DNA from: Mesorhizobium shangrilense
GTDB lineage: Bacteria; Pseudomonadota; Alphaproteobacteria; Rhizobiales; Rhizobiaceae
Assembly (NCBI RefSeq): GCF_028826155.1
Contig: NZ_JAQGPN010000001.1
Span: forward strand, 2,175,501 to 2,239,500
Direction of reading: 5' to 3'
Length of the DNA stretch: 64,000 nucleotides
The notes under the pieces: model-generated
The model's database searches: none
What the model was told of the DNA's origin: nothing
Seen by the model: the letters and a program-made list of their open reading frames with translations, nothing else
Shown here: positions 1 to 64,000 of the stretch, piece by piece
Numbering within the stretch: position 1 is the stretch's first letter
How the letters are laid out: every line of letters starts with the position of its first letter
Translations under genes and position numbers: made by a program

Positions 1-302
1 CGGAGGCCGAAGGCGACGTTCTCGAAGACGGTCATGTGAGGGAACAGCGCATAGGACTGGAACACCAGGCCGACATTGCGCTTGTTGGGAGGCAGGCGGG
101 TGATGTCGCGCCCGCCGACCGTGATGACCCCGTCGGTCGGCTCGATCAAGCCTGCAACCATGCGCAGTATCGTCGTCTTGCCGCAGCCGGAAGGTCCGAG
201 CAGCGACACGAATTCGCCCTGGGCTATTTCCAGCGACACATCCTTGACCACGGACACCTTGCCGTAGCGCTTCACGATATGCCGCAGAGAAACGTTGCTC
301 AT
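1..302 (-). CDS. ABC transporter ATP-binding protein, PotA/CysA type (3' end cut by window)
   Basis: This is the N-terminal ~100 residues of an ABC import ATPase that would energise uptake at the inner membrane. The start ATG is on the minus strand at 302, and the reading frame runs off the left edge of the window. Visible motifs are the Walker A loop GPSGCGKTT and the Q-loop region [19 protein letters not shown], which is typical of the spermidine/putrescine/iron (PotA/FbpC) family. It lies 118 bases downstream of a periplasmic binding protein gene on the same strand (421-1449), so the two probably form an operon whose permease genes lie outside the window. Substrate is unknown; the family assignment is secure, the polyamine label is only by resemblance. 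Confidence 0.9.
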
Positions 303-420
303 TCGACCTCACAAGGATTGCCCGGCGTCCAACACGAGCGTCATGCCGCAGGGGCGGATCCGGTGGCGGCAAAGCGCAAGCCGGGAGCCGGATCGCCTGG
401 AGGCGACCCGGCAGTCAGTC

Positions 421-1449
421 TTAGCGCAGGACCTCGCGCTGCCAGCGGCGGGTCCACTCGGGCAGCTTCTCGGCCATTTCCGCCGGATCGAGGAACAGCA
501 TCTTGTCCAGCGCCTCGCCGGCCGGAACGATGGCGGAAACCTCGTCGGAGAGCACGACATTCTTGTTCACCGGACCGATGAACTGCTTCTCGGAGAAGCA
601 CTTCTGGTTGTCCGCATCGAGGATCGTGTCGATGAACTTGTGCGCCAGCTCTTCCTGCTTCGTGCCCTTCGGGATGGAGATCGTCGGACGGATGCCGACT
701 GCGCCCTCGGCCGGATAGGCGGCCGCGAGCGGCAGGCCGTTGGCGGCGGCGACGCCGGCGCGATCAGGATACCAGACCGCCATGTCGATTTCGCCGCGCT
801 CGAACAGCGCGACCACCTGGTCGGCCTGCGAGTAGAGCAGCACCGACGACTTCGCGAGCGGCTTGATCTTCTCGATGCCGGGGGTGATGTCGTCGAGCGA
901 GCCGCCCTCCATCTTGTTGAGCGCCGCGAGGAACTGCCAGCCGGTGGTGCCGGAAATGTCGCCGATGGTCACGCGGCCCTCGTACTTCGGATCGAACAGG
1001 TCGTTCCACGAGGTGGGCGGCGTGGTGACCTTCTCCTTGTTGTAGATGATGGTCGTGGCGCCCAGCATGGCGGCGACATAGGCGTCGTCCTTGCCCCAGG
1101 CGCCGTCGATGATTTCCGGCGCATTGGAGAGCTTGGCGCGGTCGAGCTGCACCAGCAGGCCTTCATTCGCCATCTGCACGGCAAACGCATCGTCGGCGAA
1201 CACGACGTCCATGTCGGACTGTCCGGCGGTGGCGCGGACCGCGGCTGCATGTTGCGACGAGCTGCCGAGCTTCATGACGACATCGGCGCCGGTGGCGGCC
1301 TTGAAAGGCTCGACATAGCAGGCCGTCACATTGTCGGCGAAGGAGCCGCCGAACGCGCCGAGGACGAGTTCGTCCGCAGCCGCGATGCTTGTGGCCGACA
1401 CGAGGGCAGCGATTGCGGTTGCAGCCGAGAGGAAGGAGTTTGATTTCAT
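421..1449 (-). CDS. Periplasmic ABC substrate-binding protein, PotD-like
   Basis: A 342-residue extracellular solute-binding protein that would deliver ligand to the importer served by the adjacent ATPase. Residues 1-22 form a Sec signal peptide (Lys-rich start, Ala-rich core, AAADEL cleavage zone). The mature part begins LVLGAFGGSFADN, as in polyamine-type binding proteins, and the stretch TIIYNKEKVTTPPTSWNDLFDP is the usual hinge-proximal signature of this family. The start ATG at 1449 is preferred over an upstream GTG because AAGGGAAC lies just before it and the signal peptide begins there. A MarR regulator is divergent across a 227-bp gap that may hold the operator. The ligand cannot be predicted; polyamine, opine or thiamine-like molecules are all possible. 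Confidence 0.88.
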   Translation of the reverse strand: MKSNSFLSAATAIAALVSATSIAAADELVLGAFGGSFADNVTACYVEPFKAATGADVVMKLGSSSQHAAAVRATAGQSDMDVVFADDAFAVQMANEGLLVQLDRAKLSNAPEIIDGAWGKDDAYVAAMLGATTIIYNKEKVTTPPTSWNDLFDPKYEGRVTIGDISGTTGWQFLAALNKMEGGSLDDITPGIEKIKPLAKSSVLLYSQADQVVALFERGEIDMAVWYPDRAGVAAANGLPLAAAYPAEGAVGIRPTISIPKGTKQEELAHKFIDTILDADNQKCFSEKQFIGPVNKNVVLSDEVSAIVPAGEALDKMLFLDPAEMAEKLPEWTRRWQREVLR

Positions 1450-1530
1450 GATCAGGTTCCCTTTGCGGATGCAGGCCCGGGCCTCTCCCGCCGTGCATCG
1501 CAAGAAAAAGGGCTATCACCTGTCCATTTG

Positions 1531-1544
1531 TCTTTCAAGAAAGA
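1531..1544. promoter_or_regulatory. Inverted repeat TCTTTC-aa-GAAAGA in the SBP/marR divergent promoter
   Basis: Six-base arms TCTTTC and GAAAGA are separated by two bases. The site lies about 80 bases upstream of the binding-protein start and about 130 bases upstream of the MarR start. It is a candidate operator for the MarR-family protein, since MarR dimers bind short palindromes, but nothing else supports the assignment. Confidence 0.35.
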
Positions 1545-1571
1545 TATTGTGAAGGTATCCTGTCTTGTTAC

Positions 1572-1619
1572 TAGCTTGGTGCGCGGTGGCCGCCTATTAG
1601 CTTAGTGCGCGATGGCCGC
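1572..1619. repeat. Imperfect 22-bp tandem direct repeat upstream of the marR-like gene
   Basis: Two 22-bp copies (1572-1593 and 1598-1619) differ at only two positions and are spaced with a 26-bp period. Both begin TAGCTT and end TGGCCGC. They lie immediately upstream of the ribosome binding site of the MarR-type gene, so they could be a duplicated regulatory site or simply a local duplication. Repeat identity is seen directly; the function is inference. Confidence 0.6.
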
Positions 1620-1676
1620 ATTGCGCAGCGAGCGCTGCCCTATGCCCTGCGCGGCCGAGTGTGAAGGAGGGGGACT

Positions 1677-2192
1677 TTGGAAGCAGGCGAGGTCGACTAT
1701 TGGGAGCTGGACCGGGTCGGGCGCGGGATGGAGAACTGGCGTCGCGAGCGGCCGGACATCGACTGCAGCGGCAAGGCTGTGGTCGGGCGCATCCTGCATC
1801 TGCACGACATCATCCTGCGTGCTGTCGACAGGGCGCTTGCGCCGCACGGACTGAAATATCCCACCTACGCGGTCCTGGCGACGATCCGGGCTTACGGTGC
1901 GCCCTTCCGCATGTCGCCGAGCGAGCTGCTTTCAACGCTGCTCCTGTCGTCCGGCGGACTGTCGAACCTCCTTCGGCGCATGGAAGAGGACGGTCTGATC
2001 AGACGCCTCGCCGATGAGCGCGACGGGCGGGGCGTCATCGTGGAACTCACCGAGAAGGGGCTTGCGGCCGCCGATGCAAGCATGGCGGACCATGCTGCGG
2101 TCGAGCGCGAGCTGTGCAAAAGCCTGCCGCCCGAGCTGCAGCGAACCGTCGCCCAAGGCCTTGGCATGATGATTGGGGCAGCCCAGCGCTAG
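1677..2192 (+). CDS. MarR-family transcriptional regulator
   Basis: A 171-residue winged-helix regulator. The core from about residue 38 (ILHLHDIILRAVDRALAPHG) through the recognition region MSPSELLSTLLLSSGGLSNLLRRME and the wing RLADERDGRGVIVELTEKG follows the MarR layout. It starts with TTG at 1677, chosen because a strong GAAGGAGG ribosome site precedes it by seven bases; an internal ATG at 1729 is the alternative. The gene is divergent from the PotD-like binding protein gene and probably controls it, itself, or both. The repeats between the two genes are candidate operators. Ligand unknown. Confidence 0.88.
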   Translation: MEAGEVDYWELDRVGRGMENWRRERPDIDCSGKAVVGRILHLHDIILRAVDRALAPHGLKYPTYAVLATIRAYGAPFRMSPSELLSTLLLSSGGLSNLLRRMEEDGLIRRLADERDGRGVIVELTEKGLAAADASMADHAAVERELCKSLPPELQRTVAQGLGMMIGAAQR

Positions 2193-2474
2193 GCTGCATC
2201 CATCAGGCATGTAGCGAGCCGGTAAGTGGTTTCTGAGGCTGTCTGGACGGGGGGATGAACCGCCCGCGGCGGCGCAGCCGCACGTAGTCGAAGAGCGGTG
2301 GCCACGAACGCACGCTCCTTTTGGCCGCATGGGGTTGCGAGATGCTGCGGCTCGCTCGCCGGTTGGCGCGGCATGGACCTGTTCCGCGCCCGCTGAGGAA
2401 GCAATTCCCGCGAAGTCGTTGGTCGGCGTTGCGGACCCTCCGCACGGCGTCGGCTCGCGAGACCGGGTTGCCGA

Positions 2475-2960
2475 CTATTTGCCCGGCTTGATGACGCCAG
2501 CCTTCGGCGAGAACTTGAAGACGCGCTTGTGGGTTTCGAGGATGGCGCGCGTGTTTACCCGCACGATGCCTTCCACATTGGCGAGCTGATTCGTCAGGAA
2601 GTCGACGAACTCCGCATTGGAGGCGAAGGTCGCGCCGGCGAAGATGTCGAAGCTGCCTGTGGTGATGTAGACGAAGTAGATCTCCGGCAGGTTCGACAGC
2701 TTCTTGGCGACACGCCGGATGCTCTTGGTCTCGACCTCGATCTCCATCATGATCCAGGTCGTGTGGCCGAGATTGAGCGGATTGGTCAGCGCCACGAACT
2801 CGATGACATTCGACTTGATCAGCCGGCCGAGCCGGTTGCGGACGGTCGATTCCGGGACACCGAGCGAATCTGCAATCGCCTTGGCCGGCGCGCGGGCATC
2901 GTCATGCAGGTGCTTGATGATGCCGACGTCGAGGTCATCAAGGTTGATTGCCGTTTCCAT
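2475..2960 (-). CDS. Lrp/AsnC-family transcriptional regulator
   Basis: A 161-residue Lrp-type regulator. Residues ~5-60 hold the HTH (LDDLDVGIIKHLHDDARAPA, then SLGVPESTVRNRLGRLIKSNVI), followed by a RAM/ligand-sensing domain (WIMMEIEVETKSIRRVAKKL, GSFDIFAGATFASNAEFVDF). The ATG at 2960 is preferred because GGAG precedes it and the length then matches the family. The gene is divergent from the B12 mutase operon across 305 bp, which suggests it regulates that operon in response to an amino acid or a CoA-pathway intermediate. A motif recurring here and in two other intergenic regions may be its operator. Confidence 0.9.
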   Translation of the reverse strand: METAINLDDLDVGIIKHLHDDARAPAKAIADSLGVPESTVRNRLGRLIKSNVIEFVALTNPLNLGHTTWIMMEIEVETKSIRRVAKKLSNLPEIYFVYITTGSFDIFAGATFASNAEFVDFLTNQLANVEGIVRVNTRAILETHKRVFKFSPKAGVIKPGK

Positions 2961-3265
2961 CGGCGAGCTCCGTCTCTGTTTCGGTGGCATTATTACGGAG
3001 CGCGTCTCGCGAACGCAACGAAGGCCTCCGGCATCTCCGTCGCTTACATGCCGCATCTGCCGCTTCTGGCCGCCCGCTGCAATCCGCTCCGTCCACGCGG
3101 CAGCGGGTCTGATGCGCCAAATTTGGCATTATCAACGTTCGCAAGTACGAATATGTGCGATATCAGCAAAAACAGTTGCGCATATTGGCGAAAAACATCA
3201 TATTGCCTGAAGTGAAGCAGAGGATTCCGCCAAGGCGCCGTGCCGGCTCAGCGGGGAGAAACGTG
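2961..3265. promoter_or_regulatory. Divergent lrp / acyl-CoA mutase intergenic region with TGCGATA-type sites
   Basis: This 305-bp gap holds no convincing gene. It becomes AT-rich near 3120-3215. Within it, TGCGATATCAGCA (3156-3168) and the inverted partner TGCGCATATTGGC (3177-3189) lie 8 bp apart. The same TGCGATA-type word occurs in the intergenic regions at 12981 and 26944. I read these as candidate operators, most economically for the adjacent Lrp-type regulator. Confidence 0.45.
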
Positions 3266-4993
3266 ATGTTTGGCATATCGCCGGACGGCCGAGCAGGGAT
3301 GGAGGACGCAGCGGACGAGACGCTGCGGGCAGGCGCGACCGCCGAGGCCTACGGCCGCTGGCTGTCGGGGGCCTATGCCAGCGATCTTGCAGCGCGCGGC
3401 CCCCGAAAGTCCTTCCGCACCGATGTCGGCATCGAGATCGCGCCGCTCTATACGCCAGCCGATCTCGATCGCATCGGCTTCGACTATGGCCGTGATCTCG
3501 GTTTCCCCGGCGCCTATCCGTATACGCGCGGCGATCGCGCAGGCATGTTCCGCACCGAAAGCTTCGTCGTCTCCGCCTATGCCGGATTCGGCGACGGCGA
3601 GGTCTGCAACAGGCGTTTCAAGCGGCTTCTCGGCATCGGCGCGGAGCAGATCCTCGTCGCCCTCGATCTGCCAACGCAGTGCGGCTACGATTCCGACCAT
3701 GAAATGGCCGCGGCCGAAGTGGGGCAAGTGGGCGTCGCCATCGACACGCTTGCCGACATGGAAGCGCTTTTCCGCGGCATCCCCGTCGACACGGTCAAGC
3801 GGGTTGGCACGCTCGGCAATTCGATCGGTCCGATCGTGCTCGCGCTCTATGCGGCGCTGGGCGAGAAGCAGGGGATCGCCTGGAAGGACTATACGGTCAA
3901 CCTCCAGAACGACCCGTTGAAGGAATACATCGCCCGAGGCACGCAGATCCTGCCGGCGGAGCCCGCCGCCCGCCTGGCCTGCGATGCGGTGACCTGGTGC
4001 ATCAACAGTGCGCCGCACTGGTCGCCGATGACGGTCTGCGCCAACCACATCAACGCCGGCGGGGCAGGGGCCTCCATGGCGCTGTCGATCGCGCTTGCAA
4101 ACGCGCTCCACTACATCGACCTCATGCTGGCGCAGGGCCATGCGATCGACGATGTGGCGCCACTGATCCACATGTTCCCGGACGAGCGGCACGACTTCTA
4201 CATCTCGGTCGCCACGCTCAGGGCGCTTCGCCGCATCTGGGCTCGCCTGATGAAGGAGCGCTACGGCGCCACCCGGGGCGAAGCGCTGGCGCTGCAGACC
4301 ACGGTCTACGGCCACGGGCAGGAATCGCTCCAGGAACCGCTCAACAACATCGTGCGCACGGCTTTCGGCACGCTGGCCTATGTGCTCGGCGGGGCGAGCT
4401 ACGTCTATCTCGCCGGTTATGACGAGGCAGTCTCGACACCCGGCGAGGAATCCATGCGGGTCGCCCTGAGGACGCTGCAGATCATCGCCAACGAACACGG
4501 GCTCGCCGACGCCATCGATCCGATGGGCGGCTCCTATCTCATCGAAACGCTGACCGCCGAGGTCGAGACCCAGATCCTTGACGGGCTCGCCGAGATCGAG
4601 CGAAACGGTGGAGCGCTCGCCGTCATCGATACCGGCTACGGCCGCCGGCTGATGACCGATGGCGCCGTCCGCCGCCAACGGGCGATCGACTCCGGCGAAC
4701 GGCCCTGGATCACCGTCAATCAATGGCCGGTCAAGCCCAACGTGCCCAATACCGCCTTCCGCGGCGATCCCGAGGCGACGGCGCGCCAGTTACGGCGGCT
4801 TGCCGAGGTGAAGGCCGGGCGTGACGGCGCACGCGTGAAGGCGCTGCTTTCCGATATCGACCGTGCCTGCGCCGAGGGGCGCAACTGCACCTCCGCCGTG
4901 CTCGACGCTGTGCGGGCCTATGCGACAGTCGGGGAAATCTGCCAGGTCTGGCGGGACCGTTTCGGCTTGTTCACTCCGTCGACCGATTTTTGA
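3266..4993 (+). CDS. B12-dependent acyl-CoA mutase, large (catalytic) subunit, divergent
   Basis: A 575-residue methylmalonyl-CoA-mutase-type TIM-barrel subunit without its own cobalamin domain, catalysing a 1,2 carbon-skeleton rearrangement of an acyl-CoA. Conserved blocks are YPYTRG (85-90), YAGFG (105-109), DLPTQCGYDSD, NDPLKEYIARGT and DPMGGSYLIETLT. Aligning by eye to methylmalonyl-CoA mutase gives Tyr105, Arg224 and His261 for the classical Tyr89, Arg207 and His244. That is the carboxylate-binding pair, not the Phe/Gln of isobutyryl-CoA mutase or the Ile/Gln of 2-hydroxyisobutyryl-CoA mutase. The neighbouring RPWTxRQ and SGYHxxEAG segments are replaced (TESFVVSA; CANHINAGG), so the substrate is uncertain. 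The ATG at 3266 follows GGGGAGAAACG; the frame is open further upstream. The B12 subunit gene begins 12 bases downstream. Confidence 0.9.
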   Translation: MFGISPDGRAGMEDAADETLRAGATAEAYGRWLSGAYASDLAARGPRKSFRTDVGIEIAPLYTPADLDRIGFDYGRDLGFPGAYPYTRGDRAGMFRTESFVVSAYAGFGDGEVCNRRFKRLLGIGAEQILVALDLPTQCGYDSDHEMAAAEVGQVGVAIDTLADMEALFRGIPVDTVKRVGTLGNSIGPIVLALYAALGEKQGIAWKDYTVNLQNDPLKEYIARGTQILPAEPAARLACDAVTWCINSAPHWSPMTVCANHINAGGAGASMALSIALANALHYIDLMLAQGHAIDDVAPLIHMFPDERHDFYISVATLRALRRIWARLMKERYGATRGEALALQTTVYGHGQESLQEPLNNIVRTAFGTLAYVLGGASYVYLAGYDEAVSTPGEESMRVALRTLQIIANEHGLADAIDPMGGSYLIETLTAEVETQILDGLAEIERNGGALAVIDTGYGRRLMTDGAVRRQRAIDSGERPWITVNQWPVKPNVPNTAFRGDPEATARQLRRLAEVKAGRDGARVKALLSDIDRACAEGRNCTSAVLDAVRAYATVGEICQVWRDRFGLFTPSTDF

Positions 4994-5005
4994 GCAGGAT
5001 CGAGC

Positions 5006-5408
<403 letters not shown>

Positions 5409-5416
<8 letters not shown>

Positions 5417-6959
5417 CGCGAACCTCGGACACGGCAGCACGGTCGGCCGGCTGATGAGCCAGGCGACGCGCCGCTTCGGATCGTGCACGGCGCTGGTCGC
5501 AGGCGGCCGGTCATGGACGTTCGCGGAGTTCGAGGCCATCGTCGCGCGGCTCGCCGAAGGACTTGCCGCACGGCTCGCGCCCGGCAGCCGGGCGGCGCTG
5601 ATGATGCGCAACTGCGCCGACTACATCTTCCTGCAGATGGCGATCGAGCGAACCGGTCTCGTTCGGGTGCCCGTGAATGCGCTGGCGACGGCCAATGACG
5701 TCGCGCTGATCGACGCCGATTGCGCGCTGGGCGCCATTTTCCATGACCAAGCCTCGGCAGATCGTATCCCGGTCCGCGACGGGCTGTGGCGGGTCTGCGT
5801 CGATGGCGACGGCGCAGCCGGCGGGCCATCCTTCGCCGAACTTCTCGCAACCGGGCTTTCTGGAGACGCTGGCGCGCGCGAGGGGCCGCGCCTCGACGAC
5901 CTCGCCTCGATCAACTACACCTCCGGCAGTTCCGGCCGCCCGAAGGGCGTGATGCTGACGCATCGCAACTGGGCGGCCGTCTACCGCAACATGCTGATCG
6001 ACCGCGACATCCGCGCGGACGACACGATCGCCCACATCGGGCCGCTCACCCATGCGAGCGGCACATACTTCGTTCCCTGGTTCCTGCGCGGGGCGACGAA
6101 TGTGCTGGTCGACGGCGGGTCAATCGACAACCTCCTCGCCGCCATCGAGCGTCATCGCGTCACCGTCTTCACCTGCGTCCCGACCGTCCTGACCCGCCTC
6201 GTCAATCATCCACGCCTCGGAGAATTCGACCTCTCGTCGCTGCGGATGATCGGCTATGGCGCGGAGCCGATCCCGCGCAACACGCTGATGCGCGCGCTCG
6301 ATCTGTTCGGTCCGATCCTCGTGCAGAACTACGGATTGACCGAGGCAATGATGACCTGCACGACGCTGCCGCCCGAGGATCACTTCGACGACGCCGGCAA
6401 TCCGCGTTTCGGGGCTGTCGGACGACCCTACACCTTCGTCGAGATCGTCCTGCGCGACGAGGCCGGGCATCCGGTGCCGGCCGGTCATATCGGCGAGATC
6501 ACCGTGCGCTCCGACCACGTCACCAGCGGCTACTGGGGCATGCCCGAGGCGACCGCCGAGGTGCTGCGCGACGGCTGGCTCTGGTCGGGCGATCTCGCGC
6601 GCATGGGCGAAGACGGGATCATCTCGCTTGCCGGGCGCTCCAAGGACATGCTGATCTCCGGTGGTTTCAACATCTATCCTCAGGAGATCGAGGCCGCGCT
6701 GACGAGCTGCGCCGACGTGGTCGAGGCGGCGGTCATAGGCCTTCCCGATCCGGCATGGGGCGAGATCGCGGTCGGCTATGTGGCGCTGTCCGCCGGCTCG
6801 CCGCGCAACCGCGACGACATCCTCGCCGAGATCAAGCCGAGGCTGGGCATCCGCACGCCCAAGCGGCTCGATATCGTCGAGCACCTGCCGAAGAACGCCA
6901 ATGGCAAGGTCGACAAGAAGGCGCTGCGGGCGGCCTCCCAGGAGGCCGAGGCGCAATGA
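5409..6959 (+). CDS. Acyl-CoA synthetase (AMP-forming)
   Basis: A 516-residue ANL-superfamily ligase that activates a carboxylic acid with ATP and CoA. It shows the P-loop TSGSSGRPKGVMLTHRN, the A5 motif NYGLTEAMMTC, the hinge region GWLWSGDLARMGEDG, the A8 motif GRSKDMLISGGFNIYPQEIE and the C-terminal lysine motif PKNANGKVDKKAL. The start overlaps the cobalamin subunit by 8 bp. Its position in the mutase operon matches the ligase of the 2-hydroxyisobutyryl-CoA mutase operons, suggesting that it makes the mutase substrate (or a precursor) from a free acid. Acid specificity cannot be read off. Confidence 0.92.
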
Positions 6960-8137
6960 GCGGCGGCGTCGTCATCGCAGCACCGGGACGCACGCCGTTC
7001 GGCAGGTTCGGCGGTGCGCTGAAGGACATACCTGCGCCCGAACTCGGCGCCTTCGTCATCGATGCGATCGTTGCACGCGCCGGCCTGCCGTCCGAGAAGA
7101 TCGATGCGGCCTATTTCGGCGTCGGGATGATCGGCTCAGGCATGCTGACGCCCGTGCGCCAGGCCATCCTGCGCTCGAAGCTGCGCCAGGAAACGCCGTC
7201 CTTCGGCGTCGACCGCGCCTGCTGTTCGGGCATGACGGCGATCGGTCTGGCCTTCAAGGACATCAGGGCCGGCGAGGCGTCGCTTCTCGTTGCCGGCGGC
7301 TTCGAGAGCCTGTCGCGCACGCCGCAGCTTCTGCCGCGCAGCCACGTCCATCGCGTCGGCCGCGTTGCACTGGACGATCCGCTGATGATGCGCGGCGACG
7401 TGGTGGAGGCATCGATCTCCGGCTATACGGCGCGCGAGGCGCTGCAACTCGGGGTCGACCGGAGGATGCAGGACGAATGGGCGCTTCGCAGCCATGAGCG
7501 GTACTTCGAAGCGGACGCCCGCGGGTTCTTCGATGCCGAACGGGTCGCCTACGAAAGAGGTCCGGTGCGGCTCGAGCGGGACGAGCCTCCGCGCCGCGAT
7601 ACCTCGCTGGAAAAGCTGTCAAAACTCAGAACCGTTTATGACAGCGAAACCGTGACCGCCGGTAACGCGCCGGGCCTTTCGGACGGCGCGGCCGCGATGA
7701 TCGCCGCCGATGCGGTGGCCGCGCGGGAATGTGGGCTGGAAGTCCAGGCGGAAGTTCTCGCCTATGCGCAGGTCTGCGGAGCGCCGACCTCGGGCTCGTA
7801 TACGCCGGCGGTGGCGATCCGCGAGGTGCTGCGCAAGGCGGATGTCCGGCTTGACGACATCGCACTCATCGAAATCAACGAGGCCTTCGCGGCCACCCCG
7901 CTCGTTTCGACGCTGAAGCTTGCCGATGGCGACAAGGCCGGTGCGGAACGCCTACGCGCGCGCACCAATATCCACGGGGGGGCTGTCGCGATCGGCCACC
8001 CGCTGGGCGCCAGCGGAGCGCGCCTGGTCATGACCCTTGCCGCCGGCCTCAGGGCGCGCGGAGGGGGGCTCGGCGTTGCCGCCATTTGTGGAGGCTTCGG
8101 CCAGGGCGATGCCATCCTCATCAAGTCGGTCGGGTAG
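6956..8137 (+). CDS. Thiolase (acetyl-CoA acyltransferase family)
   Basis: A 393-residue classical thiolase that would cleave a 3-oxoacyl-CoA with CoA. It carries the nucleophilic cysteine region DRACCSGMTAIGLAF, the INEAFAA segment, the GGAVAIGHPLGASGAR histidine block and the second cysteine in CGGFGQGDA, so it should be active. The ATG at 6956 overlaps the ligase stop (ATGA). No hydratase or 3-hydroxyacyl-CoA dehydrogenase lies in this operon, so the mutase product either needs few steps before thiolysis or uses enzymes encoded elsewhere. Confidence 0.92.
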   Translation: MSGGVVIAAPGRTPFGRFGGALKDIPAPELGAFVIDAIVARAGLPSEKIDAAYFGVGMIGSGMLTPVRQAILRSKLRQETPSFGVDRACCSGMTAIGLAFKDIRAGEASLLVAGGFESLSRTPQLLPRSHVHRVGRVALDDPLMMRGDVVEASISGYTAREALQLGVDRRMQDEWALRSHERYFEADARGFFDAERVAYERGPVRLERDEPPRRDTSLEKLSKLRTVYDSETVTAGNAPGLSDGAAAMIAADAVAARECGLEVQAEVLAYAQVCGAPTSGSYTPAVAIREVLRKADVRLDDIALIEINEAFAATPLVSTLKLADGDKAGAERLRARTNIHGGAVAIGHPLGASGARLVMTLAAGLRARGGGLGVAAICGGFGQGDAILIKSVG

Positions 8138-9172
8138 ATGGAGGGAAGCGAACGACGGCGGATTGCACGCGCGATCAGCGCCGCGGAGAACCGCGGCGAC
8201 GATTGCGAGGCAGTTCTTCGCGCTGCCTATGCGGCACGCGGGCGGGCGCGCATCGTCGGCGTCACCGGTCCGCCGGGGGCAGGCAAGTCCACTTTCGTTG
8301 ACCGCCTCGCCACGCATCTCGCGCGCGCCGGACGACGGATCGCCATTGTGGCGATAGATCCGTCCAGCCCGTTTTCGGGCGGCGCGCTTCTGGGCGATCG
8401 GGTGCGCCAGGGTGACAGCGCCGCGGAGGAAAACGTCTTCTTCCGCTCTGTCTCGGCACGCGGCTATATCGGCGGTCTCAGCGAGACCGCCGTCGACGTG
8501 ATTGCCGTCCTTTCCGGCTTCGGCTTCGACTACGTGCTGCTCGAAACGGTCGGCGCGGGCCAGTCCGACGTCGAAATCCGCGAGATCGCCGACTGCACGC
8601 TCGTCATGACCGTGCCCGGTCTCGGGGACGGCGTGCAGGCCTCGAAGGCCGGGCTGATGGAAACCGGCGACATCTTCATCGTCAACAAGGCAGACCTGCC
8701 CAACGCGGCCGATACGGCCAAGCACATCCGCGCGGCGGTTTCGGCCGCCTATATGGGCAAGCCGGGGCTGAATGACGTGCGGCCGGCCAAGATGGTCGCC
8801 GCGCATGGCCAGGCCAGTCCGGGTCAGCGCGCGTTGATGCGCAGGCACGGCGACATGGCTGCCGATCCTTCCATCTGGGTGCCGCCGGTCCTTTCCGTGT
8901 CGGCTGCGCGCGGCGAGGGAATCGCCGAAGTCGCCGCGACCGCCGACACCTATCTGGACTGGCTGTCGCAAACCGGCCGGCAGGGAGAGCGGGAGCGCGA
9001 GCGTCTCTACCGGCAGATCCTGCGCACGCTCTCGACCATGCTGATGGCGCGCTTCTCCGCGCCGGCCGGTGCGGAGACGGCGGTTGCCGAGTGGGTGGAG
9101 CGCATCATTGCCGGTCGTGCGAGCCCGCTAGAGGCCGCGCGGTCGCTGGCGAGCCAGGGGCAGGGCAGATGA
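8138..9172 (+). CDS. MeaB/ArgK-type G-protein chaperone of the acyl-CoA mutase
   Basis: A 344-residue SIMIBI-class GTPase of the MeaB/MMAA family, which gates cobalamin loading and protects B12 acyl-CoA mutases from inactivation. Visible motifs are the P-loop GVTGPPGAGKST, the metal/switch segment DPSSPFSGGALLGDRVR, the ETVGAGQSDVEI block and the base-recognition NKAD. The start codon directly abuts the thiolase stop. Its presence in the operon supports the neighbouring mutase being a functional adenosylcobalamin enzyme with a dedicated chaperone. Confidence 0.93.
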   Translation: MEGSERRRIARAISAAENRGDDCEAVLRAAYAARGRARIVGVTGPPGAGKSTFVDRLATHLARAGRRIAIVAIDPSSPFSGGALLGDRVRQGDSAAEENVFFRSVSARGYIGGLSETAVDVIAVLSGFGFDYVLLETVGAGQSDVEIREIADCTLVMTVPGLGDGVQASKAGLMETGDIFIVNKADLPNAADTAKHIRAAVSAAYMGKPGLNDVRPAKMVAAHGQASPGQRALMRRHGDMAADPSIWVPPVLSVSAARGEGIAEVAATADTYLDWLSQTGRQGERERERLYRQILRTLSTMLMARFSAPAGAETAVAEWVERIIAGRASPLEAARSLASQGQGR

Positions 9173-9196
9173 CAACAGGCACTGAGGGAGGGTGAC

Positions 9197-10279
9197 ATGG
9201 CGACTGTCGAACTCGAAGGCGTGCGCAAGAACTTCGGCAATCTCGAAGTGGTCCACGGCGTGGACCTCTCGATCGGCGAAGGAGAGTTCACGGTGCTCGT
9301 CGGTCCGTCCGGTTGCGGAAAGTCGACATTACTGAGGATGATCGCGGGCCTGGAGGAAATCACGTCCGGCGCGGTGATGATCGACGGCGAGGTCGTCAAC
9401 CACCTGCCGCCGAAAGACCGCGACATCGCGATGGTGTTCCAGAACTACGCTCTCTATCCGCACAAGACAGTGGCGGCGAACATGGAGTTCGGCCTGAAGC
9501 TGCGCAAGGTGCCGGACGCCGAGATCAGGCAGCGCGTCGCCGCTGCGGCCGACATCCTCGGGCTCGGCGAATTGCTGCACCGCTACCCGCGGCAGCTTTC
9601 CGGCGGCCAGCGTCAGCGCGTCGCAATGGGCCGCGCCATCGTGCGCGATCCGCGGGTATTCCTGTTCGACGAGCCGCTCTCCAATCTCGACGCCAAGCTG
9701 CGTGTGCAGATGCGGACCGAAATCAAGGCGCTTCAGAAGCGGCTTGCCACGACCTCCGTCTACGTCACCCACGATCAGGTGGAGGCGATGACGATGGCGG
9801 ATCGCATCGTCGTCATGCGCAACGGCCACATCGAGCAGTCAGGCGCGCCACTCGACCTCTACGAAAAGCCCGCCAACATGTTCGTGGCCGGCTTCATAGG
9901 CTCGCCGGCGATGAACTTCATGCCTGGCTCGGTCGTGCGCAACGGGGTGGGCCGGGTGCTCCAGGCCGATGGCGGCCTTGTGATCCCGCTCCGCGACGAC
10001 TGCGCCTGCGACGAGGGGCGCTCGGTCGTCTGCGGCATCAGGCCCGAGCACCTGGCGATCTGCGGCGAGAGCGAGCCGGACGCGTTCGCGGCCCAATTGC
10101 GCTACATCGAGCCGACGGGTTCACAGACTTTCGTCTTCGCCGATATCCCCGGGGGGCAGCAGGTTTGCCTCATCGCATCGCAGCCGCGCGCTCTGACGCC
10201 GGGTTCCGCGATCCGGCTCCGCGCGGACCGCGAGGCGATCCACCTCTTCGACCGGGAAAGCGGCGCCTCGCTGCAGTGA
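9197..10279 (+). CDS. ABC transporter ATP-binding protein, MalK/UgpC type
   Basis: A 360-residue CUT1-type import ATPase. It shows Walker A GPSGCGKST, Q-loop MVFQNYALYPHKT, signature [19 protein letters not shown], Walker B VFLFDEPLSNLDAKLR, the H-loop VYVTHDQVEAMT, and a C-terminal TOBE-like regulatory region. It lies 24 bases after the MeaB gene. The CUT1-type binding protein and two permeases at 13.1-16.3 kb lack their own ATPase, so this protein is their likely partner. It converges with the dimethylformamidase-like gene with only six bases between stops. Confidence 0.92.
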   Translation: MATVELEGVRKNFGNLEVVHGVDLSIGEGEFTVLVGPSGCGKSTLLRMIAGLEEITSGAVMIDGEVVNHLPPKDRDIAMVFQNYALYPHKTVAANMEFGLKLRKVPDAEIRQRVAAAADILGLGELLHRYPRQLSGGQRQRVAMGRAIVRDPRVFLFDEPLSNLDAKLRVQMRTEIKALQKRLATTSVYVTHDQVEAMTMADRIVVMRNGHIEQSGAPLDLYEKPANMFVAGFIGSPAMNFMPGSVVRNGVGRVLQADGGLVIPLRDDCACDEGRSVVCGIRPEHLAICGESEPDAFAAQLRYIEPTGSQTFVFADIPGGQQVCLIASQPRALTPGSAIRLRADREAIHLFDRESGASLQ

Positions 10280-10285
10280 GCGGCG

Positions 10286-12838
10286 TCAGCCCGCCGGCAT
10301 GTCGAAGGGTTCGGGATCGGCGAAGCGCCGAAGCACATTCCCCGTCAGTCGCGCAATGTCATTGTCGAAGCCATTGTGCGACAGGGCGCCCGCATAGGCG
10401 ATCGAGCCTGTCGAGAACACTGCTCCGCCATTCGGGCATTCGAAGAACACCATGTCGGCCTTGACCGCCGGGTTGAACAAGGCCCCGGTCCCCAGGTGCG
10501 GCACCATCACCATGTCGTTCGCTGGCTGGTAGGCCGGCGAGTGGTTTTCAGAGGATGCGAGCACCAGTGCGTGCGCGGGCGAGCCCAGGCGGGGGTCGAA
10601 ACTGTCGAGTTCCTCGCCTGCAGCCCCGCCCGAGGCGCCGAAGTCGCCGAGGATTTCGCCTTCGATGCCATCGAAGATGAAGGCCGCGCGCGGATCATGG
10701 CTGCCGTTCGCGCGTCGAAAATAGCTCGACCTATCAAAACCCTGGCCGGAGAAGCCGATGCCGACGAGGCGATGCGGCGAGCGGCCCTGCCGACGCCAGA
10801 GCCCGCTCATTTCGCCGGAGAAGCCCATATAGTATTCGCCAGGGTCGGCGTCCCAGGCGCGCGTGCCGTCCTCGGCGCGGCGGGTCTCGATGATGCCCTG
10901 GTTGTCCGGGTGGTAGGCGATGCGCCAGTAAAAGCCGTTGCCGCCGAGATACATCAGCCGCCCGCCGTCCGTGAGATAGCCTTCGACCGCATCGTACATC
11001 TCGGTCGAGTAGTATTCAGGGTGAGCACCGGTCAGGACGACACGGTAAGGTTCGAGCAGCGCCTTTCCCTGCACATGCAGGTCGTCATCGGTGATGACGT
11101 CGAAGTCGACGCCAAGCATCTCCAGCCACTCCACGACGAACAGGTCTTCGGCGAAATTCCAGAGCCGACCCTTGGGACGGAAATTGGTCACCGGCCTCAG
11201 CCGGGTGCCGTAGGCGACGCCTGAGCCGTCGGAGTGGACGCAGTAGGTCGAGAGCCCGAGCGGATAGTCGAGCAGTTGCAGGTCGGCGACGTCGAAATCG
11301 AGCACCCGGCCGCGGATGAGCTCCGTCGTGGGCAAGAAGAAGCGGGCGCGGTTGTTGGCGTAGACCGTGTAGGTCGCCGTCGGCGCCAGGAAGGCGACCT
11401 TCGCCTTTTTCTTCGCCGGCCGGACGAAGAAGGGGATGTAGGCCTCTGCAGCGCCGCCCCGCAAGCGGCAGGCGTAGACTCCGCTCGGCCAGTCGTCCGC
11501 GACACGAATACTGACGTCTGTCCGCCACCCCGCGTCGTCGATGTCGTCGTCATGAAAATGAATTGCGCCGTAGTGCGAGGGAGCGGTGGTGAAGTCCCGC
11601 GCCGCGCCGTCCCAGAGATGGCCTGCCATGGCGCGCGCCGGCTGATTGAGGAGGCGTCCGTCATGGCGGTTCGGGCCGACGTCGACGGCCCGGCCCGTGC
11701 CGATCTCGCGTGAAAAATCCCAGGCGGCGACGATGTCGCGACGCACAGCGAGCTCGGCGGAGAGCAGCGGAAGTGCGGAAAGGCCTTCGGCATCAAGGGC
11801 GGAACCGAGGATCGCAGGGGCCTCCACCTTGCCGTTGAAGTGGCAGCCATGGCTTTCGCCATGCGCATCGTCTTCATGCCGTGCGGCGATGAGGACCGCG
11901 CGTCCGGAGGCCGTCGGCGCGAGTGAAATCCTACCTTCCGCCACCGCGCGGCGCGCCGCGACGAAGCCTTGGCCGGGCAGAGGCTCCTGGACGAGGCGGA
12001 CAGCGCCGGTCGCCGCATCGTAGCTCGCGGCGACGCGGCTCCATGTACGAAGGGGAAGCGCAACGCCGGTGGTCACCTCCTCGACCCGCTCGCCGTCGCC
12101 GAGCTTCAGTGTCAAGGCGCCCGCAGCGTCGAGGAAGAGGGTCACGCCGCTTGCCTGGCTCTCGGACCAGTCGCCCAGAAGCGTGCCCGGATTTCCGTAA
12201 AGCGTCGGCCAGACGAACACCTGGATGCTGAACGAGGCCGGCAGTTTCAGCGCATCCGGCATTTTCGCGAAGGAGCCGAGGCGGAGCGGCTGCGTTCGCC
12301 CGGCAAAAACGCCGAGGCTTTCGATCTCGCTTTCGCGAAAGCCGGCGTCGTTTACCCCTCGCGCCGGCGCGTGCAGCCGCACCACGTCGGCGCTGTACGT
12401 CTCTATACCAGGCGTCGAGACCTTGATCCCAACCGTATCGCCGGAACCGGCCGTAAGCGTGTCGGCATAGGCCAGGATCACGCGGCTTGTGTCGGGAGGC
12501 GGGACCGCTTCGGATGCAAGCGCTGCCGCCTCGCCGAGATCGGTGGCGAGGTCGTGGCCGGTCAGAACGTGCCAGCGCAGCTTGAACACGGCCCATTCGG
12601 CCTCTTCAATCGAGGAGAAGACGTGGCCCGGCACAACCTGCGGGCGCGGCGGCGCACCGGAGATTTGCGCGAGCAGCCATTTCTCGCGCGGTTTCGCGAC
12701 GATCAGGCAGTGCTTTCCGTCGATTGGCAGACCGCGCATGCGCGTGAGTACGGCGGTCAGCTCGGCGCTATGCGGTCCAAGCGGCGCTGCACGGAACTCG
12801 CGGGCCAGATCGAGGCGGCTGGGATCGATCTCATACAT
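10286..12838 (-). CDS. N,N-dimethylformamidase-like iron amidohydrolase, apparently with fused small subunit
   Basis: An 850-residue protein whose C-terminal ~380 residues match the N,N-dimethylformamidase large-subunit catalytic domain, and whose middle (~200-345) is a LamG/concanavalin-like beta-sandwich (WDF-type and GCHFNGKVEAP segments). The known enzyme binds one Fe through two Tyr and a Glu. Candidates here are Tyr490 (TATYTVYANN), Tyr532 (LSTYCVHSDG) and Glu608 (GAHPEYYS); the last lies about as far from the C-terminus as the known Glu. Residues ~1-105 (LAREFRAAPLGPHS, then EEAEWAVFKLRWH) form an extra domain, probably the normally separate small subunit. The ATG at 12838 is preferred, though its ribosome site is weak. 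It would hydrolyse an amide to acid plus amine. Divergent from an ABC importer operon. Confidence 0.82.
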   Translation of the reverse strand: MYEIDPSRLDLAREFRAAPLGPHSAELTAVLTRMRGLPIDGKHCLIVAKPREKWLLAQISGAPPRPQVVPGHVFSSIEEAEWAVFKLRWHVLTGHDLATDLGEAAALASEAVPPPDTSRVILAYADTLTAGSGDTVGIKVSTPGIETYSADVVRLHAPARGVNDAGFRESEIESLGVFAGRTQPLRLGSFAKMPDALKLPASFSIQVFVWPTLYGNPGTLLGDWSESQASGVTLFLDAAGALTLKLGDGERVEEVTTGVALPLRTWSRVAASYDAATGAVRLVQEPLPGQGFVAARRAVAEGRISLAPTASGRAVLIAARHEDDAHGESHGCHFNGKVEAPAILGSALDAEGLSALPLLSAELAVRRDIVAAWDFSREIGTGRAVDVGPNRHDGRLLNQPARAMAGHLWDGAARDFTTAPSHYGAIHFHDDDIDDAGWRTDVSIRVADDWPSGVYACRLRGGAAEAYIPFFVRPAKKKAKVAFLAPTATYTVYANNRARFFLPTTELIRGRVLDFDVADLQLLDYPLGLSTYCVHSDGSGVAYGTRLRPVTNFRPKGRLWNFAEDLFVVEWLEMLGVDFDVITDDDLHVQGKALLEPYRVVLTGAHPEYYSTEMYDAVEGYLTDGGRLMYLGGNGFYWRIAYHPDNQGIIETRRAEDGTRAWDADPGEYYMGFSGEMSGLWRRQGRSPHRLVGIGFSGQGFDRSSYFRRANGSHDPRAAFIFDGIEGEILGDFGASGGAAGEELDSFDPRLGSPAHALVLASSENHSPAYQPANDMVMVPHLGTGALFNPAVKADMVFFECPNGGAVFSTGSIAYAGALSHNGFDNDIARLTGNVLRRFADPEPFDMPAG

Positions 12839-13076
12839 GGAAATCTCGCTGATGGCGTGAGGGCGCCGGTTTCCTGGCCGGCGGCGCGGGCTGTCATTTC
12901 TTGCCTGATCCCGGCGCAGTGGCAATACCGCCCGCCGGAGGCTCGGGATAGCTGAAAACGCTTCATGAATAATCAAATTCTGCGATATGCGCAATAATTA
13001 CCATTAAAATATGTTGAAAGCGCACAAATGCTGGCATATGGTAATCGGCATCGGCAAGAGCGTCAGGAGGGATGTC
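12839..13076. promoter_or_regulatory. Divergent amidohydrolase / CUT1 importer intergenic region with TGCGATATGCGCA site
   Basis: No gene is apparent. The AT-rich centre (12960-13020) contains TGCGATATGCGCA at 12981-12993, an imperfect palindrome that closely matches words at 3156 and 26944. It should hold the promoters for the amidohydrolase (leftward) and the importer (rightward), so a single regulator could control both. Confidence 0.45.
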
Positions 13077-14393
13077 ATGTCAGACGGTAGCGTTTATCGA
13101 ACGACTCGCAGGGAGTTCATCCGCAGCGCCGGCCTGGCAACATTGGGCGTCGCTGCCGGCGGCCTATCGCTGCCAAGCCTGGCCCGCGCCGCGCCGAAGA
13201 TCGCGCTCGTGGGCTGGACGTTCCGCCCGGACATGGTCCAGGCCTATATCGACATGTTCAACCAGAAGTACGCCGAGGACGTCGACTATTCGACGCTGCC
13301 TTGGCCGACCTTCCACCCGACGCTGGAGCAGCGCTTCTTCGCGGGCGACATCGTCGATGTCATGTATTGCACGCACAACAACCGGCAGCGCTGGTTCGAG
13401 CGGGGCATGATCCGCAATCTTGAAGATCTTGAAGGGTTTGAGGAAATCAAGTCGGCGATGCTGCCGGCGGCGCTTTCGAGCCTGACGAGCAAGGACGGCA
13501 AGCACGTGATCGCGCTGCCCTACTACTCGGCCTATTTCATCATGATGTACAACGACCCGATGCTGAAGCAGGCGGGTTTCGAGAAGCCGGGCGCAGGCTG
13601 GGACGAGATCATCGAGCAGTGCGTCAAGCTGAAGAAGGACGGCATCTCGGAATATCCGATGCTGCCGAACTGGAATCCGACGCAGACCGGCACAAATCCG
13701 CAATTCCTGAGCGACTGCTTCGCGGAGGGCGTGGCCCTGTTCGACGACGCCAACAAGCTTCAGGCGGACCAGGACGGCGTCGCCCATGTGATGGAGCGGT
13801 GGCAGAAGATGTACGAGCTTGAGCTCGTCACGCCGGAAATCTTCACCCAGGCCTCATCGACCGATACGCACCGGATGATGTTCACCGGCAAGTACGCCTT
13901 CCATTCCAATCACTGCAATTACCTTCAGGACACGGCCACCGACGAGAAGCAGTCGCAACTCGCCGGCAAGAAGGCGCGCATCACGCCTTATCCGGGCAAG
14001 ACCGGTGACACCTATGCCTGGACGGACTCGTATGTCCTCAACGCCAAGACCGAGGCGCTCGACAGCGCCTGGAAGCTGATGCGCTTTCTCGGCGCCAACC
14101 TGAACAGCGACTGGCATGTCCAGAAGGAGTGGGCGATCTCGTCCGGCGTGCAGAACCCGTATCCGTCCTTCTACGAGGACCCGGCAGTGATCGCATCGAC
14201 CGACACCTGGGTCGATCCGGAGATCCTCAAGCAGCAGGCGGCCAAGGGCAAGGTCATCAACGCCTTCAAGGAAGCCTGGTATCCGGAATACGACACGAAG
14301 GTCGTTCCGATCATGCACGACATGATCCGAAAGAAGGCCACGGTGCCGGACACGATCAAGGCAATGACCGACCTTTACAGCTCGCTCGCCTGA
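13077..14393 (+). CDS. ABC substrate-binding protein, family 1 (CUT1), Tat-exported
   Basis: A 438-residue extracellular binding protein. The leader TTRREFIRSAGLATLGVAAG carries a twin-arginine motif followed by a hydrophobic core and an ARAA cleavage zone, so export through Tat is likely. The body has the layout of sugar/glycerol-3-phosphate-type binding proteins, with YYSAYFIMMYNDPMLKQAGF near the hinge and MFTGKYAFHSNHCNYLQD in the binding cleft region. The ATG at 13077 is set by the strong AGGAGGG ribosome site. It heads an operon with two permeases. Lying divergent to the amidohydrolase, it may bind an amide or a related N-containing compound rather than a sugar; this is inference. Confidence 0.9.
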   Translation: MSDGSVYRTTRREFIRSAGLATLGVAAGGLSLPSLARAAPKIALVGWTFRPDMVQAYIDMFNQKYAEDVDYSTLPWPTFHPTLEQRFFAGDIVDVMYCTHNNRQRWFERGMIRNLEDLEGFEEIKSAMLPAALSSLTSKDGKHVIALPYYSAYFIMMYNDPMLKQAGFEKPGAGWDEIIEQCVKLKKDGISEYPMLPNWNPTQTGTNPQFLSDCFAEGVALFDDANKLQADQDGVAHVMERWQKMYELELVTPEIFTQASSTDTHRMMFTGKYAFHSNHCNYLQDTATDEKQSQLAGKKARITPYPGKTGDTYAWTDSYVLNAKTEALDSAWKLMRFLGANLNSDWHVQKEWAISSGVQNPYPSFYEDPAVIASTDTWVDPEILKQQAAKGKVINAFKEAWYPEYDTKVVPIMHDMIRKKATVPDTIKAMTDLYSSLA

Positions 14394-14444
14394 TGCGGCC
14401 GCATCGCTCGATCCGTTAGCAAAACCAAGGGGAAAGAGCGGCCG

Positions 14445-15452
14445 ATGGCCGAAATTGCGCAACGCGACAGGACGAGGGCGCCGCTGCGTGCGGGCGCGAA
14501 GGGAAGCGGCGGACTTGCCCGCCGCTTCCATCTCTACGCGAATTCGCAGGGTGGATTCGCGACGCTGCTGATCCTGCCGGCGCTGACGGTGATCTTCGCC
14601 GTCGTGTTCTTTCCGCTCATCTATTCGATCTGGCTGAGCTTCGCCGAAGTCGACCTGCTCGACACCTCGGGTCCGAGCCTCGATTTCCTCGGCGTGACAT
14701 TGCCGCTCTACAAATTTGTCGGGCTGGCCAATTACCGCGAGCTCGCGGGAGATCCGCTCTACTGGGACGCGCTGTGGCGCACCGTCTATTTCGTCGCGGC
14801 CTTCGTCATCGAGGCGACGGTGATCGGGCTGGCCATGGCGCTGGTGCTCAACACCGAATTCTTCGGCCGGCCGTTGCTCAGGGCAGCGTTGCTGATCCCC
14901 TGGTCGATGTCGCGCGTCGTCGTGGGGCTGCTGTGGTTGGGCATGCTGTCATCCGATTTCGGCGCGCTGAATGCCGTGATGCACCGACTCGGACTGATCG
15001 ACGGCTACATCGCCTTCTTCAAGAACGGCTTCTCGGCGCTCAACACGCTGGTCCTCGTGTATGTCTGGAACCAGGCGCCTTTCGCCACCGTGCTCTTCCT
15101 TGCCGGCCTCCAGTCGATCCCGAAGGATCTCTACGCCGCGGCCGAGGTGGATGGCGCAGGTTTCTGGCGCAAGCTCTGGCACGTCACGTTGCCGTCGCTC
15201 AGGCCGATGATGTTCCTCGTGCTGGTCCTGTCGACGGTGAACGGCTTCCTGATGCTTGACCTGATCTTCGTCATGACCTTCGGCGGACCGGGCAACGATA
15301 CCACCACGGTTTCCTGGCTCGGCTACCGCACGGCCTTCAGCTTTTTCCAGTTCGGTCCCGGAACGGCGATCCTGTTCACGCTCACGCTGATGTGCGTGGT
15401 GCTGACGGTCGTCTACCAGCGGCTGATCCTGGCGAAATTCCAGGCGGAGTAG
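14445..15452 (+). CDS. ABC transporter permease, MalF/UgpA type
   Basis: A 335-residue inner-membrane permease with about six transmembrane segments (first at ~35-60, TLLILPALTVIFAVVFFPLI). The cytoplasmic EAA loop AAAEVDGAGFWRKLWHVTLP is intact. It follows the binding-protein gene by 51 bp and precedes the second permease by 3 bp. The two permeases should form the translocation pore, powered by the MalK-type ATPase at 9197-10279. Confidence 0.93.
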   Translation: MAEIAQRDRTRAPLRAGAKGSGGLARRFHLYANSQGGFATLLILPALTVIFAVVFFPLIYSIWLSFAEVDLLDTSGPSLDFLGVTLPLYKFVGLANYRELAGDPLYWDALWRTVYFVAAFVIEATVIGLAMALVLNTEFFGRPLLRAALLIPWSMSRVVVGLLWLGMLSSDFGALNAVMHRLGLIDGYIAFFKNGFSALNTLVLVYVWNQAPFATVLFLAGLQSIPKDLYAAAEVDGAGFWRKLWHVTLPSLRPMMFLVLVLSTVNGFLMLDLIFVMTFGGPGNDTTTVSWLGYRTAFSFFQFGPGTAILFTLTLMCVVLTVVYQRLILAKFQAE

Positions 15453-15455
15453 AGA

Positions 15456-16346
15456 ATGGCCGCCGTCGTCGCCAACTACCGCCGCCCGCTCGCTCCAAGG
15501 ATCGCCTCGGGGCTCGGGATCTATGCGCTCGCCGCCCTGGTCGCGATCTGGCTGATGGGGCCGTTCCTGTGGCTGTTCATCACCTCGATCAGCTACCAGC
15601 GCGACCTGATGGCCATGCCGACGCCGCTCCTGCCGGTCAATCCGACCCTGGAGAACTATCAGAAGATCCTCGGCCTGACCGAGTTCGACCATGCCGATCA
15701 GGCGCGGCTGGTCATCGCCTCGCTCTCCAATTCCTTCATCGTGGCATTCGCGGTGACCGCGATCAACATCGTCTTCGGCTCCGCCGCCGGCTATGCATAT
15801 GCCCGCCACCGCTCCCGGGCGATGAGCCTGTCCCTCTACCTCGTCCTCTTCACGCGCATGTTGCCGGTCGTCGTGTTGATCCCGGCGCTGTTCCTGATGC
15901 TGAGACAGGTCGGGCTGCAGAACTCGCTGACCGGGCTGACGATCGCCTACTGCTCCTTCACCTTTCCGTTCACGATCTGGATCATGAAGAGCTATTTCGA
16001 GACGATCCCGCGCGAGCTGGAGGAGAGCGGCCTCGTCGACGGCTGCACGCGGTTCCAGGTCTTCGTGAAGCTGATCGTGCCGATCTCGGGGCCGGGCTTC
16101 GTGGCGGCAGGCGCCTTCACGTTCGTTCTGGCCTGGAACGAATTCCTGGTCGCCCAGGTGCTCAATTCCAAGCGTGGCATGACCACGCTGCCGCCGGCGA
16201 TCGCGGGCATGCTCGGCCAGGCCAATATCGACTACGCGATCATCGCCGCCTCCGGCTTCATCTCAGCGCTGCCGGCGGCCCTGCTTGCTCTCATCTTCCA
16301 GCGATACATGGTGCAGGGGCTGACCGCCGGCTCGGTGAAAAGCTGA
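15456..16346 (+). CDS. ABC transporter permease, MalG/UgpE type
   Basis: A 296-residue second permease of the CUT1 importer. It has about six membrane helices, beginning IYALAALVAIWLMGPFLWLF, and the EAA-loop region ELEESGLVDGCTRFQVFVKL with the following IVPISGPGF. It starts three bases after the stop of the first permease, indicating co-translation, and is followed by an aldehyde dehydrogenase that is probably in the same transcript. Confidence 0.93.
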   Translation: MAAVVANYRRPLAPRIASGLGIYALAALVAIWLMGPFLWLFITSISYQRDLMAMPTPLLPVNPTLENYQKILGLTEFDHADQARLVIASLSNSFIVAFAVTAINIVFGSAAGYAYARHRSRAMSLSLYLVLFTRMLPVVVLIPALFLMLRQVGLQNSLTGLTIAYCSFTFPFTIWIMKSYFETIPRELEESGLVDGCTRFQVFVKLIVPISGPGFVAAGAFTFVLAWNEFLVAQVLNSKRGMTTLPPAIAGMLGQANIDYAIIAASGFISALPAALLALIFQRYMVQGLTAGSVKS

Positions 16347-16422
16347 ACCGTCGGCAAATCGGGCCATGGCCCCAACCATCCATCGGCGCCCCCGGGACGC
16401 TCACGATCAGGAGACCGAAACG

Positions 16423-17916
16423 ATGAACGTCATGGCAAAAACCCTTCCTGCCTTCCTCACGACGGGTCCGAAGAGGCTCCTCATCGGGGGAAGATGGGTC
16501 GAAGCGGTCTCCGGCAAGACGTTCGAGACGGTCAACCCCTCGACCGGCGAGGTGATCGCGAGGATCGCGGAAGCCGGCCGGGAGGATATCGACCGCGCCG
16601 TCGTTGCGGCGCGCTACGCCTTTGACGAGGGTCCGTGGCGGAAGTTCAAGCCGTACGACCGGCAGGACATCATCCTCAAGCTGGCCGACCTCGTCGACCG
16701 CAATTTCGAGGAGTTCGCCCTTATCGATGCGATGGAAATGGGCGAGCCGATCACGCGGCGCAACAACGCGCGCCGGCGGGTGCTGAGCCTGCTCCGCTAC
16801 TATGCCGGCATGACGACCGCGATCCACGGCGAGACGATCGAGAATTCGATGCTTGGCGGCGAGTTCTCGACTTTCACCCGCAAGGAGCCGGTCGGCGTGG
16901 TCGGTGCGATCGTACCCTGGAATGGGCCGATGGTGTCGTGGATCTGGAAGCTCGGACCGGTCCTCGCGACCGGCTGCACGGCCGTCTACAAGCCGTCCGA
17001 GGAAGCCTCGCTCTCGGCGATCCGCCTCGCGGAACTGCTCTGCGAGACCGGCATACCTGACGGCGTCGTCAATATCGTCACCGGCTCCGGCAGCGTTGCG
17101 GGCGCGGCGCTCGCCGAACATCCCGGCGTCGACAAGATCGCATTCACCGGTTCGGTCGAGACCGGCCAGAAGATTCTGATGGCATCGGCCGGCAATCTGA
17201 AGCGCGTTACGCTCGAACTGGGCGGCAAGTCGCCGGACATCGTCTTTGCCGACGCAGACATGGATCTCGCCGTGCCGGGCACGGCCATGGCCTGCTTCGG
17301 CAATACGGGCCAGGTCTGCTCGGCCGGAACGCGCCTGCTGGTCGAGGACAAGATTTACGACGAGTTCAACGAGAGGCTGGCGGCCTACGCCAAGACACTG
17401 AGGGTCGGCAGCGCGCTCGAAGCGGAGACGCAGATCGGCCCGCTCGTGTCGGAGAAGCAGCTCAACCGCGTCACCGGCTATCTCGCTCTCGGCCGCCAGG
17501 AGGGCGCGAAGGTGATTTCCGGCGGCGAACGCCTGACCGACGATGGCCGCGACAAGGGTTATTTCGTGCCGCCGACGGTGTTCCGCGACGTGAAGCCCGA
17601 GATGCGCATCGTTCGGGAGGAGATATTCGGCCCCGTCGTCGGCACCATGCCGTTCTCCTCGATCGAGGAGGCTGCGAAGCGCGGCAACGACACGCAATTC
17701 GGCCTCGGTTCGGGCGTGTGGACCCGTGACGTGAGCAAGGCTCACTACCTTGCGAACAATATTCGTGCAGGGTCGGTGTGGATCAACTGCTATCAGATGA
17801 TGGATCCCGCCATGCCATTCGGAGGCTACAAGATGAGCGGATACGGACGCGAATCCGGCATTGCCCAGTTCGACGACTATCTGAACGTCAAGGCAGTGTG
17901 GATCAGGACCGCGTGA
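16423..17916 (+). CDS. NAD(P)-dependent aldehyde dehydrogenase
   Basis: A 497-residue ALDH-superfamily enzyme oxidising an aldehyde to its acid. Catalytic elements are intact: GAIVPWNGP (cofactor site), FTGSVETGQ, the general-base glutamate in VTLELGGKSPD, the nucleophilic Cys in NTGQVCSAGTRL, and EEIFGPVVGTM. The ATG at 16423 follows CAGGAGACC. It sits between the importer permeases and an Old Yellow Enzyme whose GTG start overlaps its stop codon. The aldehyde substrate is unknown; it may remove an aldehyde formed after amide or amine breakdown. Confidence 0.92.
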   Translation: MNVMAKTLPAFLTTGPKRLLIGGRWVEAVSGKTFETVNPSTGEVIARIAEAGREDIDRAVVAARYAFDEGPWRKFKPYDRQDIILKLADLVDRNFEEFALIDAMEMGEPITRRNNARRRVLSLLRYYAGMTTAIHGETIENSMLGGEFSTFTRKEPVGVVGAIVPWNGPMVSWIWKLGPVLATGCTAVYKPSEEASLSAIRLAELLCETGIPDGVVNIVTGSGSVAGAALAEHPGVDKIAFTGSVETGQKILMASAGNLKRVTLELGGKSPDIVFADADMDLAVPGTAMACFGNTGQVCSAGTRLLVEDKIYDEFNERLAAYAKTLRVGSALEAETQIGPLVSEKQLNRVTGYLALGRQEGAKVISGGERLTDDGRDKGYFVPPTVFRDVKPEMRIVREEIFGPVVGTMPFSSIEEAAKRGNDTQFGLGSGVWTRDVSKAHYLANNIRAGSVWINCYQMMDPAMPFGGYKMSGYGRESGIAQFDDYLNVKAVWIRTA

Positions 17917-19055
17917 CCGTGTCGAGGCTCTTCTCACCGATCACACTCGGCGGCATCACACTGCAGAACCGCGTGGTCGTGTCGCCGATGTGCCAATATC
18001 GCGCGACCGACGGATCGGCGCGCGATTGGCATATGGTCCATCTTGGCCAGTTTGCCCTGTCGAATGCCGGGATGGTGATGATCGAATCGACCGGCGTCGA
18101 GCGCGAGGGGCGGATCACGCCGGGCTGCCTGGGACTTTACTGCGATGACACTGAGCGTGCGCTGGCGCGCGTCGTCTCCACGTTCAAGTCGGTCGGGCGG
18201 ATGCCGGTCGGCATCCAGCTCGGTCATGCCGGACGCAAGGGATCGAGCCATCTCCCGTGGGAGGGCGGTCACGGCCTTTTGCCGGGGGAGGGGGAATGGC
18301 GGACGGTTTCGTCATCGGCGATCGCCTATGACGATCGCCACCCCGTCCCGGCGTCGCTCGACGAAGCCGGGATGAACCGCGTCGAGACGGCTTTTGTCGA
18401 TGCTGCGCGGCGCGCCCACCGCATCGGCCTCGATGTGGTCGAGCTTCACGCCGCGCACGGCTACCTGCTGCACCAGTTCGTGACGCCGCTCGTCAACAAA
18501 CGCGCGGATCACTATGGCGGCAGCCGCGAAAACCGCCTGCGCTTTCCTCTGCGCGTCGCCGCGTCGCTGCGTGCCGCCTGGCCCCGCGACAGGATCCTTG
18601 GAGTGCGCATCAACGGGCCCGACGGCCTTCCGGACGGCGCGACGATTGACGACACGATCGCCTTCGCCCGCGGATTGAAGGCACTCGGCTACGACTATGT
18701 CTGCATCTCCGTCGGTTCGCTCGCCGGCGGACAGCGTTTTCTGGCGTCGCCCGGCTACCTGCTCCCCCATGCGGAGGCGGTTCGCCGTGCGACCGGAATG
18801 ACGGTCATGGGGGTTGGCATGATCGTCGACCCGTTCCTCGCGGAAGAAGCTTTGGCGACCGGACAGGCCGACATGGTCGCCATCGCCCGCGGTTTCCTCG
18901 AGGATCCGCGCTGGGTCTGGCACGCCGCCGAGCGGCTTGGCGTGAAGATGCCTTTCCCTCCGGAGTATCGCGGCGCGGACCCCGCGATCTGGCAGGGCGC
19001 GCCCTATCGACCGCTTCTCGTCGATGGCCAGCGGCACAAGGCCGAGGCTTCATAG
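17913..19055 (+). CDS. NADH:flavin oxidoreductase, Old Yellow Enzyme family (YqjM-like)
   Basis: A 380-residue FMN-dependent TIM-barrel ene-reductase. It shows LFSPITLGGITLQNRVVVSP, the YqjM-type cysteine segment SPMCQY, the substrate-anion pair in HAAHGYLLHQFVTPLVNKR and the FMN region ADMVAIARGFLEDP. GTG at 17913 overlaps the aldehyde dehydrogenase stop (GTGA) and sits just after AGGA, so I prefer it over any extension into the preceding gene. Members reduce alpha,beta-unsaturated carbonyls or act in demethylation-type reactions; which applies here is not evident. Confidence 0.9.
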   Translation: MTVSRLFSPITLGGITLQNRVVVSPMCQYRATDGSARDWHMVHLGQFALSNAGMVMIESTGVEREGRITPGCLGLYCDDTERALARVVSTFKSVGRMPVGIQLGHAGRKGSSHLPWEGGHGLLPGEGEWRTVSSSAIAYDDRHPVPASLDEAGMNRVETAFVDAARRAHRIGLDVVELHAAHGYLLHQFVTPLVNKRADHYGGSRENRLRFPLRVAASLRAAWPRDRILGVRINGPDGLPDGATIDDTIAFARGLKALGYDYVCISVGSLAGGQRFLASPGYLLPHAEAVRRATGMTVMGVGMIVDPFLAEEALATGQADMVAIARGFLEDPRWVWHAAERLGVKMPFPPEYRGADPAIWQGAPYRPLLVDGQRHKAEAS

Positions 19056-19112
19056 GTGAAACATGCATCCGGGCCGCCGAATGCGCGACCCGGAACCGGA
19101 ACGGAGGCTATG

Positions 19113-19511
19113 ATGACGAAGAACATCCGCCACAACCCTGCCGGCATGGCCCCGCCGACGCAGAACCTCTACTCGCACGGCGTCGAGGTGCCCGATGGCG
19201 CCCGCCGGCTCTATGTCGCCGGCCAGGTCGGAGTTCGCCCGGACGGAACCCTTCCCGATACGCTCGAAGGCCAGACCGAGCAGATGATGGAGAATTTCCG
19301 CATGATCCTCGCTTCGGCGGGAATGGAATTCTCCGACGTGGTCAAGATCACCGCCTACTGCCTGAAGGCGGAAGACATCATCACCTATGCCGGTCTGCGC
19401 AACAGGTATTTCGACGGCAATCCTCCGGCAACCACGGCGGTCGTCGTCGCAGGTCTGGCGCTCGCGGACTGGAAGATCGAGGCAGATCTCGTCGCTGCCC
19501 GGCCAGCCTGA
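19113..19511 (+). CDS. RidA/YjgF-family protein
   Basis: A 132-residue member of the RidA (YER057c/UK114) family, trimeric enamine/imine deaminases or related small-molecule hydrolases. Characteristic parts are YVAGQVGVRPDG, TEQMMENFRMILASAGMEFSDVVKITAYC and the C-terminal region leading to KIEADLVAARPA. The canonical C-terminal Arg-containing loop is diverged, so catalytic deaminase activity is uncertain. Of two adjacent ATGs (19110, 19113) I chose the second for better spacing from CGGAGG. It ends the operon begun at 13077. Confidence 0.88.
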   Translation: MTKNIRHNPAGMAPPTQNLYSHGVEVPDGARRLYVAGQVGVRPDGTLPDTLEGQTEQMMENFRMILASAGMEFSDVVKITAYCLKAEDIITYAGLRNRYFDGNPPATTAVVVAGLALADWKIEADLVAARPA

Positions 19512-19792
19512 CGCGGACGCCTGTAGGAGGCCTAGTTCCCCGATGAAGCCGCACAAGGGTCCAGTAGATGTGCGTGGTGCTGAATCGTTATTATTAGTGC
19601 CGTCATATGGCTGAATACGCAAAATCAATTGACAATTTTGGGCGATTTGGCAAGATTGTTAGGTGGGGCGTTGCGGAGGGCTACGAGGCGGCGCGAAACA
19701 TGGAAAGGGCAGGACCGTAAGGGAGCGGAGGGCCGTATCTGGCGGGGAGAGCCGGACGGCCAGCGTCCGTTCCGCATTCTGGGAGGAAACCA

Positions 19793-21334
19793 ATGCGCAG
19801 ACTTATTGCATATGCCGCCATGTGTGCGGCGGCCGTCGCCGGCTCGGCGACGGAGAGCCGGGCGAACAAGGCAGACGATACGCTGACCTGGGCGACCGGC
19901 ACGGAAATCGACACGTTCGATATCTACTACCAGGGACTGCGCGAGGTCGTGATCGCGTCGCTCTACAATTGTGACTCGCTGATGTTCCGCGATCCGAAAA
20001 CCAATGAATACAAGCCGCTTCTTGCCAAGTCATACGCCTGGTCGGACGACAAGACGCTCGACGTGGAGCTGCGCGAGGGCATCAAGTTCACTGACGGAAC
20101 CGACCTCGACGCCGAGGACGTCGCCTATACGTTCAACCATGTCATCAAGCCGGATAGCGGCATCAACGTGCGCCTCACCGTCGACTGGATGGAAAGCGCC
20201 GAGGCGATCGGGCCGCACAAGGTGCGCATCCATGCCAAGGCGCCGACGCCCGCCGCGCTCGAATATCTCTCGGGCAACACGCCGGTCTATCCCTCCGGCC
20301 ACTGGGATTCGGCGCCCGAGGTGCAGGCCGGCGACAAGACGCGGCGCGACTGGGGTGCGGTTCTGCCGGTCTGCGCCGGCCCGTACAAGATGACCGACTT
20401 CGAGCCGGGCCGTTCGGCGACCTGGGAGAAGAACCCGGACTATCCTGCCGACAGCCCGAAGGGGCAGCCGCAGATCGGCAAGATCGTCTATCGAACGATC
20501 AGCGACAGCGAGGCGCAGCTGGCCGAACTTCTCGCTGGCTCGGTCGACTGGATCTGGGGCGTGCCGCCGGAGAACATGGATCAGCTCTCCGCCTACGACA
20601 ACATCACCGTCAGCGCGGCTTCGACCACCCGCATGGCCTTCCTCGCGCTCGACGCGGCCGGCCGCTCGGGCGACACGCCGCTCAAGGACGTGAAGGTGCG
20701 GCAGGCGATCGCCCATTCCATCGACCGCGAGGCGCTGGCAAAACTCGTCGGGAATTCGGCAAGCGTGCTCAAATCCATGTGCTACGCCGCGCAGGTGGGC
20801 TGCACCGAGGATGTCACGCAATACGAGTACAATCCCGAAAAGGCCAAGGCGCTGCTGGCCGAGGCGGGCTTCAAGGACGGGCTGAAACTGCCCTTCTACG
20901 CCTATCGCGACAAGCGCTACTCGGAGGCGGTTCTCGCCTATTTCCGAGCCGTCGGCATCGAACCGGACTTCCAGTTCATCCAGAACGTCGCGCTACGCCC
21001 GCTGGTCATCGAGGGCAAGATGCCGCTCGCGCATCTGACCTGGGGATCGCAGGGCATGATGGACGCCTCTGCTTCGGTCAGCCTCTACTTCAGGTTCGGC
21101 GTCGACGACTACGCGCGCGACGAGGAAGTGAAGAAGATACTCGAGGCGGCGGACACCTCCATGGACCCGCAGAAGCGCAACGAACTCTACGCCGAGGCGC
21201 TGAAGCGGATCGCCGACCAGGCCTACTATATCCCGCTCTACACCTACGGCCGCGGCTACGCCTTCTCGAAGGAACTCGGCTACGAGGTGACGCCCGACGA
21301 GATCGCCCACTTCTATCTCGCGAAGTGGAAATGA
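19793..21334 (+). CDS. ABC substrate-binding protein, family 5 (Dpp/Opp type)
   Basis: A 513-residue periplasmic binding protein of a peptide/nickel-type importer. It has a Sec signal peptide (1-24, IAYAAMCAAAVAGSATESRA), the family-5 segments WSDDKTLDVELREGIKFTDG and NHVIKPDSGINVRLTVDWME, and the late-domain ADQAYYIPLYTYGRGYAFSK. The ATG follows GGGAGGAAACC. It is the first gene of a complete SBP-permease-permease-ATPase-ATPase operon. Members of this family also bind non-peptide ligands such as opines, glutathione, nickel chelates and agrocinopines, so the substrate remains open. Confidence 0.93.
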   Translation: MRRLIAYAAMCAAAVAGSATESRANKADDTLTWATGTEIDTFDIYYQGLREVVIASLYNCDSLMFRDPKTNEYKPLLAKSYAWSDDKTLDVELREGIKFTDGTDLDAEDVAYTFNHVIKPDSGINVRLTVDWMESAEAIGPHKVRIHAKAPTPAALEYLSGNTPVYPSGHWDSAPEVQAGDKTRRDWGAVLPVCAGPYKMTDFEPGRSATWEKNPDYPADSPKGQPQIGKIVYRTISDSEAQLAELLAGSVDWIWGVPPENMDQLSAYDNITVSAASTTRMAFLALDAAGRSGDTPLKDVKVRQAIAHSIDREALAKLVGNSASVLKSMCYAAQVGCTEDVTQYEYNPEKAKALLAEAGFKDGLKLPFYAYRDKRYSEAVLAYFRAVGIEPDFQFIQNVALRPLVIEGKMPLAHLTWGSQGMMDASASVSLYFRFGVDDYARDEEVKKILEAADTSMDPQKRNELYAEALKRIADQAYYIPLYTYGRGYAFSKELGYEVTPDEIAHFYLAKWK

Positions 21335-21358
21335 CGGGCTGACCCTTCATCCCGCTCT

Positions 21359-21386
21359 CCCGGCCGGCGTCGCTTCGCCGGCCGGG
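21359..21386 (+). other. Intercistronic GC-rich hairpin between binding protein and permease genes
   Basis: A perfect 11-bp stem (CCCGGCCGGCG / CGCCGGCCGGG) with a TCGCTT loop lies 24 bases after the binding-protein stop. No T-run follows it, so it is more likely an mRNA-stabilising or attenuating hairpin that raises binding-protein expression over the permeases than a full terminator. Confidence 0.6.
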
Positions 21387-21442
21387 CCGCATCGGGCGCA
21401 GATGCGCTGCGATCGTGGCGTTTCAGGCTTCGGAGTACGGAA

Positions 21443-22357
21443 TTGTTGGTATTCATAGCAAAACGTCTCGGCGTGACCGCTCTGGTCCTCCTGGTGACGT
21501 CGATCCTGTCCTTTTCGCTGGTCCATCTTGCCGGCGATCCGGCGGTCGCCATGGCCGGCGAGCGCGCGACGCCTGAGCAGATCGAGGCGATCAGAGGCAT
21601 CTACGGCTTCGATCGTCCCTTCCACGAACAGTACCTGCAGTGGATGGGCGATGTGCTGAAAGGCGATCTAGGCCGATCCAACTATCTGAAGATGGACGTG
21701 GCGCCGGTGCTGGCGGAGCATCTGCCCGTGACGGCGAAGCTCGGCGTGTTCGCCCTGTTCTTCGCGGTCGTCCTTTCCGTCCCGCTCGGCGTGATCGCGG
21801 CGCTCCGGCCCAATTCGCTGATCGACCGCGCGGCGCTGATCATCTCGGTGACCGGCCAGTCGATGCCATCCTTCCTGTCAGCTATCGCCTTGATCTTCGT
21901 GTTCGGCGTGATGCTGCGCTGGCTGCCGATCTCGGGCAATTCCAGTTTCACCCACTACATCCTTCCGGCGGTGGCGCTCGGCTACTATGCCTCGCCCGCG
22001 ATCATGCGGCTCACCCGCTCGGGCATGATCGACGTGCTGCAATCCGATCACGTCAAGACGGCGCGCGCGTACGGCCTTTCAGCGTGGCAGACAATCGTGC
22101 GGCATGGCTTGAGGCACGCCATCATTCCGGTCGTCGCGGTGGCGACGGTGCAATTCGGCTACATGCTCGGCGGCTCGGTTGTCATCGAAGCGGTGTTTTC
22201 GATGGATGGCATCGGCAACCTCGCATGGCTGTCGATCCGCCGCTACGACGTCGAGGTCATCCAGGCGATCCTCCTGATCGTCGCCGCTACCTACGCGGTG
22301 CTCGCCCTTCTCGGCGATCTTCTCAATGCCGCACTCGATCCGAGGATCAAAGTCTGA
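21443..22357 (+). CDS. ABC transporter permease, DppB/OppB type
   Basis: A 304-residue inner-membrane permease. The N-terminal helix LGVTALVLLVTSILSFSLVHLAGDP is typical of DppB, and the EAA-type loop is HVKTARAYGLSAWQTIVRHGLRHAIIP. It appears to start with TTG at 21443 (a second TTG follows directly), preceded by CGGAG. Its stop overlaps the DppC-type gene by one base. It forms the pore with the next gene product. Confidence 0.92.
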   Translation: MLVFIAKRLGVTALVLLVTSILSFSLVHLAGDPAVAMAGERATPEQIEAIRGIYGFDRPFHEQYLQWMGDVLKGDLGRSNYLKMDVAPVLAEHLPVTAKLGVFALFFAVVLSVPLGVIAALRPNSLIDRAALIISVTGQSMPSFLSAIALIFVFGVMLRWLPISGNSSFTHYILPAVALGYYASPAIMRLTRSGMIDVLQSDHVKTARAYGLSAWQTIVRHGLRHAIIPVVAVATVQFGYMLGGSVVIEAVFSMDGIGNLAWLSIRRYDVEVIQAILLIVAATYAVLALLGDLLNAALDPRIKV

Positions 22358-23289
22358 TGAGCGCGACCGTGGAGAATGGCTCCGACATGGCGACCTACGA
22401 GACGGCGGCCGCGGACGAGGGGAAACGAATCCTGTCGCCAGGGCGGCTGGCGGTCCGGCGCGCGCTCGGTCATTCCGGCTTCTGGATGGGCAGCGTGATG
22501 CTCGGCGTCATCCTGATCGCGATCGTCTTCGCACCGCTCGTCACGGGGGCCGATCCATCCACGCAGGATCTGGCGCTCCGGCTGGCGCCACCGATATGGC
22601 ACGCGCAGGGCGCCTGGGCGCATCCCCTCGGCACCGATCACCTCGGCCGCGACTACCTTGCGTTGCTTCTGCATGGCGGGCGCATCTCGCTGCTGATCGG
22701 CGTATTGACCATCCTGCTCTCGACGCTGATCGGGGTAACGCTCGGCGTGGCCGCCGGCTACTTCGGCGGCACGGTGGATCTTGTCGTCAACTTCATCCTG
22801 ACGGTGAGGCTGACCTTGCCCGTGGTGCTGGTGGCTCTGGTTGCCGTCGCCGTGCTCGGCCAGTCGCTGCCGCTGCTGGTCCTCGTCATCGGCGGGCTGA
22901 TGTGGGACCGGCTGGTGATCGTCACCCGCGCGACGACGCAGCAGCTTGCCAGTCGCGACTTCATCACTGCGGCGCGGGCGCTCGGCGCATCGACGCCGCG
23001 CGTCGTCCTGCGCGAGCTGCTGCCCAACATCACCGCGCCGCTGATCGTGGTGTGCACGCTCGAGCTTGCCCGCGCCATCCTGCTGGAATCGACACTGTCC
23101 TTTCTCGGGCTCGGTGTGCTGCCGCCGCTGACGTCGTGGGGGTTGATGATCGCTGAAGCCAAGAGCCAGTTCCTGTTCCGGCCCTGGCTGATCGCCATTC
23201 CCGGGGTGGCGCTGGCAGCGCTCGTGCTGTCGATCAATCTCCTTGGCGACGCCCTGCGCGATGTCACAGCCCCGGACGGAAAGGCGTGA
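22357..23289 (+). CDS. ABC transporter permease, DppC/OppC type
   Basis: A 310-residue second permease of the peptide-type importer. It has an N-terminal cytoplasmic extension, the first helix FWMGSVMLGVILIAIVFAPL, the periplasmic DppC segment HPLGTDHLGRDYLALLLHGG and the EAA loop DFITAARALGASTPRVVLRE. ATG at 22357 shares a base with the previous stop (TGATGA), indicating translational coupling. Confidence 0.93.
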   Translation: MSATVENGSDMATYETAAADEGKRILSPGRLAVRRALGHSGFWMGSVMLGVILIAIVFAPLVTGADPSTQDLALRLAPPIWHAQGAWAHPLGTDHLGRDYLALLLHGGRISLLIGVLTILLSTLIGVTLGVAAGYFGGTVDLVVNFILTVRLTLPVVLVALVAVAVLGQSLPLLVLVIGGLMWDRLVIVTRATTQQLASRDFITAARALGASTPRVVLRELLPNITAPLIVVCTLELARAILLESTLSFLGLGVLPPLTSWGLMIAEAKSQFLFRPWLIAIPGVALAALVLSINLLGDALRDVTAPDGKA

Positions 23290-23291
23290 GC

Positions 23292-24299
23292 ATGGCACCA
23301 CTTCTCGATGTCCGTGGACTCAAGATCTCCATCCCGACCCATGGCGGATTGCTGCATCCCGTGCGCGGCGTCGACCTTTCGGTGGGGCGGGGCGAGACGC
23401 TGGCGATCGTCGGCGAATCCGGTTGCGGAAAGAGCATGATGGCGCAGGCGATCCTTGGCCTGCTGCCGCGCAATGCCATCCTATCCGCTGAACGGATCGA
23501 TTTCGACGGCGCCTCGCTGCTTGGACTGTCGGTGAGGCAATGGCGCCAGATCCGCGGCCGGCGCATCGCGATGGTGTTCCAGGATCCGATGACCGCATTC
23601 GATCCTTGCTACCGGATGGGGGATCAGATCGCAGAGATCGTGCGCTGGCACCGGCCTGAAAGCGCCAATCCCCGGGCGATCGCCGACATGCTCGCGCGTG
23701 TCGGCATCTCCGCACCGGGCGACAGGCTCGGCCAGTATCCGCACCAGCTCTCCGGCGGCCTCAGGCAACGCATGATGATCGCCACCGCGTTGCTTTGCCA
23801 GCCGGACGTGATCATCGCGGACGAGCCGACGACGGCGCTCGACGTGACGATCCAGGCGCAGATCCTGAAGCTTCTGGCCGATCTCCAGAAAGAGACTTCG
23901 GTGGGCCTCGTCGTCATCACCCATGATCTCGGCGTGGTCGCCGGCATCGCCGACCGCATCGCTGTCATGTATGGCGGCGAGGTGGTCGAAGCGGGAGCTG
24001 CGGACGCGATCCTGGGCAGCCCCAGCCACCCCTACACGCAAGGGCTCCTCGATTGCATCCCGACGCCAGGGGAAACGGGCCGGAGACAGACGCTCGGCTG
24101 TATTCCCGGTGTCGTGCCGCGTCCGATCGGCGAGCTATCAGCCTGCAATTTCGTCGATCGCTGCCCGCGCGCCGAAGCTGTGTGCCGCGAGGGCAGGGTT
24201 CCGCTCAGCGTCCTTGCCGACGGACGCGCGACGCGCTGCAGGCTTGTCGGCAGCGCGGTGCCCGGCCATCGCCGGGACAGGGAGGTACAACCGGCATGA
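23292..24299 (+). CDS. ABC transporter ATP-binding protein, DppD/OppD type
   Basis: A 335-residue ATPase of the peptide-type importer. Motifs are Walker [12 protein letters not shown]-loop MVFQDPMTAFDP, signature LSGGLRQRMMIATALLCQP, Walker B VIIADEPTTALDVTIQ and H-loop VVITHDLGVVAG. The C-terminal region ACNFVDRCPRAEAVC is the cysteine-containing oligopeptide-transporter tail. ATG at 23292 is favoured by GGAAAGG; a GTG at 23286 overlapping the previous stop is the alternative. Confidence 0.92.
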   Translation: MAPLLDVRGLKISIPTHGGLLHPVRGVDLSVGRGETLAIVGESGCGKSMMAQAILGLLPRNAILSAERIDFDGASLLGLSVRQWRQIRGRRIAMVFQDPMTAFDPCYRMGDQIAEIVRWHRPESANPRAIADMLARVGISAPGDRLGQYPHQLSGGLRQRMMIATALLCQPDVIIADEPTTALDVTIQAQILKLLADLQKETSVGLVVITHDLGVVAGIADRIAVMYGGEVVEAGAADAILGSPSHPYTQGLLDCIPTPGETGRRQTLGCIPGVVPRPIGELSACNFVDRCPRAEAVCREGRVPLSVLADGRATRCRLVGSAVPGHRRDREVQPA

Positions 24300-25252
24300 G
24301 TTTCGTCGCTGTCAGGGACGTCCAGCGGTCCTATGTGCTCAATCCGGGCTCGCCCTTCAGGAAGGCGGCGGTGCTGAAGGCGTTGCGCGGCGTCGAACTG
24401 GATGTCGCCGAGGGCGAGATTCTCGGCCTGGTCGGGGAATCGGGCTGCGGCAAGTCCACGCTCGCCCGGCTTCTCCTCGGGATAGAGGCGCCAACCGAAG
24501 GCGAGGTGAGGATCGGCGGGCGCGCGATTTCCGCCTTTCAACCGCGCGAGCGGGCAAAGCTGATCCAGCCGATCTTCCAGGATCCCTATTCATCGCTCAA
24601 CCCGCGCGTGACGGTTTCGGCGGCGATCGCCGCGCCGCTCGAGATACAGAAATGGGGCGATGCGCGCTCGCGCGCGGCGGCGGTCAGCCGCATGATGGAC
24701 GCCGTCGGCTTGCCGCGCTATCTCGCGCATGCCTATCCCGTGCAGTTGTCGGGCGGCCAGCGCCAGCGCGTGGCAATCGCCCGAGCACTCATCGGCGAAC
24801 CGAAGATACTAGTGTGCGACGAGCCGACATCGGCGCTCGACGTCTCCGTCCAGTCGCAGATTCTCAATCTGCTGAGCGAGTTGCACCAGACCTTCAATCT
24901 GACGATGGTGCTGATCAGCCACAACCTTGCGGTGGTCAGCCATCTCGCCGACCGCGTGGCGGTCATGTATCTCGGCCGCGTCGTGGAGATCGGCGAAACC
25001 GATGCGATCTTCAGCCGGCCGCGGCACCCCTATACGCGGGAACTGTTGCGCGCCATGCTTCTGCCGAAGCAGGGCAAGGGCTTGCCGGAACTGGCGCTCA
25101 ACGCCGAGTTTCCCAGCCCCGTCTCGCCGCCGCCCGGATGCTCGTTCCACCCGCGCTGCGCCTTTGCGAACGAAGCCTGCAAGGCCCAGTCCCCAATGCT
25201 CTCGCGTGTCGACGGGCGCGAGGTCGCGTGCCACCATCCGCTGAGGGGTTGA
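24296..25252 (+). CDS. ABC transporter ATP-binding protein, DppF/OppF type
   Basis: A 318-residue second ATPase of the importer. Walker [22 protein letters not shown]-loop [15 protein letters not shown], signature [19 protein letters not shown], Walker [17 protein letters not shown] and the cysteine tail [14 protein letters not shown] are all present. The start overlaps the DppD-type stop (ATGA). It is the last gene of the operon; a terminator-like hairpin lies 34 bases downstream but its T-run faces the opposite strand. Confidence 0.92.
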
Positions 25253-25285
25253 CGAGGGGCGAGCCGCATCTTCCACGTAAAGAAA

Positions 25286-25314
25286 AAGCGTGAGGCGGTT
25301 GAAACCTCGCGCTT
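25286..25314 (-). terminator. Intrinsic terminator of the lipocalin-like gene, possibly bidirectional
   Basis: A 10-bp stem (AAGCGTGAGG / CCTCGCGCTT, one G-T pair) with a nine-base loop. Read on the minus strand the stem is followed by TTTTTCTTT, which fits termination of the leftward lipocalin/SMP-30 transcript. On the plus strand it also ends the Dpp-type operon but the T-run is poor. Confidence 0.7.
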
Positions 25315-25345
25315 CTTCCGAGAAGCCCGCAGACTGTCCGAATGG

Positions 25346-25804
25346 CTATTCAGAGACGATACGCTCCCAGGTCAGGGTCGCGCGCACGACGCGGCCGTCC
25401 CAGGGATTGTTTGAGGGGCCTGCAATCAGCGTCAGCGTGTTGCCGTCGATCCTGAAGCGGCGCGGCTGGTCGGTGTTCGCCCAGGCTTCATTCCAGGAAA
25501 TTTCGGTGCGGTGGATGAGCGTGTCGGGGCCGGTCACGACATAGCTGCCCGCATAGGCAGTCAATCCCCTGAACAGCGCGAGCGCCTCCTGGTCGGTGGG
25601 CGAGAGACCCTTCGGCGCCTCCCGCTCGCCCGGGACATTGAGGATCGAGAAGCGTCCATCATCGGTATAGGTGACGAGGCCACGCGGATTGGCGCCGCGC
25701 GGATAGGTGATGGCGCCGGTCTCCATGTCCTCCTGCTTGTGGCTGGCGAGCCGCCACGTGGACACGAGTGGCTTTCTCGCCTCGAACTGGTCTCGATCCG
25801 TCAA
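25346..25804 (-). CDS. Lipocalin-like domain protein
   Basis: A 152-residue protein resembling the lipocalin_5-type domain: LVSTWRLASHKQEDMETGAI at the N-terminus, then YPRGANPRGLVTYTDDGRFS, AYAGSYVVTGPDTLIHRTEI and a C-terminal RVVRATLTWERI. TTG at 25804 is chosen because GAGGAGCAGGAC sits directly upstream and the domain starts soon after; no better ATG exists. No signal peptide is visible. It follows the SMP-30 gene by 34 bases in the same direction. Such proteins are thought to bind or isomerise small hydrophobic molecules; the role here is unknown. Confidence 0.72.
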   Translation of the reverse strand: MTDRDQFEARKPLVSTWRLASHKQEDMETGAITYPRGANPRGLVTYTDDGRFSILNVPGEREAPKGLSPTDQEALALFRGLTAYAGSYVVTGPDTLIHRTEISWNEAWANTDQPRRFRIDGNTLTLIAGPSNNPWDGRVVRATLTWERIVSE

Positions 25805-25838
25805 GTCCTGCTCCTCATGATGCTGCGTGCGCGCGCGA

Positions 25839-26864
25839 TCATGCGCCCGGCACACCCTGTGTGTTGACATAGAGAGAATAGAGCGACCGGCCGGTCACGA
25901 TGAAGAGCCGGTTGCGCTTGGGGCCGCCAAAGCAGAGGTTGGCCGCCCGTTCCGGCAGGCCGATATGGCCGATTGCCTTGCCTTCCGGGTTGATCACCAG
26001 GACGCCGTCCCAGCCTTCCTTGACCGCGCCATAGGCAGCCCAGACATTCCCGTCGACATCGCAACGGATGCCGTCGGGCGCCTCACCTTCGCCGCAGGTG
26101 AAATAGACCCGGCCGTTCGACAGCGCCTTCTTGTCGTCGGAGACGTCGTAGACGCGGATCGTCACCGGCTTCGAGCCGGAATCGACGATGTACATCAACT
26201 TCTCGTCGGGCGAGAAGCACAGGCCGTTCGGCGCCTTGACGTCGCTGGCGGCGACGGTTGCTGCGCCGCTGGAAGCGTCGAGCCGATAGACATTGTTCGG
26301 CAGCTCCGACTTCGCCTTGACGCCGGAGTAGTTGCCGCCGATGCCGAAGGGCGGATCGGTGAACCAGATGCCGTCATCGGTGGCGACAACGACGTCGTTG
26401 GGCGAGTTGAGGAGCTTGCCCTCGAAACTGTCCATCAGCACACTGATCGAGCCGTCATACTCGGTGCGCGTCAACTTGCGGCCGTGCTCGGCGGAGATCA
26501 GCCGCCCCTGACGGTCGCGTATCAGTCCGTTGGCATAGTTGGAAGGTTCGCGGAAGACGGTGACCGCGCCGCTGGACTCCTCCCATTTCATGATGCGGTT
26601 GTTCGGAATGTCGGTCCACAGAAGGAACCGCCCGTCGCCGTAATAGACCGGACCTTCGGTGTACCGCATGCCGCCGGTGTAGAGTTGTTCCACCGCGGCG
26701 AAAAAGACGATGTACTTCGAAAAGCTCGGATCGAGCGCCCTTACGACACTATCAGGGTATCGGGCTGCGGGCGTGAACTCAGCCATCGTGCGCGAGGCGA
26801 CGGTGGTGGCTGCCAATGTCATACCCAATGTCTGCAAAAGCCTGCGTCTGCTGGTTCCTGACAT
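25839..26864 (-). CDS. SMP-30/gluconolactonase/LRE family protein, Tat-exported
   Basis: A 341-residue six-bladed beta-propeller of the SMP-30 family, usually metal-dependent lactonases. The leader SGTSRRRLLQTLGMTLAATT is twin-arginine type, predicting folded export. Propeller signatures include YTEGPVYYGDGRFLLWTDIP (with the usual metal-binding Glu), NGLIRDRQGRLISAEHGRKL, NSPNDVVVATDDGIWFTDPP and APNGLCFSPDEKLMYIVDSG. ATG at 26864 follows GGGGAAAAC. It is the first gene of a two-gene operon and is divergent from the F420:NADP oxidoreductase. The substrate may be a lactone formed in the surrounding catabolic pathway, but this is inference. Confidence 0.9.
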   Translation of the reverse strand: MSGTSRRRLLQTLGMTLAATTVASRTMAEFTPAARYPDSVVRALDPSFSKYIVFFAAVEQLYTGGMRYTEGPVYYGDGRFLLWTDIPNNRIMKWEESSGAVTVFREPSNYANGLIRDRQGRLISAEHGRKLTRTEYDGSISVLMDSFEGKLLNSPNDVVVATDDGIWFTDPPFGIGGNYSGVKAKSELPNNVYRLDASSGAATVAASDVKAPNGLCFSPDEKLMYIVDSGSKPVTIRVYDVSDDKKALSNGRVYFTCGEGEAPDGIRCDVDGNVWAAYGAVKEGWDGVLVINPEGKAIGHIGLPERAANLCFGGPKRNRLFIVTGRSLYSLYVNTQGVPGA

Positions 26865-26943
26865 GATGTTTTCCCCTCGGGTTGCTCCCTCAGCCATATT
26901 GCACCATGAAATGCTCGATTCAACATATTTTTGGTAAGTTTAT

Positions 26944-26956
26944 TGCGATAAGCGCA
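26944..26956. promoter_or_regulatory. TGCGATAAGCGCA site in the SMP-30 / npdG-like divergent promoter
   Basis: This 13-mer differs at one position from the word at 12981-12993 and resembles the one at 3156-3168. It lies in an AT-rich 236-bp divergent intergenic region, 80 bases upstream of the SMP-30 start. Candidate operator shared with the mutase and amidohydrolase promoters. Confidence 0.4.
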
Positions 26957-27100
26957 GAATTGTAGCTTTAATGCGGTGTAAACGGTGGATCTTCGAGTGG
27001 GCTGTCGTGCTGCGGCGGGCCGCTCGAGTTGAAAATCGTTACAAGTCCGAACGCGGCTGATAGCCTCGCCGCGCCAACGCCGTGGGGGAGCGCGAACAAC

Positions 27101-27769
27101 ATGTCCGATACGTCAAAGCCAACCATCGCCATCATCGGTGGAACCGGCGATCTCGGTTCCGGTCTGGCGAAAGGCTGGTCGGCGGCAGGCTACAAGGTCG
27201 TGATCGGTTCGCGCTCGCGCGACAAGGCTGTGACCGCCGCGCGGGCGCTTGGCGACGGCGTGATGGGCGACGACAACGTCGGCGCCGCCAGAGCGGCCGA
27301 CATCGTGGTGATCGCCGTCCCGTTCGCCAGTCATGAGGAGACGATCAAGGAGCTCAGGCCGGTGGTGCAAGGCAAGATCGTGGTGGATGCCGCCGTGCCG
27401 TTGGCGCCGCCCAAGGTCTCGACCGTGCAGCTTCCGAGCGGCGGGTCGGCGGCGCAGATCGCGCAGCGCCTGCTGGGTGAGGGCGTGCGTGTCGTCTCCG
27501 CCTTCCACAATGTCGGGGCCTCCAAGCTCCATGCCGGGGGGCGCGTCGAGTGCGACGTGCTGGTGTTCAGCGACGACAAGGACGCGCGCAACGCGGTGAT
27601 CGAACTTGCCGGCGTGGTCGCAACGCGCGGCATTGGCGGCGGCGCGCTGGCCAATTCGGCCGCGGCCGAGGCGCTGACCTCGGTGCTGATCTGGATCAAC
27701 CGCCAGTACAAGGTTGCGGGCGCGGGCATCGCCATCACCGGCCTCGAGAGCGCCACGCAGCCAGCCTGA
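27101..27769 (+). CDS. npdG: NADPH-dependent F420 reductase (F420H2:NADP oxidoreductase)
   Basis: A 222-residue Rossmann protein of the NpdG/Fno family, which exchanges hydride between NADPH and coenzyme F420. It shows the dinucleotide fold IAIIGGTGDLGSGLAKGWSA, the NADP phosphate-binding GSRSRDKA, IVVIAVPFASHEETIKEL and the conserved RVVSAFHNVGASKL region. ATG at 27101 is preceded by GGGAG and fits the family start. Its location beside a full F420 biosynthesis operon and an LLM oxidoreductase makes the F420 assignment stronger than the fold alone would. It probably supplies F420H2 to the LLM enzyme. Confidence 0.87.
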   Translation: MSDTSKPTIAIIGGTGDLGSGLAKGWSAAGYKVVIGSRSRDKAVTAARALGDGVMGDDNVGAARAADIVVIAVPFASHEETIKELRPVVQGKIVVDAAVPLAPPKVSTVQLPSGGSAAQIAQRLLGEGVRVVSAFHNVGASKLHAGGRVECDVLVFSDDKDARNAVIELAGVVATRGIGGGALANSAAAEALTSVLIWINRQYKVAGAGIAITGLESATQPA

Positions 27770-27839
27770 ACAGACGGTGCGGCAGCGGTCGACCGGGGGA
27801 AGCGGAAGTGTTCCCGGCACCGCGCCGCCAGTGCCTGCC

Positions 27840-28805
27840 TCAGGACGCGTCGACCAGCTCCACGGCCCGCGCCAGCCTCTCGAGCTGATTGAGATGGTCA
27901 TACATCGGGTGCAGGACGATCTCGTCCACACCCTCGTCGAGGATCTTGCGGAGACCTTCGGCGCATTCCTCGACCGGACCGTAGACGGCAACGCGTTGCG
28001 CCATGTCGTCGGCGTCGTAGACGGGGTTGGACCTGAAGCCGGCCGACAGAATCTCCTGCACACGGGTGCGGGCATGTTCGCGGTCCGGCTCGACAGCGAC
28101 ATAGACATTGACCGCGATCTTGAAGGATGCGGGGTCGCGGCCTGTCGCTTTCAACTCGTCGTGCAGGATCGCCAGTTCGGCCTGGCGTTGCTCGGGCGGG
28201 ATCATTGCCGCGCCGGTCCAGCCGTCAGCGATCGAAACAGCGCGGCGCAGCGCCGGTTCGCTGCGCGCGCCGATGAGGATCGGCGGTCCGGGGAGCTGGA
28301 TCGGCTTCGGCTGCGAGCGGATGCCGGAGAATGAATAGATCTCGCCGTGAAACGCCGCTTCCTCCTGGCTCCACAGCGCGCGCATGACGCCGATCCCCTC
28401 GACGAGACGGATCGCCGGCCGGTCCGTGTCGATCCCGAGCGAGGCGAGGCGAGGGCGATGGTAGGCGTTGCCGATGCCGATGCCAACGCTCAGCCTGCCG
28501 CCCGAAAGCTGGTCGATCGTGGCGAGATCGCGGGCCAGAACCGCCGGATTGCGGTAGCCGGAGAACAGCACGGAAATGCCGAGCCGCATCCTGTCGGACA
28601 CGGCTGCCGCGTAGGAAAGCTGATGCAGCGGATCGAGCGAGAAATTCGTGGGCATCAAGGAATCCTGGGTCCAGACGCCGGAGAAACCAAGCTCGTCGGA
28701 ATTGCCGATGAAGGTCTTGAAGGTAGCCGGATCGCCTCGCAGGGCGATAGAAAATGCCCGGCGCTTTGATCTCGTTCCGGCCGTTTCGGATGTGGAGTGC
28801 GCCAA
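27840..28805 (-). CDS. LLM-class F420-dependent oxidoreductase
   Basis: A 321-residue luciferase-like TIM-barrel enzyme. Characteristic segments are ELGFSGVWTQDSLMPTNFSL, RMRLGISVLFSGYRNPAVLA, LATIDQLSGGRLSVGIGIGN, PPILIGARSEPALRRAVSIA and ADGWTGAAMIP. These fit the F420-dependent subgroup (F420-dependent reductases, MER-like) better than FMNH2 monooxygenases, and the next operon makes F420. It begins with TTG at 28805, supported by a strong GGAGGA seven bases upstream. It is 96 bases downstream of cofCE and may share its transcript. Likely reduces or oxidises an intermediate of the neighbouring catabolic genes. Confidence 0.85.
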   Translation of the reverse strand: MAHSTSETAGTRSKRRAFSIALRGDPATFKTFIGNSDELGFSGVWTQDSLMPTNFSLDPLHQLSYAAAVSDRMRLGISVLFSGYRNPAVLARDLATIDQLSGGRLSVGIGIGNAYHRPRLASLGIDTDRPAIRLVEGIGVMRALWSQEEAAFHGEIYSFSGIRSQPKPIQLPGPPILIGARSEPALRRAVSIADGWTGAAMIPPEQRQAELAILHDELKATGRDPASFKIAVNVYVAVEPDREHARTRVQEILSAGFRSNPVYDADDMAQRVAVYGPVEECAEGLRKILDEGVDEIVLHPMYDHLNQLERLARAVELVDAS

Positions 28806-28901
28806 CTTTCTGTCCTCCGTAAGGGATGACGTGGAGCCGTCAGCCGGCTTCCTTCCCGCCTTCTGAACCTGCAGGCAACCGGGGATTGCGAAGCGCGGCT
28901 T

Positions 28902-30281
28902 TCACCGGAACAGCTCCTGATCCAGGGGTCGCAGCACGTCGCGCGCGCTCGCCGTAGGCGTATCCGTCCAGTCGAGCCCACGGATCACCACAACCGGCAG
29001 GCCGGCGTCTTTCGGCATGAGCAAACCGGTCGCCGCGGCGACCTCGTCGGCGAATGCCGGCAGCGTTGCCTTGAGGTCGCGACCATAGGCGTCCTGTCGC
29101 CCCGCCCAGTCGACCAGAGCCGGCACGCCGGCCACGCCGATGGCGATGTTGACCAGACCATTGCGCCAGGGCCGGCCGAACGTATCGCTGACGATTACGC
29201 CGATGGGGTCGCCGAACCGGGTCTCGAGGCTGGCGCGGATCGCGCGTGCGCTGGCATCGGGATCCTCCGGCAGAAGCAGGAGTATCCCCTCGCGACCGTC
29301 GCCAAGGTTGGATTCGTCGATCCCGGCATTGGCGCAGATCCAGCCATGGCGGTGGCGGGTGATCAGCAGCCCATCCGGCGGTTGGCGACGCGCGCGCAGC
29401 ACCTCGCTGGATTCAGACAGGATGGCTTCAACCTTGCCGGGGTTCTTGCCGATCGCCTCTGCCAGTTCCAACGCCCTTTCCGAGGGGTGGAAGGCGGCTT
29501 CCGCGAAGAGACGCCCTTCGCTCTTGGAGACGACCTTCTGCGCCACCACGACGATGTCGTGACGATGCAGGCTGACGCCGATCCGTGAGAGCGCGTCCGC
29601 AATCAGACGCCCGATGTCGTCGCCCGCCTCGATCTCCGGCACGCCTGCGACGGCGAACGCCGTCACTGATCCCGGGGCAGGTGGGCGGGCTGCGCCGCTG
29701 GCGAGATGAGCGGCGAGATCGTTCGGCGTATCGATGTCCCTCGAGAGATGAGGCAGGAGCAATCGTTCGCAGGAGCGCCCGAGCTTTCTTGCGGCCGACT
29801 GATGGGAGCGCGCCGAGCCGCTGCCGTAGTGGAACGGGATTGCATCGGGTGGCGTCAGGAGCATCGCATTGGTTCCGCCATCACGCGACGCGCCTATGAT
29901 CACCGAACGGCGCTCGCCGGCGCGCAGCAGGCACGAGAGCTCGTCATCGACAAGCGTCGGGATGTCCGCATGGATGATGAGCAGGGAGGCCGCGCCGATC
30001 CCGTTCGCCCAGTCGACCGCGTAGGTCGCTGCGGCATTGATGTCGCCGCCTGGACGATCGGCGATGACAGTCGCGCCTTGCTGCGTGGCGAGCATCCCCA
30101 CCCGGCCCGAACTGGTTACAACCCCGATCGGCTTGCCGGCATGGACGCGCAGGAAGAAGCGCAGCGTGTTCTCGAAGAGGAGCAGGGCCAAGCGCTCGCG
30201 CGCGTCGTCGCCCAGCGCCGAATTGAGACGCGACTTCGCATCCGTCGGATCCTTCATGAGGATGGCGACCGCGACCGTCAT
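28902..30281 (-). CDS. CofC-CofE fusion: phospholactate/PEP guanylyltransferase and F420-0 gamma-glutamyl ligase
   Basis: A 459-residue bifunctional protein. Residues ~1-205 match CofC/FbiD, which activates a 2-phospholactate-like precursor with GTP (KDPTDAKSRLNSALGDDARE, IHADIPTLVDDEL, ASRDGGTNAMLL, LSRDIDTPNDL). Residues ~215-459 match CofE, which adds gamma-linked glutamates to F420-0 (DIVVVAQKVVSKSEGRLF, ITRHRHGWICANAGIDESN, VSDTFGRPWRNGLVNIAIGV). Both halves look intact. The ATG at 30281 overlaps the cofD stop (ATGA). No nitroreductase-type FbiB C-terminal domain is present, so the usual actinobacterial reduction step of dehydro-F420 must be done otherwise. The continuous frame excludes two overlapping genes. 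Confidence 0.92.
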   Translation of the reverse strand: MTVAVAILMKDPTDAKSRLNSALGDDARERLALLLFENTLRFFLRVHAGKPIGVVTSSGRVGMLATQQGATVIADRPGGDINAAATYAVDWANGIGAASLLIIHADIPTLVDDELSCLLRAGERRSVIIGASRDGGTNAMLLTPPDAIPFHYGSGSARSHQSAARKLGRSCERLLLPHLSRDIDTPNDLAAHLASGAARPPAPGSVTAFAVAGVPEIEAGDDIGRLIADALSRIGVSLHRHDIVVVAQKVVSKSEGRLFAEAAFHPSERALELAEAIGKNPGKVEAILSESSEVLRARRQPPDGLLITRHRHGWICANAGIDESNLGDGREGILLLLPEDPDASARAIRASLETRFGDPIGVIVSDTFGRPWRNGLVNIAIGVAGVPALVDWAGRQDAYGRDLKATLPAFADEVAAATGLLMPKDAGLPVVVIRGLDWTDTPTASARDVLRPLDQELFR

Positions 30282-31261
30282 GACCTGCTCCGTATGTTGT
30301 CGTTGGCGAGGTTCGCGGCCCCCCAGCCGAGAACTTCGGCGGCCAGCCGCTCGGCATCGGCGGGGTCGCGCATGAGAATGTCGGTCTCCAGCACGGCAAG
30401 CCCCGTCTTGCGCAAGCTGTCAGCCTGGGCGCCGTCGGAGGAATCGACGACGAAGGCCTGGAGCAGCCCGGCGTAGCGCTTCGCGACGCTCTCCGCGCAG
30501 GCGGTCAACCCGAGATCGGCCATGAGCCGGGCAAGCGGACCCTTGACGGCCTTTCCGCCGATCAAGGGGGAAATGCCGATGCGGGTCGCGCGCGCTGTCG
30601 CCAAGGCATTGCGGATGCCGTCGACGGCAATGATGGGCTCGAGCGACAGCAGGGGATTGCTCGGCGCGAAGACGATCAGCTCCGCCGCCGCGATGGCGGC
30701 CACTGCCGCCGGACTGGCCCTTGCGGCGGAGGCGCCCTGATATCGCAATTCGTGAACTCTTGGCTCGCAGCGCCTGCCGACAAACCACTGCTGAAAATCC
30801 AGCCATCCGTCGTCGGTCCGGATCTTGGTCTTCAGCTCGTCGTCGGTCGCGGGCAGAACTCGCGCCGACGCGCCAAGCCGGCGTGCTGCCTCCTCTGTGA
30901 TGTCGCTCAATGTAGCGCCCTGCGCCAGCCGCCATGAGCGCCAGATGTGCAGGCCGAAGTCGGCATCGCCGAGCTTCATCCAGACCGGTGCGCCGAGCGT
31001 ATCGAGCACGCCCAGCGCGCGCACGCCGTCATCGGCCACGCCCCACCCCTGCTTGCGGTCGATGCGGTTGGACAACGTGTAGATCAGCGTATCGATGTCG
31101 GGCGAGACGTGCATGCCATAAAACTGCTCGTCGTCGCCGACGTTGGCGATCACGGTCAAAGAGCCCGGCGACAGCGCCCGCGCCAGCCCTTCCGCCATGC
31201 GAGCTCCGCCGACGCCGCCGGCGATGAGCACGACATTTTTCGGGAAGCAGGGTATCGTCAC
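30278..31261 (-). CDS. cofD: CofD, phosphoenolpyruvate/2-phospho-L-lactate transferase
   Basis: A 327-residue transferase that joins the guanylyl-activated phospholactate or PEP moiety to FO in F420 synthesis. Signatures are VVLIAGGVGGARMAEGLARA, IANVGDDEQFYGMHVSPDID, the DRKQGWGVADD segment, APSNPLLSLEPIIAVDGIRN and IGGKAVKGPLARLM. It starts with GTG at 31261 overlapping the cofH stop (GTGA) and its own stop overlaps cofCE, so the genes are translationally coupled. Confidence 0.94.
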   Translation of the reverse strand: MTIPCFPKNVVLIAGGVGGARMAEGLARALSPGSLTVIANVGDDEQFYGMHVSPDIDTLIYTLSNRIDRKQGWGVADDGVRALGVLDTLGAPVWMKLGDADFGLHIWRSWRLAQGATLSDITEEAARRLGASARVLPATDDELKTKIRTDDGWLDFQQWFVGRRCEPRVHELRYQGASAARASPAAVAAIAAAELIVFAPSNPLLSLEPIIAVDGIRNALATARATRIGISPLIGGKAVKGPLARLMADLGLTACAESVAKRYAGLLQAFVVDSSDGAQADSLRKTGLAVLETDILMRDPADAERLAAEVLGWGAANLANDNIRSRS

Positions 31262-32529
31262 TCAGCGGCCTGCACGTGCGCGGGCAGGCGGTCGAGGAAG
31301 TCCAGCGGATCGGCCTCCGAGTGCCGCTGGACGAGTGGGGCGACGTCGGGCGGGTCGTGATCGGAAAAATCCTCGATGGCGCCGTAGAGCGTGTTGCGCT
31401 GGAGGGGGATGCGGCCGGCGGCGCGGATGATGCGCACCATCTCGGCGGATGTGATCTCCTGGCCATGCCTGGCGCCTGCGGCGCGCGAGATGCTCTCGTT
31501 CATCAGCGTACCGCCGAGATCGTTCGCTCCTGAGGCAAGCATGGCGTGCGCCATTTCGGGGCCGAGCTTGACCCAGGACGCCTGGATGTTGTCGATATGC
31601 CCGGCGAGCATCAACCTTGCGACGGCATGCATCTTCAGGCTTTCGGCAGCGGTGGGACCCGGGCGCGCATCGGGATGATCGCGATAGAGCCGGGTCTGCT
31701 CGTGGATGAAGCCCAGCGGGATGAATTCGGTGAAACCGCCGGTATCCTTCTGGATGGCGCGGATGCGGTCGATGTGGGCCGCCCAGTGAGCCGGTCCGTC
31801 GATGTGGCCGTACATGATGGTTGCGGTGCTGCGGATGCCGACGCGGTGCGCAGCGCGGATGATGGTTTCCCACTCCTCGGCGGACAGCTTGTTGCGGGTA
31901 AGCTGGAGGCGGATTTCGGTGTCGAGGATCTCCGCCGCCGTGCCGGGCATGGAGCCTAGTCCTGCATCCTTTAGCCTCAGCAGGTAGTCGGCGAGCGGCA
32001 ACCGGCTCTTGCGGACGCCGTACCAGATCTCGAACGGCGAGAAAGCGTGCACGTGCAAGCCGGGGACGCGACGCTTCACCGCCTCGAGGAGCCCGAGGTA
32101 GTAATCCGCCGGCAGGTCAGGATGCAGCCCGCCCTGGATGCAGACCTCGGTGGCGCCGCGCCGCCAGGCCTCCTCGGCGCGATCGGCGATTTCGTCGAAG
32201 GACAGCCATTCGGCATTGGCCGCGTCCTTGCGCACGCCGAAATTGCAGAATTGGCAGGCCATGTAGCAGACGTTGGTGAAGTTGATGTTGCGCACCACCA
32301 CGAAGGTGGCCTTGTCGCCCACCTGTCGCCGCCGAACGGCGTCCGCGACCCGCAGCAATGCCGCCAAATCTGAACCCTCCGCGTGAAAGAGCGCCTCGCC
32401 ATCGTCGCGTCCGATCTCGTGGCCCGACAGGGCCGCTTCGAGGATGCGGGCGATGGCCGGGCTTGCCGCCGAGAGGCGAGCCTCGAGCGGAAGCAGGGGA
32501 TCGAAGCCGGTGGGGCGCGGAAGAACCAT
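31258..32529 (-). CDS. cofH: CofH, FO synthase subunit 2 (radical SAM)
   Basis: A 423-residue radical-SAM enzyme that joins tyrosine to the pyrimidine precursor in FO synthesis. The [4Fe-4S] cluster motif CYMACQFC appears as CxxxCxxC within NFTNVCYMACQFCNFGVRKD, followed by EVCIQGGLHPDLPADYYLGL and SMPGTAAEILDTEIR, all typical of CofH/MqnC relatives. Neighbouring cofG and cofD fix the CofH assignment over MqnC/MqnE. It is a separate protein here, unlike the fused FbiC of actinobacteria. Six bases separate it from cofG. Confidence 0.94.
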   Translation of the reverse strand: MVLPRPTGFDPLLPLEARLSAASPAIARILEAALSGHEIGRDDGEALFHAEGSDLAALLRVADAVRRRQVGDKATFVVVRNINFTNVCYMACQFCNFGVRKDAANAEWLSFDEIADRAEEAWRRGATEVCIQGGLHPDLPADYYLGLLEAVKRRVPGLHVHAFSPFEIWYGVRKSRLPLADYLLRLKDAGLGSMPGTAAEILDTEIRLQLTRNKLSAEEWETIIRAAHRVGIRSTATIMYGHIDGPAHWAAHIDRIRAIQKDTGGFTEFIPLGFIHEQTRLYRDHPDARPGPTAAESLKMHAVARLMLAGHIDNIQASWVKLGPEMAHAMLASGANDLGGTLMNESISRAAGARHGQEITSAEMVRIIRAAGRIPLQRNTLYGAIEDFSDHDPPDVAPLVQRHSEADPLDFLDRLPAHVQAAE

Positions 32530-32534
32530 CGAGA

Positions 32535-33644
32535 TCAGCTCACGATCTGGTGGCGCGCGAAGCCATCGGCCGCGGCATGGCGCGACAAAGCGGCGGCAAG
32601 CGGCGAGGCGGCGGTGAGGAAGGCGGGATAGACGGTGAGCCGTTCCACCAGCCGGTAGCCTTGCGCCGCTGTACGGCGGGAGAGCTCTGCGAGCTCGGGC
32701 CAGGCGCGCTCAGGGTTGATGTGGTCGATGGTCAGTGGCGAGATGCCGCCCCAATCGTTGATGCCCGAGCCGATATAGTCATCGAAGGCGTCGTCGAGAT
32801 TGGGCGGCGCCTGCAGGCTGATCGACGGGTCGAGGACGAGCCGCGCCATCGCCAGGGTCCGCAGCATGTCCTCGTGCGTCGGCTCGCTCCATCCGGCCAT
32901 CGCGGTGCCCGGCTTGGCGCGAAAATTCTGGACGATCACTTCCTGCACGTTGCCGTAGCGCTGGTGGATGCGGTCGATGGCGACCAGGCTTTCGATACGC
33001 TCGTCGAACGTCTCGCCGATGCCGATCAGGATGCCGGTGGTGAAGGGCACGCCGAGCCGGCCCGCCGCCTCGATGGTGCGCAGTCTCAGCGCCGGCGACT
33101 TGTCCGGGCAGGCGTGGTGCGCCATCCCACGCTTCATCAGCCGCCTGGACGTCGTCTCCAGCATCATGCCCATGGAGCCGGCAACCTCACGCAGTCGCGC
33201 AATCTCGGCTTCGCTCAGCGCGCCGGCGTTGACATGCGGAATGAGAGAGGTGCGGGCGAGAACCAGCCGGCAGGCGTCGACCAGATAGTCGATCGTGGTG
33301 CTGTAGCCGAGGCGACGAAGGGCTTCGCGCGACTCCTCGTAGCGCCGCTCCGGTCGCTCGCCGAGGGAGAACAGCGCCTCCTTGCAGCCGAGCTGCTCGC
33401 CCTGCAGCGCGATTTCCAGGACTTCGTCCGGCGACAGGTAGTTCGCACCCGGATCGTCGGGATGCTTCACGAAGGCGCAATAACCACAGGTGTTGCGGCA
33501 CATCGTGGTGAGCGGAATGAACACCTTGCGCGAATAGCTGATTGCCTTGCCCCAACTGCGGTCGCGCACGGCGCTGGCCTGGCGTCTCAGACGCGCCGTC
33601 TCGGTAACCTCGGCGGCGATCGTTCCGTTCTGCTGATGTTTCAT
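32535..33644 (-). CDS. cofG: CofG, FO synthase subunit 1 (radical SAM)
   Basis: A 369-residue radical-SAM enzyme, partner of CofH in building the deazaflavin FO. The cluster motif is CRNTCGYC in IPLTTMCRNTCGYCAFVKHP, followed by GCKEALFSLGERPERRY, the NAGALSEAEIARLREV segment and GGISPLTIDHINPERAWP. ATG at 33644 gives a normal CofG N-terminus (an unlikely low-complexity extension is open upstream). It is the first gene of the F420 operon. A 14-bp inverted repeat and a distinctive operator pair lie just upstream. Confidence 0.94.
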   Translation of the reverse strand: MKHQQNGTIAAEVTETARLRRQASAVRDRSWGKAISYSRKVFIPLTTMCRNTCGYCAFVKHPDDPGANYLSPDEVLEIALQGEQLGCKEALFSLGERPERRYEESREALRRLGYSTTIDYLVDACRLVLARTSLIPHVNAGALSEAEIARLREVAGSMGMMLETTSRRLMKRGMAHHACPDKSPALRLRTIEAAGRLGVPFTTGILIGIGETFDERIESLVAIDRIHQRYGNVQEVIVQNFRAKPGTAMAGWSEPTHEDMLRTLAMARLVLDPSISLQAPPNLDDAFDDYIGSGINDWGGISPLTIDHINPERAWPELAELSRRTAAQGYRLVERLTVYPAFLTAASPLAAALSRHAAADGFARHQIVS

Positions 33645-33665
33645 TCCGGCGCGGTCATCACTGGA

Positions 33666-33716
33666 GCCTGCAGGGGCCGGAAGGAGTGGAAAATGACGTT
33701 TTCGGCCCCTGCAGGC
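33666..33716. repeat. Perfect 14-bp inverted repeat in the cofG leader
   Basis: GCCTGCAGGGGCCG (33666-33679) is repeated in inverted orientation as CGGCCCCTGCAGGC (33703-33716) with 23 bases between. It lies 22 bases upstream of the cofG start, so in the cofG mRNA it would form a very stable hairpin that could affect translation or premature termination. A similar 12-mer TGCAGGGGCCGG recurs at 34855, next to the start of the enoyl-CoA hydratase gene. Confidence 0.7.
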
Positions 33717-33772
33717 GGGTCGTCTGGGAGGATGCTTCCGTGGCGGAAAATGATGCGTGGAATTGCTTCTGG

Positions 33773-33884
33773 TCAAACGAGTTAAGCAAAGGAGCGATTG
33801 AGGCCTGCTCAACGATCGGCGCCGGCTCCTTCTGAGTAACGGTTGATCGCACGTCACTCGCGCGTTCCCTTAACTCGTTTGACC
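33773..33884. promoter_or_regulatory. 15-bp inverted operator pair GTCAAACGAGTTAAG / CTTAACTCGTTTGAC
   Basis: Two perfect inverted 15-mers lie at 33773-33787 and 33870-33884, separated by 82 bp, in the divergent cofG / alpha/beta-hydrolase region. The CGTTTGAC core recurs upstream of the genes starting at 34869, 48234, 49177 and 54359. The arrangement suits a regulator that binds both arms, with looping or a single oligomer. TTTGAC also resembles a -35 element, so each arm may overlap a promoter. Confidence 0.65.
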
Positions 33885-33937
33885 CCGGCGCGGATCAAGC
33901 CGCAAAAACAGCCGCTGATGAAACGGGCCATTCCGAC

Positions 33938-34705
33938 ATGACTGCCCGATGGATCGAGGCAAATGGCGTTCAACTGCGTTACGACCTCACCACAGGCCCG
34001 CGCCTGACCGTCGTGCTCATCCATGAAATGGGCGGCACGCTGGAGAGCTGGGACGATGTCGTCGGGCCGCTGAGTGAATTCGCGTCGGTTCTGCGCTACG
34101 ACCAGCGCGGTGTCGGCCTGTCGGAGAAGGTTCCGGGACCGGTAACGATCGAGCAGCTTGCCGCGGACCTTGCAGGCCTTCTCGACGCGCTGGGAATCCG
34201 CCAGCCTGTCGCTGTGGCGGGCGTTGCAGTTGGCGCAGCCGTCGCCGCTGCCTTCGCCGCGCTCTATCCGTCCCGCATCGCCGCGCTGCTGATGCTGGCC
34301 CCGGCGACAGACCTCAGGGGAGCAAAGCGTGTCGCCGCCCTGCGCCGCATCGAGGCGATCGAGCGCGCCGGCGTGCGCGCCGCATTCGCCGATGCGCCGT
34401 CGAACGCGCCGGCGCGCTTCGCGGTCCTGCGGCTGACCTCCGACCCGATGGGATTGTGCGCGATCTGGCGCATGCTGGCCGATCTCGAAATGAGCCACCT
34501 CTTCTCCAGGATTGCCTGCCCGACGCTGGTGGCGGCGGCAATGCGCGACGCCGCGCGTCCGCCAGAGCACGTCTCGGACGTTGCAGACAGGATTCCCGGT
34601 GCGCGGCTGATTGCAATCGACACCACCCACTACATGGCTATCGAGACGCCGCAGCTGGTGGAGCGGACGATCGTCGGCTTTCTGAAGGATCGCGGCCTCG
34701 GGTGA
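33938..34705 (+). CDS. Alpha/beta-hydrolase fold protein lacking the nucleophile Ser
   Basis: A 255-residue alpha/beta-hydrolase fold protein of the 3-oxoadipate enol-lactonase/peroxidase-like group. It has the oxyanion-loop region LIHEMGGTLESWDD, RYDQRGVGLSEK and a C-terminal histidine in IDTTHYMAIETPQ. The nucleophile elbow reads G95-V-A97-V-G99: Ala replaces the catalytic Ser in GxSxG, confirmed in the DNA as GCA. The paralogue at 48234-48989 has Ala at the same residue number and the hydrolase at 54359-55303 also has Ala. It is therefore unlikely to be a Ser esterase and may be a lyase, a cofactor-free oxygenase-like enzyme or a binding protein. It follows the operator pair at 33773-33884. 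Confidence 0.85.
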   Translation: MTARWIEANGVQLRYDLTTGPRLTVVLIHEMGGTLESWDDVVGPLSEFASVLRYDQRGVGLSEKVPGPVTIEQLAADLAGLLDALGIRQPVAVAGVAVGAAVAAAFAALYPSRIAALLMLAPATDLRGAKRVAALRRIEAIERAGVRAAFADAPSNAPARFAVLRLTSDPMGLCAIWRMLADLEMSHLFSRIACPTLVAAAMRDAARPPEHVSDVADRIPGARLIAIDTTHYMAIETPQLVERTIVGFLKDRGLG

Positions 34706-34758
34706 AACCTGCTCGACCGAAACTCAAGGATATGCGCGGCCACGTCTGATTGCCCTGG

Positions 34759-34808
34759 GTCAACGAGTGAGGAAAAGTCAAGCGGCGTCCTGGATTAGTC
34801 GTTTGACG
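34759..34808. promoter_or_regulatory. Operator pair GTCAACGAGT / TTAGTCGTTTGACG upstream of the enoyl-CoA hydratase operon
   Basis: GTCAACGAGT (34759-34768) and the inverted TTAGTCGTTTGACG (34795-34808) flank 26 bp. The right arm is identical over 14 bases to the site at 49062-49075. TTGACG in the right arm may be the -35 of a promoter with a TACCGT-like -10. The hydratase start is 60 bases downstream. Confidence 0.55.
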
Positions 34809-34868
34809 CTGCGACCGACCATTTCTACCGTCCGGCTAAATTCGAAACGTGTGTGCAGGGGCCGGCAG

Positions 34869-35642
34869 GTGGGTACGGTAGGTTTCTCGATAGAGGGGAA
34901 TGTGGCGACGGTGACGCTCGACCGTCGCGAGGCGATGAATGCGATCGACCCCGAGACCGAGGCGGAGTTGCGCGCCGTTTGGCATCGCATCGATACCGAT
35001 CCCGCAATCCGCGCCGCCGTGGTGACGGGCGCCGGCGAGAAGGCATTTTCGGCAGGCGCGGATCTGAAGACGATGCCGCCGGCCGAAAGCTATGCGGGCA
35101 AGGCTTTCGGAGCGGGCGACGACAGTTTCGTTGCCGCCATGCCCAGGGAGAAGCCGCTCATCTGCGCAATCAATGGCTATGCGCTGGGCGGAGGTCTTGA
35201 GATCGCACTTGCCTGCGATATCCGCATTGCTGCGCCGCATGCCCGCTTCGGACTTCCCGAGGTCAAGGTCGGCACCATTCCGGGAGCCGGCGGAACGCAG
35301 CGCCTGCCGCGCACCATCGGCGCCAGCGACGCCATGCTGATGCTGCTCACGGGCGACATGGTCGACGCGACGGAAGCCTTGCGTCTCGGCCTCATAAGCC
35401 GCATCGTGTCTGTCGACAGTCTCCTCGCCGAAGCACAATCCCTGGCTCACAGGATCGCCTCGAATGCGCCGTTGTCGGTCCGTGCGATCAAGCGGCTTGT
35501 CGCCGACGGCGGCGCGCTGCCGATCGACCAGGCCGTCCGGCTGGAGCGGCTTGTCTGGGGGGTGCTACGCGACACCGAAGACCGCATCGAAGGGCGGCGC
35601 GCCTTCCAGGAGAAGCGCAAGCCGAACTATGTCGGAAAGTAG
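34869..35642 (+). CDS. Enoyl-CoA hydratase/isomerase (crotonase family)
   Basis: A 257-residue crotonase-fold enzyme. Diagnostic segments are ATVTLDRREAMNAIDPETEA, the oxyanion AFSAGADLKTM, CAINGYALGGGLEIALACDI, and the active-site region FGLPEVKVGTIPGAGGTQRL, in which a hydratase-type Glu is present. GTG at 34869 gives the standard length and sits behind AGGGGCC; the open frame continues upstream but has no homology-like content. It heads an operon with a CoA transferase and an ABC ATPase, so it probably hydrates an enoyl-CoA in the same beta-oxidation-like route. Confidence 0.9.
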   Translation: MGTVGFSIEGNVATVTLDRREAMNAIDPETEAELRAVWHRIDTDPAIRAAVVTGAGEKAFSAGADLKTMPPAESYAGKAFGAGDDSFVAAMPREKPLICAINGYALGGGLEIALACDIRIAAPHARFGLPEVKVGTIPGAGGTQRLPRTIGASDAMLMLLTGDMVDATEALRLGLISRIVSVDSLLAEAQSLAHRIASNAPLSVRAIKRLVADGGALPIDQAVRLERLVWGVLRDTEDRIEGRRAFQEKRKPNYVGK

Positions 35643-35709
35643 CAGCGATCTTCGCGGGGGGGCGAAGGATGACGGACTGTTCCGGTTATCAGAAGAGTTG
35701 GAACGCGGG

Positions 35710-36420
35710 ATGATCGACAAGCATGTGGAGGACGTCGCACAAGCGCTGTCGGGCATCGCCGACGGTGCGTCGGTGCTCGTCGGCGGCTTTGGTGCGGTGG
35801 GCCAGCCGAATGTGCTGCTGGACGCGTTGGGCGACAGCGGGGTCAGGAACCTCACGGTCATTGCCAACAACGCTGGTTTCGAACCCGAACTGGGACTGGG
35901 GCGGCTGATCGGGAGAGGCTGCGTCAGCAAGATGATCTGCAGCTTTCCACGCGGCTCCTCGACCTTCGACACGCTCTACCGAGCCGGCAAGATCGAGCTT
36001 GAGGTGGTGCCCCAGGGCACGCTGGCCGAACGCATTCGGGCGGGCGGCGCTGGCATACCCGCGTTCTATACGCCGACCGCCGTCGGGACGCAGCTTGCCG
36101 AGGGCAAGGAGACGAGGGTCTTCAATGGCCGCACCTACCTGATGGAACAAGCGCTTACCGCGGACGTCGCCATAATCGAAGCCTGGAACGCGGATCGCTG
36201 GGGCAATCTCACCTATCGCGGCAGCGGCCGGAACTTTAACCCGATCATGGCGATGGCCGGGCGGCTGACGATCGTGCAGGCGCAGCACCTGGTTCCACTA
36301 GGGAGCATTCTCCCGGACGATGTCGTCACGCCTGGCATCTTTGTGAACCGTGTCGTTCACGTGCCCTGCGGCGACCCGCCCGTCGCCAAGGTGGCAGCCG
36401 TGCAAGGAGGCAAGAAATGA
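35710..36420 (+). CDS. 3-oxoacid/3-oxoadipate CoA-transferase, subunit A
   Basis: A 236-residue alpha subunit of a two-component family I CoA transferase (PcaI/ScoA type), moving CoA from a donor such as succinyl-CoA to a 3-oxo acid. It begins MIDKHVEDVAQALSGIADGA and has the glycine-rich LVGGFGAVGQPNVLLDAL and NADRWGNLTYRGSGRNFNP segments. I chose the ATG at 35710 for fit to the family N-terminus; an ATG at 35629 would add 27 residues. The B subunit overlaps by 4 bp. Confidence 0.9.
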   Translation: MIDKHVEDVAQALSGIADGASVLVGGFGAVGQPNVLLDALGDSGVRNLTVIANNAGFEPELGLGRLIGRGCVSKMICSFPRGSSTFDTLYRAGKIELEVVPQGTLAERIRAGGAGIPAFYTPTAVGTQLAEGKETRVFNGRTYLMEQALTADVAIIEAWNADRWGNLTYRGSGRNFNPIMAMAGRLTIVQAQHLVPLGSILPDDVVTPGIFVNRVVHVPCGDPPVAKVAAVQGGKK

Positions 36421-37073
36421 CCGCGGGGCAGACCTATCGGGCATGGGACAAGGGCGAAATCGCCAAGCGCGTCGCCTCCGACATCCCGGAGGGATGGTAT
36501 GTGAATCTGGGCATTGGCCTGCCGACGCTGGTTGCCGATCACATTCCGCAGGACCGGGAAGTCGTCCTTCATTCCGAGAACGGCATTCTTGGCATGGGTC
36601 CGATCCCGACCCCCGACGAGGTCGATACTTGGCTGGTGAACGCCGGCAAGGAAAACGTCACGCTGGTTACCGGCGCTGCGCTCTTCCATCATGCCGACAG
36701 CTTCGCGATGATACGCGGCGGCCATCTAGACCTCTGCGTCCTGGGCGCCTTCGAAGTCGGGCAGAACGGGGACCTGGCCAACTGGACGACTTCCCTCAAC
36801 GATCGCGTGCCGGCAGTGGGCGGCGCGATGGATCTTTCGGTGGGCGCCCGCAATCTATGGGTCATGACAGCCCACACGACGAAGGACGGCGAAGCCAAGC
36901 TGGTGGAACGCTGCAGCTATCCATTGACGGCGTCGCAGGCTGTCACGCGTGTCTACACCGACCTTGCCGTGCTCGACATATCGCGGGGGGGATTTGTCGT
37001 CCTCGACATGGTCGAGGGACTGACGCGTGCGGCGCTGCAAGAGCTTACAGCCGCGCCGCTGCATTTTGCATAG
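36417..37073 (+). CDS. 3-oxoacid/3-oxoadipate CoA-transferase, subunit B
   Basis: A 218-residue beta subunit (PcaJ/ScoB type). It carries the catalytic glutamate in the HSENGILGMGP motif, the NLGIGLPTLVADHIP region and GGAMDLSVGARNLWVMTAHT. ATG at 36417 overlaps the subunit A stop. Together the pair would activate a 3-oxo dicarboxylic or related acid for thiolysis; the acceptor cannot be distinguished between acetoacetate, 3-oxoadipate and others. Confidence 0.92.
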   Translation: MTAGQTYRAWDKGEIAKRVASDIPEGWYVNLGIGLPTLVADHIPQDREVVLHSENGILGMGPIPTPDEVDTWLVNAGKENVTLVTGAALFHHADSFAMIRGGHLDLCVLGAFEVGQNGDLANWTTSLNDRVPAVGGAMDLSVGARNLWVMTAHTTKDGEAKLVERCSYPLTASQAVTRVYTDLAVLDISRGGFVVLDMVEGLTRAALQELTAAPLHFA

Positions 37074-37203
37074 GGCAGAGGGGGCGATGGACGTCACCGC
37101 GCGCATTCCGCGGGACGACGCCTGACGCCAGCCGGGCGGAGGCCGACCCGGCCACCGCGCGGCGATTGTCGAGCCAGCGGCAGGGAACAAAAAGGGGAAG
37201 GAA

Positions 37204-38379
37204 ATGAACAAGGCATCGACATCGACGCTGGAGGTGACCGGCCTCAGCAAAATCTACGCGGTCACCGACGACAGCATCGCCGGCGGCATCCACGAGGCGA
37301 CGTTCTCGCTGGAGCCGGGGACCTTCTTCACCCTTCTAGGCCCCAGCGGCTGCGGCAAGACGACGACGTTGCGATGCATCGCGGGTCTCGAGCGTCCTGA
37401 TCGCGGCGTCATCCGCCTGGGCAGCGAGGTCCTGTTCGACAGCGCGCGCGGCGTGGCCGTTCCCCTCAACCGGAGAAACGTCGGCATGGTCTTCCAGTCC
37501 TACGCGATCTGGCCGCACATGACCGTCTTCGAAAACGTGGCGTTCCCCCTGCGTGTCTCGAAGGATCGCAGATATAGCAAATCCGAAACGGCCAGCATGG
37601 TTGGCGACGCCCTGAGGCGCGTCGGTCTCGACGGGTTCCAGTCGCGATCGTCGACGCGGCTTTCGGGCGGCCAGCAGCAGCGGGTGGCGCTGGCCAGGGC
37701 GATCGTGCGCCAACCCAAGCTGTTGCTGCTGGACGAGCCGCTTTCCAATCTCGACGCCACTTTACGCGACGAGATGCGGACCGAACTGAAGCGGCTGCAG
37801 CAGCAGGTGGGCATCACGACGATCTATGTGACGCACGACCAGACCGAAGCGCTCGAAATGTCCGATCTGGTGGCGGTCATCGACAAGGGCAGGGTCGTGC
37901 AGATGGGGCCGCCCCGCGATATCTACAACCGCCCGACAAACGCGTTCGTGGCGGGCTTTGTCGGAGCCACCAACCTCGTGCGGGGCACGGTGCTGAGGGA
38001 AGCCGACGACAGCGGGCTCGGCGCCGTGGTGATCGAGGGCGGGCAGGAAATCGACTGCGCATTGAAGAAGAGACTGCCGGCAGGGCAGGAGATCGCGGTA
38101 TCGATCCGTCCGGAGTCGATCGACCTCAAGGCGATGTGCGTCTCCGACAAGCCGGGCGTCAACCGCCTGAAAGGGGTGGTCACGCTGAGCGGCTTCCTGG
38201 GCAACATGATCCGCTACAACGTCAAAGTCGGCGACCGGATCTTCCAGGTCAACACGGAGCCGGAAACCGCCTTCGAGATCGGAGCCGAGGTTCTGATCGA
38301 GTTCCCCAAGACGGCCGCGCTCGGCGTGCCATGGGAAGTGGCCGCAGCTCACCAGCCGGGGATGATCGGACAGGAGTAG
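37204..38379 (+). CDS. ABC transporter ATP-binding protein, FbpC/PotA type
   Basis: A 391-residue import ATPase. It has Walker [22 protein letters not shown]-loop [20 protein letters not shown], signature LSGGQQQRVALARAIVRQP, Walker B LLLLDEPLSNLDATLR, H-loop IYVTHDQTEALEMSDL, and a C-terminal TOBE-type domain. The nearest cognate parts are the binding protein and fused permease at 49177-51983, which have no adjacent ATPase. It therefore probably completes that importer from 11 kb away, a link supported by the shared upstream operator sequence. Confidence 0.92.
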   Translation: MNKASTSTLEVTGLSKIYAVTDDSIAGGIHEATFSLEPGTFFTLLGPSGCGKTTTLRCIAGLERPDRGVIRLGSEVLFDSARGVAVPLNRRNVGMVFQSYAIWPHMTVFENVAFPLRVSKDRRYSKSETASMVGDALRRVGLDGFQSRSSTRLSGGQQQRVALARAIVRQPKLLLLDEPLSNLDATLRDEMRTELKRLQQQVGITTIYVTHDQTEALEMSDLVAVIDKGRVVQMGPPRDIYNRPTNAFVAGFVGATNLVRGTVLREADDSGLGAVVIEGGQEIDCALKKRLPAGQEIAVSIRPESIDLKAMCVSDKPGVNRLKGVVTLSGFLGNMIRYNVKVGDRIFQVNTEPETAFEIGAEVLIEFPKTAALGVPWEVAAAHQPGMIGQE

Positions 38380-38399
38380 AACCACGACCTTGTGGAAAA

Positions 38400-38431
38400 A
38401 AAGCGCGGGCCGGTGATCCGGCCCGCGCTTT
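38400..38431 (-). terminator. Strong intrinsic terminator between convergent genes
   Basis: A perfect 14-bp stem (AAAGCGCGGGCCGG / CCGGCCCGCGCTTT) with a TGAT loop. On the minus strand it runs into seven T residues, giving a textbook terminator for the leftward MmgE/PrpD operon. On the plus strand the same stem ends the ABC ATPase operon with a shorter T-run, so it likely acts in both directions. Confidence 0.88.
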
Positions 38432-38453
38432 CTGATGTCCGGGACTGGCGGGC

Positions 38454-39818
38454 TCAGGCCGCGAGCTCTGCGACTTTCCTGACGTCCTGCAAATGCAGCA
38501 GCCGATCAAACAGACGCCGGGCCTTCGGTTCGTCGAGCTGGGCTCGCGAGCAGGCTGCGAACTTGGTCCACAGCTCGTCCTCGCTCATGCGCCGCGTCCA
38601 GTGCCCCCGCGCATAAGGCACGCTCGGGCTTTCAAGCATCGTCCCGTTCTTCAGGTGGATGCGGATGCCGCCGCTGTATCCCAGGTTGGGCTGGGTATCG
38701 GCCGGGATCGTCTTGTCGGTCGCCGGCCTGATCACCTTCATCAGGGCCCGCACCTCCGGCCGGCTGTAGAATGCCTCCGACAACTCCTCGAACGTGCCCT
38801 GGCGGTTGACGATCGCACCGGCGACGGCGAGCTGGATGCTATGGCTCGGCACGAAGTTGATGGTCGACGGCGACTTCGAGACGACGGCGTATTGCGCTTC
38901 GCTGATGAGCACGTCGACATGTTCCACGGCATCGGGTGAAACGTCGTGCTGCTTGACCAGATCGATGGCGCCGTCGATGGCGCGCTGGTTCATGTTGCCG
39001 AACGGGTACTGCTTGATGTTTATGCCGACGGTCTCGAGGCGCCATGCCTTGCCGAGGTCGGTGATGGGCGTGTCGAGATCGACTGCTCCTTTCGGCGACA
39101 GCGCGACAAGCATGCCGCGCCCCGACCGTTCCAGGCCATCTTCGGGCGCCGTCATCCCGGCCTTGGCCAGGCGCGCAGCCAATACGCCGGCGGCGGACCC
39201 GCGCCCTACCTGGAAGGGGCCGACATCCGTGTCGAAGCTTGCGGTGATGCCGCCAGGCATTGCAGCTGCGATGCTGATCGCCCGCAGCGTCGTCTCCGTG
39301 TCGTAGCCGTGCAGGCTGCACACTGCGATGGCGGCGGCCGTAGGGCCGAAAGCAGCCGTCGCATGCCAGCCCTTGCCGGCATAGGAGTCCGGGTCGCGTT
39401 CGGACAGCCGCGCCCAGGCTTCGTATCCTGCCGCGTAGCCGCGCACCACGTCGCGTCCGGATGCGCCCGCCGCTTCGGCTTCGGCGATGAGCGCCGGCAT
39501 CAGGATCGTGCTGGTGTGGCATCCCGAGAAGGCGACGTCGTCATAGACCACGCTCGTCGTGGTGGCCGAATTGACCAGCGCCGCATCGACCGTCGAAGCG
39601 CGTTCCTGGCCGAGAAAGATGCTCGCGTCGCCCGTGTTGCCGCGTGTCCCGATCGCCTCCAGCGCGATTGTGGATACGGACGTGCCGATGCCCGACATCA
39701 TGACGCCGACCGTATCCGTCATGCCTATGTTGATCGCCTCGACCGCGATTGCGGGAAGCTCTTCGAACTTCAGATTCGCCGCAAACTCGGCCAGGGTGCG
39801 GGAGATAGGTGCAGGCAT
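38454..39818 (-). CDS. MmgE/PrpD family protein
   Basis: A 454-residue member of the 2-methylcitrate dehydratase / aconitate decarboxylase superfamily. Typical regions are ISRTLAEFAANLKFEELP, NSATTTSVVYDDVAFSGCHT with the segment preceding MPALIAEAEA, GYEAWARLSERDPDSYAGKG, WHATAAFGPTAAAIAVCSLH and NIKQYPFGNMNQRAIDGAID. ATG at 39818 follows GGAAAG. It ends the leftward operon GST, thiolase-like, DUF35, MmgE. The family includes dehydratases, decarboxylases and epimerases, so the precise reaction is open; a dehydration of a hydroxy-dicarboxylic acid would suit the context. Confidence 0.88.
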   Translation of the reverse strand: MPAPISRTLAEFAANLKFEELPAIAVEAINIGMTDTVGVMMSGIGTSVSTIALEAIGTRGNTGDASIFLGQERASTVDAALVNSATTTSVVYDDVAFSGCHTSTILMPALIAEAEAAGASGRDVVRGYAAGYEAWARLSERDPDSYAGKGWHATAAFGPTAAAIAVCSLHGYDTETTLRAISIAAAMPGGITASFDTDVGPFQVGRGSAAGVLAARLAKAGMTAPEDGLERSGRGMLVALSPKGAVDLDTPITDLGKAWRLETVGINIKQYPFGNMNQRAIDGAIDLVKQHDVSPDAVEHVDVLISEAQYAVVSKSPSTINFVPSHSIQLAVAGAIVNRQGTFEELSEAFYSRPEVRALMKVIRPATDKTIPADTQPNLGYSGGIRIHLKNGTMLESPSVPYARGHWTRRMSEDELWTKFAACSRAQLDEPKARRLFDRLLHLQDVRKVAELAA

Positions 39819-39965
39819 CGCAATCTTTCCTCTTCCTTGGATCTTGCATCGGACCATTGGACCGCCTGCCGCCGTGAGCAACCGAAGTTTCGGCAAGGGC
39901 GCGTGAGAAATCGTCCGGCGATCGTGGCGAGCCAACGCCGCGATCGCGCGAAAACCTGCGCCGCG

Positions 39966-40349
39966 TCAGGCCAGCTTGAACATCGGCAGACTTTCGTCGT
40001 CGGTCGTCTTTCGGATGGCGACCTCCACAGGCTTGCCAATTGCGATCGCCTCGAGGTCGCTGTCGACGATGTTGGTCATCATCGTAGGCCCCTCTTCGAG
40101 CGTCACGTAAGCGATGGCATAGGGCGGCTTCGCCACGCGCATGATGCTGTAGGAATAGATGACGCCCCGACCGCTGGCGTTCCGCCATTCCGTGTCCGGG
40201 CTATCGCAGAAGGGGCAGATGGCGCGCGGATACCAATGGGCTCGGCCGCAGCCGCGGCAGGCTTTGAACAGGAAACGTCGTTCGCCGAGCGCGGACCAGA
40301 AGGGTTGCGTTTCCGGATGGTGGTGGAGCGAACTGGACAAGACTGACAT
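39966..40349 (-). CDS. OB-fold/zinc-ribbon (DUF35) acyl-CoA-associated protein
   Basis: A 127-residue DUF35 protein: an N-terminal helix, a rubredoxin-like zinc ribbon (CRGCGRAHWYPRAICPFC, two CxxC pairs) and a C-terminal OB fold (GVIYSYSIMRVAKPPYAIAY, EGPTMMTNIVDSDLEAIAIG). Such proteins bind CoA esters and work with thiolase-like partners. The partner gene here ends seven bases upstream, so the two products very likely form one enzyme, as in Ltp2-type aldolases or BbsA-BbsB. Confidence 0.9.
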   Translation of the reverse strand: MSVLSSSLHHHPETQPFWSALGERRFLFKACRGCGRAHWYPRAICPFCDSPDTEWRNASGRGVIYSYSIMRVAKPPYAIAYVTLEEGPTMMTNIVDSDLEAIAIGKPVEVAIRKTTDDESLPMFKLA

Positions 40350-40355
40350 CGATTT

Positions 40356-41525
40356 CTACTCCCGCTCCATGATGAGTGTCGCCGATCCGTGCCGCGTGCC
40401 GAGAAGGCCGCCGGTGCCGTGCGCCAGCGCCAGGTCGCAATTGGCAACCTGTACGGCCGGATGCGCCTCGCCACGCAATTGACGAACCGCCTCGATGATC
40501 TTGGTCATCCCGCCTCGATGGTTGGGATGGTTGTTGCACAGCCCGCCGCCATCGGTGTTGAAGGGCAGCCTGCCGACGCCGGAAATCAGGTTGCCGTCGG
40601 CGACGAACCGGCCGCCTTCGCCCTTCCGGCAGAAGCCGAGGTCCTCCAGCTGGATGATCACGGTCATGGTGAAGCTGTCGTAGAGCGAGACATACTTGAT
40701 ATCGGTGGGCTTCAACCCGGCCTCGGTGAAGGCAAGCGGGCCGCTGCGCGCCCCGGCGGAATAGGTCAGGTCGACGTCGCCGCCTGATAGGTGCTTGATC
40801 GCCTCGCCGGCGCCGCGCACTTTCACCAACGGACGCTTGAGGCTGCGGGCTATCTCGGGCCGGGTCACGATCACCGCGCCGCCGCCGTCGCTTATGACGC
40901 AGCAATCCAGGCGTCGCAAGGGATCGGCGACCACCGGCGAATTCGCCACGTCCTCGACGGTGACGACGTCACGCAGCATTGCGTTCGGATTGTGCTGCGC
41001 GTGGTGCGAGGCGGCCACCTTCACCCAGGCCAGCTGGTCGCTGGTCGTACCGAATTCATGCATGTGCCGCATCGCGCACATCGCATAGGCATTAAGCGTC
41101 GTCATGCCGAAGGCCTGTTCCCAGGGGAAGTCCGGCTGGACGGGGTTGTCGGTGCGCTGAGGCGGACCCTTTTGCAGGCTCTCGCTGCGCGGGCGTCCAG
41201 CGAGCGTGATCAGCGCGACATCACATTTGCCTGCGGCGATCGCCTGGGCGGCATGATTGACATGGAGGATGTAGGAGGAGCCGCCGATGTTGGTGGAATC
41301 GGCATGGCGTACCTTGAGGTTCATGTACTCGACCAGCGAAAGCGGACCGGTGCCGGGCGCATCGCCGCCGCAGAAATAGCCGTCGACGTCATCCTTGCTC
41401 AATCCGGCATCCGCCAGCGCGCCGAGCGCGACCTCGGCATGGAGTTGGGCAACGGATTTGTCGGGGGCCTTGCGGGTAGGATGTTCGTAGGCGCCGACAA
41501 TGTAGGCCATGCCATTGATGCTCAT
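40356..41525 (-). CDS. Thiolase-like protein (SCP2-thiolase/Ltp2/BbsB type), catalytic Cys absent
   Basis: A 389-residue thiolase-fold protein. The fold is clear (AYIVGAYEHPTRKAPDKSVA, ALADAGLSKDDVDGYFCGGD, DCCVISDGGGAVIVTRPEIA, PFNTDGGGLCNNHPNHRGGM). At the place of the nucleophilic Cys it reads STNIGGSSYILHVNHAAQAI, with no Cys, so classical Claisen thiolysis is unlikely. Proteins of this kind with a DUF35 partner act as retro-aldolases or specialised thiolases. The DUF35 gene lies immediately downstream, and the start overlaps the GST-like gene by 4 bp. Confidence 0.88.
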   Translation of the reverse strand: MSINGMAYIVGAYEHPTRKAPDKSVAQLHAEVALGALADAGLSKDDVDGYFCGGDAPGTGPLSLVEYMNLKVRHADSTNIGGSSYILHVNHAAQAIAAGKCDVALITLAGRPRSESLQKGPPQRTDNPVQPDFPWEQAFGMTTLNAYAMCAMRHMHEFGTTSDQLAWVKVAASHHAQHNPNAMLRDVVTVEDVANSPVVADPLRRLDCCVISDGGGAVIVTRPEIARSLKRPLVKVRGAGEAIKHLSGGDVDLTYSAGARSGPLAFTEAGLKPTDIKYVSLYDSFTMTVIIQLEDLGFCRKGEGGRFVADGNLISGVGRLPFNTDGGGLCNNHPNHRGGMTKIIEAVRQLRGEAHPAVQVANCDLALAHGTGGLLGTRHGSATLIMERE

Positions 41526-42184
41526 GTTGTCCCTGTTTTCTCTGCCTGCCCCGCCTTCAAGAGGGCCTGTTCATCGAAATATGTTGTCGCAACAACCGAA
41601 GGCCGCTTGCCGATCTCTTCGAACCAGCGCGCCAGAGCCGGAAACCGAACGCGCCACGTCGCTTCCTCCTGAAGACGGAAATCCAGGTAGCAAAGTGCAG
41701 CGACAATGGAGATTTGCGCCATGTCGAACGGCGCCCGCGTCATGGCCGCAGCGTCGTCGTCCAGCGTGGTGAAGATGCGCGGCAGTTTATGCCGGATGAC
41801 GTCGATGCGCCTCTCCGAATGCCCTGGCTGGCGTCGGCTGTATTCCGACAGCAGGGCCATAAGCAGCGCGATGAGGCCGTCTCCCAGCGCCAACCGCCGC
41901 ATCATGGCAATCTCCGCCGCGGGATCGCGCGGATGCAAAGCGCCGGTTCCGAGAATGAGATCGAGGTGGCGACAGATGACCGCCGAATCGTAAAGGACGG
42001 AGCCATCGTCCAGGGCAAGAGCCGGAATCTGGCTGAGCGGGGTGACGTCGAGCAGCGTGTGATTGGATGTCAGCGTGCTGACGACCACAGGCTCCAGCAC
42101 GATGTCGTCGATCGTTCCCGTCTCGTGGGCGGCGATCAGAACCTTGCGGACATAAGGCGATCTGGACGACCCGTAAAGTTTCAT
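41522..42184 (-). CDS. Glutathione S-transferase family protein
   Basis: A 220-residue GST-fold protein. The N-terminal thioredoxin-like domain begins MKLYGSSRSPYVRKVLIAAH, with a Ser-rich active-site segment rather than Cys, followed by LLDVTPLSQIPALALDDGSV and the YDSAVICRHLD glutathione-binding turn; an all-helical C-terminal domain follows. ATG at 42184 gives the canonical start. It is the first gene of the leftward operon ending in MmgE/PrpD, and could act as a glutathione-dependent isomerase, lyase or dehalogenase in that route. Confidence 0.88.
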   Translation of the reverse strand: MKLYGSSRSPYVRKVLIAAHETGTIDDIVLEPVVVSTLTSNHTLLDVTPLSQIPALALDDGSVLYDSAVICRHLDLILGTGALHPRDPAAEIAMMRRLALGDGLIALLMALLSEYSRRQPGHSERRIDVIRHKLPRIFTTLDDDAAAMTRAPFDMAQISIVAALCYLDFRLQEEATWRVRFPALARWFEEIGKRPSVVATTYFDEQALLKAGQAEKTGTT

Positions 42185-42376
42185 CGTTCGCCGTCTTCCA
42201 TCATTCGAAAAAGTCAACAATACAGCCGTTTACCCGGACGTGGCGATGGAAGCCTAGCGACTCTGCGGCTGTTACGAAGGGATGTAAGAATCGCAGCTAC
42301 AACAGTTGATCGACAACCCGAATTGCGTCAACATCGACAACAACCGCGCGCCTAAAGAAGTCGAATTCGCGCCAGC

Positions 42377-42388
42377 GGTCAATTGACC
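42377..42388. promoter_or_regulatory. 12-bp perfect palindrome GGTCAATTGACC upstream of lysR
   Basis: A perfect palindrome centred 45 bases upstream of the LysR start in the 242-bp GST/LysR divergent region. Each half (GGTCAA / TTGACC) echoes the core of the operator family found at 33773, 34795 and 49062. It is a candidate autoregulatory site or the binding site that controls the GST operon. Confidence 0.45.
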
Positions 42389-42426
42389 ATTCGGAATGTT
42401 CAAATGAGCAATTCTCAAGGATAGGC

Positions 42427-43377
42427 ATGTCAAAACGACTCCCTCCGCTGAATGCGCTGCGCGCCTTTGAAGCCGCGGGACGCCACGTCAGCTTTACCAA
42501 GGCTGCCGAAGAGTTGTTCGTCACCCCCGGCGCCATCAGCCGTCAGATAAAGTTGCTTGAAGACGTGCTGGGATTGGAGCTGTTCGAACGCACGAGCCGC
42601 GACCTGCGGATTCCCGACGAAACGCGGGAATATGCGATCGCGCTCGGCGACGCCTTCGAGCAGATCAACCGCGCGACCAAGCGGCTGCTGACCGCGCATC
42701 GCGCGCGCTCAATGCGCATTCATTGCCCGATGACGTTCACGCTGCGGTGGCTGATGCCGCGCCTCCCGCTGTTCCATCGCCTCTACCCGACGCGGGAAAT
42801 CCAACTGACGACCACGCTTTTGCCGATCCCCGCCAACCTGCTCTATCTGGGGGATGTCGATGTCGTCATCCAGATGGGCAAGGGCGACTGGCCGGACCTG
42901 GTTGCGCATCGGCTTGCCGGCAGTGCGCTGATCCCGGTCTGCAGCCCGGCCTACGTCGCTGCTATGGGCGGAAAGATGACCGTGGAGATGCTGGCGGAAG
43001 CCACCTTGCTTCGGTCCATGGCCCGTCCCGACGACTGGCGCGACTGGCTCGACGCCGCCGGTGGCCAAAGCATCGACGACCAACGTGGACTGCATTTCGA
43101 AAGCTCGAGCCTCGCCTATCAGGCGGCGATCGAAGGCATCGGCATCGCCATCGGCCAGGTATCCCTGATTGCGGAGGACCTGGTGGCTGGACGCCTGGTG
43201 ACGCCGATCGATTTCGTCCACGACAACGGCAACGCCTACTACCTGACCTATGCCAAGCACTCGGAGAGCGACCCGAGACTGGTCGAATTCCGGGAATGGA
43301 TACTGGGTCAGGTGGTCGAGTTCGAGGCCTGGCTGGCGAAATCCGAACAGCGCCCCGCCGGCCTGGCGCTCAGCTAG
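42427..43377 (+). CDS. LysR-family transcriptional regulator (GcvA-like)
   Basis: A 316-residue LysR-type regulator. The N-terminal HTH reads LPPLNALRAFEAAGRHVSFT, KAAEELFVTPGAISRQIKLL and LGLELFERTSRDLRI; the remainder is a periplasmic-binding-protein-like effector domain. It is divergent from the GST operon and convergent with the CaiB operon, overlapping its last gene by eight bases. It is the only regulator gene inside the 33.7-55.6 kb catabolic region and thus the leading candidate to recognise the recurrent GTTTGAC-type sites. The effector is probably a pathway intermediate. Confidence 0.92.
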   Translation: MSKRLPPLNALRAFEAAGRHVSFTKAAEELFVTPGAISRQIKLLEDVLGLELFERTSRDLRIPDETREYAIALGDAFEQINRATKRLLTAHRARSMRIHCPMTFTLRWLMPRLPLFHRLYPTREIQLTTTLLPIPANLLYLGDVDVVIQMGKGDWPDLVAHRLAGSALIPVCSPAYVAAMGGKMTVEMLAEATLLRSMARPDDWRDWLDAAGGQSIDDQRGLHFESSSLAYQAAIEGIGIAIGQVSLIAEDLVAGRLVTPIDFVHDNGNAYYLTYAKHSESDPRLVEFREWILGQVVEFEAWLAKSEQRPAGLALS

Positions 43378-44527
43378 CCCCGATCTCGATGGCGCCGGCC
43401 TCGACCAGCGCGGCGATTTCGCGCTCGTCGTAGCCCGCCACGTCGGACAGGATCGACTGCGTGTCCGTGCCCACGCTTGGTGCGCCTCGTTCGATGCCGA
43501 GTGGCTGGCCGTCGATCTGGAAGGGGAAACCCTTGACCATCTTGCCGTCGAAGCGCTGGATGGCGTGCGACCAGAATTCAGTTTCGAGACCCAGGATGCC
43601 GCCGCCGTCGAGGACCGGCGCGGCCGCCACGCCGGCCTGACGCAGAGCCGCGATCGCGCTTTCCGACCCAATGCAGGCGATATGGCGTTCAAGCGTCCCC
43701 CGCAGCGCGGCAACGCTCGATTGCGGATCGATGCCAAGAAGAGAACAGATCGCTGCAAGTTCGGTTTGGCGGACTGATACGGCGATCCAGGCGTCGTTCC
43801 TCGCCTTGAAGCAATCTTGCAGCAAGTACGCCTCCTGCGCATTGCCCTTGCGGCCGCCCGGATTGCCGGCGGATGCGGAGACGAACGCCTCGCCGATGAG
43901 GAACGAGGTCAGGTCGCGTTGCGAAAGGTCGAGGTGGACGGCGGGGCCGCCGCCGTTGACCGAGCGTAGCGCGGCCATGATCATCCCCGCGGCAAAGACG
44001 GCGGCCACCTGATCGGGATAGTTGACGTCGCGGCCGCTGATCAGCGGGTCTTCGCCGGCATATCCGGTGCCCCACGCAAATCCCGCGACGGCCTCCAGCG
44101 TGGAGCCATAGGAAACATGCCGCGCGTCCGCTCCGGTTTCCCCCTGGCTGGACACGGAGGCGAGCACGATCTTTCCGTTCGCCGCGCGCAGTTCCTCAAA
44201 GGAGAGCCCGAGCTTGGGCAGCACGCCGCGGCGGAAATTCTCCACGACGACATCGCTTGACGCGACGAGGCGCAGCATGACCTCGCGGCCCCTGGCCTGC
44301 TTCAGGTCGATGCTGATTGCCCGCTTGTTGCGGTTGGTGGCGCGAAACAGCGGCGGCAGATCACCGGGATTCGGCCCGTTCCCCGTCCAGACGCGAAACG
44401 GATCCCGGTAGGTCGGAGATTCAATCTTAATCACTTCGGCGCCGAGGTCGGCCAGGATGGCGGACGTGGCCGCTCCGGCGGTGATGATCCCGAGATCGAG
44501 AATGCGGCAACCCTGGAGTACACTCAC
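43370..44527 (-). CDS. CaiB/BaiF family III CoA transferase (second of pair)
   Basis: A 385-residue family III CoA transferase with GCRILDLGIITAGAATSAIL, LGAEVIKIESPTYRDPFRVW, NKRAISIDLKQARGREVMLR and VVVENFRRGVLPKLGL. The acyl-carrying aspartate is retained in the HLDLSQRDLTSF segment. GTG at 44527 overlaps the stop of the upstream CaiB paralogue (GTGA). Adjacent CaiB-type genes often encode hetero-oligomeric transferases (as BbsE/BbsF), so this may be one subunit of a heteromer that moves CoA between carboxylic acids. Confidence 0.9.
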   Translation of the reverse strand: MSVLQGCRILDLGIITAGAATSAILADLGAEVIKIESPTYRDPFRVWTGNGPNPGDLPPLFRATNRNKRAISIDLKQARGREVMLRLVASSDVVVENFRRGVLPKLGLSFEELRAANGKIVLASVSSQGETGADARHVSYGSTLEAVAGFAWGTGYAGEDPLISGRDVNYPDQVAAVFAAGMIMAALRSVNGGGPAVHLDLSQRDLTSFLIGEAFVSASAGNPGGRKGNAQEAYLLQDCFKARNDAWIAVSVRQTELAAICSLLGIDPQSSVAALRGTLERHIACIGSESAIAALRQAGVAAAPVLDGGGILGLETEFWSHAIQRFDGKMVKGFPFQIDGQPLGIERGAPSVGTDTQSILSDVAGYDEREIAALVEAGAIEIGAS

Positions 44528-45615
44528 GACTGGCCGACCGCGATTGTCGCCGGCCCTGACTCGGGCTGTGCGGAAAGAGAGACGCCGTTCCAGAGCACTG
44601 GCAGTCGGGGAGCGTGGACGGAATGCGATTCACCGGGGAACTGGGAAAGTTTCTCGAACAAGGCGCGTTCGACGTTGTGCGGATCCGCGATGACCTCGCC
44701 GGGGTTCCATACCGGGCCGAGCGGCAAGCGCAGCAACGACGCTTGCTGGTGGATTTGCTGCCTGGTGCGCGACAGGAACGCCGATTCGACGATCTCCGCC
44801 AACTCCACGAGATTGTCGAGGCGGTGCTGACGGGTCGCAAATCTTTCCTGGCGCAGGCGGTGGTCTCCCACCATGTCGCACAAGTGCGGCCAGTCGGGTT
44901 CCTGGTAGACCAGCGCGACCCATCCGTCGGCGCAACGCACGACCTGCCATTCCGCGGCTGGTCCGGAGCGTCCTGGAGGAATTGGGGCGTCGCCGTCGAG
45001 CGGCACGGCCTTCCAGTTCAACCACACGACCGTGTCGAGCAGGCTGGCCCGGACGGTCAGCGCCTCATGCGCGCTTCGCTTACCCGCCAGAAGCCCGGCG
45101 AGGCCGCAGAACGCGGAGAGACCGAGGGCGTAGGCTTCCTGATGTCCTCCGAGCCGCAACGGCGCCCGATCGGGGTCGCCCACCATATTGAGAAGCCCGC
45201 CAAGGGCCGAGATGGTGAACTCGCTGGCTGGACCCGCGGTGTCGGCCTGCCGCCCGCTGAAAAGGGTCAAAAGCGCGATGTGCTTCGGCAGTGCGTCGGC
45301 TCCGATTGCTCGCTGGGCCTGTTGGTCCAGTATGGCCACGTCGGATTCTCGCAGGAGGCGGGAGGTGAATTCGGGGTTAGAGATGTCGCCACGGACCACC
45401 GATTTGCGTGCCGACAAGAATCGATCAATCGCGCCATTTTCGGGGGCAGGGGAGGCGTCGAAACGACCGCTGTCGTCGATGACCTGCACGACATGCGCGC
45501 CCAGGTCGGCGAAGATGCGGCCGGTCATTGCAGCCGCAAGCCGGAGCGCGCCGTAAGGAGCGCCCGTCACGGCCTCGACCACGGAGAGACCTTCATAGGG
45601 ACGCTGCATCTTCAT
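44524..45615 (-). CDS. CaiB/BaiF family III CoA transferase (first of pair)
   Basis: A 363-residue CaiB/BaiF protein, more diverged than its downstream paralogue. It has LSVVEAVTGAPYGALRLAAA, FADLGAHVVQVIDDSGRFDA, SEFTISALGGLLNMVGDPDR and the aspartate-bearing VRASLLDTVVW segment. ATG at 45615 overlaps the upstream hydrolase stop (ATGA). The usual E/P-rich CoA-binding N-terminal loop is altered, which suits a structural or specificity subunit of a heteromeric transferase with the next gene product. Confidence 0.88.
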   Translation of the reverse strand: MKMQRPYEGLSVVEAVTGAPYGALRLAAAMTGRIFADLGAHVVQVIDDSGRFDASPAPENGAIDRFLSARKSVVRGDISNPEFTSRLLRESDVAILDQQAQRAIGADALPKHIALLTLFSGRQADTAGPASEFTISALGGLLNMVGDPDRAPLRLGGHQEAYALGLSAFCGLAGLLAGKRSAHEALTVRASLLDTVVWLNWKAVPLDGDAPIPPGRSGPAAEWQVVRCADGWVALVYQEPDWPHLCDMVGDHRLRQERFATRQHRLDNLVELAEIVESAFLSRTRQQIHQQASLLRLPLGPVWNPGEVIADPHNVERALFEKLSQFPGESHSVHAPRLPVLWNGVSLSAQPESGPATIAVGQS

Positions 45616-46343
45616 CTCAGAGTGCGTTCCCAAAGCATGAACATCTTTGCCCAGGTCGCTTCCGCAGCCTGCGGCTGGTAGGCGCGACCGGCGGCGAAGC
45701 AGTAGCCGTGGTGGCTGTCGGGATGAATCTCGATTTCGTGCTTGATGCCGGATGCTTCGAGCGCCGATCGCACCGCGGCGACGGTTTGCGGTGGAGTGGC
45801 CGTATCGGTTTCCGCTATGCCGAAGTAGAGTTCGCCCCGCACCTGCGACATCAGCTTGTGCGGCGAGCCGTCGTCTTCGGTCACAAGCCCGACGCCGTAG
45901 AGTGAAGCCGCGGAGGCGAAGCGTTCGCCGAAATAGGCCATCAGCGATACGACGTAGCGGCCGCTCATGCAGAAGCCTACGCAGGAGACCTTGTCGGACT
46001 TGGCTTCCGCCTCGCCGTCGAGGAACGCCAGCAAACCGGCCGTGTCTTCGTTGACGAAATCGTTGTCGAGACTGCGCAGGCAGGCGCCTACCACCGCCGA
46101 CATGCGCTCGTCGCGCCGGGGCAGGTCGAAACGGACGACGCCCAATCGGTAGTACATGTCGGGCAGCACGCAGTAATATCCCCGGGCAGCGATGCGCCGC
46201 GCCATGTCGCGCAGCTCCTCGCGGATCCCCGGGGCGTCCATGTACAGGATGACCACCGGGTACGGCCCGTTTCCATCCGGCCGAACCGCAAATGTCGGCA
46301 TCCGGCCATGCTTGGTGACGACGGCTACTTCCTTCTCATGCAT
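45612..46343 (-). CDS. Dienelactone hydrolase family protein
   Basis: A 243-residue alpha/beta hydrolase of the dienelactone hydrolase family, with an intact cysteine-type nucleophile elbow: GFCMSGRYVVSLMAYF contains GxCxG. Other segments are GNGPYPVVILYMDAPGIREE, GYYCVLPDMYYRLGVVRFDL and the C-terminal HPDSHHGYCFAAGRAYQ with the histidine. ATG at 46343 overlaps the preceding DUF35 gene by eight bases. It is the only alpha/beta hydrolase in this island with a normal nucleophile and may open a lactone or hydrolyse a CoA ester or enol ester. Confidence 0.9.
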   Translation of the reverse strand: MHEKEVAVVTKHGRMPTFAVRPDGNGPYPVVILYMDAPGIREELRDMARRIAARGYYCVLPDMYYRLGVVRFDLPRRDERMSAVVGACLRSLDNDFVNEDTAGLLAFLDGEAEAKSDKVSCVGFCMSGRYVVSLMAYFGERFASAASLYGVGLVTEDDGSPHKLMSQVRGELYFGIAETDTATPPQTVAAVRSALEASGIKHEIEIHPDSHHGYCFAAGRAYQPQAAEATWAKMFMLWERTLR

Positions 46344-46764
46344 GTTCTTCACGTTTCGACTTTGGGGTTGGATGGTCCGCCAGGCTGAAGGCGTGCTGGG
46401 TTCGGTTGAGATGCGGACGATAGGTGATGGTAACGGGCTGGTCGATCCAGCTTCCCTCGGGCTCCCCGCCCACCAGATTGGAGACGACGATCGGGCCTTC
46501 GGCAAGCCGCACCGCTATGACGTTGTATGGCGGCGGATGATCCTCGAAGTACTGCCGGTGGAAGACGACCCAGGACAGGATTTTTCCCTCTCCGGAGATC
46601 TCGGTCCACGCATAGTCCAGCGAGTTGCATTCTGCGCATACCGGTCCCGGCGGATAGCGGAACGTTCCGCAATGCGAGCACTTCGGGAGAGCCATCCTTT
46701 CCCGCTGGATGCTTTCCCACATCGGTTGGTCGTAGAGTGTCAGGATACGTTGCGCGTTGGCCAT
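46336..46764 (-). CDS. OB-fold/zinc-ribbon (DUF35) protein, second copy
   Basis: A 142-residue DUF35 protein with a zinc ribbon (CSHCGTFRYPPGPVCAEC) and an OB fold (EGKILSWVVFHRQYFEDHPP, EGPIVVSNLVGGEPEGSWID). The ATG at 46764 follows the thiolase-like stop by four bases. It should form a complex with the thiolase-like protein encoded upstream. It is the second such pair in 8 kb and diverges clearly from the one at 39966-40349. Confidence 0.9.
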   Translation of the reverse strand: MANAQRILTLYDQPMWESIQRERMALPKCSHCGTFRYPPGPVCAECNSLDYAWTEISGEGKILSWVVFHRQYFEDHPPPYNVIAVRLAEGPIVVSNLVGGEPEGSWIDQPVTITYRPHLNRTQHAFSLADHPTPKSKREEHA

Positions 46765-46768
46765 CGTT

Positions 46769-47935
46769 CTAGCGTCCGTAGATGATCGCGACGGCCTTGC
46801 CGGCGACGTCGGAACTGTAGTGGACATGGCGACAGTTCGGGACCTGGCGTTCGCCGGCTTCACCGCGAACCTGCCGCACGGCTTCGATCTGGTGGTTCCA
46901 GCCCTGCATGTAGCTTTCCGAGAGATGGCCGCCGCCGGTGTTGAGCGGCAGTCCCCTGGCGAGCGAGATGCCGTGCTCGCGCATGAACTTTCCGGCCTCG
47001 CCGGTTCCGCAATAGCCATAGCCTTCGAGCGCCAGCGGGATGTGCAGCGAAAAACTGTCGTAGATCTGCAAGGCGTCCATGTCGCCCGGCCCGAGCGACG
47101 CCATGCCGAACACCTGCTCGGCGACCAGCTTCTGCGCGGGCTGGTAGTAGTCGGTCAGGCGCGGCTCGAGGCTCGTGGCGCCACGATTGAGGTCGTGTCG
47201 CCCAACCGCGTGGATGGCCACCGGAGCCCGGCCGATACGCTTGGCTCTCTCCGCCTCGGCGACGATCAGGGCGACGCCGCCGTCATTGATCAGGCAATAG
47301 TCGAAAATGTGCAGTGGCTCGCAGATGAAAGGCGAGGCAAGATAGTCGTCGATGGTGATGGGCTTGCGCATCAGGGCGGCGGGATTGCGCGCGGCCGCCA
47401 TTCGCTGCGCCACCGCCACTTCGCCGAGCTCTGCATGGCTCATGCCGCGCTCCTGCATGTAGCGGCGCGCCATCAGCGCATAGAGCGCGCCCTGCGAGGT
47501 GAACCCCCAGGGAGCGTGATAGACGTATGAAAGAAACGCGCCGCCGCCCTGGGCGTCGGCGCCGCCGTAGTTGACCGCGGCGGAGCGCTGATCGTTGCCA
47601 TAGACGAGGGCAACGACCTCGGCCAGGCCGGCATGGATCGCCTGGCAGGCCTCCATCACTCCCAGCATCGCATCGGCCTGTCCGCCCCAGCGCACGTCCA
47701 GGCCAAGCAGCTCGCCGACGCGCTCATAGGCCGTGGTCGGACCGACGATCAGGCCGTCGATGTCGTTGCGGGAGATGCCGGAATCCGCGAGCGCGGATAC
47801 AAAAGCTTGCGCGGCATAGCCGTTGGAATCGTGAGGTTTCTCGCCGGACCTGACGCGCGCGTGATCGCCCACCCAATCCGTCTGGCCGATGCCGATAACC
47901 GATGCTGTTCTGGGCGCCATTCCGGCAATTGTCAT
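46769..47935 (-). CDS. Thiolase-like protein, second copy, catalytic Cys absent
   Basis: A 388-residue thiolase-fold protein: ASVIGIGQTDWVGDHARVRS, ALADSGISRNDIDGLIVGPT, DYCLINDGGVALIVAEAERA and LNTGGGHLSESYMQGWNHQI. Where thiolases carry the reactive Cys it has RWGGQADAMLGVMEACQAIH, with no Cys at the elbow. ATG at 47935 is preferred over an in-frame GTG nine bases upstream. It leads the operon thiolase-like, DUF35, DLH, CaiB, CaiB, which recalls bbs-type toluene pathway modules without the glycyl-radical enzyme. Confidence 0.88.
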   Translation of the reverse strand: MTIAGMAPRTASVIGIGQTDWVGDHARVRSGEKPHDSNGYAAQAFVSALADSGISRNDIDGLIVGPTTAYERVGELLGLDVRWGGQADAMLGVMEACQAIHAGLAEVVALVYGNDQRSAAVNYGGADAQGGGAFLSYVYHAPWGFTSQGALYALMARRYMQERGMSHAELGEVAVAQRMAAARNPAALMRKPITIDDYLASPFICEPLHIFDYCLINDGGVALIVAEAERAKRIGRAPVAIHAVGRHDLNRGATSLEPRLTDYYQPAQKLVAEQVFGMASLGPGDMDALQIYDSFSLHIPLALEGYGYCGTGEAGKFMREHGISLARGLPLNTGGGHLSESYMQGWNHQIEAVRQVRGEAGERQVPNCRHVHYSSDVAGKAVAIIYGR

Positions 47936-48068
47936 TGGTTCCACGTCACGGCCAGTCGTTCAAAGGGCGGCCGCCTCTCTTGTCATTCGGTAGGGCGCTT
48001 TCCCCGCAGGTTAGCCCGCGTGGAAACCTCTCATCACGGTCGCAAGCCTTCTTGGATCACCGCTGCCA

Positions 48069-48179
48069 GTCAACCGACTTAACCGTAAGCCTGGTTGAGC
48101 TAATCTCACGCGGGGCATGTCGAGCGGTTCCAGGCTGGCCCAAGAGAACTCAAGCGCTGCTCAGATTCTATCGGTTGAC
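48069..48179. promoter_or_regulatory. Operator pair GTCAACCGA(CTTAAC) / TCGGTTGAC in divergent promoter
   Basis: GTCAACCGACTTAAC (48069-48083) and the inverted TCGGTTGAC (48171-48179) share a 9-bp perfect inverted match, 93 bp apart. The layout copies the pair at 33773-33884: same kind of long spacing, same divergent context and, to the right, a Ser-less alpha/beta hydrolase gene. Confidence 0.5.
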
Positions 48180-48233
48180 GGCGATGCCCCGGTGTCGTGC
48201 CTTGCGTAACGGAAAGTAGGGGGCTGTCTTCTG

Positions 48234-48989
48234 GTGAACATGCAGTGGCTCGAGGCGAATGGCGCACGGTTTCGCTACGACCATCGGCGGCGGTCCGCCG
48301 GCACCATCGTTTTCCTTCACGAGATGGGCGGGACGCTGGAGAGCTACGATGCGCTCGTGGAGAAGATTGGCGGCCGCTGGAGCATGCTGCGCTATGACCA
48401 GCGCGGAGCAGGGTTTTCCAGCAGGTTCTCCGGACCGCTGTCCGTGGATGGTCCAGCCGGGGATCTGGAAGCGCTCCTCGACGCGCTGTCGATAGACAAG
48501 CCCGTTGCCGTGGTCGGCGCGGCCGTTGGCGCCGCGGTTGCGATACGGTTCGCAACCCGCTGTCCCGCAAGAACAAGCGCGCTCGTGCTGCTGGCGCCGT
48601 CAACGTGTCTTCTTCCCGAACGCCGCACGGCAACGCTTGAGAAGATCGCCAGGCTGGAGCGGGAGGCCCTGTTGGCCGACGGCGGCGGTGAACCGACAAG
48701 CTTCGATGCTGGACCGCCGCCGCGGGACGCGGCGAGCTACGCCGCCACCTGGCGGATGCTGGCCGAGCTCGACCTCGAAGCGGATCTCGCCAGCATCGCC
48801 TGCCCGACCCTGGTGGTCGCGGGGCTGAACGACGTCGATCGCCCGTCGGCCCACGTGGCGGAGGTGGCCGGCAAGATACCGGGTGCGCGCCTGGCCACTC
48901 TCGGGGCCGGACATGTGATGGCCGTCGATGCCCCCGACCTCGTGGCTGCGACGCTCACCGCGTTCCTCGACGGTGCGGGCTTCAAATGA
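48234..48989 (+). CDS. Alpha/beta-hydrolase fold protein lacking the nucleophile Ser, paralogue
   Basis: A 251-residue paralogue of the protein at 33938-34705, sharing FLHEMGGTLESYDA, MLRYDQRGAGFSS and a final histidine in LGAGHVMAVDAPD. The nucleophile elbow is G95-A-A97-V-G99, again Ala instead of Ser. GTG at 48234 is favoured by AGGGGG ten bases upstream; an ATG lies six bases later. It is divergent from the thiolase-like operon. Two paralogues sharing the same substitution argue against a random inactivating mutation. Confidence 0.85.
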   Translation: MNMQWLEANGARFRYDHRRRSAGTIVFLHEMGGTLESYDALVEKIGGRWSMLRYDQRGAGFSSRFSGPLSVDGPAGDLEALLDALSIDKPVAVVGAAVGAAVAIRFATRCPARTSALVLLAPSTCLLPERRTATLEKIARLEREALLADGGGEPTSFDAGPPPRDAASYAATWRMLAELDLEADLASIACPTLVVAGLNDVDRPSAHVAEVAGKIPGARLATLGAGHVMAVDAPDLVAATLTAFLDGAGFK

Positions 48990-49061
48990 TGGCCATCGGC
49001 TACGCGGATTGCTCTTGCGGCTGCCGCCGTCCTTTGAGGAAACCTCATGGGTGCGGTCTAT

Positions 49062-49075
49062 TTAGTCGTTTGACG
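49062..49075. promoter_or_regulatory. TTAGTCGTTTGACG site upstream of the ABC importer operon
   Basis: Fourteen bases identical to 34795-34808, 101 bases upstream of the binding-protein start. No clear inverted partner is seen here. TTGACG may form the -35 element. The identity links this importer operon to the operon that carries its probable ATPase (37204-38379). Confidence 0.55.
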
Positions 49076-49176
49076 ATTCCGGGCTCCGGCAAGCAACATG
49101 CAGCCAGCATGAGCCAGCGGAAAGCCTGCGGCTCGGCGCATTGAGCTTGCCAAATCGTGAATGGGAGGGACCAGAC

Positions 49177-50229
49177 ATGCAGACGAGACGGGGCATTCTT
49201 AAACTGGCGGGCGCGGCGTTGGCGATTTCGGTCGCCGGCGCCGCTGCACAGGCCGAACCATCGCAGCAGTTGATCGATGCGGCCAAGGCCGAAGGGCAGG
49301 TTGTGTGGTACACCGGGCTCATCGTGCCGCAGGTGGTCCGCCCGCTCGCGGAAGGGTTCGCCGCCAAATACGGTATCGAGGTGAAATACGCCACGACGAG
49401 CGACGCGGATACCGTCCTGAAGGTCACCAGCCAGGCGCGCGCCGGAAAGATGGAAGCCGATCTGTTCGATACGCCCGGCACGGCCATTCCGCCCTTGGGC
49501 GCTGCGAACCTGATCGAGCCCTATGTTCCCGACGCACTGGCGAACTACGACAAGATCTTCAAGCCCGATTCCAAACTCTACTCAGGCATTTACACGCTCT
49601 TCCTGACGACCAACTACAACACGGACCTGGTCAAGGCCGAAGACGCGCCCAAGACCTACGATGATCTGCTCGACCCGAAATGGAAGGGCAAGATGGTGTG
49701 GACCGATACGCGCGGCGTGTCCGGCCCTGCCGGGTTCATCGGCAATGTGCTGACGACCATGGGCGAAGAAAAGGGCATGGAATACCTGACCAGGCTCAGC
49801 GAGCAGGAGATCGCGCGCGATCCCGGCAACCAGCGGGTCGTGATCGACAAGGTAATTGCCGGCCAGTACGAGATCGGCCTGATGACCTACAACCATCACG
49901 CGGTGATCAGCAAGGCCAAGGGGGCGCCGATCGCGTGGGTCAAGATGGAGCCGCTCACGGCCAATCTCGGCGCAATTTCGATCGTCAAGAACGCGCCTCA
50001 TCCCAATGCCGCGAAACTGTTCCTCGAGTACATGTTCTCAAAGGAAGGGGCGACGATCATCCGCGAGGCGAACTATCCTCCGGGTCATCCCGACGTGCCT
50101 GCAAAGGAACCGTCGATCAGCCCGATCACCGGAAACTTCAAGTTCACGCTGCTCGCGCCCGATATCGCTTCGCAGGAAGCGGATCCGCTGAAGACATGGC
50201 TCAAGATCTACGACGAGCTGTTCAAATGA
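49177..50229 (+). CDS. ABC substrate-binding protein, Fe3+/AfuA-FutA-like family
   Basis: A 350-residue periplasmic binding protein. The leader MQTRRGILKLAGAALAISVA has a twin-arginine pair and an Ala-rich core ending near AQAEP. The body shows KAEGQVVWYTGLIVPQVVRP, LFDTPGTAIPPLGAANLIEP, FLTTNYNTDLVKAEDAPKTY and EYMFSKEGATIIREANYPPG, characteristic of iron/2-aminoethylphosphonate/thiamine-type binders. ATG at 49177 follows GGGAGGGA. Despite the family name, ferric iron is not assured; in this catabolic context an organic anion is as likely. Confidence 0.9.
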   Translation: MQTRRGILKLAGAALAISVAGAAAQAEPSQQLIDAAKAEGQVVWYTGLIVPQVVRPLAEGFAAKYGIEVKYATTSDADTVLKVTSQARAGKMEADLFDTPGTAIPPLGAANLIEPYVPDALANYDKIFKPDSKLYSGIYTLFLTTNYNTDLVKAEDAPKTYDDLLDPKWKGKMVWTDTRGVSGPAGFIGNVLTTMGEEKGMEYLTRLSEQEIARDPGNQRVVIDKVIAGQYEIGLMTYNHHAVISKAKGAPIAWVKMEPLTANLGAISIVKNAPHPNAAKLFLEYMFSKEGATIIREANYPPGHPDVPAKEPSISPITGNFKFTLLAPDIASQEADPLKTWLKIYDELFK

Positions 50230-51983
50230 CAGCCATCGTTGATGGTTCAGCACAAGATGCGCGGCCTCCGGTTCTGGAGGCCGCGCATCGTTCCCGCTAT
50301 CAGGACCCGTTGTGGCTGCTGTCGCTGGCGATGGTTGTGATCGTGGCGTGTCTCGTGTTGCCGCCGTTCTTCAGCCTGGTGCGGAACAGTCTTTTCGAAC
50401 TGATGCCGGACGGCTCGGCGGGCGCCTTCACTCTCGACAACTTCGCACGCCTGTTCTCGACCGGGCAATTCGTGCAGAGCACCATCAACTCGTTCGTGTT
50501 CGCGTTCCTGTCCACCGTCCTGGCGATCCTGATGGGGGGCGGCCTGGCGTGGATCGTCGAGCGCACCAACGCGCCGTTCCGCGATCTCGCCTATCTGATG
50601 ACGGTCGTGTCGCTCAGCATTCCGGGCGTCATCTACGTGCCGGCCTGGCTGTTCTTCCTCGGCCCCACCGGCCCGCTGAACGACCTCTACCGGCTCGCGG
50701 GCGGCGACGGCATGCTGTTCAACGTCAGTTCGATGACCGGCATGGTGATCATCGAAGGCTTTGCCTGGATTCCGCTGACCTTTCTGCTTTTTGCCGCAAG
50801 CTTCCGCATGGCAAATGCCGAACTCGAGGAAGCCGCGCGCATGAGCGGCGCGAGCGTCTTCGAGATGATGCGCCGTGTGTCGATCCCACTCGCGGCGCCG
50901 GCGGCCTTTGCGGCCGCGCTGTTCATCTTCATCCGTTCGCTGCAGGCCTTCGACATCCCGAAACTGGTCGGAACCGGGGCCGGCATCAAGCTCCTGACCA
51001 CCGACATCTACGACAGTATCCGGTCGGTGCCGCCGCAAATCGGTCACGCCAGCGCGTTCTCGGTGGCGCTCACCGTCCTGGTCGCCGGGCTCCTGCTCCT
51101 CTACAGCCGGCTGGCCCTGAACGCCTCGCGCTATGCGACGGTGACGGGCAAGGGGTACCGGCCGAGGCCACTTGCGCTCGGCTGGGCGCGGTGGATCTGC
51201 GGCGCCATCGTCATCATGAACGTGATGGTCGTTCTGGCGCTGCCCCTGTTGACCCTGCTCTGGATCGCGGTGACGCCCTTTGTGCGGCCGGTACGTCTGG
51301 CGGCATTTTCTTCCCTAACATGGGAGAACTTTGCCACGGTGCTTTCCGATGACCGCTACTTCGAGCTGATCACCAATACGCTGATCGTGTCCGCGTCGGC
51401 GGCGACCGTGACGATGATGCTGACGGTGGTCTGCGGCTGGCTGGTGGCCAGGCGGCGCGTGTACCATACGGTGCTCGACCAGATGATCGCGTTGCCGATG
51501 CTCATCCCGTCGATCGTGCTCAGCGTGGCGATGATGGATCTGGCGCTTCGTTCGCCGATCCCGCTCTACTCAACCCTGACCATCGTCGTCATCGCCTTCG
51601 TCGTGCACTATCTGCCCTTCGGCATGCGATATACGTTCACCGGCGCCCTCCAGCTCCATAAGGAACTGGAAGAGTCGGCGGGGGTGTGCGGTGCGTCGCC
51701 GCTCGTCATGCTGCGCCGGGTCGTCATCCCGCTGCTGATGCCGTCGATCGTCGCCGGCTGGCTGTTCGTCTTCCTCAACGCGTCGCGCGACCTGTCGACG
51801 GCGATCATCCTGGCCGGGCCGGACACCAAGACGATCGCGGTGGCGATCTTCGACCAGGCGATCAACGGCCAGTTCAGCGAAGTCGCCGCCCTCGGGTTGC
51901 TTTGGTCGCTGATGATGAGCGTCGTCGCCATGGCCTTCTATTTCCTGATGCAGCGCCGCTCGGGCAACGGCATGTCGTTCTGA
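50226..51983 (+). CDS. ABC transporter permease, FbpB-type with two fused permease domains
   Basis: A 585-residue membrane protein with roughly twelve helices, containing two binding-protein-dependent permease domains in one chain. EAA-type loops are ELEEAARMSGASVFEMMRRV in the first half and ELEESAGVCGASPLVMLRRV in the second. ATG overlaps the binding-protein stop (ATGA). No ATPase follows; the FbpC/PotA-type ATPase at 37204-38379 is the likely partner. Confidence 0.92.
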   Translation: MTAIVDGSAQDARPPVLEAAHRSRYQDPLWLLSLAMVVIVACLVLPPFFSLVRNSLFELMPDGSAGAFTLDNFARLFSTGQFVQSTINSFVFAFLSTVLAILMGGGLAWIVERTNAPFRDLAYLMTVVSLSIPGVIYVPAWLFFLGPTGPLNDLYRLAGGDGMLFNVSSMTGMVIIEGFAWIPLTFLLFAASFRMANAELEEAARMSGASVFEMMRRVSIPLAAPAAFAAALFIFIRSLQAFDIPKLVGTGAGIKLLTTDIYDSIRSVPPQIGHASAFSVALTVLVAGLLLLYSRLALNASRYATVTGKGYRPRPLALGWARWICGAIVIMNVMVVLALPLLTLLWIAVTPFVRPVRLAAFSSLTWENFATVLSDDRYFELITNTLIVSASAATVTMMLTVVCGWLVARRRVYHTVLDQMIALPMLIPSIVLSVAMMDLALRSPIPLYSTLTIVVIAFVVHYLPFGMRYTFTGALQLHKELEESAGVCGASPLVMLRRVVIPLLMPSIVAGWLFVFLNASRDLSTAIILAGPDTKTIAVAIFDQAINGQFSEVAALGLLWSLMMSVVAMAFYFLMQRRSGNGMSF

Positions 51984-52031
51984 ACGCGTGCGGCAGGCGG
52001 CTTTCCGCGAGCGGTGGGGGGAGACGGCGTC

Positions 52032-52868
52032 ATGACGGATTTTGCCGACTGGATCGGCCGGAGAAGCGAGAGCGAAGACATCGTCACGGGGCGGCTGGTC
52101 GACAGCTTCCGCGCCATCTTCGAGCCGCATCTGGCGCCGCCGCCGCCCGGCGTCGCCCCGCCGGGCATTCACTGGTGCCTCGCGCCGGCCATTGTCGCGA
52201 TGGCGGAACTCGGACAGGACGGCCATCCGGCCAGGAACCGCGATCTTCCGCCCGTGCCGCAGCCGCGCCGCATGTGGGCGGGCGGCCGGGTGGAGCACAT
52301 CGATCCGTTGCGGATCGGCGACCGGGTTCGCTGCGCGTCGACCATTGCCGGCATCGCACGCAAGCAGGGCCGGTCGGGCGAACTCTGGTTCGTGGCGGTG
52401 GATCGCGACTATCTGACGGAGCGCGGACCTGCCGTGCGGGAGCGCCACGACATCGTGTATCTGGAAGCGCCCAAAGGGCGCGCCGAAGGGAAGGGGACCG
52501 CAGGCGAGGCGCCGCAACGGCGCAGGGTAGATCGGTCGTGGACCGTCCTGACGTCGTCGACTTTGCTGTTCCGGTATTCGGCGATCAGCTTCAACGGTCA
52601 CCGGATCCACTATGACTTCCCCTATGCCGTGAATGTCGAGGGACATGACGGCCTAGTGGTGCATGCCCCGATCCAGGCGACGCTGCTTCTCAACCTCGCC
52701 TGCCGGGATGGAACGCCGCCGCCACACTTCACATACCGCGGCGTGTCGCCGGCGATCGCCGGGAACGACCTCATGGTCTGCGCCGACGATGAACACGGCA
52801 GCTTCTGGATCGAAGGGCCAACCGGCCGCGTCTCGATGATCGCTAGCGCGACCCGGCAACCCGGATGA
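52032..52868 (+). CDS. FAS1/HTD2-type hot-dog dehydratase (mesaconyl-C4-CoA hydratase-like)
   Basis: A 278-residue protein with two hot-dog-like halves. The N-terminal part has PPGIHWCLAPAIVAMAELGQ and RRMWAGGRVEHIDPLRIGDR, and the C-terminal part has the hydratase signature FRYSAISFNGHRIHYDFPYA followed by GLVVHAPIQATLLL. The family includes HTD2 3-hydroxyacyl dehydratases and mesaconyl-C4-CoA/itaconyl-CoA-type hydratases. The usual VHGP is VHAP here. ATG at 52032 is 48 bases after the permease stop, so it is probably in the same operon. It would hydrate or dehydrate an acyl-CoA of the island's pathway. Confidence 0.85.
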   Translation: MTDFADWIGRRSESEDIVTGRLVDSFRAIFEPHLAPPPPGVAPPGIHWCLAPAIVAMAELGQDGHPARNRDLPPVPQPRRMWAGGRVEHIDPLRIGDRVRCASTIAGIARKQGRSGELWFVAVDRDYLTERGPAVRERHDIVYLEAPKGRAEGKGTAGEAPQRRRVDRSWTVLTSSTLLFRYSAISFNGHRIHYDFPYAVNVEGHDGLVVHAPIQATLLLNLACRDGTPPPHFTYRGVSPAIAGNDLMVCADDEHGSFWIEGPTGRVSMIASATRQPG

Positions 52869-52937
52869 CCGCACCGTCCTTCGACGCCAGTCATTCCGCA
52901 TGGCCTCGAACCCTCCCAGCCTCACAGCGTCGGCCTC

Positions 52938-54140
52938 ATGCAACTCACCGCTCTCAGCAGCACAAGCTTCCGCCTCTACATCGCGGCCAATTTCGTGTCG
53001 GTCACCGGCATATGGGTGAACCGCGTGGTGATCGGGTGGTTCAGCTGGGCGCTGACGGAGTCGGCGACGTGGGTGGGCGTCGTCTCTTTTCTGCTCTTTG
53101 CGCCGACCTTGTTCGCCGGACCGTTCTTCGGCGTGCTTGCGGACCGCATCGACATCAAGCGCGGCGCACTGGCCACGCAGGCGCTGCTGGCGATGCTCAT
53201 GCTGGCGCTCGGCATCCTGTTCGCCCACGGCATTCTCGACATATGGATGCTGAGCGGGCTCTCGTTCCTCTTCGGGTTGACGTCTAGCGCCAACACGCCC
53301 ATCCGCCTCACCCTCATCCCGATGATCGTGCCGCGCGAGGCGCTGGCCAATGCCATCACCCTGATCTCCATCAATTTCAATGCCGCGCGGCTGATCGGGC
53401 CGGCGATCGGCGGCGTCATGCTGGAGAAGATCGATCCCGGATCGACGATCGCTGCAAGCATCGTCATGACCTTGCCGATGCTGGTGGCGCTCGCCTTCCT
53501 CAAGCCAAGGGCAAGGGAAGTCGCGTCAACCGAGCAGGCCGGCATTGCGGGGCAACTCGTCGAGGCGGTCCGCCATGTCTGCGCCAGTAACTGGCTCGTC
53601 CAGGCAATGATCGTCACCACCATCACCGCGGTGGTGGCGCGCGGCGTTCTCGAGGTGCTGCCGGCGGTTGCCGACGGCATGTATCACCGGGGTGCGAGCG
53701 GGCTCGGCCAGATGCTGTCGGCTGCGGGCGTCGGAGCGCTGATTTCCGGCATTTCCATCACGTTCCGCGAAGGCAGCCGGCCGCATCTCGAGCAGTTGCG
53801 CCAGAGCTACCTCTGGATGATGCTCGGCATCCTCGCCGTCTTTGCGATGGGATTGGCGGACAGCTGGCTGCTTGCGCTGGGCCTCGTTGCGCTGATGGGG
53901 GCGTCCGGCACCTTCACGGCCATTGCGACCCAATCGGTCATGCAGCTGGAAACGCCGGATGCCTATCGCGGCAGCACCATCGGCCTCTGGCTGTTCGCCG
54001 GCATCGGCGGCAATGCACTCGGCGCCATCGCCTTTGGCGCCATGGCGGACGCGTTGACGATGCGGACGACCCTGCTGGCCCTTGGCGCGATCGGCACGCT
54101 GGCCGCCGCCGCGGCCTGGCTATGGTCGCGCGTGAGGTGA
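52938..54140 (+). CDS. MFS transporter (EntS/MFS_3-like)
   Basis: A 400-residue major facilitator with about twelve helices. The loop-2/3 motif is FFGVLADRIDIKRGALATQA, and helix 4-5 reads SSANTPIRLTLIPMIVPREA and LANAITLISINFNAARLIGP, typical of the MFS_3 exporters. It ends the importer/dehydratase operon. It may export a metabolite or take up the parent compound; direction and substrate are not evident. Confidence 0.88.
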   Translation: MQLTALSSTSFRLYIAANFVSVTGIWVNRVVIGWFSWALTESATWVGVVSFLLFAPTLFAGPFFGVLADRIDIKRGALATQALLAMLMLALGILFAHGILDIWMLSGLSFLFGLTSSANTPIRLTLIPMIVPREALANAITLISINFNAARLIGPAIGGVMLEKIDPGSTIAASIVMTLPMLVALAFLKPRAREVASTEQAGIAGQLVEAVRHVCASNWLVQAMIVTTITAVVARGVLEVLPAVADGMYHRGASGLGQMLSAAGVGALISGISITFREGSRPHLEQLRQSYLWMMLGILAVFAMGLADSWLLALGLVALMGASGTFTAIATQSVMQLETPDAYRGSTIGLWLFAGIGGNALGAIAFGAMADALTMRTTLLALGAIGTLAAAAAWLWSRVR

Positions 54141-54213
54141 AACCGGCGGATTGTCCGGCGGCAAGTCGACGTTCGGTCCGATAATCCAGATTCGGCGGCC
54201 GCAGAATAGATTT

Positions 54214-54246
54214 CGTCAAACGGCATTGCGAATTAGTTGTTTGACG
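54214..54246. promoter_or_regulatory. Operator pair CGTCAAAC / GTTTGACG upstream of the third alpha/beta hydrolase
   Basis: A perfect 8-bp inverted repeat (54214-54221 and 54239-54246) separated by 17 bp. The right arm lies in TTAGTTGTTTGACG, one base different from the sites at 34795 and 49062. The shorter spacing makes this the clearest dimeric site. It is 113 bases upstream of the TTG start of the hydrolase. Confidence 0.6.
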
Positions 54247-54358
54247 ATTTGTCCTATTCTTTCGACCATCCCCCTCGTTCAGAGCGAAGTCCAGCAGCCA
54301 GCCGAGCGGATTAAAGCACCGCCACGGTGAAGTGTGCTCGAAAGAGGGAGGAATGTAA

Positions 54359-55303
54359 TTGACTGATCAACTTGGTGTCATCAATCGCCGCTCGGCGTTC
54401 AAGGCCGCTTTGCTGGGCGTCGCGGCTTCGGCGATCGCCGCGCCGTGGCAGCCGGCAGCGGCCCAGGCTGCCGAGGATCCCGGCGTCGTGCCGACGCCCT
54501 TGCCGCAGCAGAAGCCCCAGAAGGAAGAACTGCTCGATGTCGGCGACGGGCATTCGATCTGGTATTTCGACACGGGCGGCGACGGCGAGGCGGTGGTGTT
54601 CCTGCACGCCGGCACCGGCAGCGGCGCGGTGTGGGGCTATCAACAGCCGGTGTTCGCAGATGCGGGCTATCGCGTCATCGGCTACTCGCGACGCGGCCGG
54701 CTCAACGCGAAGATGGGCGATCCCGAAAAATCGGGCACGGGAGCCGATGACCTGCTGAAGCTCATCGACCACCTCGGGCTGAAGAAGGTCCATCTCGTCG
54801 GCACTGCCGCCGGCGGCATGGTCGCGACCGACTTCACGGTTTCGCATGAGGACCGCGTGCAGTCGCTCGTGCTCGCCAACACCATCGTCGGCATCACCAA
54901 CGAAGAGTATCGCGCCATCTACAAGCTGATCTATCCGGAGGGCTTCGACGATCTGGCCGGCGATTTCAAGGAGCTCAGCCCGTCCTATCGCCATCTGGAT
55001 CCAAAGGGCCATGCGACCTGGAACGAACTGGAGCACAAGGCCAAGATTGGGAAGATGAAGAGCCAGAGCTACGCCAACAAGGTGGTGTGGGAGCATCTCG
55101 CCGCCTGGAAGCTGCCCGTGCTCGTGCTTACCGGCGATGCGGACCTCTATACGCCGCCGTCGATGCTGCGCGTCCAGCACGGCGCCATTCCCGGCGCGGA
55201 GAAGTTCATCGTTCCCGAATGCGGCCATTCGGCCTACTGGGAACGGCCCGAGATCTTCAACCGCATCGTTCTCGACTTCATCGGCCGCAACAAGGCGGCC
55301 TGA
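54359..55303 (+). CDS. Exported alpha/beta-hydrolase fold protein lacking the nucleophile Ser
   Basis: A 314-residue protein with a twin-arginine leader (NRRSAFKAALLGVAASAIAA) and an alpha/beta-hydrolase body: VVFLHAGTGSGAVWGYQ, VIGYSRRGRLNAK, an acid-region LTGDADLYTPPSM and the histidine in VPECGHSAYWERP. The elbow reads G148-T-A150-A-G152 (codon GCC at the nucleophile), so Ser is again missing. Translation appears to start at TTG 54359, seven bases after GGGAGG. It is monocistronic and closed by a strong hairpin. It could be a periplasmic lyase or binding protein acting on the same compound class as its cytoplasmic relatives. Confidence 0.85.
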   Translation: MTDQLGVINRRSAFKAALLGVAASAIAAPWQPAAAQAAEDPGVVPTPLPQQKPQKEELLDVGDGHSIWYFDTGGDGEAVVFLHAGTGSGAVWGYQQPVFADAGYRVIGYSRRGRLNAKMGDPEKSGTGADDLLKLIDHLGLKKVHLVGTAAGGMVATDFTVSHEDRVQSLVLANTIVGITNEEYRAIYKLIYPEGFDDLAGDFKELSPSYRHLDPKGHATWNELEHKAKIGKMKSQSYANKVVWEHLAAWKLPVLVLTGDADLYTPPSMLRVQHGAIPGAEKFIVPECGHSAYWERPEIFNRIVLDFIGRNKAA

Positions 55304-55331
55304 CGGCGACCAGCGGCAGCCAGCCGAAATG

Positions 55332-55363
55332 CAGGGAGCGCGCGATCATTCGTGCGCTCCCTG
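55332..55363 (+). terminator. Hairpin terminator downstream of the exported hydrolase gene
   Basis: A 14-bp stem with one G-T pair (CAGGGAGCGCGCGA / TCGTGCGCTCCCTG) and a TCAT loop, 29 bases after the stop. Only a short T-run (GGCTTTCGG) follows, so termination strength is uncertain. Confidence 0.65.
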
Positions 55364-55519
55364 TGGCTTTCGGTACGCCGCTGTCTTTCCGCGCCTACGC
55401 CCGGGTGTTTGGCGCTGACCGTTCCGGCAGGGCTCAATCAGGCAAGGTCAGGCCCAGATGCCCGTGGCCAAATGCCAGAACCACATCCTTGCCGCCATGC
55501 GACGGGCGGATCACCGGCA

Positions 55520-55633
55520 CCGAGTTGGACGCTGGTCTTCGTCTTCCTCGCCTACCTGCCGGTGGTGCTTCTGACGACGTTCATCCCGAGCCTGTCGCCG
55601 GCGCTTCCGCGCATGCTGCTGGTCATGCCATAG
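55520..55633 (+). pseudogene. Probable remnant of a TRAP transporter large permease (DctM) C-terminus
   Basis: Between the hydrolase terminator and the cyclase gene, an open stretch translates to WTLVFVFLAYLPVVLLTTFI followed by PSLSPALPRMLL, which resembles the last membrane helix and tail of DctM-type TRAP permeases, ending in a TAG. Nothing upstream in that frame looks like the rest of a permease. I infer a decayed fragment left by a deletion or rearrangement. The rest of the 409-bp gap (55304-55712) contains only the terminator hairpin. Confidence 0.4.
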
Positions 55634-55712
55634 ACAAGAGCCGGAGGCTGTTTCGAGCGGCCCCGGCCCGGACGACCCTTCCCGTGTTCAACGAGCAGCC
55701 CTTTCCGGCGGG

Positions 55713-57659
55713 TCACCCAGCGCCAGCGCGCTCCTCTTCGGCGTCCACCAGTTCGAACAGCTCGACCTGCTCATGCCTGCCTTTGGCCTGGGCCAGGCCG
55801 AGCGACCTGAGATTGAATGTCCCGGAACAGCGCGCGCGCACCGCACCGCTGACCAAGATCGTGGTGCCGAACTGCTTGTTCATGCCTTCGAGGCGAGAGG
55901 CGACGTTTATCGTATCGCCCATCCCGGTGTACTGACGGCGCGATTGTGCCCCGACGCTGCCGACCACGGCCTCGCCCGTGTGCAGGCCGAAGCGGGTGAT
56001 CAACACGGGGCGCCCCGCCGCGGCGTGGCTGCGGTTGAGCTCGTCGATCGCCTGCTTGAGTGCGAGGGCGCAGCGGCATCCATGCTCGACGTGGTCCGGA
56101 TCCGCCACTGGCGCGTTCCACATCGCGTAAATCGAGTCGCCGAGATACTGGACGATGACTCCTTCGTGGCGCTCGACGATGACGTTCATAAGCTCGAAAT
56201 ACTCCGACAGCAGGCCGACCACTTCCTCGGGGCTGTGCTGTTCGGAGATCGTGGTGAAGTCGCGGATGTCGGTGAAGAGGACGGTGACCTCCTGTCGCGT
56301 CGCCTGAGCGGCGCTTTCCTGTCCCGCCGACACGATCTTGCGCACCAACTCGCGGGGAACGTAGAGCGCAAACGTGCGGATCGCCTCGCGCGCCGCGGCA
56401 AGCGCCGATTCGAGCGTGTTGATCTCCGTGATCCAGGAGTATGACCTCGGCCGTTCCTGGAGTTCGAGGTTGCCGATCTGGCGAGCGTCGCCAGCCAGTG
56501 CATAGAGCGCGCGGCTGATGAGGCGGGCAATCACCAGGGCTGCCAGCACGCCTACCACCAGCAGGAGCCCCGATATCCAGAGGGTGCGCTGCAGCAGCGC
56601 CATGGCGGAGCCGGTGAAATCCGAAAGCGGCGCGGCGATGACGATGGTGTTGGTGAGCAGCCCGCCGATGTCGACGGTCGAGGCCCGGCCGAGATAGGGT
56701 ACGCCGCCGCTCATGAAGTTCAGCGCGACGCCATCGGCCTCGGCCGTCCTGGGAAGCCGGGTCTTCACGTCATTGACGACAGGATCGGCCTCGGCGACGA
56801 AAGCGGCGCCCGCCCTCGGCGCAGTCGAGAAGGTGTCGAGGATCTTCTGCATGATCGCTGGATCGGAGTGGGCGAGCAGCTTTCCCTGATGGTCGAAGAC
56901 GTAGCCCCTGGCGTTCTCGGAGATCGCCTGGCGGGAGAGCAGCCGGCTCATGGTCTCCAGGAGGACGTCCACGCCGGCGATGATGCCGGGGTCTTGAGGC
57001 GTCGGCACTGCGAGCGTCAGGCTGAGCGAGTTGGTCGATGCGCTCACATAGGGACCGACGGACGCGGGCCCGCGCGCCCGGCTGGCCGCCCGGTACCACG
57101 GCCGCTGCGTCGGATTGTAGTTGACCTGTCGGGTGGCGCGCTGTCCGATCTCGCCGCCTTGCCCGTCCAGGAAGCGCCACGTGGCTTCGGTCCCCTCATC
57201 GTCGCGAACGATGGTGCGCAGCGCGAAGGCCGTCTCGGGCGGCGCGGACAGCGCCTTGATCCAGCGCGGGTTGGTGGCGACGTTGACCGTCTGCACGAAT
57301 GACCCGTCGGGATAGCCGACATAGATGTTGTCGAGGTAGGGCGACGCGTGCAGCGTCTTCAGCATGTAGGCCTTCTTGGCGTCGAGATCCGCAGGCGGCT
57401 TCGACCGCATCGACGGGAGGACCGAGGTGGTCGAGACGGCCGAGTAGCCGTCGCCGAACACCGTGCGGTAGCGATCGATCGCGTGCGAGCTGAGCAGCTT
57501 CATCTGCTGGGTCGCTGCGCTCACCGCTTCCCGCTTGCCTTGCTGGTGGCTCAACCAGATCAAGGGCAGCGCGATGCTTATCAGCAGGAGCACGATGACG
57601 ACGCTGAGATGGACCCTGAGCGGCCGCGCCCATCTTGATGCGAATGCGTCACCTGGCAT
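55713..57659 (-). CDS. Class III adenylate/guanylate cyclase with dCache sensor domain
   Basis: A 648-residue membrane sensor enzyme. A first helix (~20-40, VHLSVVIVLLLISIALPLIW) and a second (~335-360, TLWISGLLLVVGVLAALVIA) flank a ~290-residue periplasmic dCache domain (NPTQRPWYRAASRARGPASV, GYVFDHQGKLLAHSDP). A HAMP-like linker leads to the catalytic domain: VTVLFTDIRDFTTISEQ (first metal Asp), QYLGDSIYAMWNAP (second Asp) and MGDTINVASRLEGMN (Asn/Arg of the transition-state pair). ATG at 57659 is used. It probably makes cAMP in response to an external small molecule. It is monocistronic, between the catabolic island and the respiratory block. Confidence 0.92.
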   Translation of the reverse strand: MPGDAFASRWARPLRVHLSVVIVLLLISIALPLIWLSHQQGKREAVSAATQQMKLLSSHAIDRYRTVFGDGYSAVSTTSVLPSMRSKPPADLDAKKAYMLKTLHASPYLDNIYVGYPDGSFVQTVNVATNPRWIKALSAPPETAFALRTIVRDDEGTEATWRFLDGQGGEIGQRATRQVNYNPTQRPWYRAASRARGPASVGPYVSASTNSLSLTLAVPTPQDPGIIAGVDVLLETMSRLLSRQAISENARGYVFDHQGKLLAHSDPAIMQKILDTFSTAPRAGAAFVAEADPVVNDVKTRLPRTAEADGVALNFMSGGVPYLGRASTVDIGGLLTNTIVIAAPLSDFTGSAMALLQRTLWISGLLLVVGVLAALVIARLISRALYALAGDARQIGNLELQERPRSYSWITEINTLESALAAAREAIRTFALYVPRELVRKIVSAGQESAAQATRQEVTVLFTDIRDFTTISEQHSPEEVVGLLSEYFELMNVIVERHEGVIVQYLGDSIYAMWNAPVADPDHVEHGCRCALALKQAIDELNRSHAAAGRPVLITRFGLHTGEAVVGSVGAQSRRQYTGMGDTINVASRLEGMNKQFGTTILVSGAVRARCSGTFNLRSLGLAQAKGRHEQVELFELVDAEEERAGAG

Positions 57660-58053
57660 GTCGCGACCCCGGGGCGAGACGAGAGGAGGGCCGCCCATTG
57701 GAGCGAGGCAATCTCGGAAAAACGCCGCAGGCGCACAGCACGCCGGCTTGCGGCTTGCGGTCGCTGGCGGCCCTCTCCATCAGCGGCTCGAGACCATGGA
57801 CACTACTCACCGATCCCTCGGCGGGGCTGATGGCTGGCCAATCACCCCGACTGCGATTGCGCGTGCAAGCTGAGGCCGCCGCGGATCAGGGCGCTGACGT
57901 CGTCCGCAAGCCCTTGAGCCACCGCAACTTCGCGGGAAGTTGTACCGAACCAACCGGCGTCGAACAAGCGCTGCGGGAGCCGATCACCGGCAGGCTCATC
58001 GGGGAGCCGTTCGGGCAACGCATGCGCCCTCATGCGCTCTTCAGCGGTGGCGG
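57660..58053. other. 394-bp intergenic region without a recognisable gene
   Basis: Located between the cyclase start and the hemN stop, both on the minus strand. It must contain the cyclase promoter, but I recognise no operator, hairpin or coding frame of convincing character; the open frames here look like shadows. Confidence 0.6.
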
Positions 58054-59409
58054 TCAGACGGCGACGGAATGCGCTTTCTTCGTCGTGCGCCGGTAGGCGT
58101 CGAAGCGGGCGGCGACCGAGCGGGCGAACATCCTGCTGTCCGGCGGAATGACGAAGCGGTCGCCGTTGCGGACGAGCATGTCCGGCGCGGCGCGGGCCAG
58201 GCTGTCGGCTTCGCGACAGACATCTTCGGCATCCTTGCCGAAACCCTGCGTGATCGATTGCGTCGAAAAGGCGAAGTCGCACATCAGGCGCTCGATCACC
58301 CAACTGCGCACGCGATCCTCCGGCGTGAACGCGATGCCCTTGGCGATCGGCAACTGGCCGGCAACCACATCGCGCTGGTAGGCGGGCATCGGCACATGGT
58401 TCTGCGCGTAGCCTTCGCGGAAACGGCTGACGGAGGAGGGGCCCAGTCCGATCAGCGTCTCCAGGCTGTCGTCGGTGTAGCCCTGGAAATTGCGGTGCAG
58501 GCGGCCGGTCCGCGCCGCCTGCGCGAGAGAGTCGCCGGGCTTGGCGAAGTGGTCGATGCCCACCGCCTCATAGCCGCCCTCGACGAGTATGCGGGCGGCG
58601 AGCTGCGACTGTGCGAGGCGTTGCCTGCCGTCCGGAAGCCAGGCGTCGTCGATCATGGTCTGGTGCTTCTTGAACCACGGCACATGCGCGTAGCCGAACA
58701 GCGCGATCCGATCGGGCGCCAGCGTCAGCGCCTGGCGGACGGTCGCGCCCACGCTGTCCTCTGTCTGGTGGGGCAGGCCGTAGAGAAGATCGAAGTTGAT
58801 GGCGTCGATGCCGCGCCCGCGGAGACCTTGCACGACGTCCCGCGTCAGCTCGAAGCTCTGCTCGCGGTTGATCGCCTTCTGCACTTTCGGATTGAAGTCC
58901 TGGATGCCGAGGCTGGCGCGCGTGACGCCGATGGCTGCCCAGGCGTCCAGCTTTTCCGCGGTCATGTCGTTGGGGTCGATCTCGACGCTGATCGCCGCGT
59001 CGCCCGCCATGTCGAGATGCGCCCGCAGCGTATCGGCCAGCATGTGCAGATCGTCCGGGCGCAACATCGTCGGCGAGCCGCCGCCGAAATGCAGCGCCTT
59101 GATCCTCCCTCGGCCGGCCAGCTTTGCGCCAAGCGCGACGATCTCGGTGCGGAGCAGCGTTAGGAACGCGGTGACGGGTTCGTAGCGATGCGTCTGCTTG
59201 GTGTGGCAGGCGCAGAACCAGCACAACTTGTCGCAGAAGGGGACGTGCATGTAGAGCGACAGGGCGTCGTCGGCGGGTATCGCGTCGAGCCAACCGTCGA
59301 CCGTCCGGGAGGTCACGGCGGCGTGAAAATGAGGCGCAGTGGGGTAGCTGGTATAGCGGGGAACGGTTTCGCCGAGCCGGGCATCCAGGTCATCGGGGTC
59401 GCGCTGCAT
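58054..59409 (-). CDS. hemN: Oxygen-independent coproporphyrinogen III oxidase (HemN)
   Basis: A 451-residue radical-SAM enzyme that decarboxylates coproporphyrinogen III to protoporphyrinogen IX without oxygen. Hallmarks are VPRYTSYPTAPHFHAAV, the cluster site CDKLCWFCACHT (CxxxCxxC plus the extra Cys typical of HemN), LHFGGGSPTMLRPDDLHML, and QDFNPKVQKAINREQSFELT. A perfect FNR box lies 51 bases upstream of its start, consistent with induction under low oxygen when the cbb3 oxidase needs heme. Divergent from the Fnr-type regulator gene. Confidence 0.96.
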   Translation of the reverse strand: MQRDPDDLDARLGETVPRYTSYPTAPHFHAAVTSRTVDGWLDAIPADDALSLYMHVPFCDKLCWFCACHTKQTHRYEPVTAFLTLLRTEIVALGAKLAGRGRIKALHFGGGSPTMLRPDDLHMLADTLRAHLDMAGDAAISVEIDPNDMTAEKLDAWAAIGVTRASLGIQDFNPKVQKAINREQSFELTRDVVQGLRGRGIDAINFDLLYGLPHQTEDSVGATVRQALTLAPDRIALFGYAHVPWFKKHQTMIDDAWLPDGRQRLAQSQLAARILVEGGYEAVGIDHFAKPGDSLAQAARTGRLHRNFQGYTDDSLETLIGLGPSSVSRFREGYAQNHVPMPAYQRDVVAGQLPIAKGIAFTPEDRVRSWVIERLMCDFAFSTQSITQGFGKDAEDVCREADSLARAAPDMLVRNGDRFVIPPDSRMFARSVAARFDAYRRTTKKAHSVAV

Positions 59410-59459
59410 CTGAGGGCTCCTTGTCCGCCCTCACGTGCGCCACGGGTCCGCGCTTCGCC

Positions 59460-59473
59460 TTGATGTGGATCAA
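59460..59473. promoter_or_regulatory. FNR box TTGATGTGGATCAA (hemN / fnr divergent promoter)
   Basis: An exact TTGAT-N4-ATCAA palindrome, 51 bases upstream of hemN and 74 bases upstream of the fnr start. It predicts Fnr/FixK-type activation of hemN and autoregulation of the regulator. Confidence 0.88.
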
Positions 59474-59546
59474 GGAATGCATGGCAGGGACAAACTGGCG
59501 CGGGGCAATCGCTGCACTTAACTGCTAGAGGGAAAGTTGAAATCCG

Positions 59547-60287
59547 GTGCGGCAGTCGAGAATCTTGCGTAAAGACATCCATTCGGACGGTATCCCCGTG
59601 CTCTGCGAGTCGTGTGAGGTCCGCCATCGCGGCCTTTGCGGTGTTCTGGAGCCGGATCAACTCGTCGCACTCGCCAAAACGTCCACCAAGCACAAGATCA
59701 GCGAAGGCGCCGAATTGATCGGCGACGCCGAGCGGATCGAGAATTACTCGAACGTGCTCTCGGGCGTGGTCAAGCTGAGCAAGGTCATGGCGGACGGCCG
59801 CCAGCAGATCGTTGGCCTCCAGTTCGCTCCCGACTTCCTGGGTCGCCCGTTCAGGGCGGAAAGCGACATCAACGTCGAGGCGGCGACGGAGGTGTCGCTG
59901 TGTTCCTTCCCCCGTTCGGCCGTCGAGCGGCTGATGAAGGAACAGCCGGAGCTGGAGCATCGACTGCTCCAGCAGACGCTGAAGGAACTCGACGAGGCGC
60001 GAGACTGGATGCTGACGCTCGGCCGCAAGACCGCGGTGGAGAAAGTCGCAAGCTTCCTCCTGATGATTGCGCGCAATTCCCATCCGAACGGCCAAGCCGG
60101 TCGGCAGAGCCTGAGCTTCGACCTGCCGCTCAAGCGCGCCGATATCGCCGATTTCCTGGGGTTGACGATCGAGACGGTCAGCCGGCAGCTCACCAAGCTG
60201 CGCGCGGAGGGAGTCATCTCCATCGAGAACAACCGCCACGTGACGATCGGCAACCTGGCCCGGCTGGAGGCTTGCGCCGGCGCTTGA
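59547..60287 (+). CDS. Fnr/FixK-family oxygen-responsive regulator (FnrL/FnrN-like)
   Basis: A 246-residue Crp/Fnr-type regulator. N-terminal cysteines C20, C23 and C31 (CESCEVRHRGLC) and the internal C119 (VSLCSF) are placed to hold an oxygen-labile [4Fe-4S] cluster. The C-terminal HTH reads LKRADIADFLGLTIETVSRQ followed by LTKLRAEGVI, with the E--SR recognition residues that read TTGAT half-sites. It begins with GTG at 59547. It very likely controls hemN, itself, the hemerythrin gene and ccoNOQP through the two FNR boxes in this block. Confidence 0.94.
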   Translation: MRQSRILRKDIHSDGIPVLCESCEVRHRGLCGVLEPDQLVALAKTSTKHKISEGAELIGDAERIENYSNVLSGVVKLSKVMADGRQQIVGLQFAPDFLGRPFRAESDINVEAATEVSLCSFPRSAVERLMKEQPELEHRLLQQTLKELDEARDWMLTLGRKTAVEKVASFLLMIARNSHPNGQAGRQSLSFDLPLKRADIADFLGLTIETVSRQLTKLRAEGVISIENNRHVTIGNLARLEACAGA

Positions 60288-60300
60288 TGCGCGCGCCGGC

Positions 60301-60834
60301 TCACACGGCCGCGGACGGCGGGCGATACAGGCTCGGCAACACATGCTCCCGCTCGAAGGCGATGTGGCGACGCAGCGTCTCGAAGAATGCCCTCAGCATG
60401 AAGCCCAATGCTTCAGGATTGTCGACCGGACCCCCGCGGCCGATCGTCATCAGCACCTCGGTGATGTCCTGGGCGGCGCACTCGTCCTCGACATGCTCGG
60501 TTGTCAGCCGACGGATCGAAGACGCGCTTGCCGCAGCATCAGTGAAGCTCTTGCGGAAGGCGGGGAAGACGACGTCTTCTTCGTATCGATGACTGACGCG
60601 CAGCAGCGGTACGAGGATGCCTGCGAGCTGCAGGCACCTCAGCCGATCGACGGCCGGTAGAGAATCGGCAAGTTCCTCAAGCGCCTCGCAGAGCCTGAGC
60701 TTCTCGTCATGAGCGCTCCATACGTCCTCGCAAGGCGCAGGGCCGTGATTGCCGCAGGCCGCGGCGATCGGGCACCCCTCCCGGATGCTGCACCGGCCTG
60801 CGGTCGTCTGCTCAAGCTGAATATTCACACGCAT
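60301..60834 (-). CDS. Hemerythrin-like domain protein with N-terminal Cys motif
   Basis: A 177-residue protein with a hemerythrin-type four-helix core: histidines in SAHDEK, SHRYEEDVVFP (H followed by acidic ligands), TEHVEDE and RRHIAFEREHVLP. These would bind a di-iron centre for O2, NO or ROS sensing or scavenging. Ahead of the core lies a cysteine-rich segment (RCSIREGCPIAAACGNHGPA, then another C). ATG at 60834 is preferred because GAGAGG precedes it. It is divergent from ccoN across a shared FNR box, which indicates co-induction with the cbb3 oxidase. Confidence 0.85.
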   Translation of the reverse strand: MRVNIQLEQTTAGRCSIREGCPIAAACGNHGPAPCEDVWSAHDEKLRLCEALEELADSLPAVDRLRCLQLAGILVPLLRVSHRYEEDVVFPAFRKSFTDAAASASSIRRLTTEHVEDECAAQDITEVLMTIGRGGPVDNPEALGFMLRAFFETLRRHIAFEREHVLPSLYRPPSAAV

Positions 60835-60884
60835 CTCCACCGACCTCTCACGCAGAAGGCTGACGCAATGTCGCACCGTGGGCT

Positions 60885-60898
60885 TTGATTTGGATCAA
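60885..60898. promoter_or_regulatory. FNR box TTGATTTGGATCAA (hemerythrin / ccoN divergent promoter)
   Basis: An exact TTGAT-N4-ATCAA palindrome, 51 bases upstream of the hemerythrin-domain gene and 89 bases upstream of ccoN. It predicts Fnr activation of the oxidase operon under microaerobiosis. Confidence 0.88.
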
Positions 60899-60986
60899 GG
60901 CGCGAGCTTGAAGCGTGCGGAATGGCTGGCGGCGCGGGCCGTCTCTGAGTCCCGTGCATCGGAATTCCGCGTCGGGGACCTTTTTC

Positions 60987-62597
60987 ATGAGATTCGGACC
61001 AGAGATTATCGGCGTCGGCCTGTTCGCGTTCGCCGCCCTCATGGGCGTCGCCTTCGCGGCCGACGACCTCTTCCGCCAGCACATGTGGGTGCTGTTTTTC
61101 GTGCTCGGCACGACCACCGTGGTCCTCCTGCGCAGGGCGAGCTTCGCGCCTGAGCAGCGGGTCGATCCCGACGCCTTCATGGATGACCCGATCCGCTACG
61201 GCGCGATCGCCACCATGTTCTGGGGCGTCGTCGGCATGCTGGTCGGCGTCATCGTCGCGCTGCAGCTCGCCTATCCGGACCTCAATCTCGAGCCCTGGTT
61301 CAATTTCGGCCGCATGCGGCCGCTGCATACGTCCGGCGTGATCTTCGCCTTCGGCGGCAACGCGCTCATCGCCACTTCGTTCTACGTCGTGCAGCGCACG
61401 TGCCGCGCACGGCTGTTCGGCGGCAATCTCCCCTGGTTCGTGTTCTGGGGCTATCAGCTTTTCATCGTGATGGCGGCGACGGGCTATCTGCTCGGCTCCA
61501 CCCAGAGCCGCGAGTATGCCGAACCCGAATGGTACGTCGACCTCTGGCTGACGATCGTCTGGGTCGCCTACCTCGTCGTGTTCCTGGGCACGATCCTGAA
61601 GCGCAAGGAACCGCATATCTACGTCGCCAACTGGTTCTACCTGTCGTTCATCGTCACGATCGCGATGCTGCACGTGGTCAACAACCTGGCGATCCCGGTC
61701 TCGCTGACCGGTTCGAAGAGCTACTCGGCTTTCGCCGGCGTGCAGGACGCGCTGACGCAGTGGTGGTACGGCCATAACGCGGTGGGCTTCTTCCTCACCG
61801 CCGGCTTCCTGGGCATGATGTACTACTTCGTGCCGAAGCAGGTGAACCGCCCGGTCTATTCCTACCGGCTCTCGATCATCCACTTCTGGTCGCTGATCTT
61901 CCTCTACATCTGGGCCGGCCCGCACCACCTGCACTACACGGCGCTGCCCGACTGGGCGCAGACGCTGGGCATGGTGTTCTCGATCATGCTGTGGATGCCG
62001 TCGTGGGGCGGCATGATCAACGGCCTGATGACGCTCTCGGGCGCCTGGGACAAGATCCGCACGGATCCGGTCGTGCGCATGATGGTCGCCGCGATCGCCT
62101 TCTACGGCATGGCCACCTTCGAGGGGCCGATGATGTCCATCAAGGCGGTCAACTCGCTGTCGCACTACACCGACTGGACCATCGGCCACGTGCACTCGGG
62201 TGCGCTCGGCTGGAACGGCCTGATCACCTTCAGCGCGCTCTACTACATGGTGCCGAAGCTGTGGAACCGCGAGCGGCTGTACTCGATCCGCATGGTCACC
62301 TGGCATTTCTGGCTCGCCACGCTCGGCATCGTCGTCTACGCGGCCGTCATGTGGGTGTCGGGCATCATGCAGGGCCTGATGTGGCGCGAGTACGACGAGC
62401 AGGGCTTCCTGGTCTACTCGTTCGCCGAGACGGTCCAGGCCATGCATCCCTACTACGTCATGCGGGCGCTGGGCGGACTGCTCTACCTCTCGGGCATCGT
62501 CCTGATGGCCTACAACATCGCCATGACCATCCTTGGCCATCAGCGCGAAGAGGCGCCGATCGGCGGCCGTACGCCTGCGCTGCAGCCCGCGGAATAA
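60987..62597 (+). CDS. ccoN: Cytochrome c oxidase cbb3-type, subunit I
   Basis: A 536-residue heme-copper oxidase subunit with 12 or more helices, the site of O2 reduction in the high-affinity cbb3 oxidase. Histidine ligands are visible in [14 protein letters not shown] (low-spin heme), [16 protein letters not shown] and [13 protein letters not shown] (CuB), and [12 protein letters not shown] (hemes). ATG at 60987 follows GGGGACC and starts the normal N-terminus. First gene of the ccoNOQP operon behind an FNR box. Confidence 0.97.
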
Positions 62598-62608
62598 GGA
62601 GCCTCACA

Positions 62609-63340
62609 ATGGGCATTTTGAACAAGCACGGCACCATTGAACGCAACGCGACGCTGCTGCTGGTCGGTTCGTTCCTCGTCGTGACGGTGGGCGGCATCGT
62701 CGAGATCACGCCGCTCTTCTACCTCGAGAACACCATCGAGAAGGTGGAGGGCATGCGGCCCTATTCGCCGCTGGAGCTGGCGGGCCGCAACGTCTACGTC
62801 CGCGAAGGCTGCTACACCTGCCACAGCCAGATGATCCGCCCGTTCCGCGACGAGGTGGAGCGCTACGGCCACTACAGCCTGGCGGCGGAATCCATGTACG
62901 ACCACGGGTTCCAGTGGGGGTCGAAGCGCACCGGGCCGGATCTCGCGCGCGTCGGCGACCGCTATTCGAACGAGTGGCACGTCCAGCACCTCATCGAGCC
63001 GCGCTCGGTGGTGCCGGAGTCGATCATGCCGCGCTACGGCTTCCTGAAGGACAAGCCGCTCGACACCAAGAACTTCTCCACGAACCTGGTGGCCAACGTC
63101 AGGGTCGGCGTGCCCTACACCGACGAGATGATCGCCAACGCCGAAGCCGACCTGAAGGCGCAGGCAGACCCCAACGCCGACACTTCCGGCGTCGAGGCGC
63201 GCTACCCCAAGGCAAAGCTGGGCGACTTCGACGGCAATCCGCAGGCCCTGACCGAGATGGATGCACTCGTCGCCTACCTGCAGATGCTGGGCACGCTGGT
63301 CGACTTCACGACCTACGACGAAGCAACCGGATATCGCTGA
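62609..63340 (+). CDS. ccoO: Cytochrome c oxidase cbb3-type, subunit II
   Basis: A 243-residue membrane-anchored mono-heme cytochrome c. One N-terminal helix ([20 protein letters not shown]) is followed by the heme c motif [20 protein letters not shown] and the conserved [21 protein letters not shown] methionine ligand is likely in [10 protein letters not shown]. An AAGGAG ribosome site precedes the ATG. Transfers electrons from CcoP to CcoN. Confidence 0.97.
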
Positions 63341-63348
63341 GGCCAGCC

Positions 63349-63501
63349 ATGGAAACCTATACCGCGCTGCGCCAGTTCGCCGACAGTTGGGCGCTGCTCG
63401 CCATGACGCTCTTCTTCATCGGCGTCGTCGTCTTCGCCTTTCGGCCAGGCAGCCGCGCAAATGCAGAAGAAGCGGCGCGCATTCCCCTCAAGGACGACTG
63501 A
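63349..63501 (+). CDS. ccoQ: Cytochrome c oxidase cbb3-type, subunit IV
   Basis: A 50-residue single-helix protein (ADSWALLAMTLFFIGVVVFA) with the short basic tail and ARIPLKDD ending usual for CcoQ. It lies 8 bases after ccoO and one base before ccoP. It stabilises the assembled oxidase. Confidence 0.95.
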   Translation: METYTALRQFADSWALLAMTLFFIGVVVFAFRPGSRANAEEAARIPLKDD

Positions 63502-63502
63502 C

Positions 63503-64000
63503 ATGAGCGACAAGCATATCGACGAAGTCTCCGGCGTTTCGACGACCGGCCACGAGTGGGACGGCATCAAGGAACTCGACAATCCCATGCCGCGCTGGTG
63601 GCTGTGGACGTTCTACGCCACCATCGTCTGGGCCCTGGCCTATACCGTCGCCTATCCGGCCTGGCCGCTGATCAATGGCGCGACGAGCGGTCTGCTCGGC
63701 CAGTCGAGCCGTGGCGACGTCAAGAACGAACTGGCTGCGGCGGAGGCTGCGAAGTCCGACTATGTCGCCGCCGTTGCCGACAAGAGCGTCGACGAGATCC
63801 TCGGCGACGAGAACCTGCGCACCTTCGCCACCGCGGCGGGCTCCGCGGCGTTCAAGGTCAACTGCGTGCAGTGCCACGGCTCGGGCGCCGAGGGTTCGGC
63901 CGGCTATCCGAACCTCAACGACGACGAGTGGCTGTGGGGCGGCTCGCCCGAGCAAATCCGGCAGACGATCGCCCATGGCGTCCGCTTTGCCGGCGACGAC
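63503..64000 (+). CDS. ccoP: Cytochrome c oxidase cbb3-type, subunit III (3' end cut by window)
   Basis: The first 166 residues of the di-heme cytochrome c subunit. The cytoplasmic start HEWDGIKELDNPMPRWWLW leads into a single membrane helix (FYATIVWALAYTVAYPAWPL), then the periplasmic domain with the first heme motif CVQCHGSGAEGSAGYPNLND. The second CxxCH lies beyond the window edge. Confidence 0.96.
   Translation, partial: MSDKHIDEVSGVSTTGHEWDGIKELDNPMPRWWLWTFYATIVWALAYTVAYPAWPLINGATSGLLGQSSRGDVKNELAAAEAAKSDYVAAVADKSVDEILGDENLRTFATAAGSAAFKVNCVQCHGSGAEGSAGYPNLNDDEWLWGGSPEQIRQTIAHGVRFAGDD

Follow-up and report, generated by a model that had tools for sequence, protein, structure and literature searches.

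Nucleophile-free alpha/beta-hydrolase-fold proteins of two families in a Mesorhizobium catabolic cluster: a fixed Ala elbow beside a retained His-Asp pair

Can proteins of the alpha/beta-hydrolase fold that carry Ala where the catalytic nucleophile should be still work as enzymes? Three genes (A, B and C; Table 1) raise this question in the window, the whole 64,000-nucleotide stretch of Mesorhizobium shangrilense DNA analysed here, which a sequence-only reading had singled out for Ala elbows in an otherwise retained fold. The three open reading frames are present where that reading placed them, each with an Ala codon at the elbow. All three proteins match Pfam Abhydrolase above the cut-off, as the superfamily fold demands, and the catalytic acid and His are in place (Asp204/His231 in A, Asp262/His290 in C). 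What they lack is the Ser, Cys or Asp nucleophile of the superfamily, a position that Ala occupies both in A, B and C and across their families. In the structural models of A and C (pLDDT 96.1 and 91.5), the Ala is the sole residue leading from strand 5 to the next helix (Ala97 between strand E91-96 and helix H98-109; Ala150 between strand E144-149 and helix H151-166), and the elbow alignment is therefore not shifted. Such elbows are also not a chance feature of the genome, since among its 26 proteins with PF00561 matches (28 matches in total) only A, B and C, all in this window, have Ala out of the 25 that could be aligned; the others have Ser (20), Asp (1) or Cys (1), and one was not aligned.

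Table 1. Genes, elbow codons, putative operator sites and neighbouring genes in the window.
Feature	Position	Strand	Description
Putative operator of A	33771..33884 (sites 33771-33785, 33870-33884)		Inverted pair GGTCAAACGAGTTAA, upstream of A
Gene A	33938..34705	+	255 aa, alpha/beta-hydrolase fold; elbow G-V-Ala97-V-G; Asp204, His231
Ala97 codon of A	34226..34228	+	GCA, nucleophile elbow; codon read-out
Enoyl-CoA hydratase family	34767..35642	+	PF00378; immediately 3' of A
3-Oxoacid CoA-transferase subunits A and B	35557..37073	+	TIGR02429, TIGR02428
ABC ATPase of importer	37204-38379		
MmgE/PrpD family	38454..39839	-	
DUF35/ChsH2-type OB protein and thiolase-like partner	39966..41525	-	
Glutathione S-transferase family	41522..42220	-	Recurs beside A/B-type genes
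LysR regulator	42427..43377	+	Recurrent in cluster; candidate regulator by position only
Two class III CoA-transferases	43370..45633	-	
Dienelactone hydrolase family	45612..46343	-	
Second DUF35 protein and thiolase-like partner	46336..47944	-	
Putative operator of B	48069..48179 (sites 48069-48077, 48171-48179)		Inverted pair GTCAACCGA, upstream of B
Gene B	48234..48989	+	251 aa, paralogue of A; elbow G-A-Ala97-V-G
Ala97 codon of B	48522..48524	+	GCC, elbow; codon read-out
Extra motif copy	49061..49075	-	Between B and ABC substrate-binding protein gene
ABC importer	49141..51983	+	Substrate-binding protein and permease
Putative operator of C	54213..54247		Inverted repeat TCGTCAAAC / GTTTGACGA, upstream of C; motif only
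Gene C	54359..55303	+	314 aa, alpha/beta-hydrolase fold; elbow G-T-Ala150-A-G; Asp262, His290
Ala150 codon of C	54806..54808	+	GCC, elbow; codon read-out

Homologues in other genomes carry the same residue. Ala occupies the elbow in 119/119 other homologues of A and in 120/120 homologues of C among the matches listed, consistent with its fixation in the clade. The search with A and B gave 204 rows (A and B are included twice each), 189 with Ala and 15 with Ser, all of the latter distant. Close homologues with a uniform GxSxG elbow, the outcome that would have undone the sequence-only reading, are contradicted by the A/B elbows of 80 genome loci (78 contigs), 79 of which have Ala; the exception (L046) has a two-residue deletion at the elbow. 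One C-family protein (L117) has Gly instead. Fixation in other genomes rules out an isolated sequence error or decaying genes. The acid and the His are about as constant, with Asp204 and His231 kept in 188/189 Ala rows of the A/B family and Asp262 and His290 in 120/121 and 121/121 rows of the C family. Each family also has polar residues of its own that are rare in 23 Ser relatives (23 of the 30 Ser rows were used and the Ala protein P0310 was excluded): Glu30 (80/82), which lies in the family motif HEMGG (residues 29-33 of A), Arg207 (82/82) and Arg178 (79/82) in A/B, and Arg111, Glu205, Arg211 and Trp221 (68/68 each) in C. This conservation extends to homologues that share as little as about 34% (A/B) or 44% (C) of their residues with the window proteins. 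Fixation of Ala with retention of the His-Asp pair and the family-specific residues supports a purposeful, non-covalent function.

The loss of Ser did not occur three times in parallel, as had been proposed. Proteins A and B share 46% identity as paralogues of one Ala family, with C in another, so three independent losses are ruled out. For A/B versus C, a tree of 80 rows is compatible with either one or two losses of Ser (AU p 0.466). Eleven rows had been removed beforehand: ten with Ser (seven), Gly (two) or Asp (one), and P0310, which has Ala but no HEMGG and did not group with A/B in the tree of 91 rows.

Comparisons with known systems place the window proteins outside PcaD and RutD and, for C, outside BphD/MhpC. 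Many named relatives are labelled 3-oxoadipate enol-lactonase by a source, yet ordinary PcaD function is ruled out by scores well short of the 255.85 bits that TIGR02427 requires (A, 126.6; B, 121.3; C, 97) and by the missing Ser nucleophile. This Ser is present in PcaD (2xua, GLSMGG) and in the relative encoded in the same genome (GLSVGG), whereas A and B have Ala, HEMGG and Arg207. Similarly, C scores 69.1 bits against a cut-off of 462.15 for the meta-cleavage product hydrolases BphD/MhpC (TIGR03343). A natural Ala elbow (GHALG) like that of A is found in RutD (3v48), whose Asp and His align with those of A, a resemblance rather than a family rule; RutD has neither HEMGG nor Arg207, and all three proteins miss its TIGR03611 cut-off of 238.5 bits (A, 67.7; B, 65.9; C, 67.6). 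RutD belongs to a catabolic operon (the pyrimidine Rut pathway) with a luciferase-like oxygenase. A second precedent is AqdC, which naturally carries Ala at the elbow and, like A, B and C, keeps the His-Asp pair; in the part of the source available, the chemistry of the related HOD is done by the His-Asp dyad and Ser is not essential (PMC10548524). Proteins A, B and C thus extend a known phenomenon, and their novelty is lower for it. Proteins with a Ser-to-Ala change at the elbow are easily dismissed as inactive, or inherit the label 'hydrolase' by copying, and the HEMGG motif offers a simple marker for correcting such annotations.

Given this pattern of loss and retention, we favor the reading that A, B and C are probably working enzymes of a breakdown pathway, two families in which the His-Asp pair carries out acid-base catalysis of a different, non-covalent kind, without an acyl-enzyme. 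The His-Asp pair would serve as general base and acid, an enolate-like anion could be stabilized in the oxyanion hole, and an acidic substrate may be gripped by the Arg residues. The enzyme would in this way move protons and make or break a C-C or C-X bond without a nucleophile, in a reaction of the tautomerization, retro-aldol/lyase or decarboxylation type. The substrate may be a pathway intermediate supplied via the ABC importer and redox chemistry (F420 or flavin), and the step would fall just ahead of the CoA-dependent ones (CoA-transferases, enoyl-CoA hydratase and thiolase-like aldolases). A and B are predicted to be cytoplasmic; C has a twin-arginine N-terminus, as read by eye, and may act on a compound outside the cell. 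The proposal of a purposeful non-hydrolytic role is supported as far as a non-covalent function is concerned, and the sequence singles out none of the lyase, isomerase, oxygenase or binding roles that had been offered with it.

Hydrolysis of a lactone, carbamate or enamine could also proceed without an acyl-enzyme if the His-Asp pair activated water or if Glu30 of HEMGG acted as an alternative nucleophile or base in A/B. We consider this unlikely, because the C family has Ala at the position of Glu30 and the activity of RutD itself is not proven, according to the portion of PMC8113886 available. Improbable too is a non-catalytic role as ligand-binding sensors or partners, in which C would bind its ligand after export; NDRG-like proteins provide a parallel. 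The loss of the nucleophile and the export of C (an RR motif lies within the first 45 residues in 61/120 homologues, and the N-terminal part is short in 46/120) agree with such a role, as does an unrelated protein with an Ala elbow in two other loci (L112 and L057), where a signal peptide was recognized by eye, and ligand binding can explain the fixed residues as well. The near invariance of His and Asp and the retention of the polar residues in distant homologues speak against it, since a pseudoenzyme would not need them. Cofactor-free dioxygenation of the HOD/AqdC type, with the substrate deprotonated by His-Asp and O2 held in the oxyanion hole beside Ala, draws on the Ala of AqdC, on simulations of HOD in which S101A prolongs O2 residence (PMC10548524, in part), on a weak match of B to the HOD-like chain 6ra2 (E 2.1e-5) and on the flavin or luciferase-like oxidoreductases that are several of the A/B neighbors in other genomes, but it is quite doubtful, as PcaD is a far better match, 6ra2 ranks just 29th for B and is absent from the best 60 of 106 matches for A and the best 60 of 137 for C, and nothing typical of N-heteroaromatic degradation was recognized in the cluster. 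The VIA lists contained no HOD-like chain among the 50 matches listed, which excludes nothing.

A fixed Ala together with a retained His-Asp pair indicates a fold turned to nucleophile-free chemistry inside one type of catabolic cluster. A and B lie in a conserved cluster of CoA-transferases, thiolase-like/DUF35 pairs, glutathione S-transferase, enoyl-CoA hydratase and an ABC importer. Of 66 anchored loci, 12 had five or more of the 11 core families in a census based on our own ORF calls; the caller overlooked the A/B gene in 14/80 loci. The other 54 loci fell below that number, and with this variation among lineages the loci need not share a single reaction. Among the literature matches listed, none had such a cluster in its title, and a search by title and abstract found no paper on these families; neither result is proof of absence. 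The available part of PMC7034887 contains nothing on Ala elbows. Genes for F420 synthesis are sometimes part of A/B-type clusters. According to a review (PMC8498797, in part), it is still an open question why some Proteobacteria make F420, and the A/B cluster is a concrete place to ask it.

In other genomes, A/B genes repeatedly have further hydrolase-fold proteins with Ala or Gly elbows as neighbors, some of them bearing signal peptides; these include the L112/L057 protein and, in Acetobacteraceae, a Gly-elbow family. Nucleophile-less members made up 8/21 of the other alpha/beta-hydrolases in A/B loci versus 0/22 in the window's own genome (Fisher p 0.0014), or 3/10 after our own collapsing to families (p 0.024); the enrichment is a lead only, because the rows are partly orthologous and come from genomes other than the control. 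Tentatively, the HEMGG proteins A/B, the exported C, the L112/L057 protein and the Gly-elbow family could form a dispersed nucleophile-free class that repeatedly gathers in one catabolic cluster type, perhaps jointly performing a cofactor-free reaction new to the fold on an intermediate that F420- or flavin-dependent enzymes supply; one partner would work outside the cell and one or two within it.

The three genes had also been described as sharing an operator type and hence co-regulated. GTCAAAC-type sites are indeed present upstream of A, B and C. Footprinting, which covers the sites of A and B, used 15 loci picked for cluster similarity and found such sites kept ahead of the A/B-type gene in 9 of them. 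It supports a shared operator for these two genes, extended to C by motif only, and in part the proposed co-regulation. At the putative operator of B, the first site is conserved in three of the footprinted loci (L075, L081 and L012) and the second in two (L075 and L081).

Genes A, B and C are open reading frames whose products match alpha/beta-hydrolase models (Pfam, NCBIfam), and because their elbow codons are those listed below, the Ala at the nucleophile elbow is encoded in the DNA itself. AlphaFold2 models computed from family alignments (mean pLDDT of 96.1 for A and 91.5 for C) place residue 97 of A as the sole residue separating strand 91-96 from helix 98-109, and residue 150 of C between strand 144-149 and helix 151-166; the elbow of B aligns onto that of A. 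Thus, Ala occupies the strand-helix turn where the sequence-only reading had located it. That reading had also described the catalytic His region as kept and, indeed, both acid and base are retained: Asp204 and His231 each in 188 of the 189 Ala rows of the A/B family alignment, Asp262 in 120/121 and His290 in 121/121 rows of the C family. By eye, the N-terminus of C carries a twin-arginine motif.

Coordinates of the genes, elbow codons, putative operators and neighboring features
Feature	Position	Details
Gene A	33938-34705	255 aa
Gene B	48234-48989	251 aa
Gene C	54359-55303	314 aa, TTG start
Elbow Ala codon of A	34226-34228	GCA
Elbow Ala codon of B	48522-48524	GCC
Elbow Ala codon of C	54806-54808	GCC
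Putative operator upstream of A	33771 and 33870	inverted pair GGTCAAACGAGTTAA
Putative operator upstream of B	48069 and 48171	GTCAACCGA
Putative operator upstream of C	54213-54247	TCGTCAAAC/GTTTGACGA
F420 synthesis genes	27029-33857	adjoining A
First thiolase-like/DUF35 pair	39966-41525	
Second thiolase-like/DUF35 pair	46336-47944	
LysR gene	42427	
Mutase-like region	3155-9172	
GHAYG protein, locus L112	11345-12286	56% identical to the L057 protein
GHAYG protein, locus L057	near 12334	
Third A/B relative, own genome	C1:4192206	Ser elbow, GLSVGG

Ala proved fixed among homologues, being present in 120/120 of those listed for A (of 1774 found; one is the window's own protein) and in 120/120 of those listed for C (of 1783 found). 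Pooling both queries with the homologues listed for A and for B, so that A and B each appear twice, gave 204 rows, 189 with Ala and 15 with Ser, the latter all distant matches of B. A profile scan of genome contigs with the A/B alignment found 369 relatives, and the best 80 (on 78 contigs) all aligned Ala to the elbow column, 79 of them clearly. The A/B-type gene of locus L046 lacks two residues just N-terminal of that column (VALA-AVGG), which points to gene decay or an assembly error. Against the A/B profile, 86 Ala rows (including A and B) scored at least 261 bits versus at most 196 bits for Ser PcaD-type proteins, a gap that further matches narrowed (an HELGG-bearing Ala protein scored 231 bits and a Ser protein 208 bits). 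In the window's own genome, which also encodes a third A/B relative, the 26 proteins behind 28 PF00561 matches had 20 Ser, 1 Asp, 1 Cys and 3 Ala elbows (1 was not aligned); all 3 Ala proteins lie inside the window. In locus L117, the elbow of a C-family protein has Gly (GTGAG), and its gene is preceded by one for a GST-like protein. The genome search also returned matched frames with one stop codon each in L101 (G195:C40, TAA), G114:C14 (TAG) and G383:C31 (TAG).

The proposal of three parallel nucleophile losses did not hold, because A and B (46% identity) fall within one well-supported group of the tree, with C in another, and a tree holding A/B and C together was not rejected (p-AU 0.466; 80 rows, after leaving out 11 of 91, namely seven Ser, two Gly, one Asp and P0310). 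Ser may have been lost once or twice. RutD of E. coli and P0310, which lacks the HEMGG motif of A/B, are further Ala-elbow proteins whose placement is unsure.

Nucleophile-free alpha/beta-hydrolase folds are known as a kind. A, B and C scored below the cut-offs of the PcaD, RutD and BphD models (NCBIfam), from which they differ in having motifs of their own, and no publication on either family was among those listed by literature searches. As precedents demonstrate, a working enzyme can have an elbow Ala: HOD removes a proton from its substrate with a His-Asp pair and can do without Ser, and AqdC naturally has Ala (PMC10548524). RutD is modeled as aiding carbamate breakdown, and its gene was dispensable in the test described in PMC8113886. 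Because of these precedents, we favor acid-base catalysis without a nucleophile on a catabolic intermediate, which would probably couple proton transfer to C-C or C-X bond cleavage. We screened for residues present in under one-fifth of 23 Ser relatives yet fixed or near-fixed in the Ala families. Among 82 distinct A/B rows these were Glu30 (80), Met31 (79), Ser37 (81), Arg178 (79), Met179 (79) and Arg207 (82); in C, Ser110, Arg111, Glu205, Tyr210, Arg211, Trp221 and Trp294 were each present in all 68 distinct rows. Judged from sequence, an active pocket with charged residues suits this pattern better than decay. Hydrolysis, by direct water or via the near-fixed Glu30, is an unlikely alternative; a binding role is given a slightly slimmer chance, and cofactor-free dioxygenation a marginally slimmer one again. 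Conservation and context stand as observations, together with sequence and fold; we infer the catalysis, the reaction kind, the pathway position and the role of export.

Other nucleophile-less proteins recurred when 89 loci were searched for alpha/beta-hydrolases with a custom profile. An Ala-elbow protein (GHAYG) unrelated to A/B and C, with a signal peptide judged by eye, is encoded next to the A/B gene in both L112 and L057, where it seems to take the place of C. A Gly-elbow family (GLGFG; VVGLGFGGW) occurs near the A/B gene in L038, L069, L070 and L078. Its gene is directly downstream in 3 of the 66 anchored loci, those among 80 where the ORF caller recovered the A/B gene. The first three loci also encode a luciferase-like monooxygenase and the last three an HpaB-type monooxygenase (both L070 copies annotated). 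In the A/B loci, 13 other alpha/beta-hydrolases had Ser, Cys or Asp elbows. The co-occurrence hints that nucleophile-less hydrolase-fold proteins work together; the orthology of rows weakens the statistics.

A shared operator type, as first suggested, is supported for A and B. The GGTCAAACGAGTTAA pattern (at most 3 mismatches) occurs 4 times versus 0.43 expected. A looser motif has 9 copies in the window, where 30 base-composition shuffles averaged 3.6; a lone copy therefore carries little meaning. Among 15 loci chosen for similar clusters, the motif preceded A/B-type genes in 9 and was not found there in L013, L021, L064, L083, L023 and L076; its density over whole loci was 0 to 0.29 per kb. 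Aligned orthologous upstream regions have the motif among their conserved blocks. A common regulator for A and B is likely, its extension to C plausible, and the LysR gene a candidate by position.

C is rarer than A/B, matching in 3/385 genomes of the class (E 1e-50; two of one genus, the third the window's own). All three are among the 5/385 with A/B scores of at least 262 bits; in the remaining 22 genomes of the A/B count no score exceeded 197 bits, and inspection of five of these showed Ser. In the phylum sample C occurred in 3/398 genomes, one of which (G671) had no A/B match at E 1e-60. A-, B- and C-type proteins P0003, P0245 and P0121 each lie on a contig of 25,484, putatively the same one.

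The window cluster includes an enoyl-CoA hydratase, a 3-oxoacid CoA-transferase, two class III CoA-transferases, two thiolase-like/DUF35 pairs, MmgE/PrpD, GST, a dienelactone hydrolase, LysR and an ABC importer. Of the 66 anchored loci, 12 have at least 5 of 11 core families. A metallo-beta-lactamase-fold gene directly follows the A/B gene in 18/66 (L016, L017, L019, L020, L022, L025, L029, L033, L034, L039, L045, L046, L047, L054, L062, L063, L066 and L068), 14 of these being Bradyrhizobium; one representative is AidB-like (213 of 360 bits). A divergent GST gene lies upstream in 14/66, all Acetobacteraceae or Rhodopila. The F420 block beside A encodes CofH and a CofC/CofE fusion (Pfam), a radical-SAM CofG-like protein, CofD and Fno-like proteins recognized by reading translations, and an F420-type luciferase-like oxidoreductase; relatives adjoin the A-type gene in L009 and L010 and, partly, L086. 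CofG and CofH are separate genes, whereas a review gives fused FbiC for Proteobacteria and calls the role of F420 there an open question (PMC8498797). Thiolases usually carry a nucleophilic Cys where the first thiolase-like protein has Gly-Ser-Ser, so the cluster may also use Cys-less thiolase folds as aldolases. Both thiolase-like proteins are paired with DUF35 proteins, resembling Sal and the DUF35 domain of Shy (PMC12329534). Read from its translations, the mutase-like region encodes a large and a small subunit resembling those of methylmalonyl-CoA mutase, a protein resembling acyl-CoA ligase and a MeaB-like GTPase, which suggests a carbon-skeleton mutase pathway within the window.
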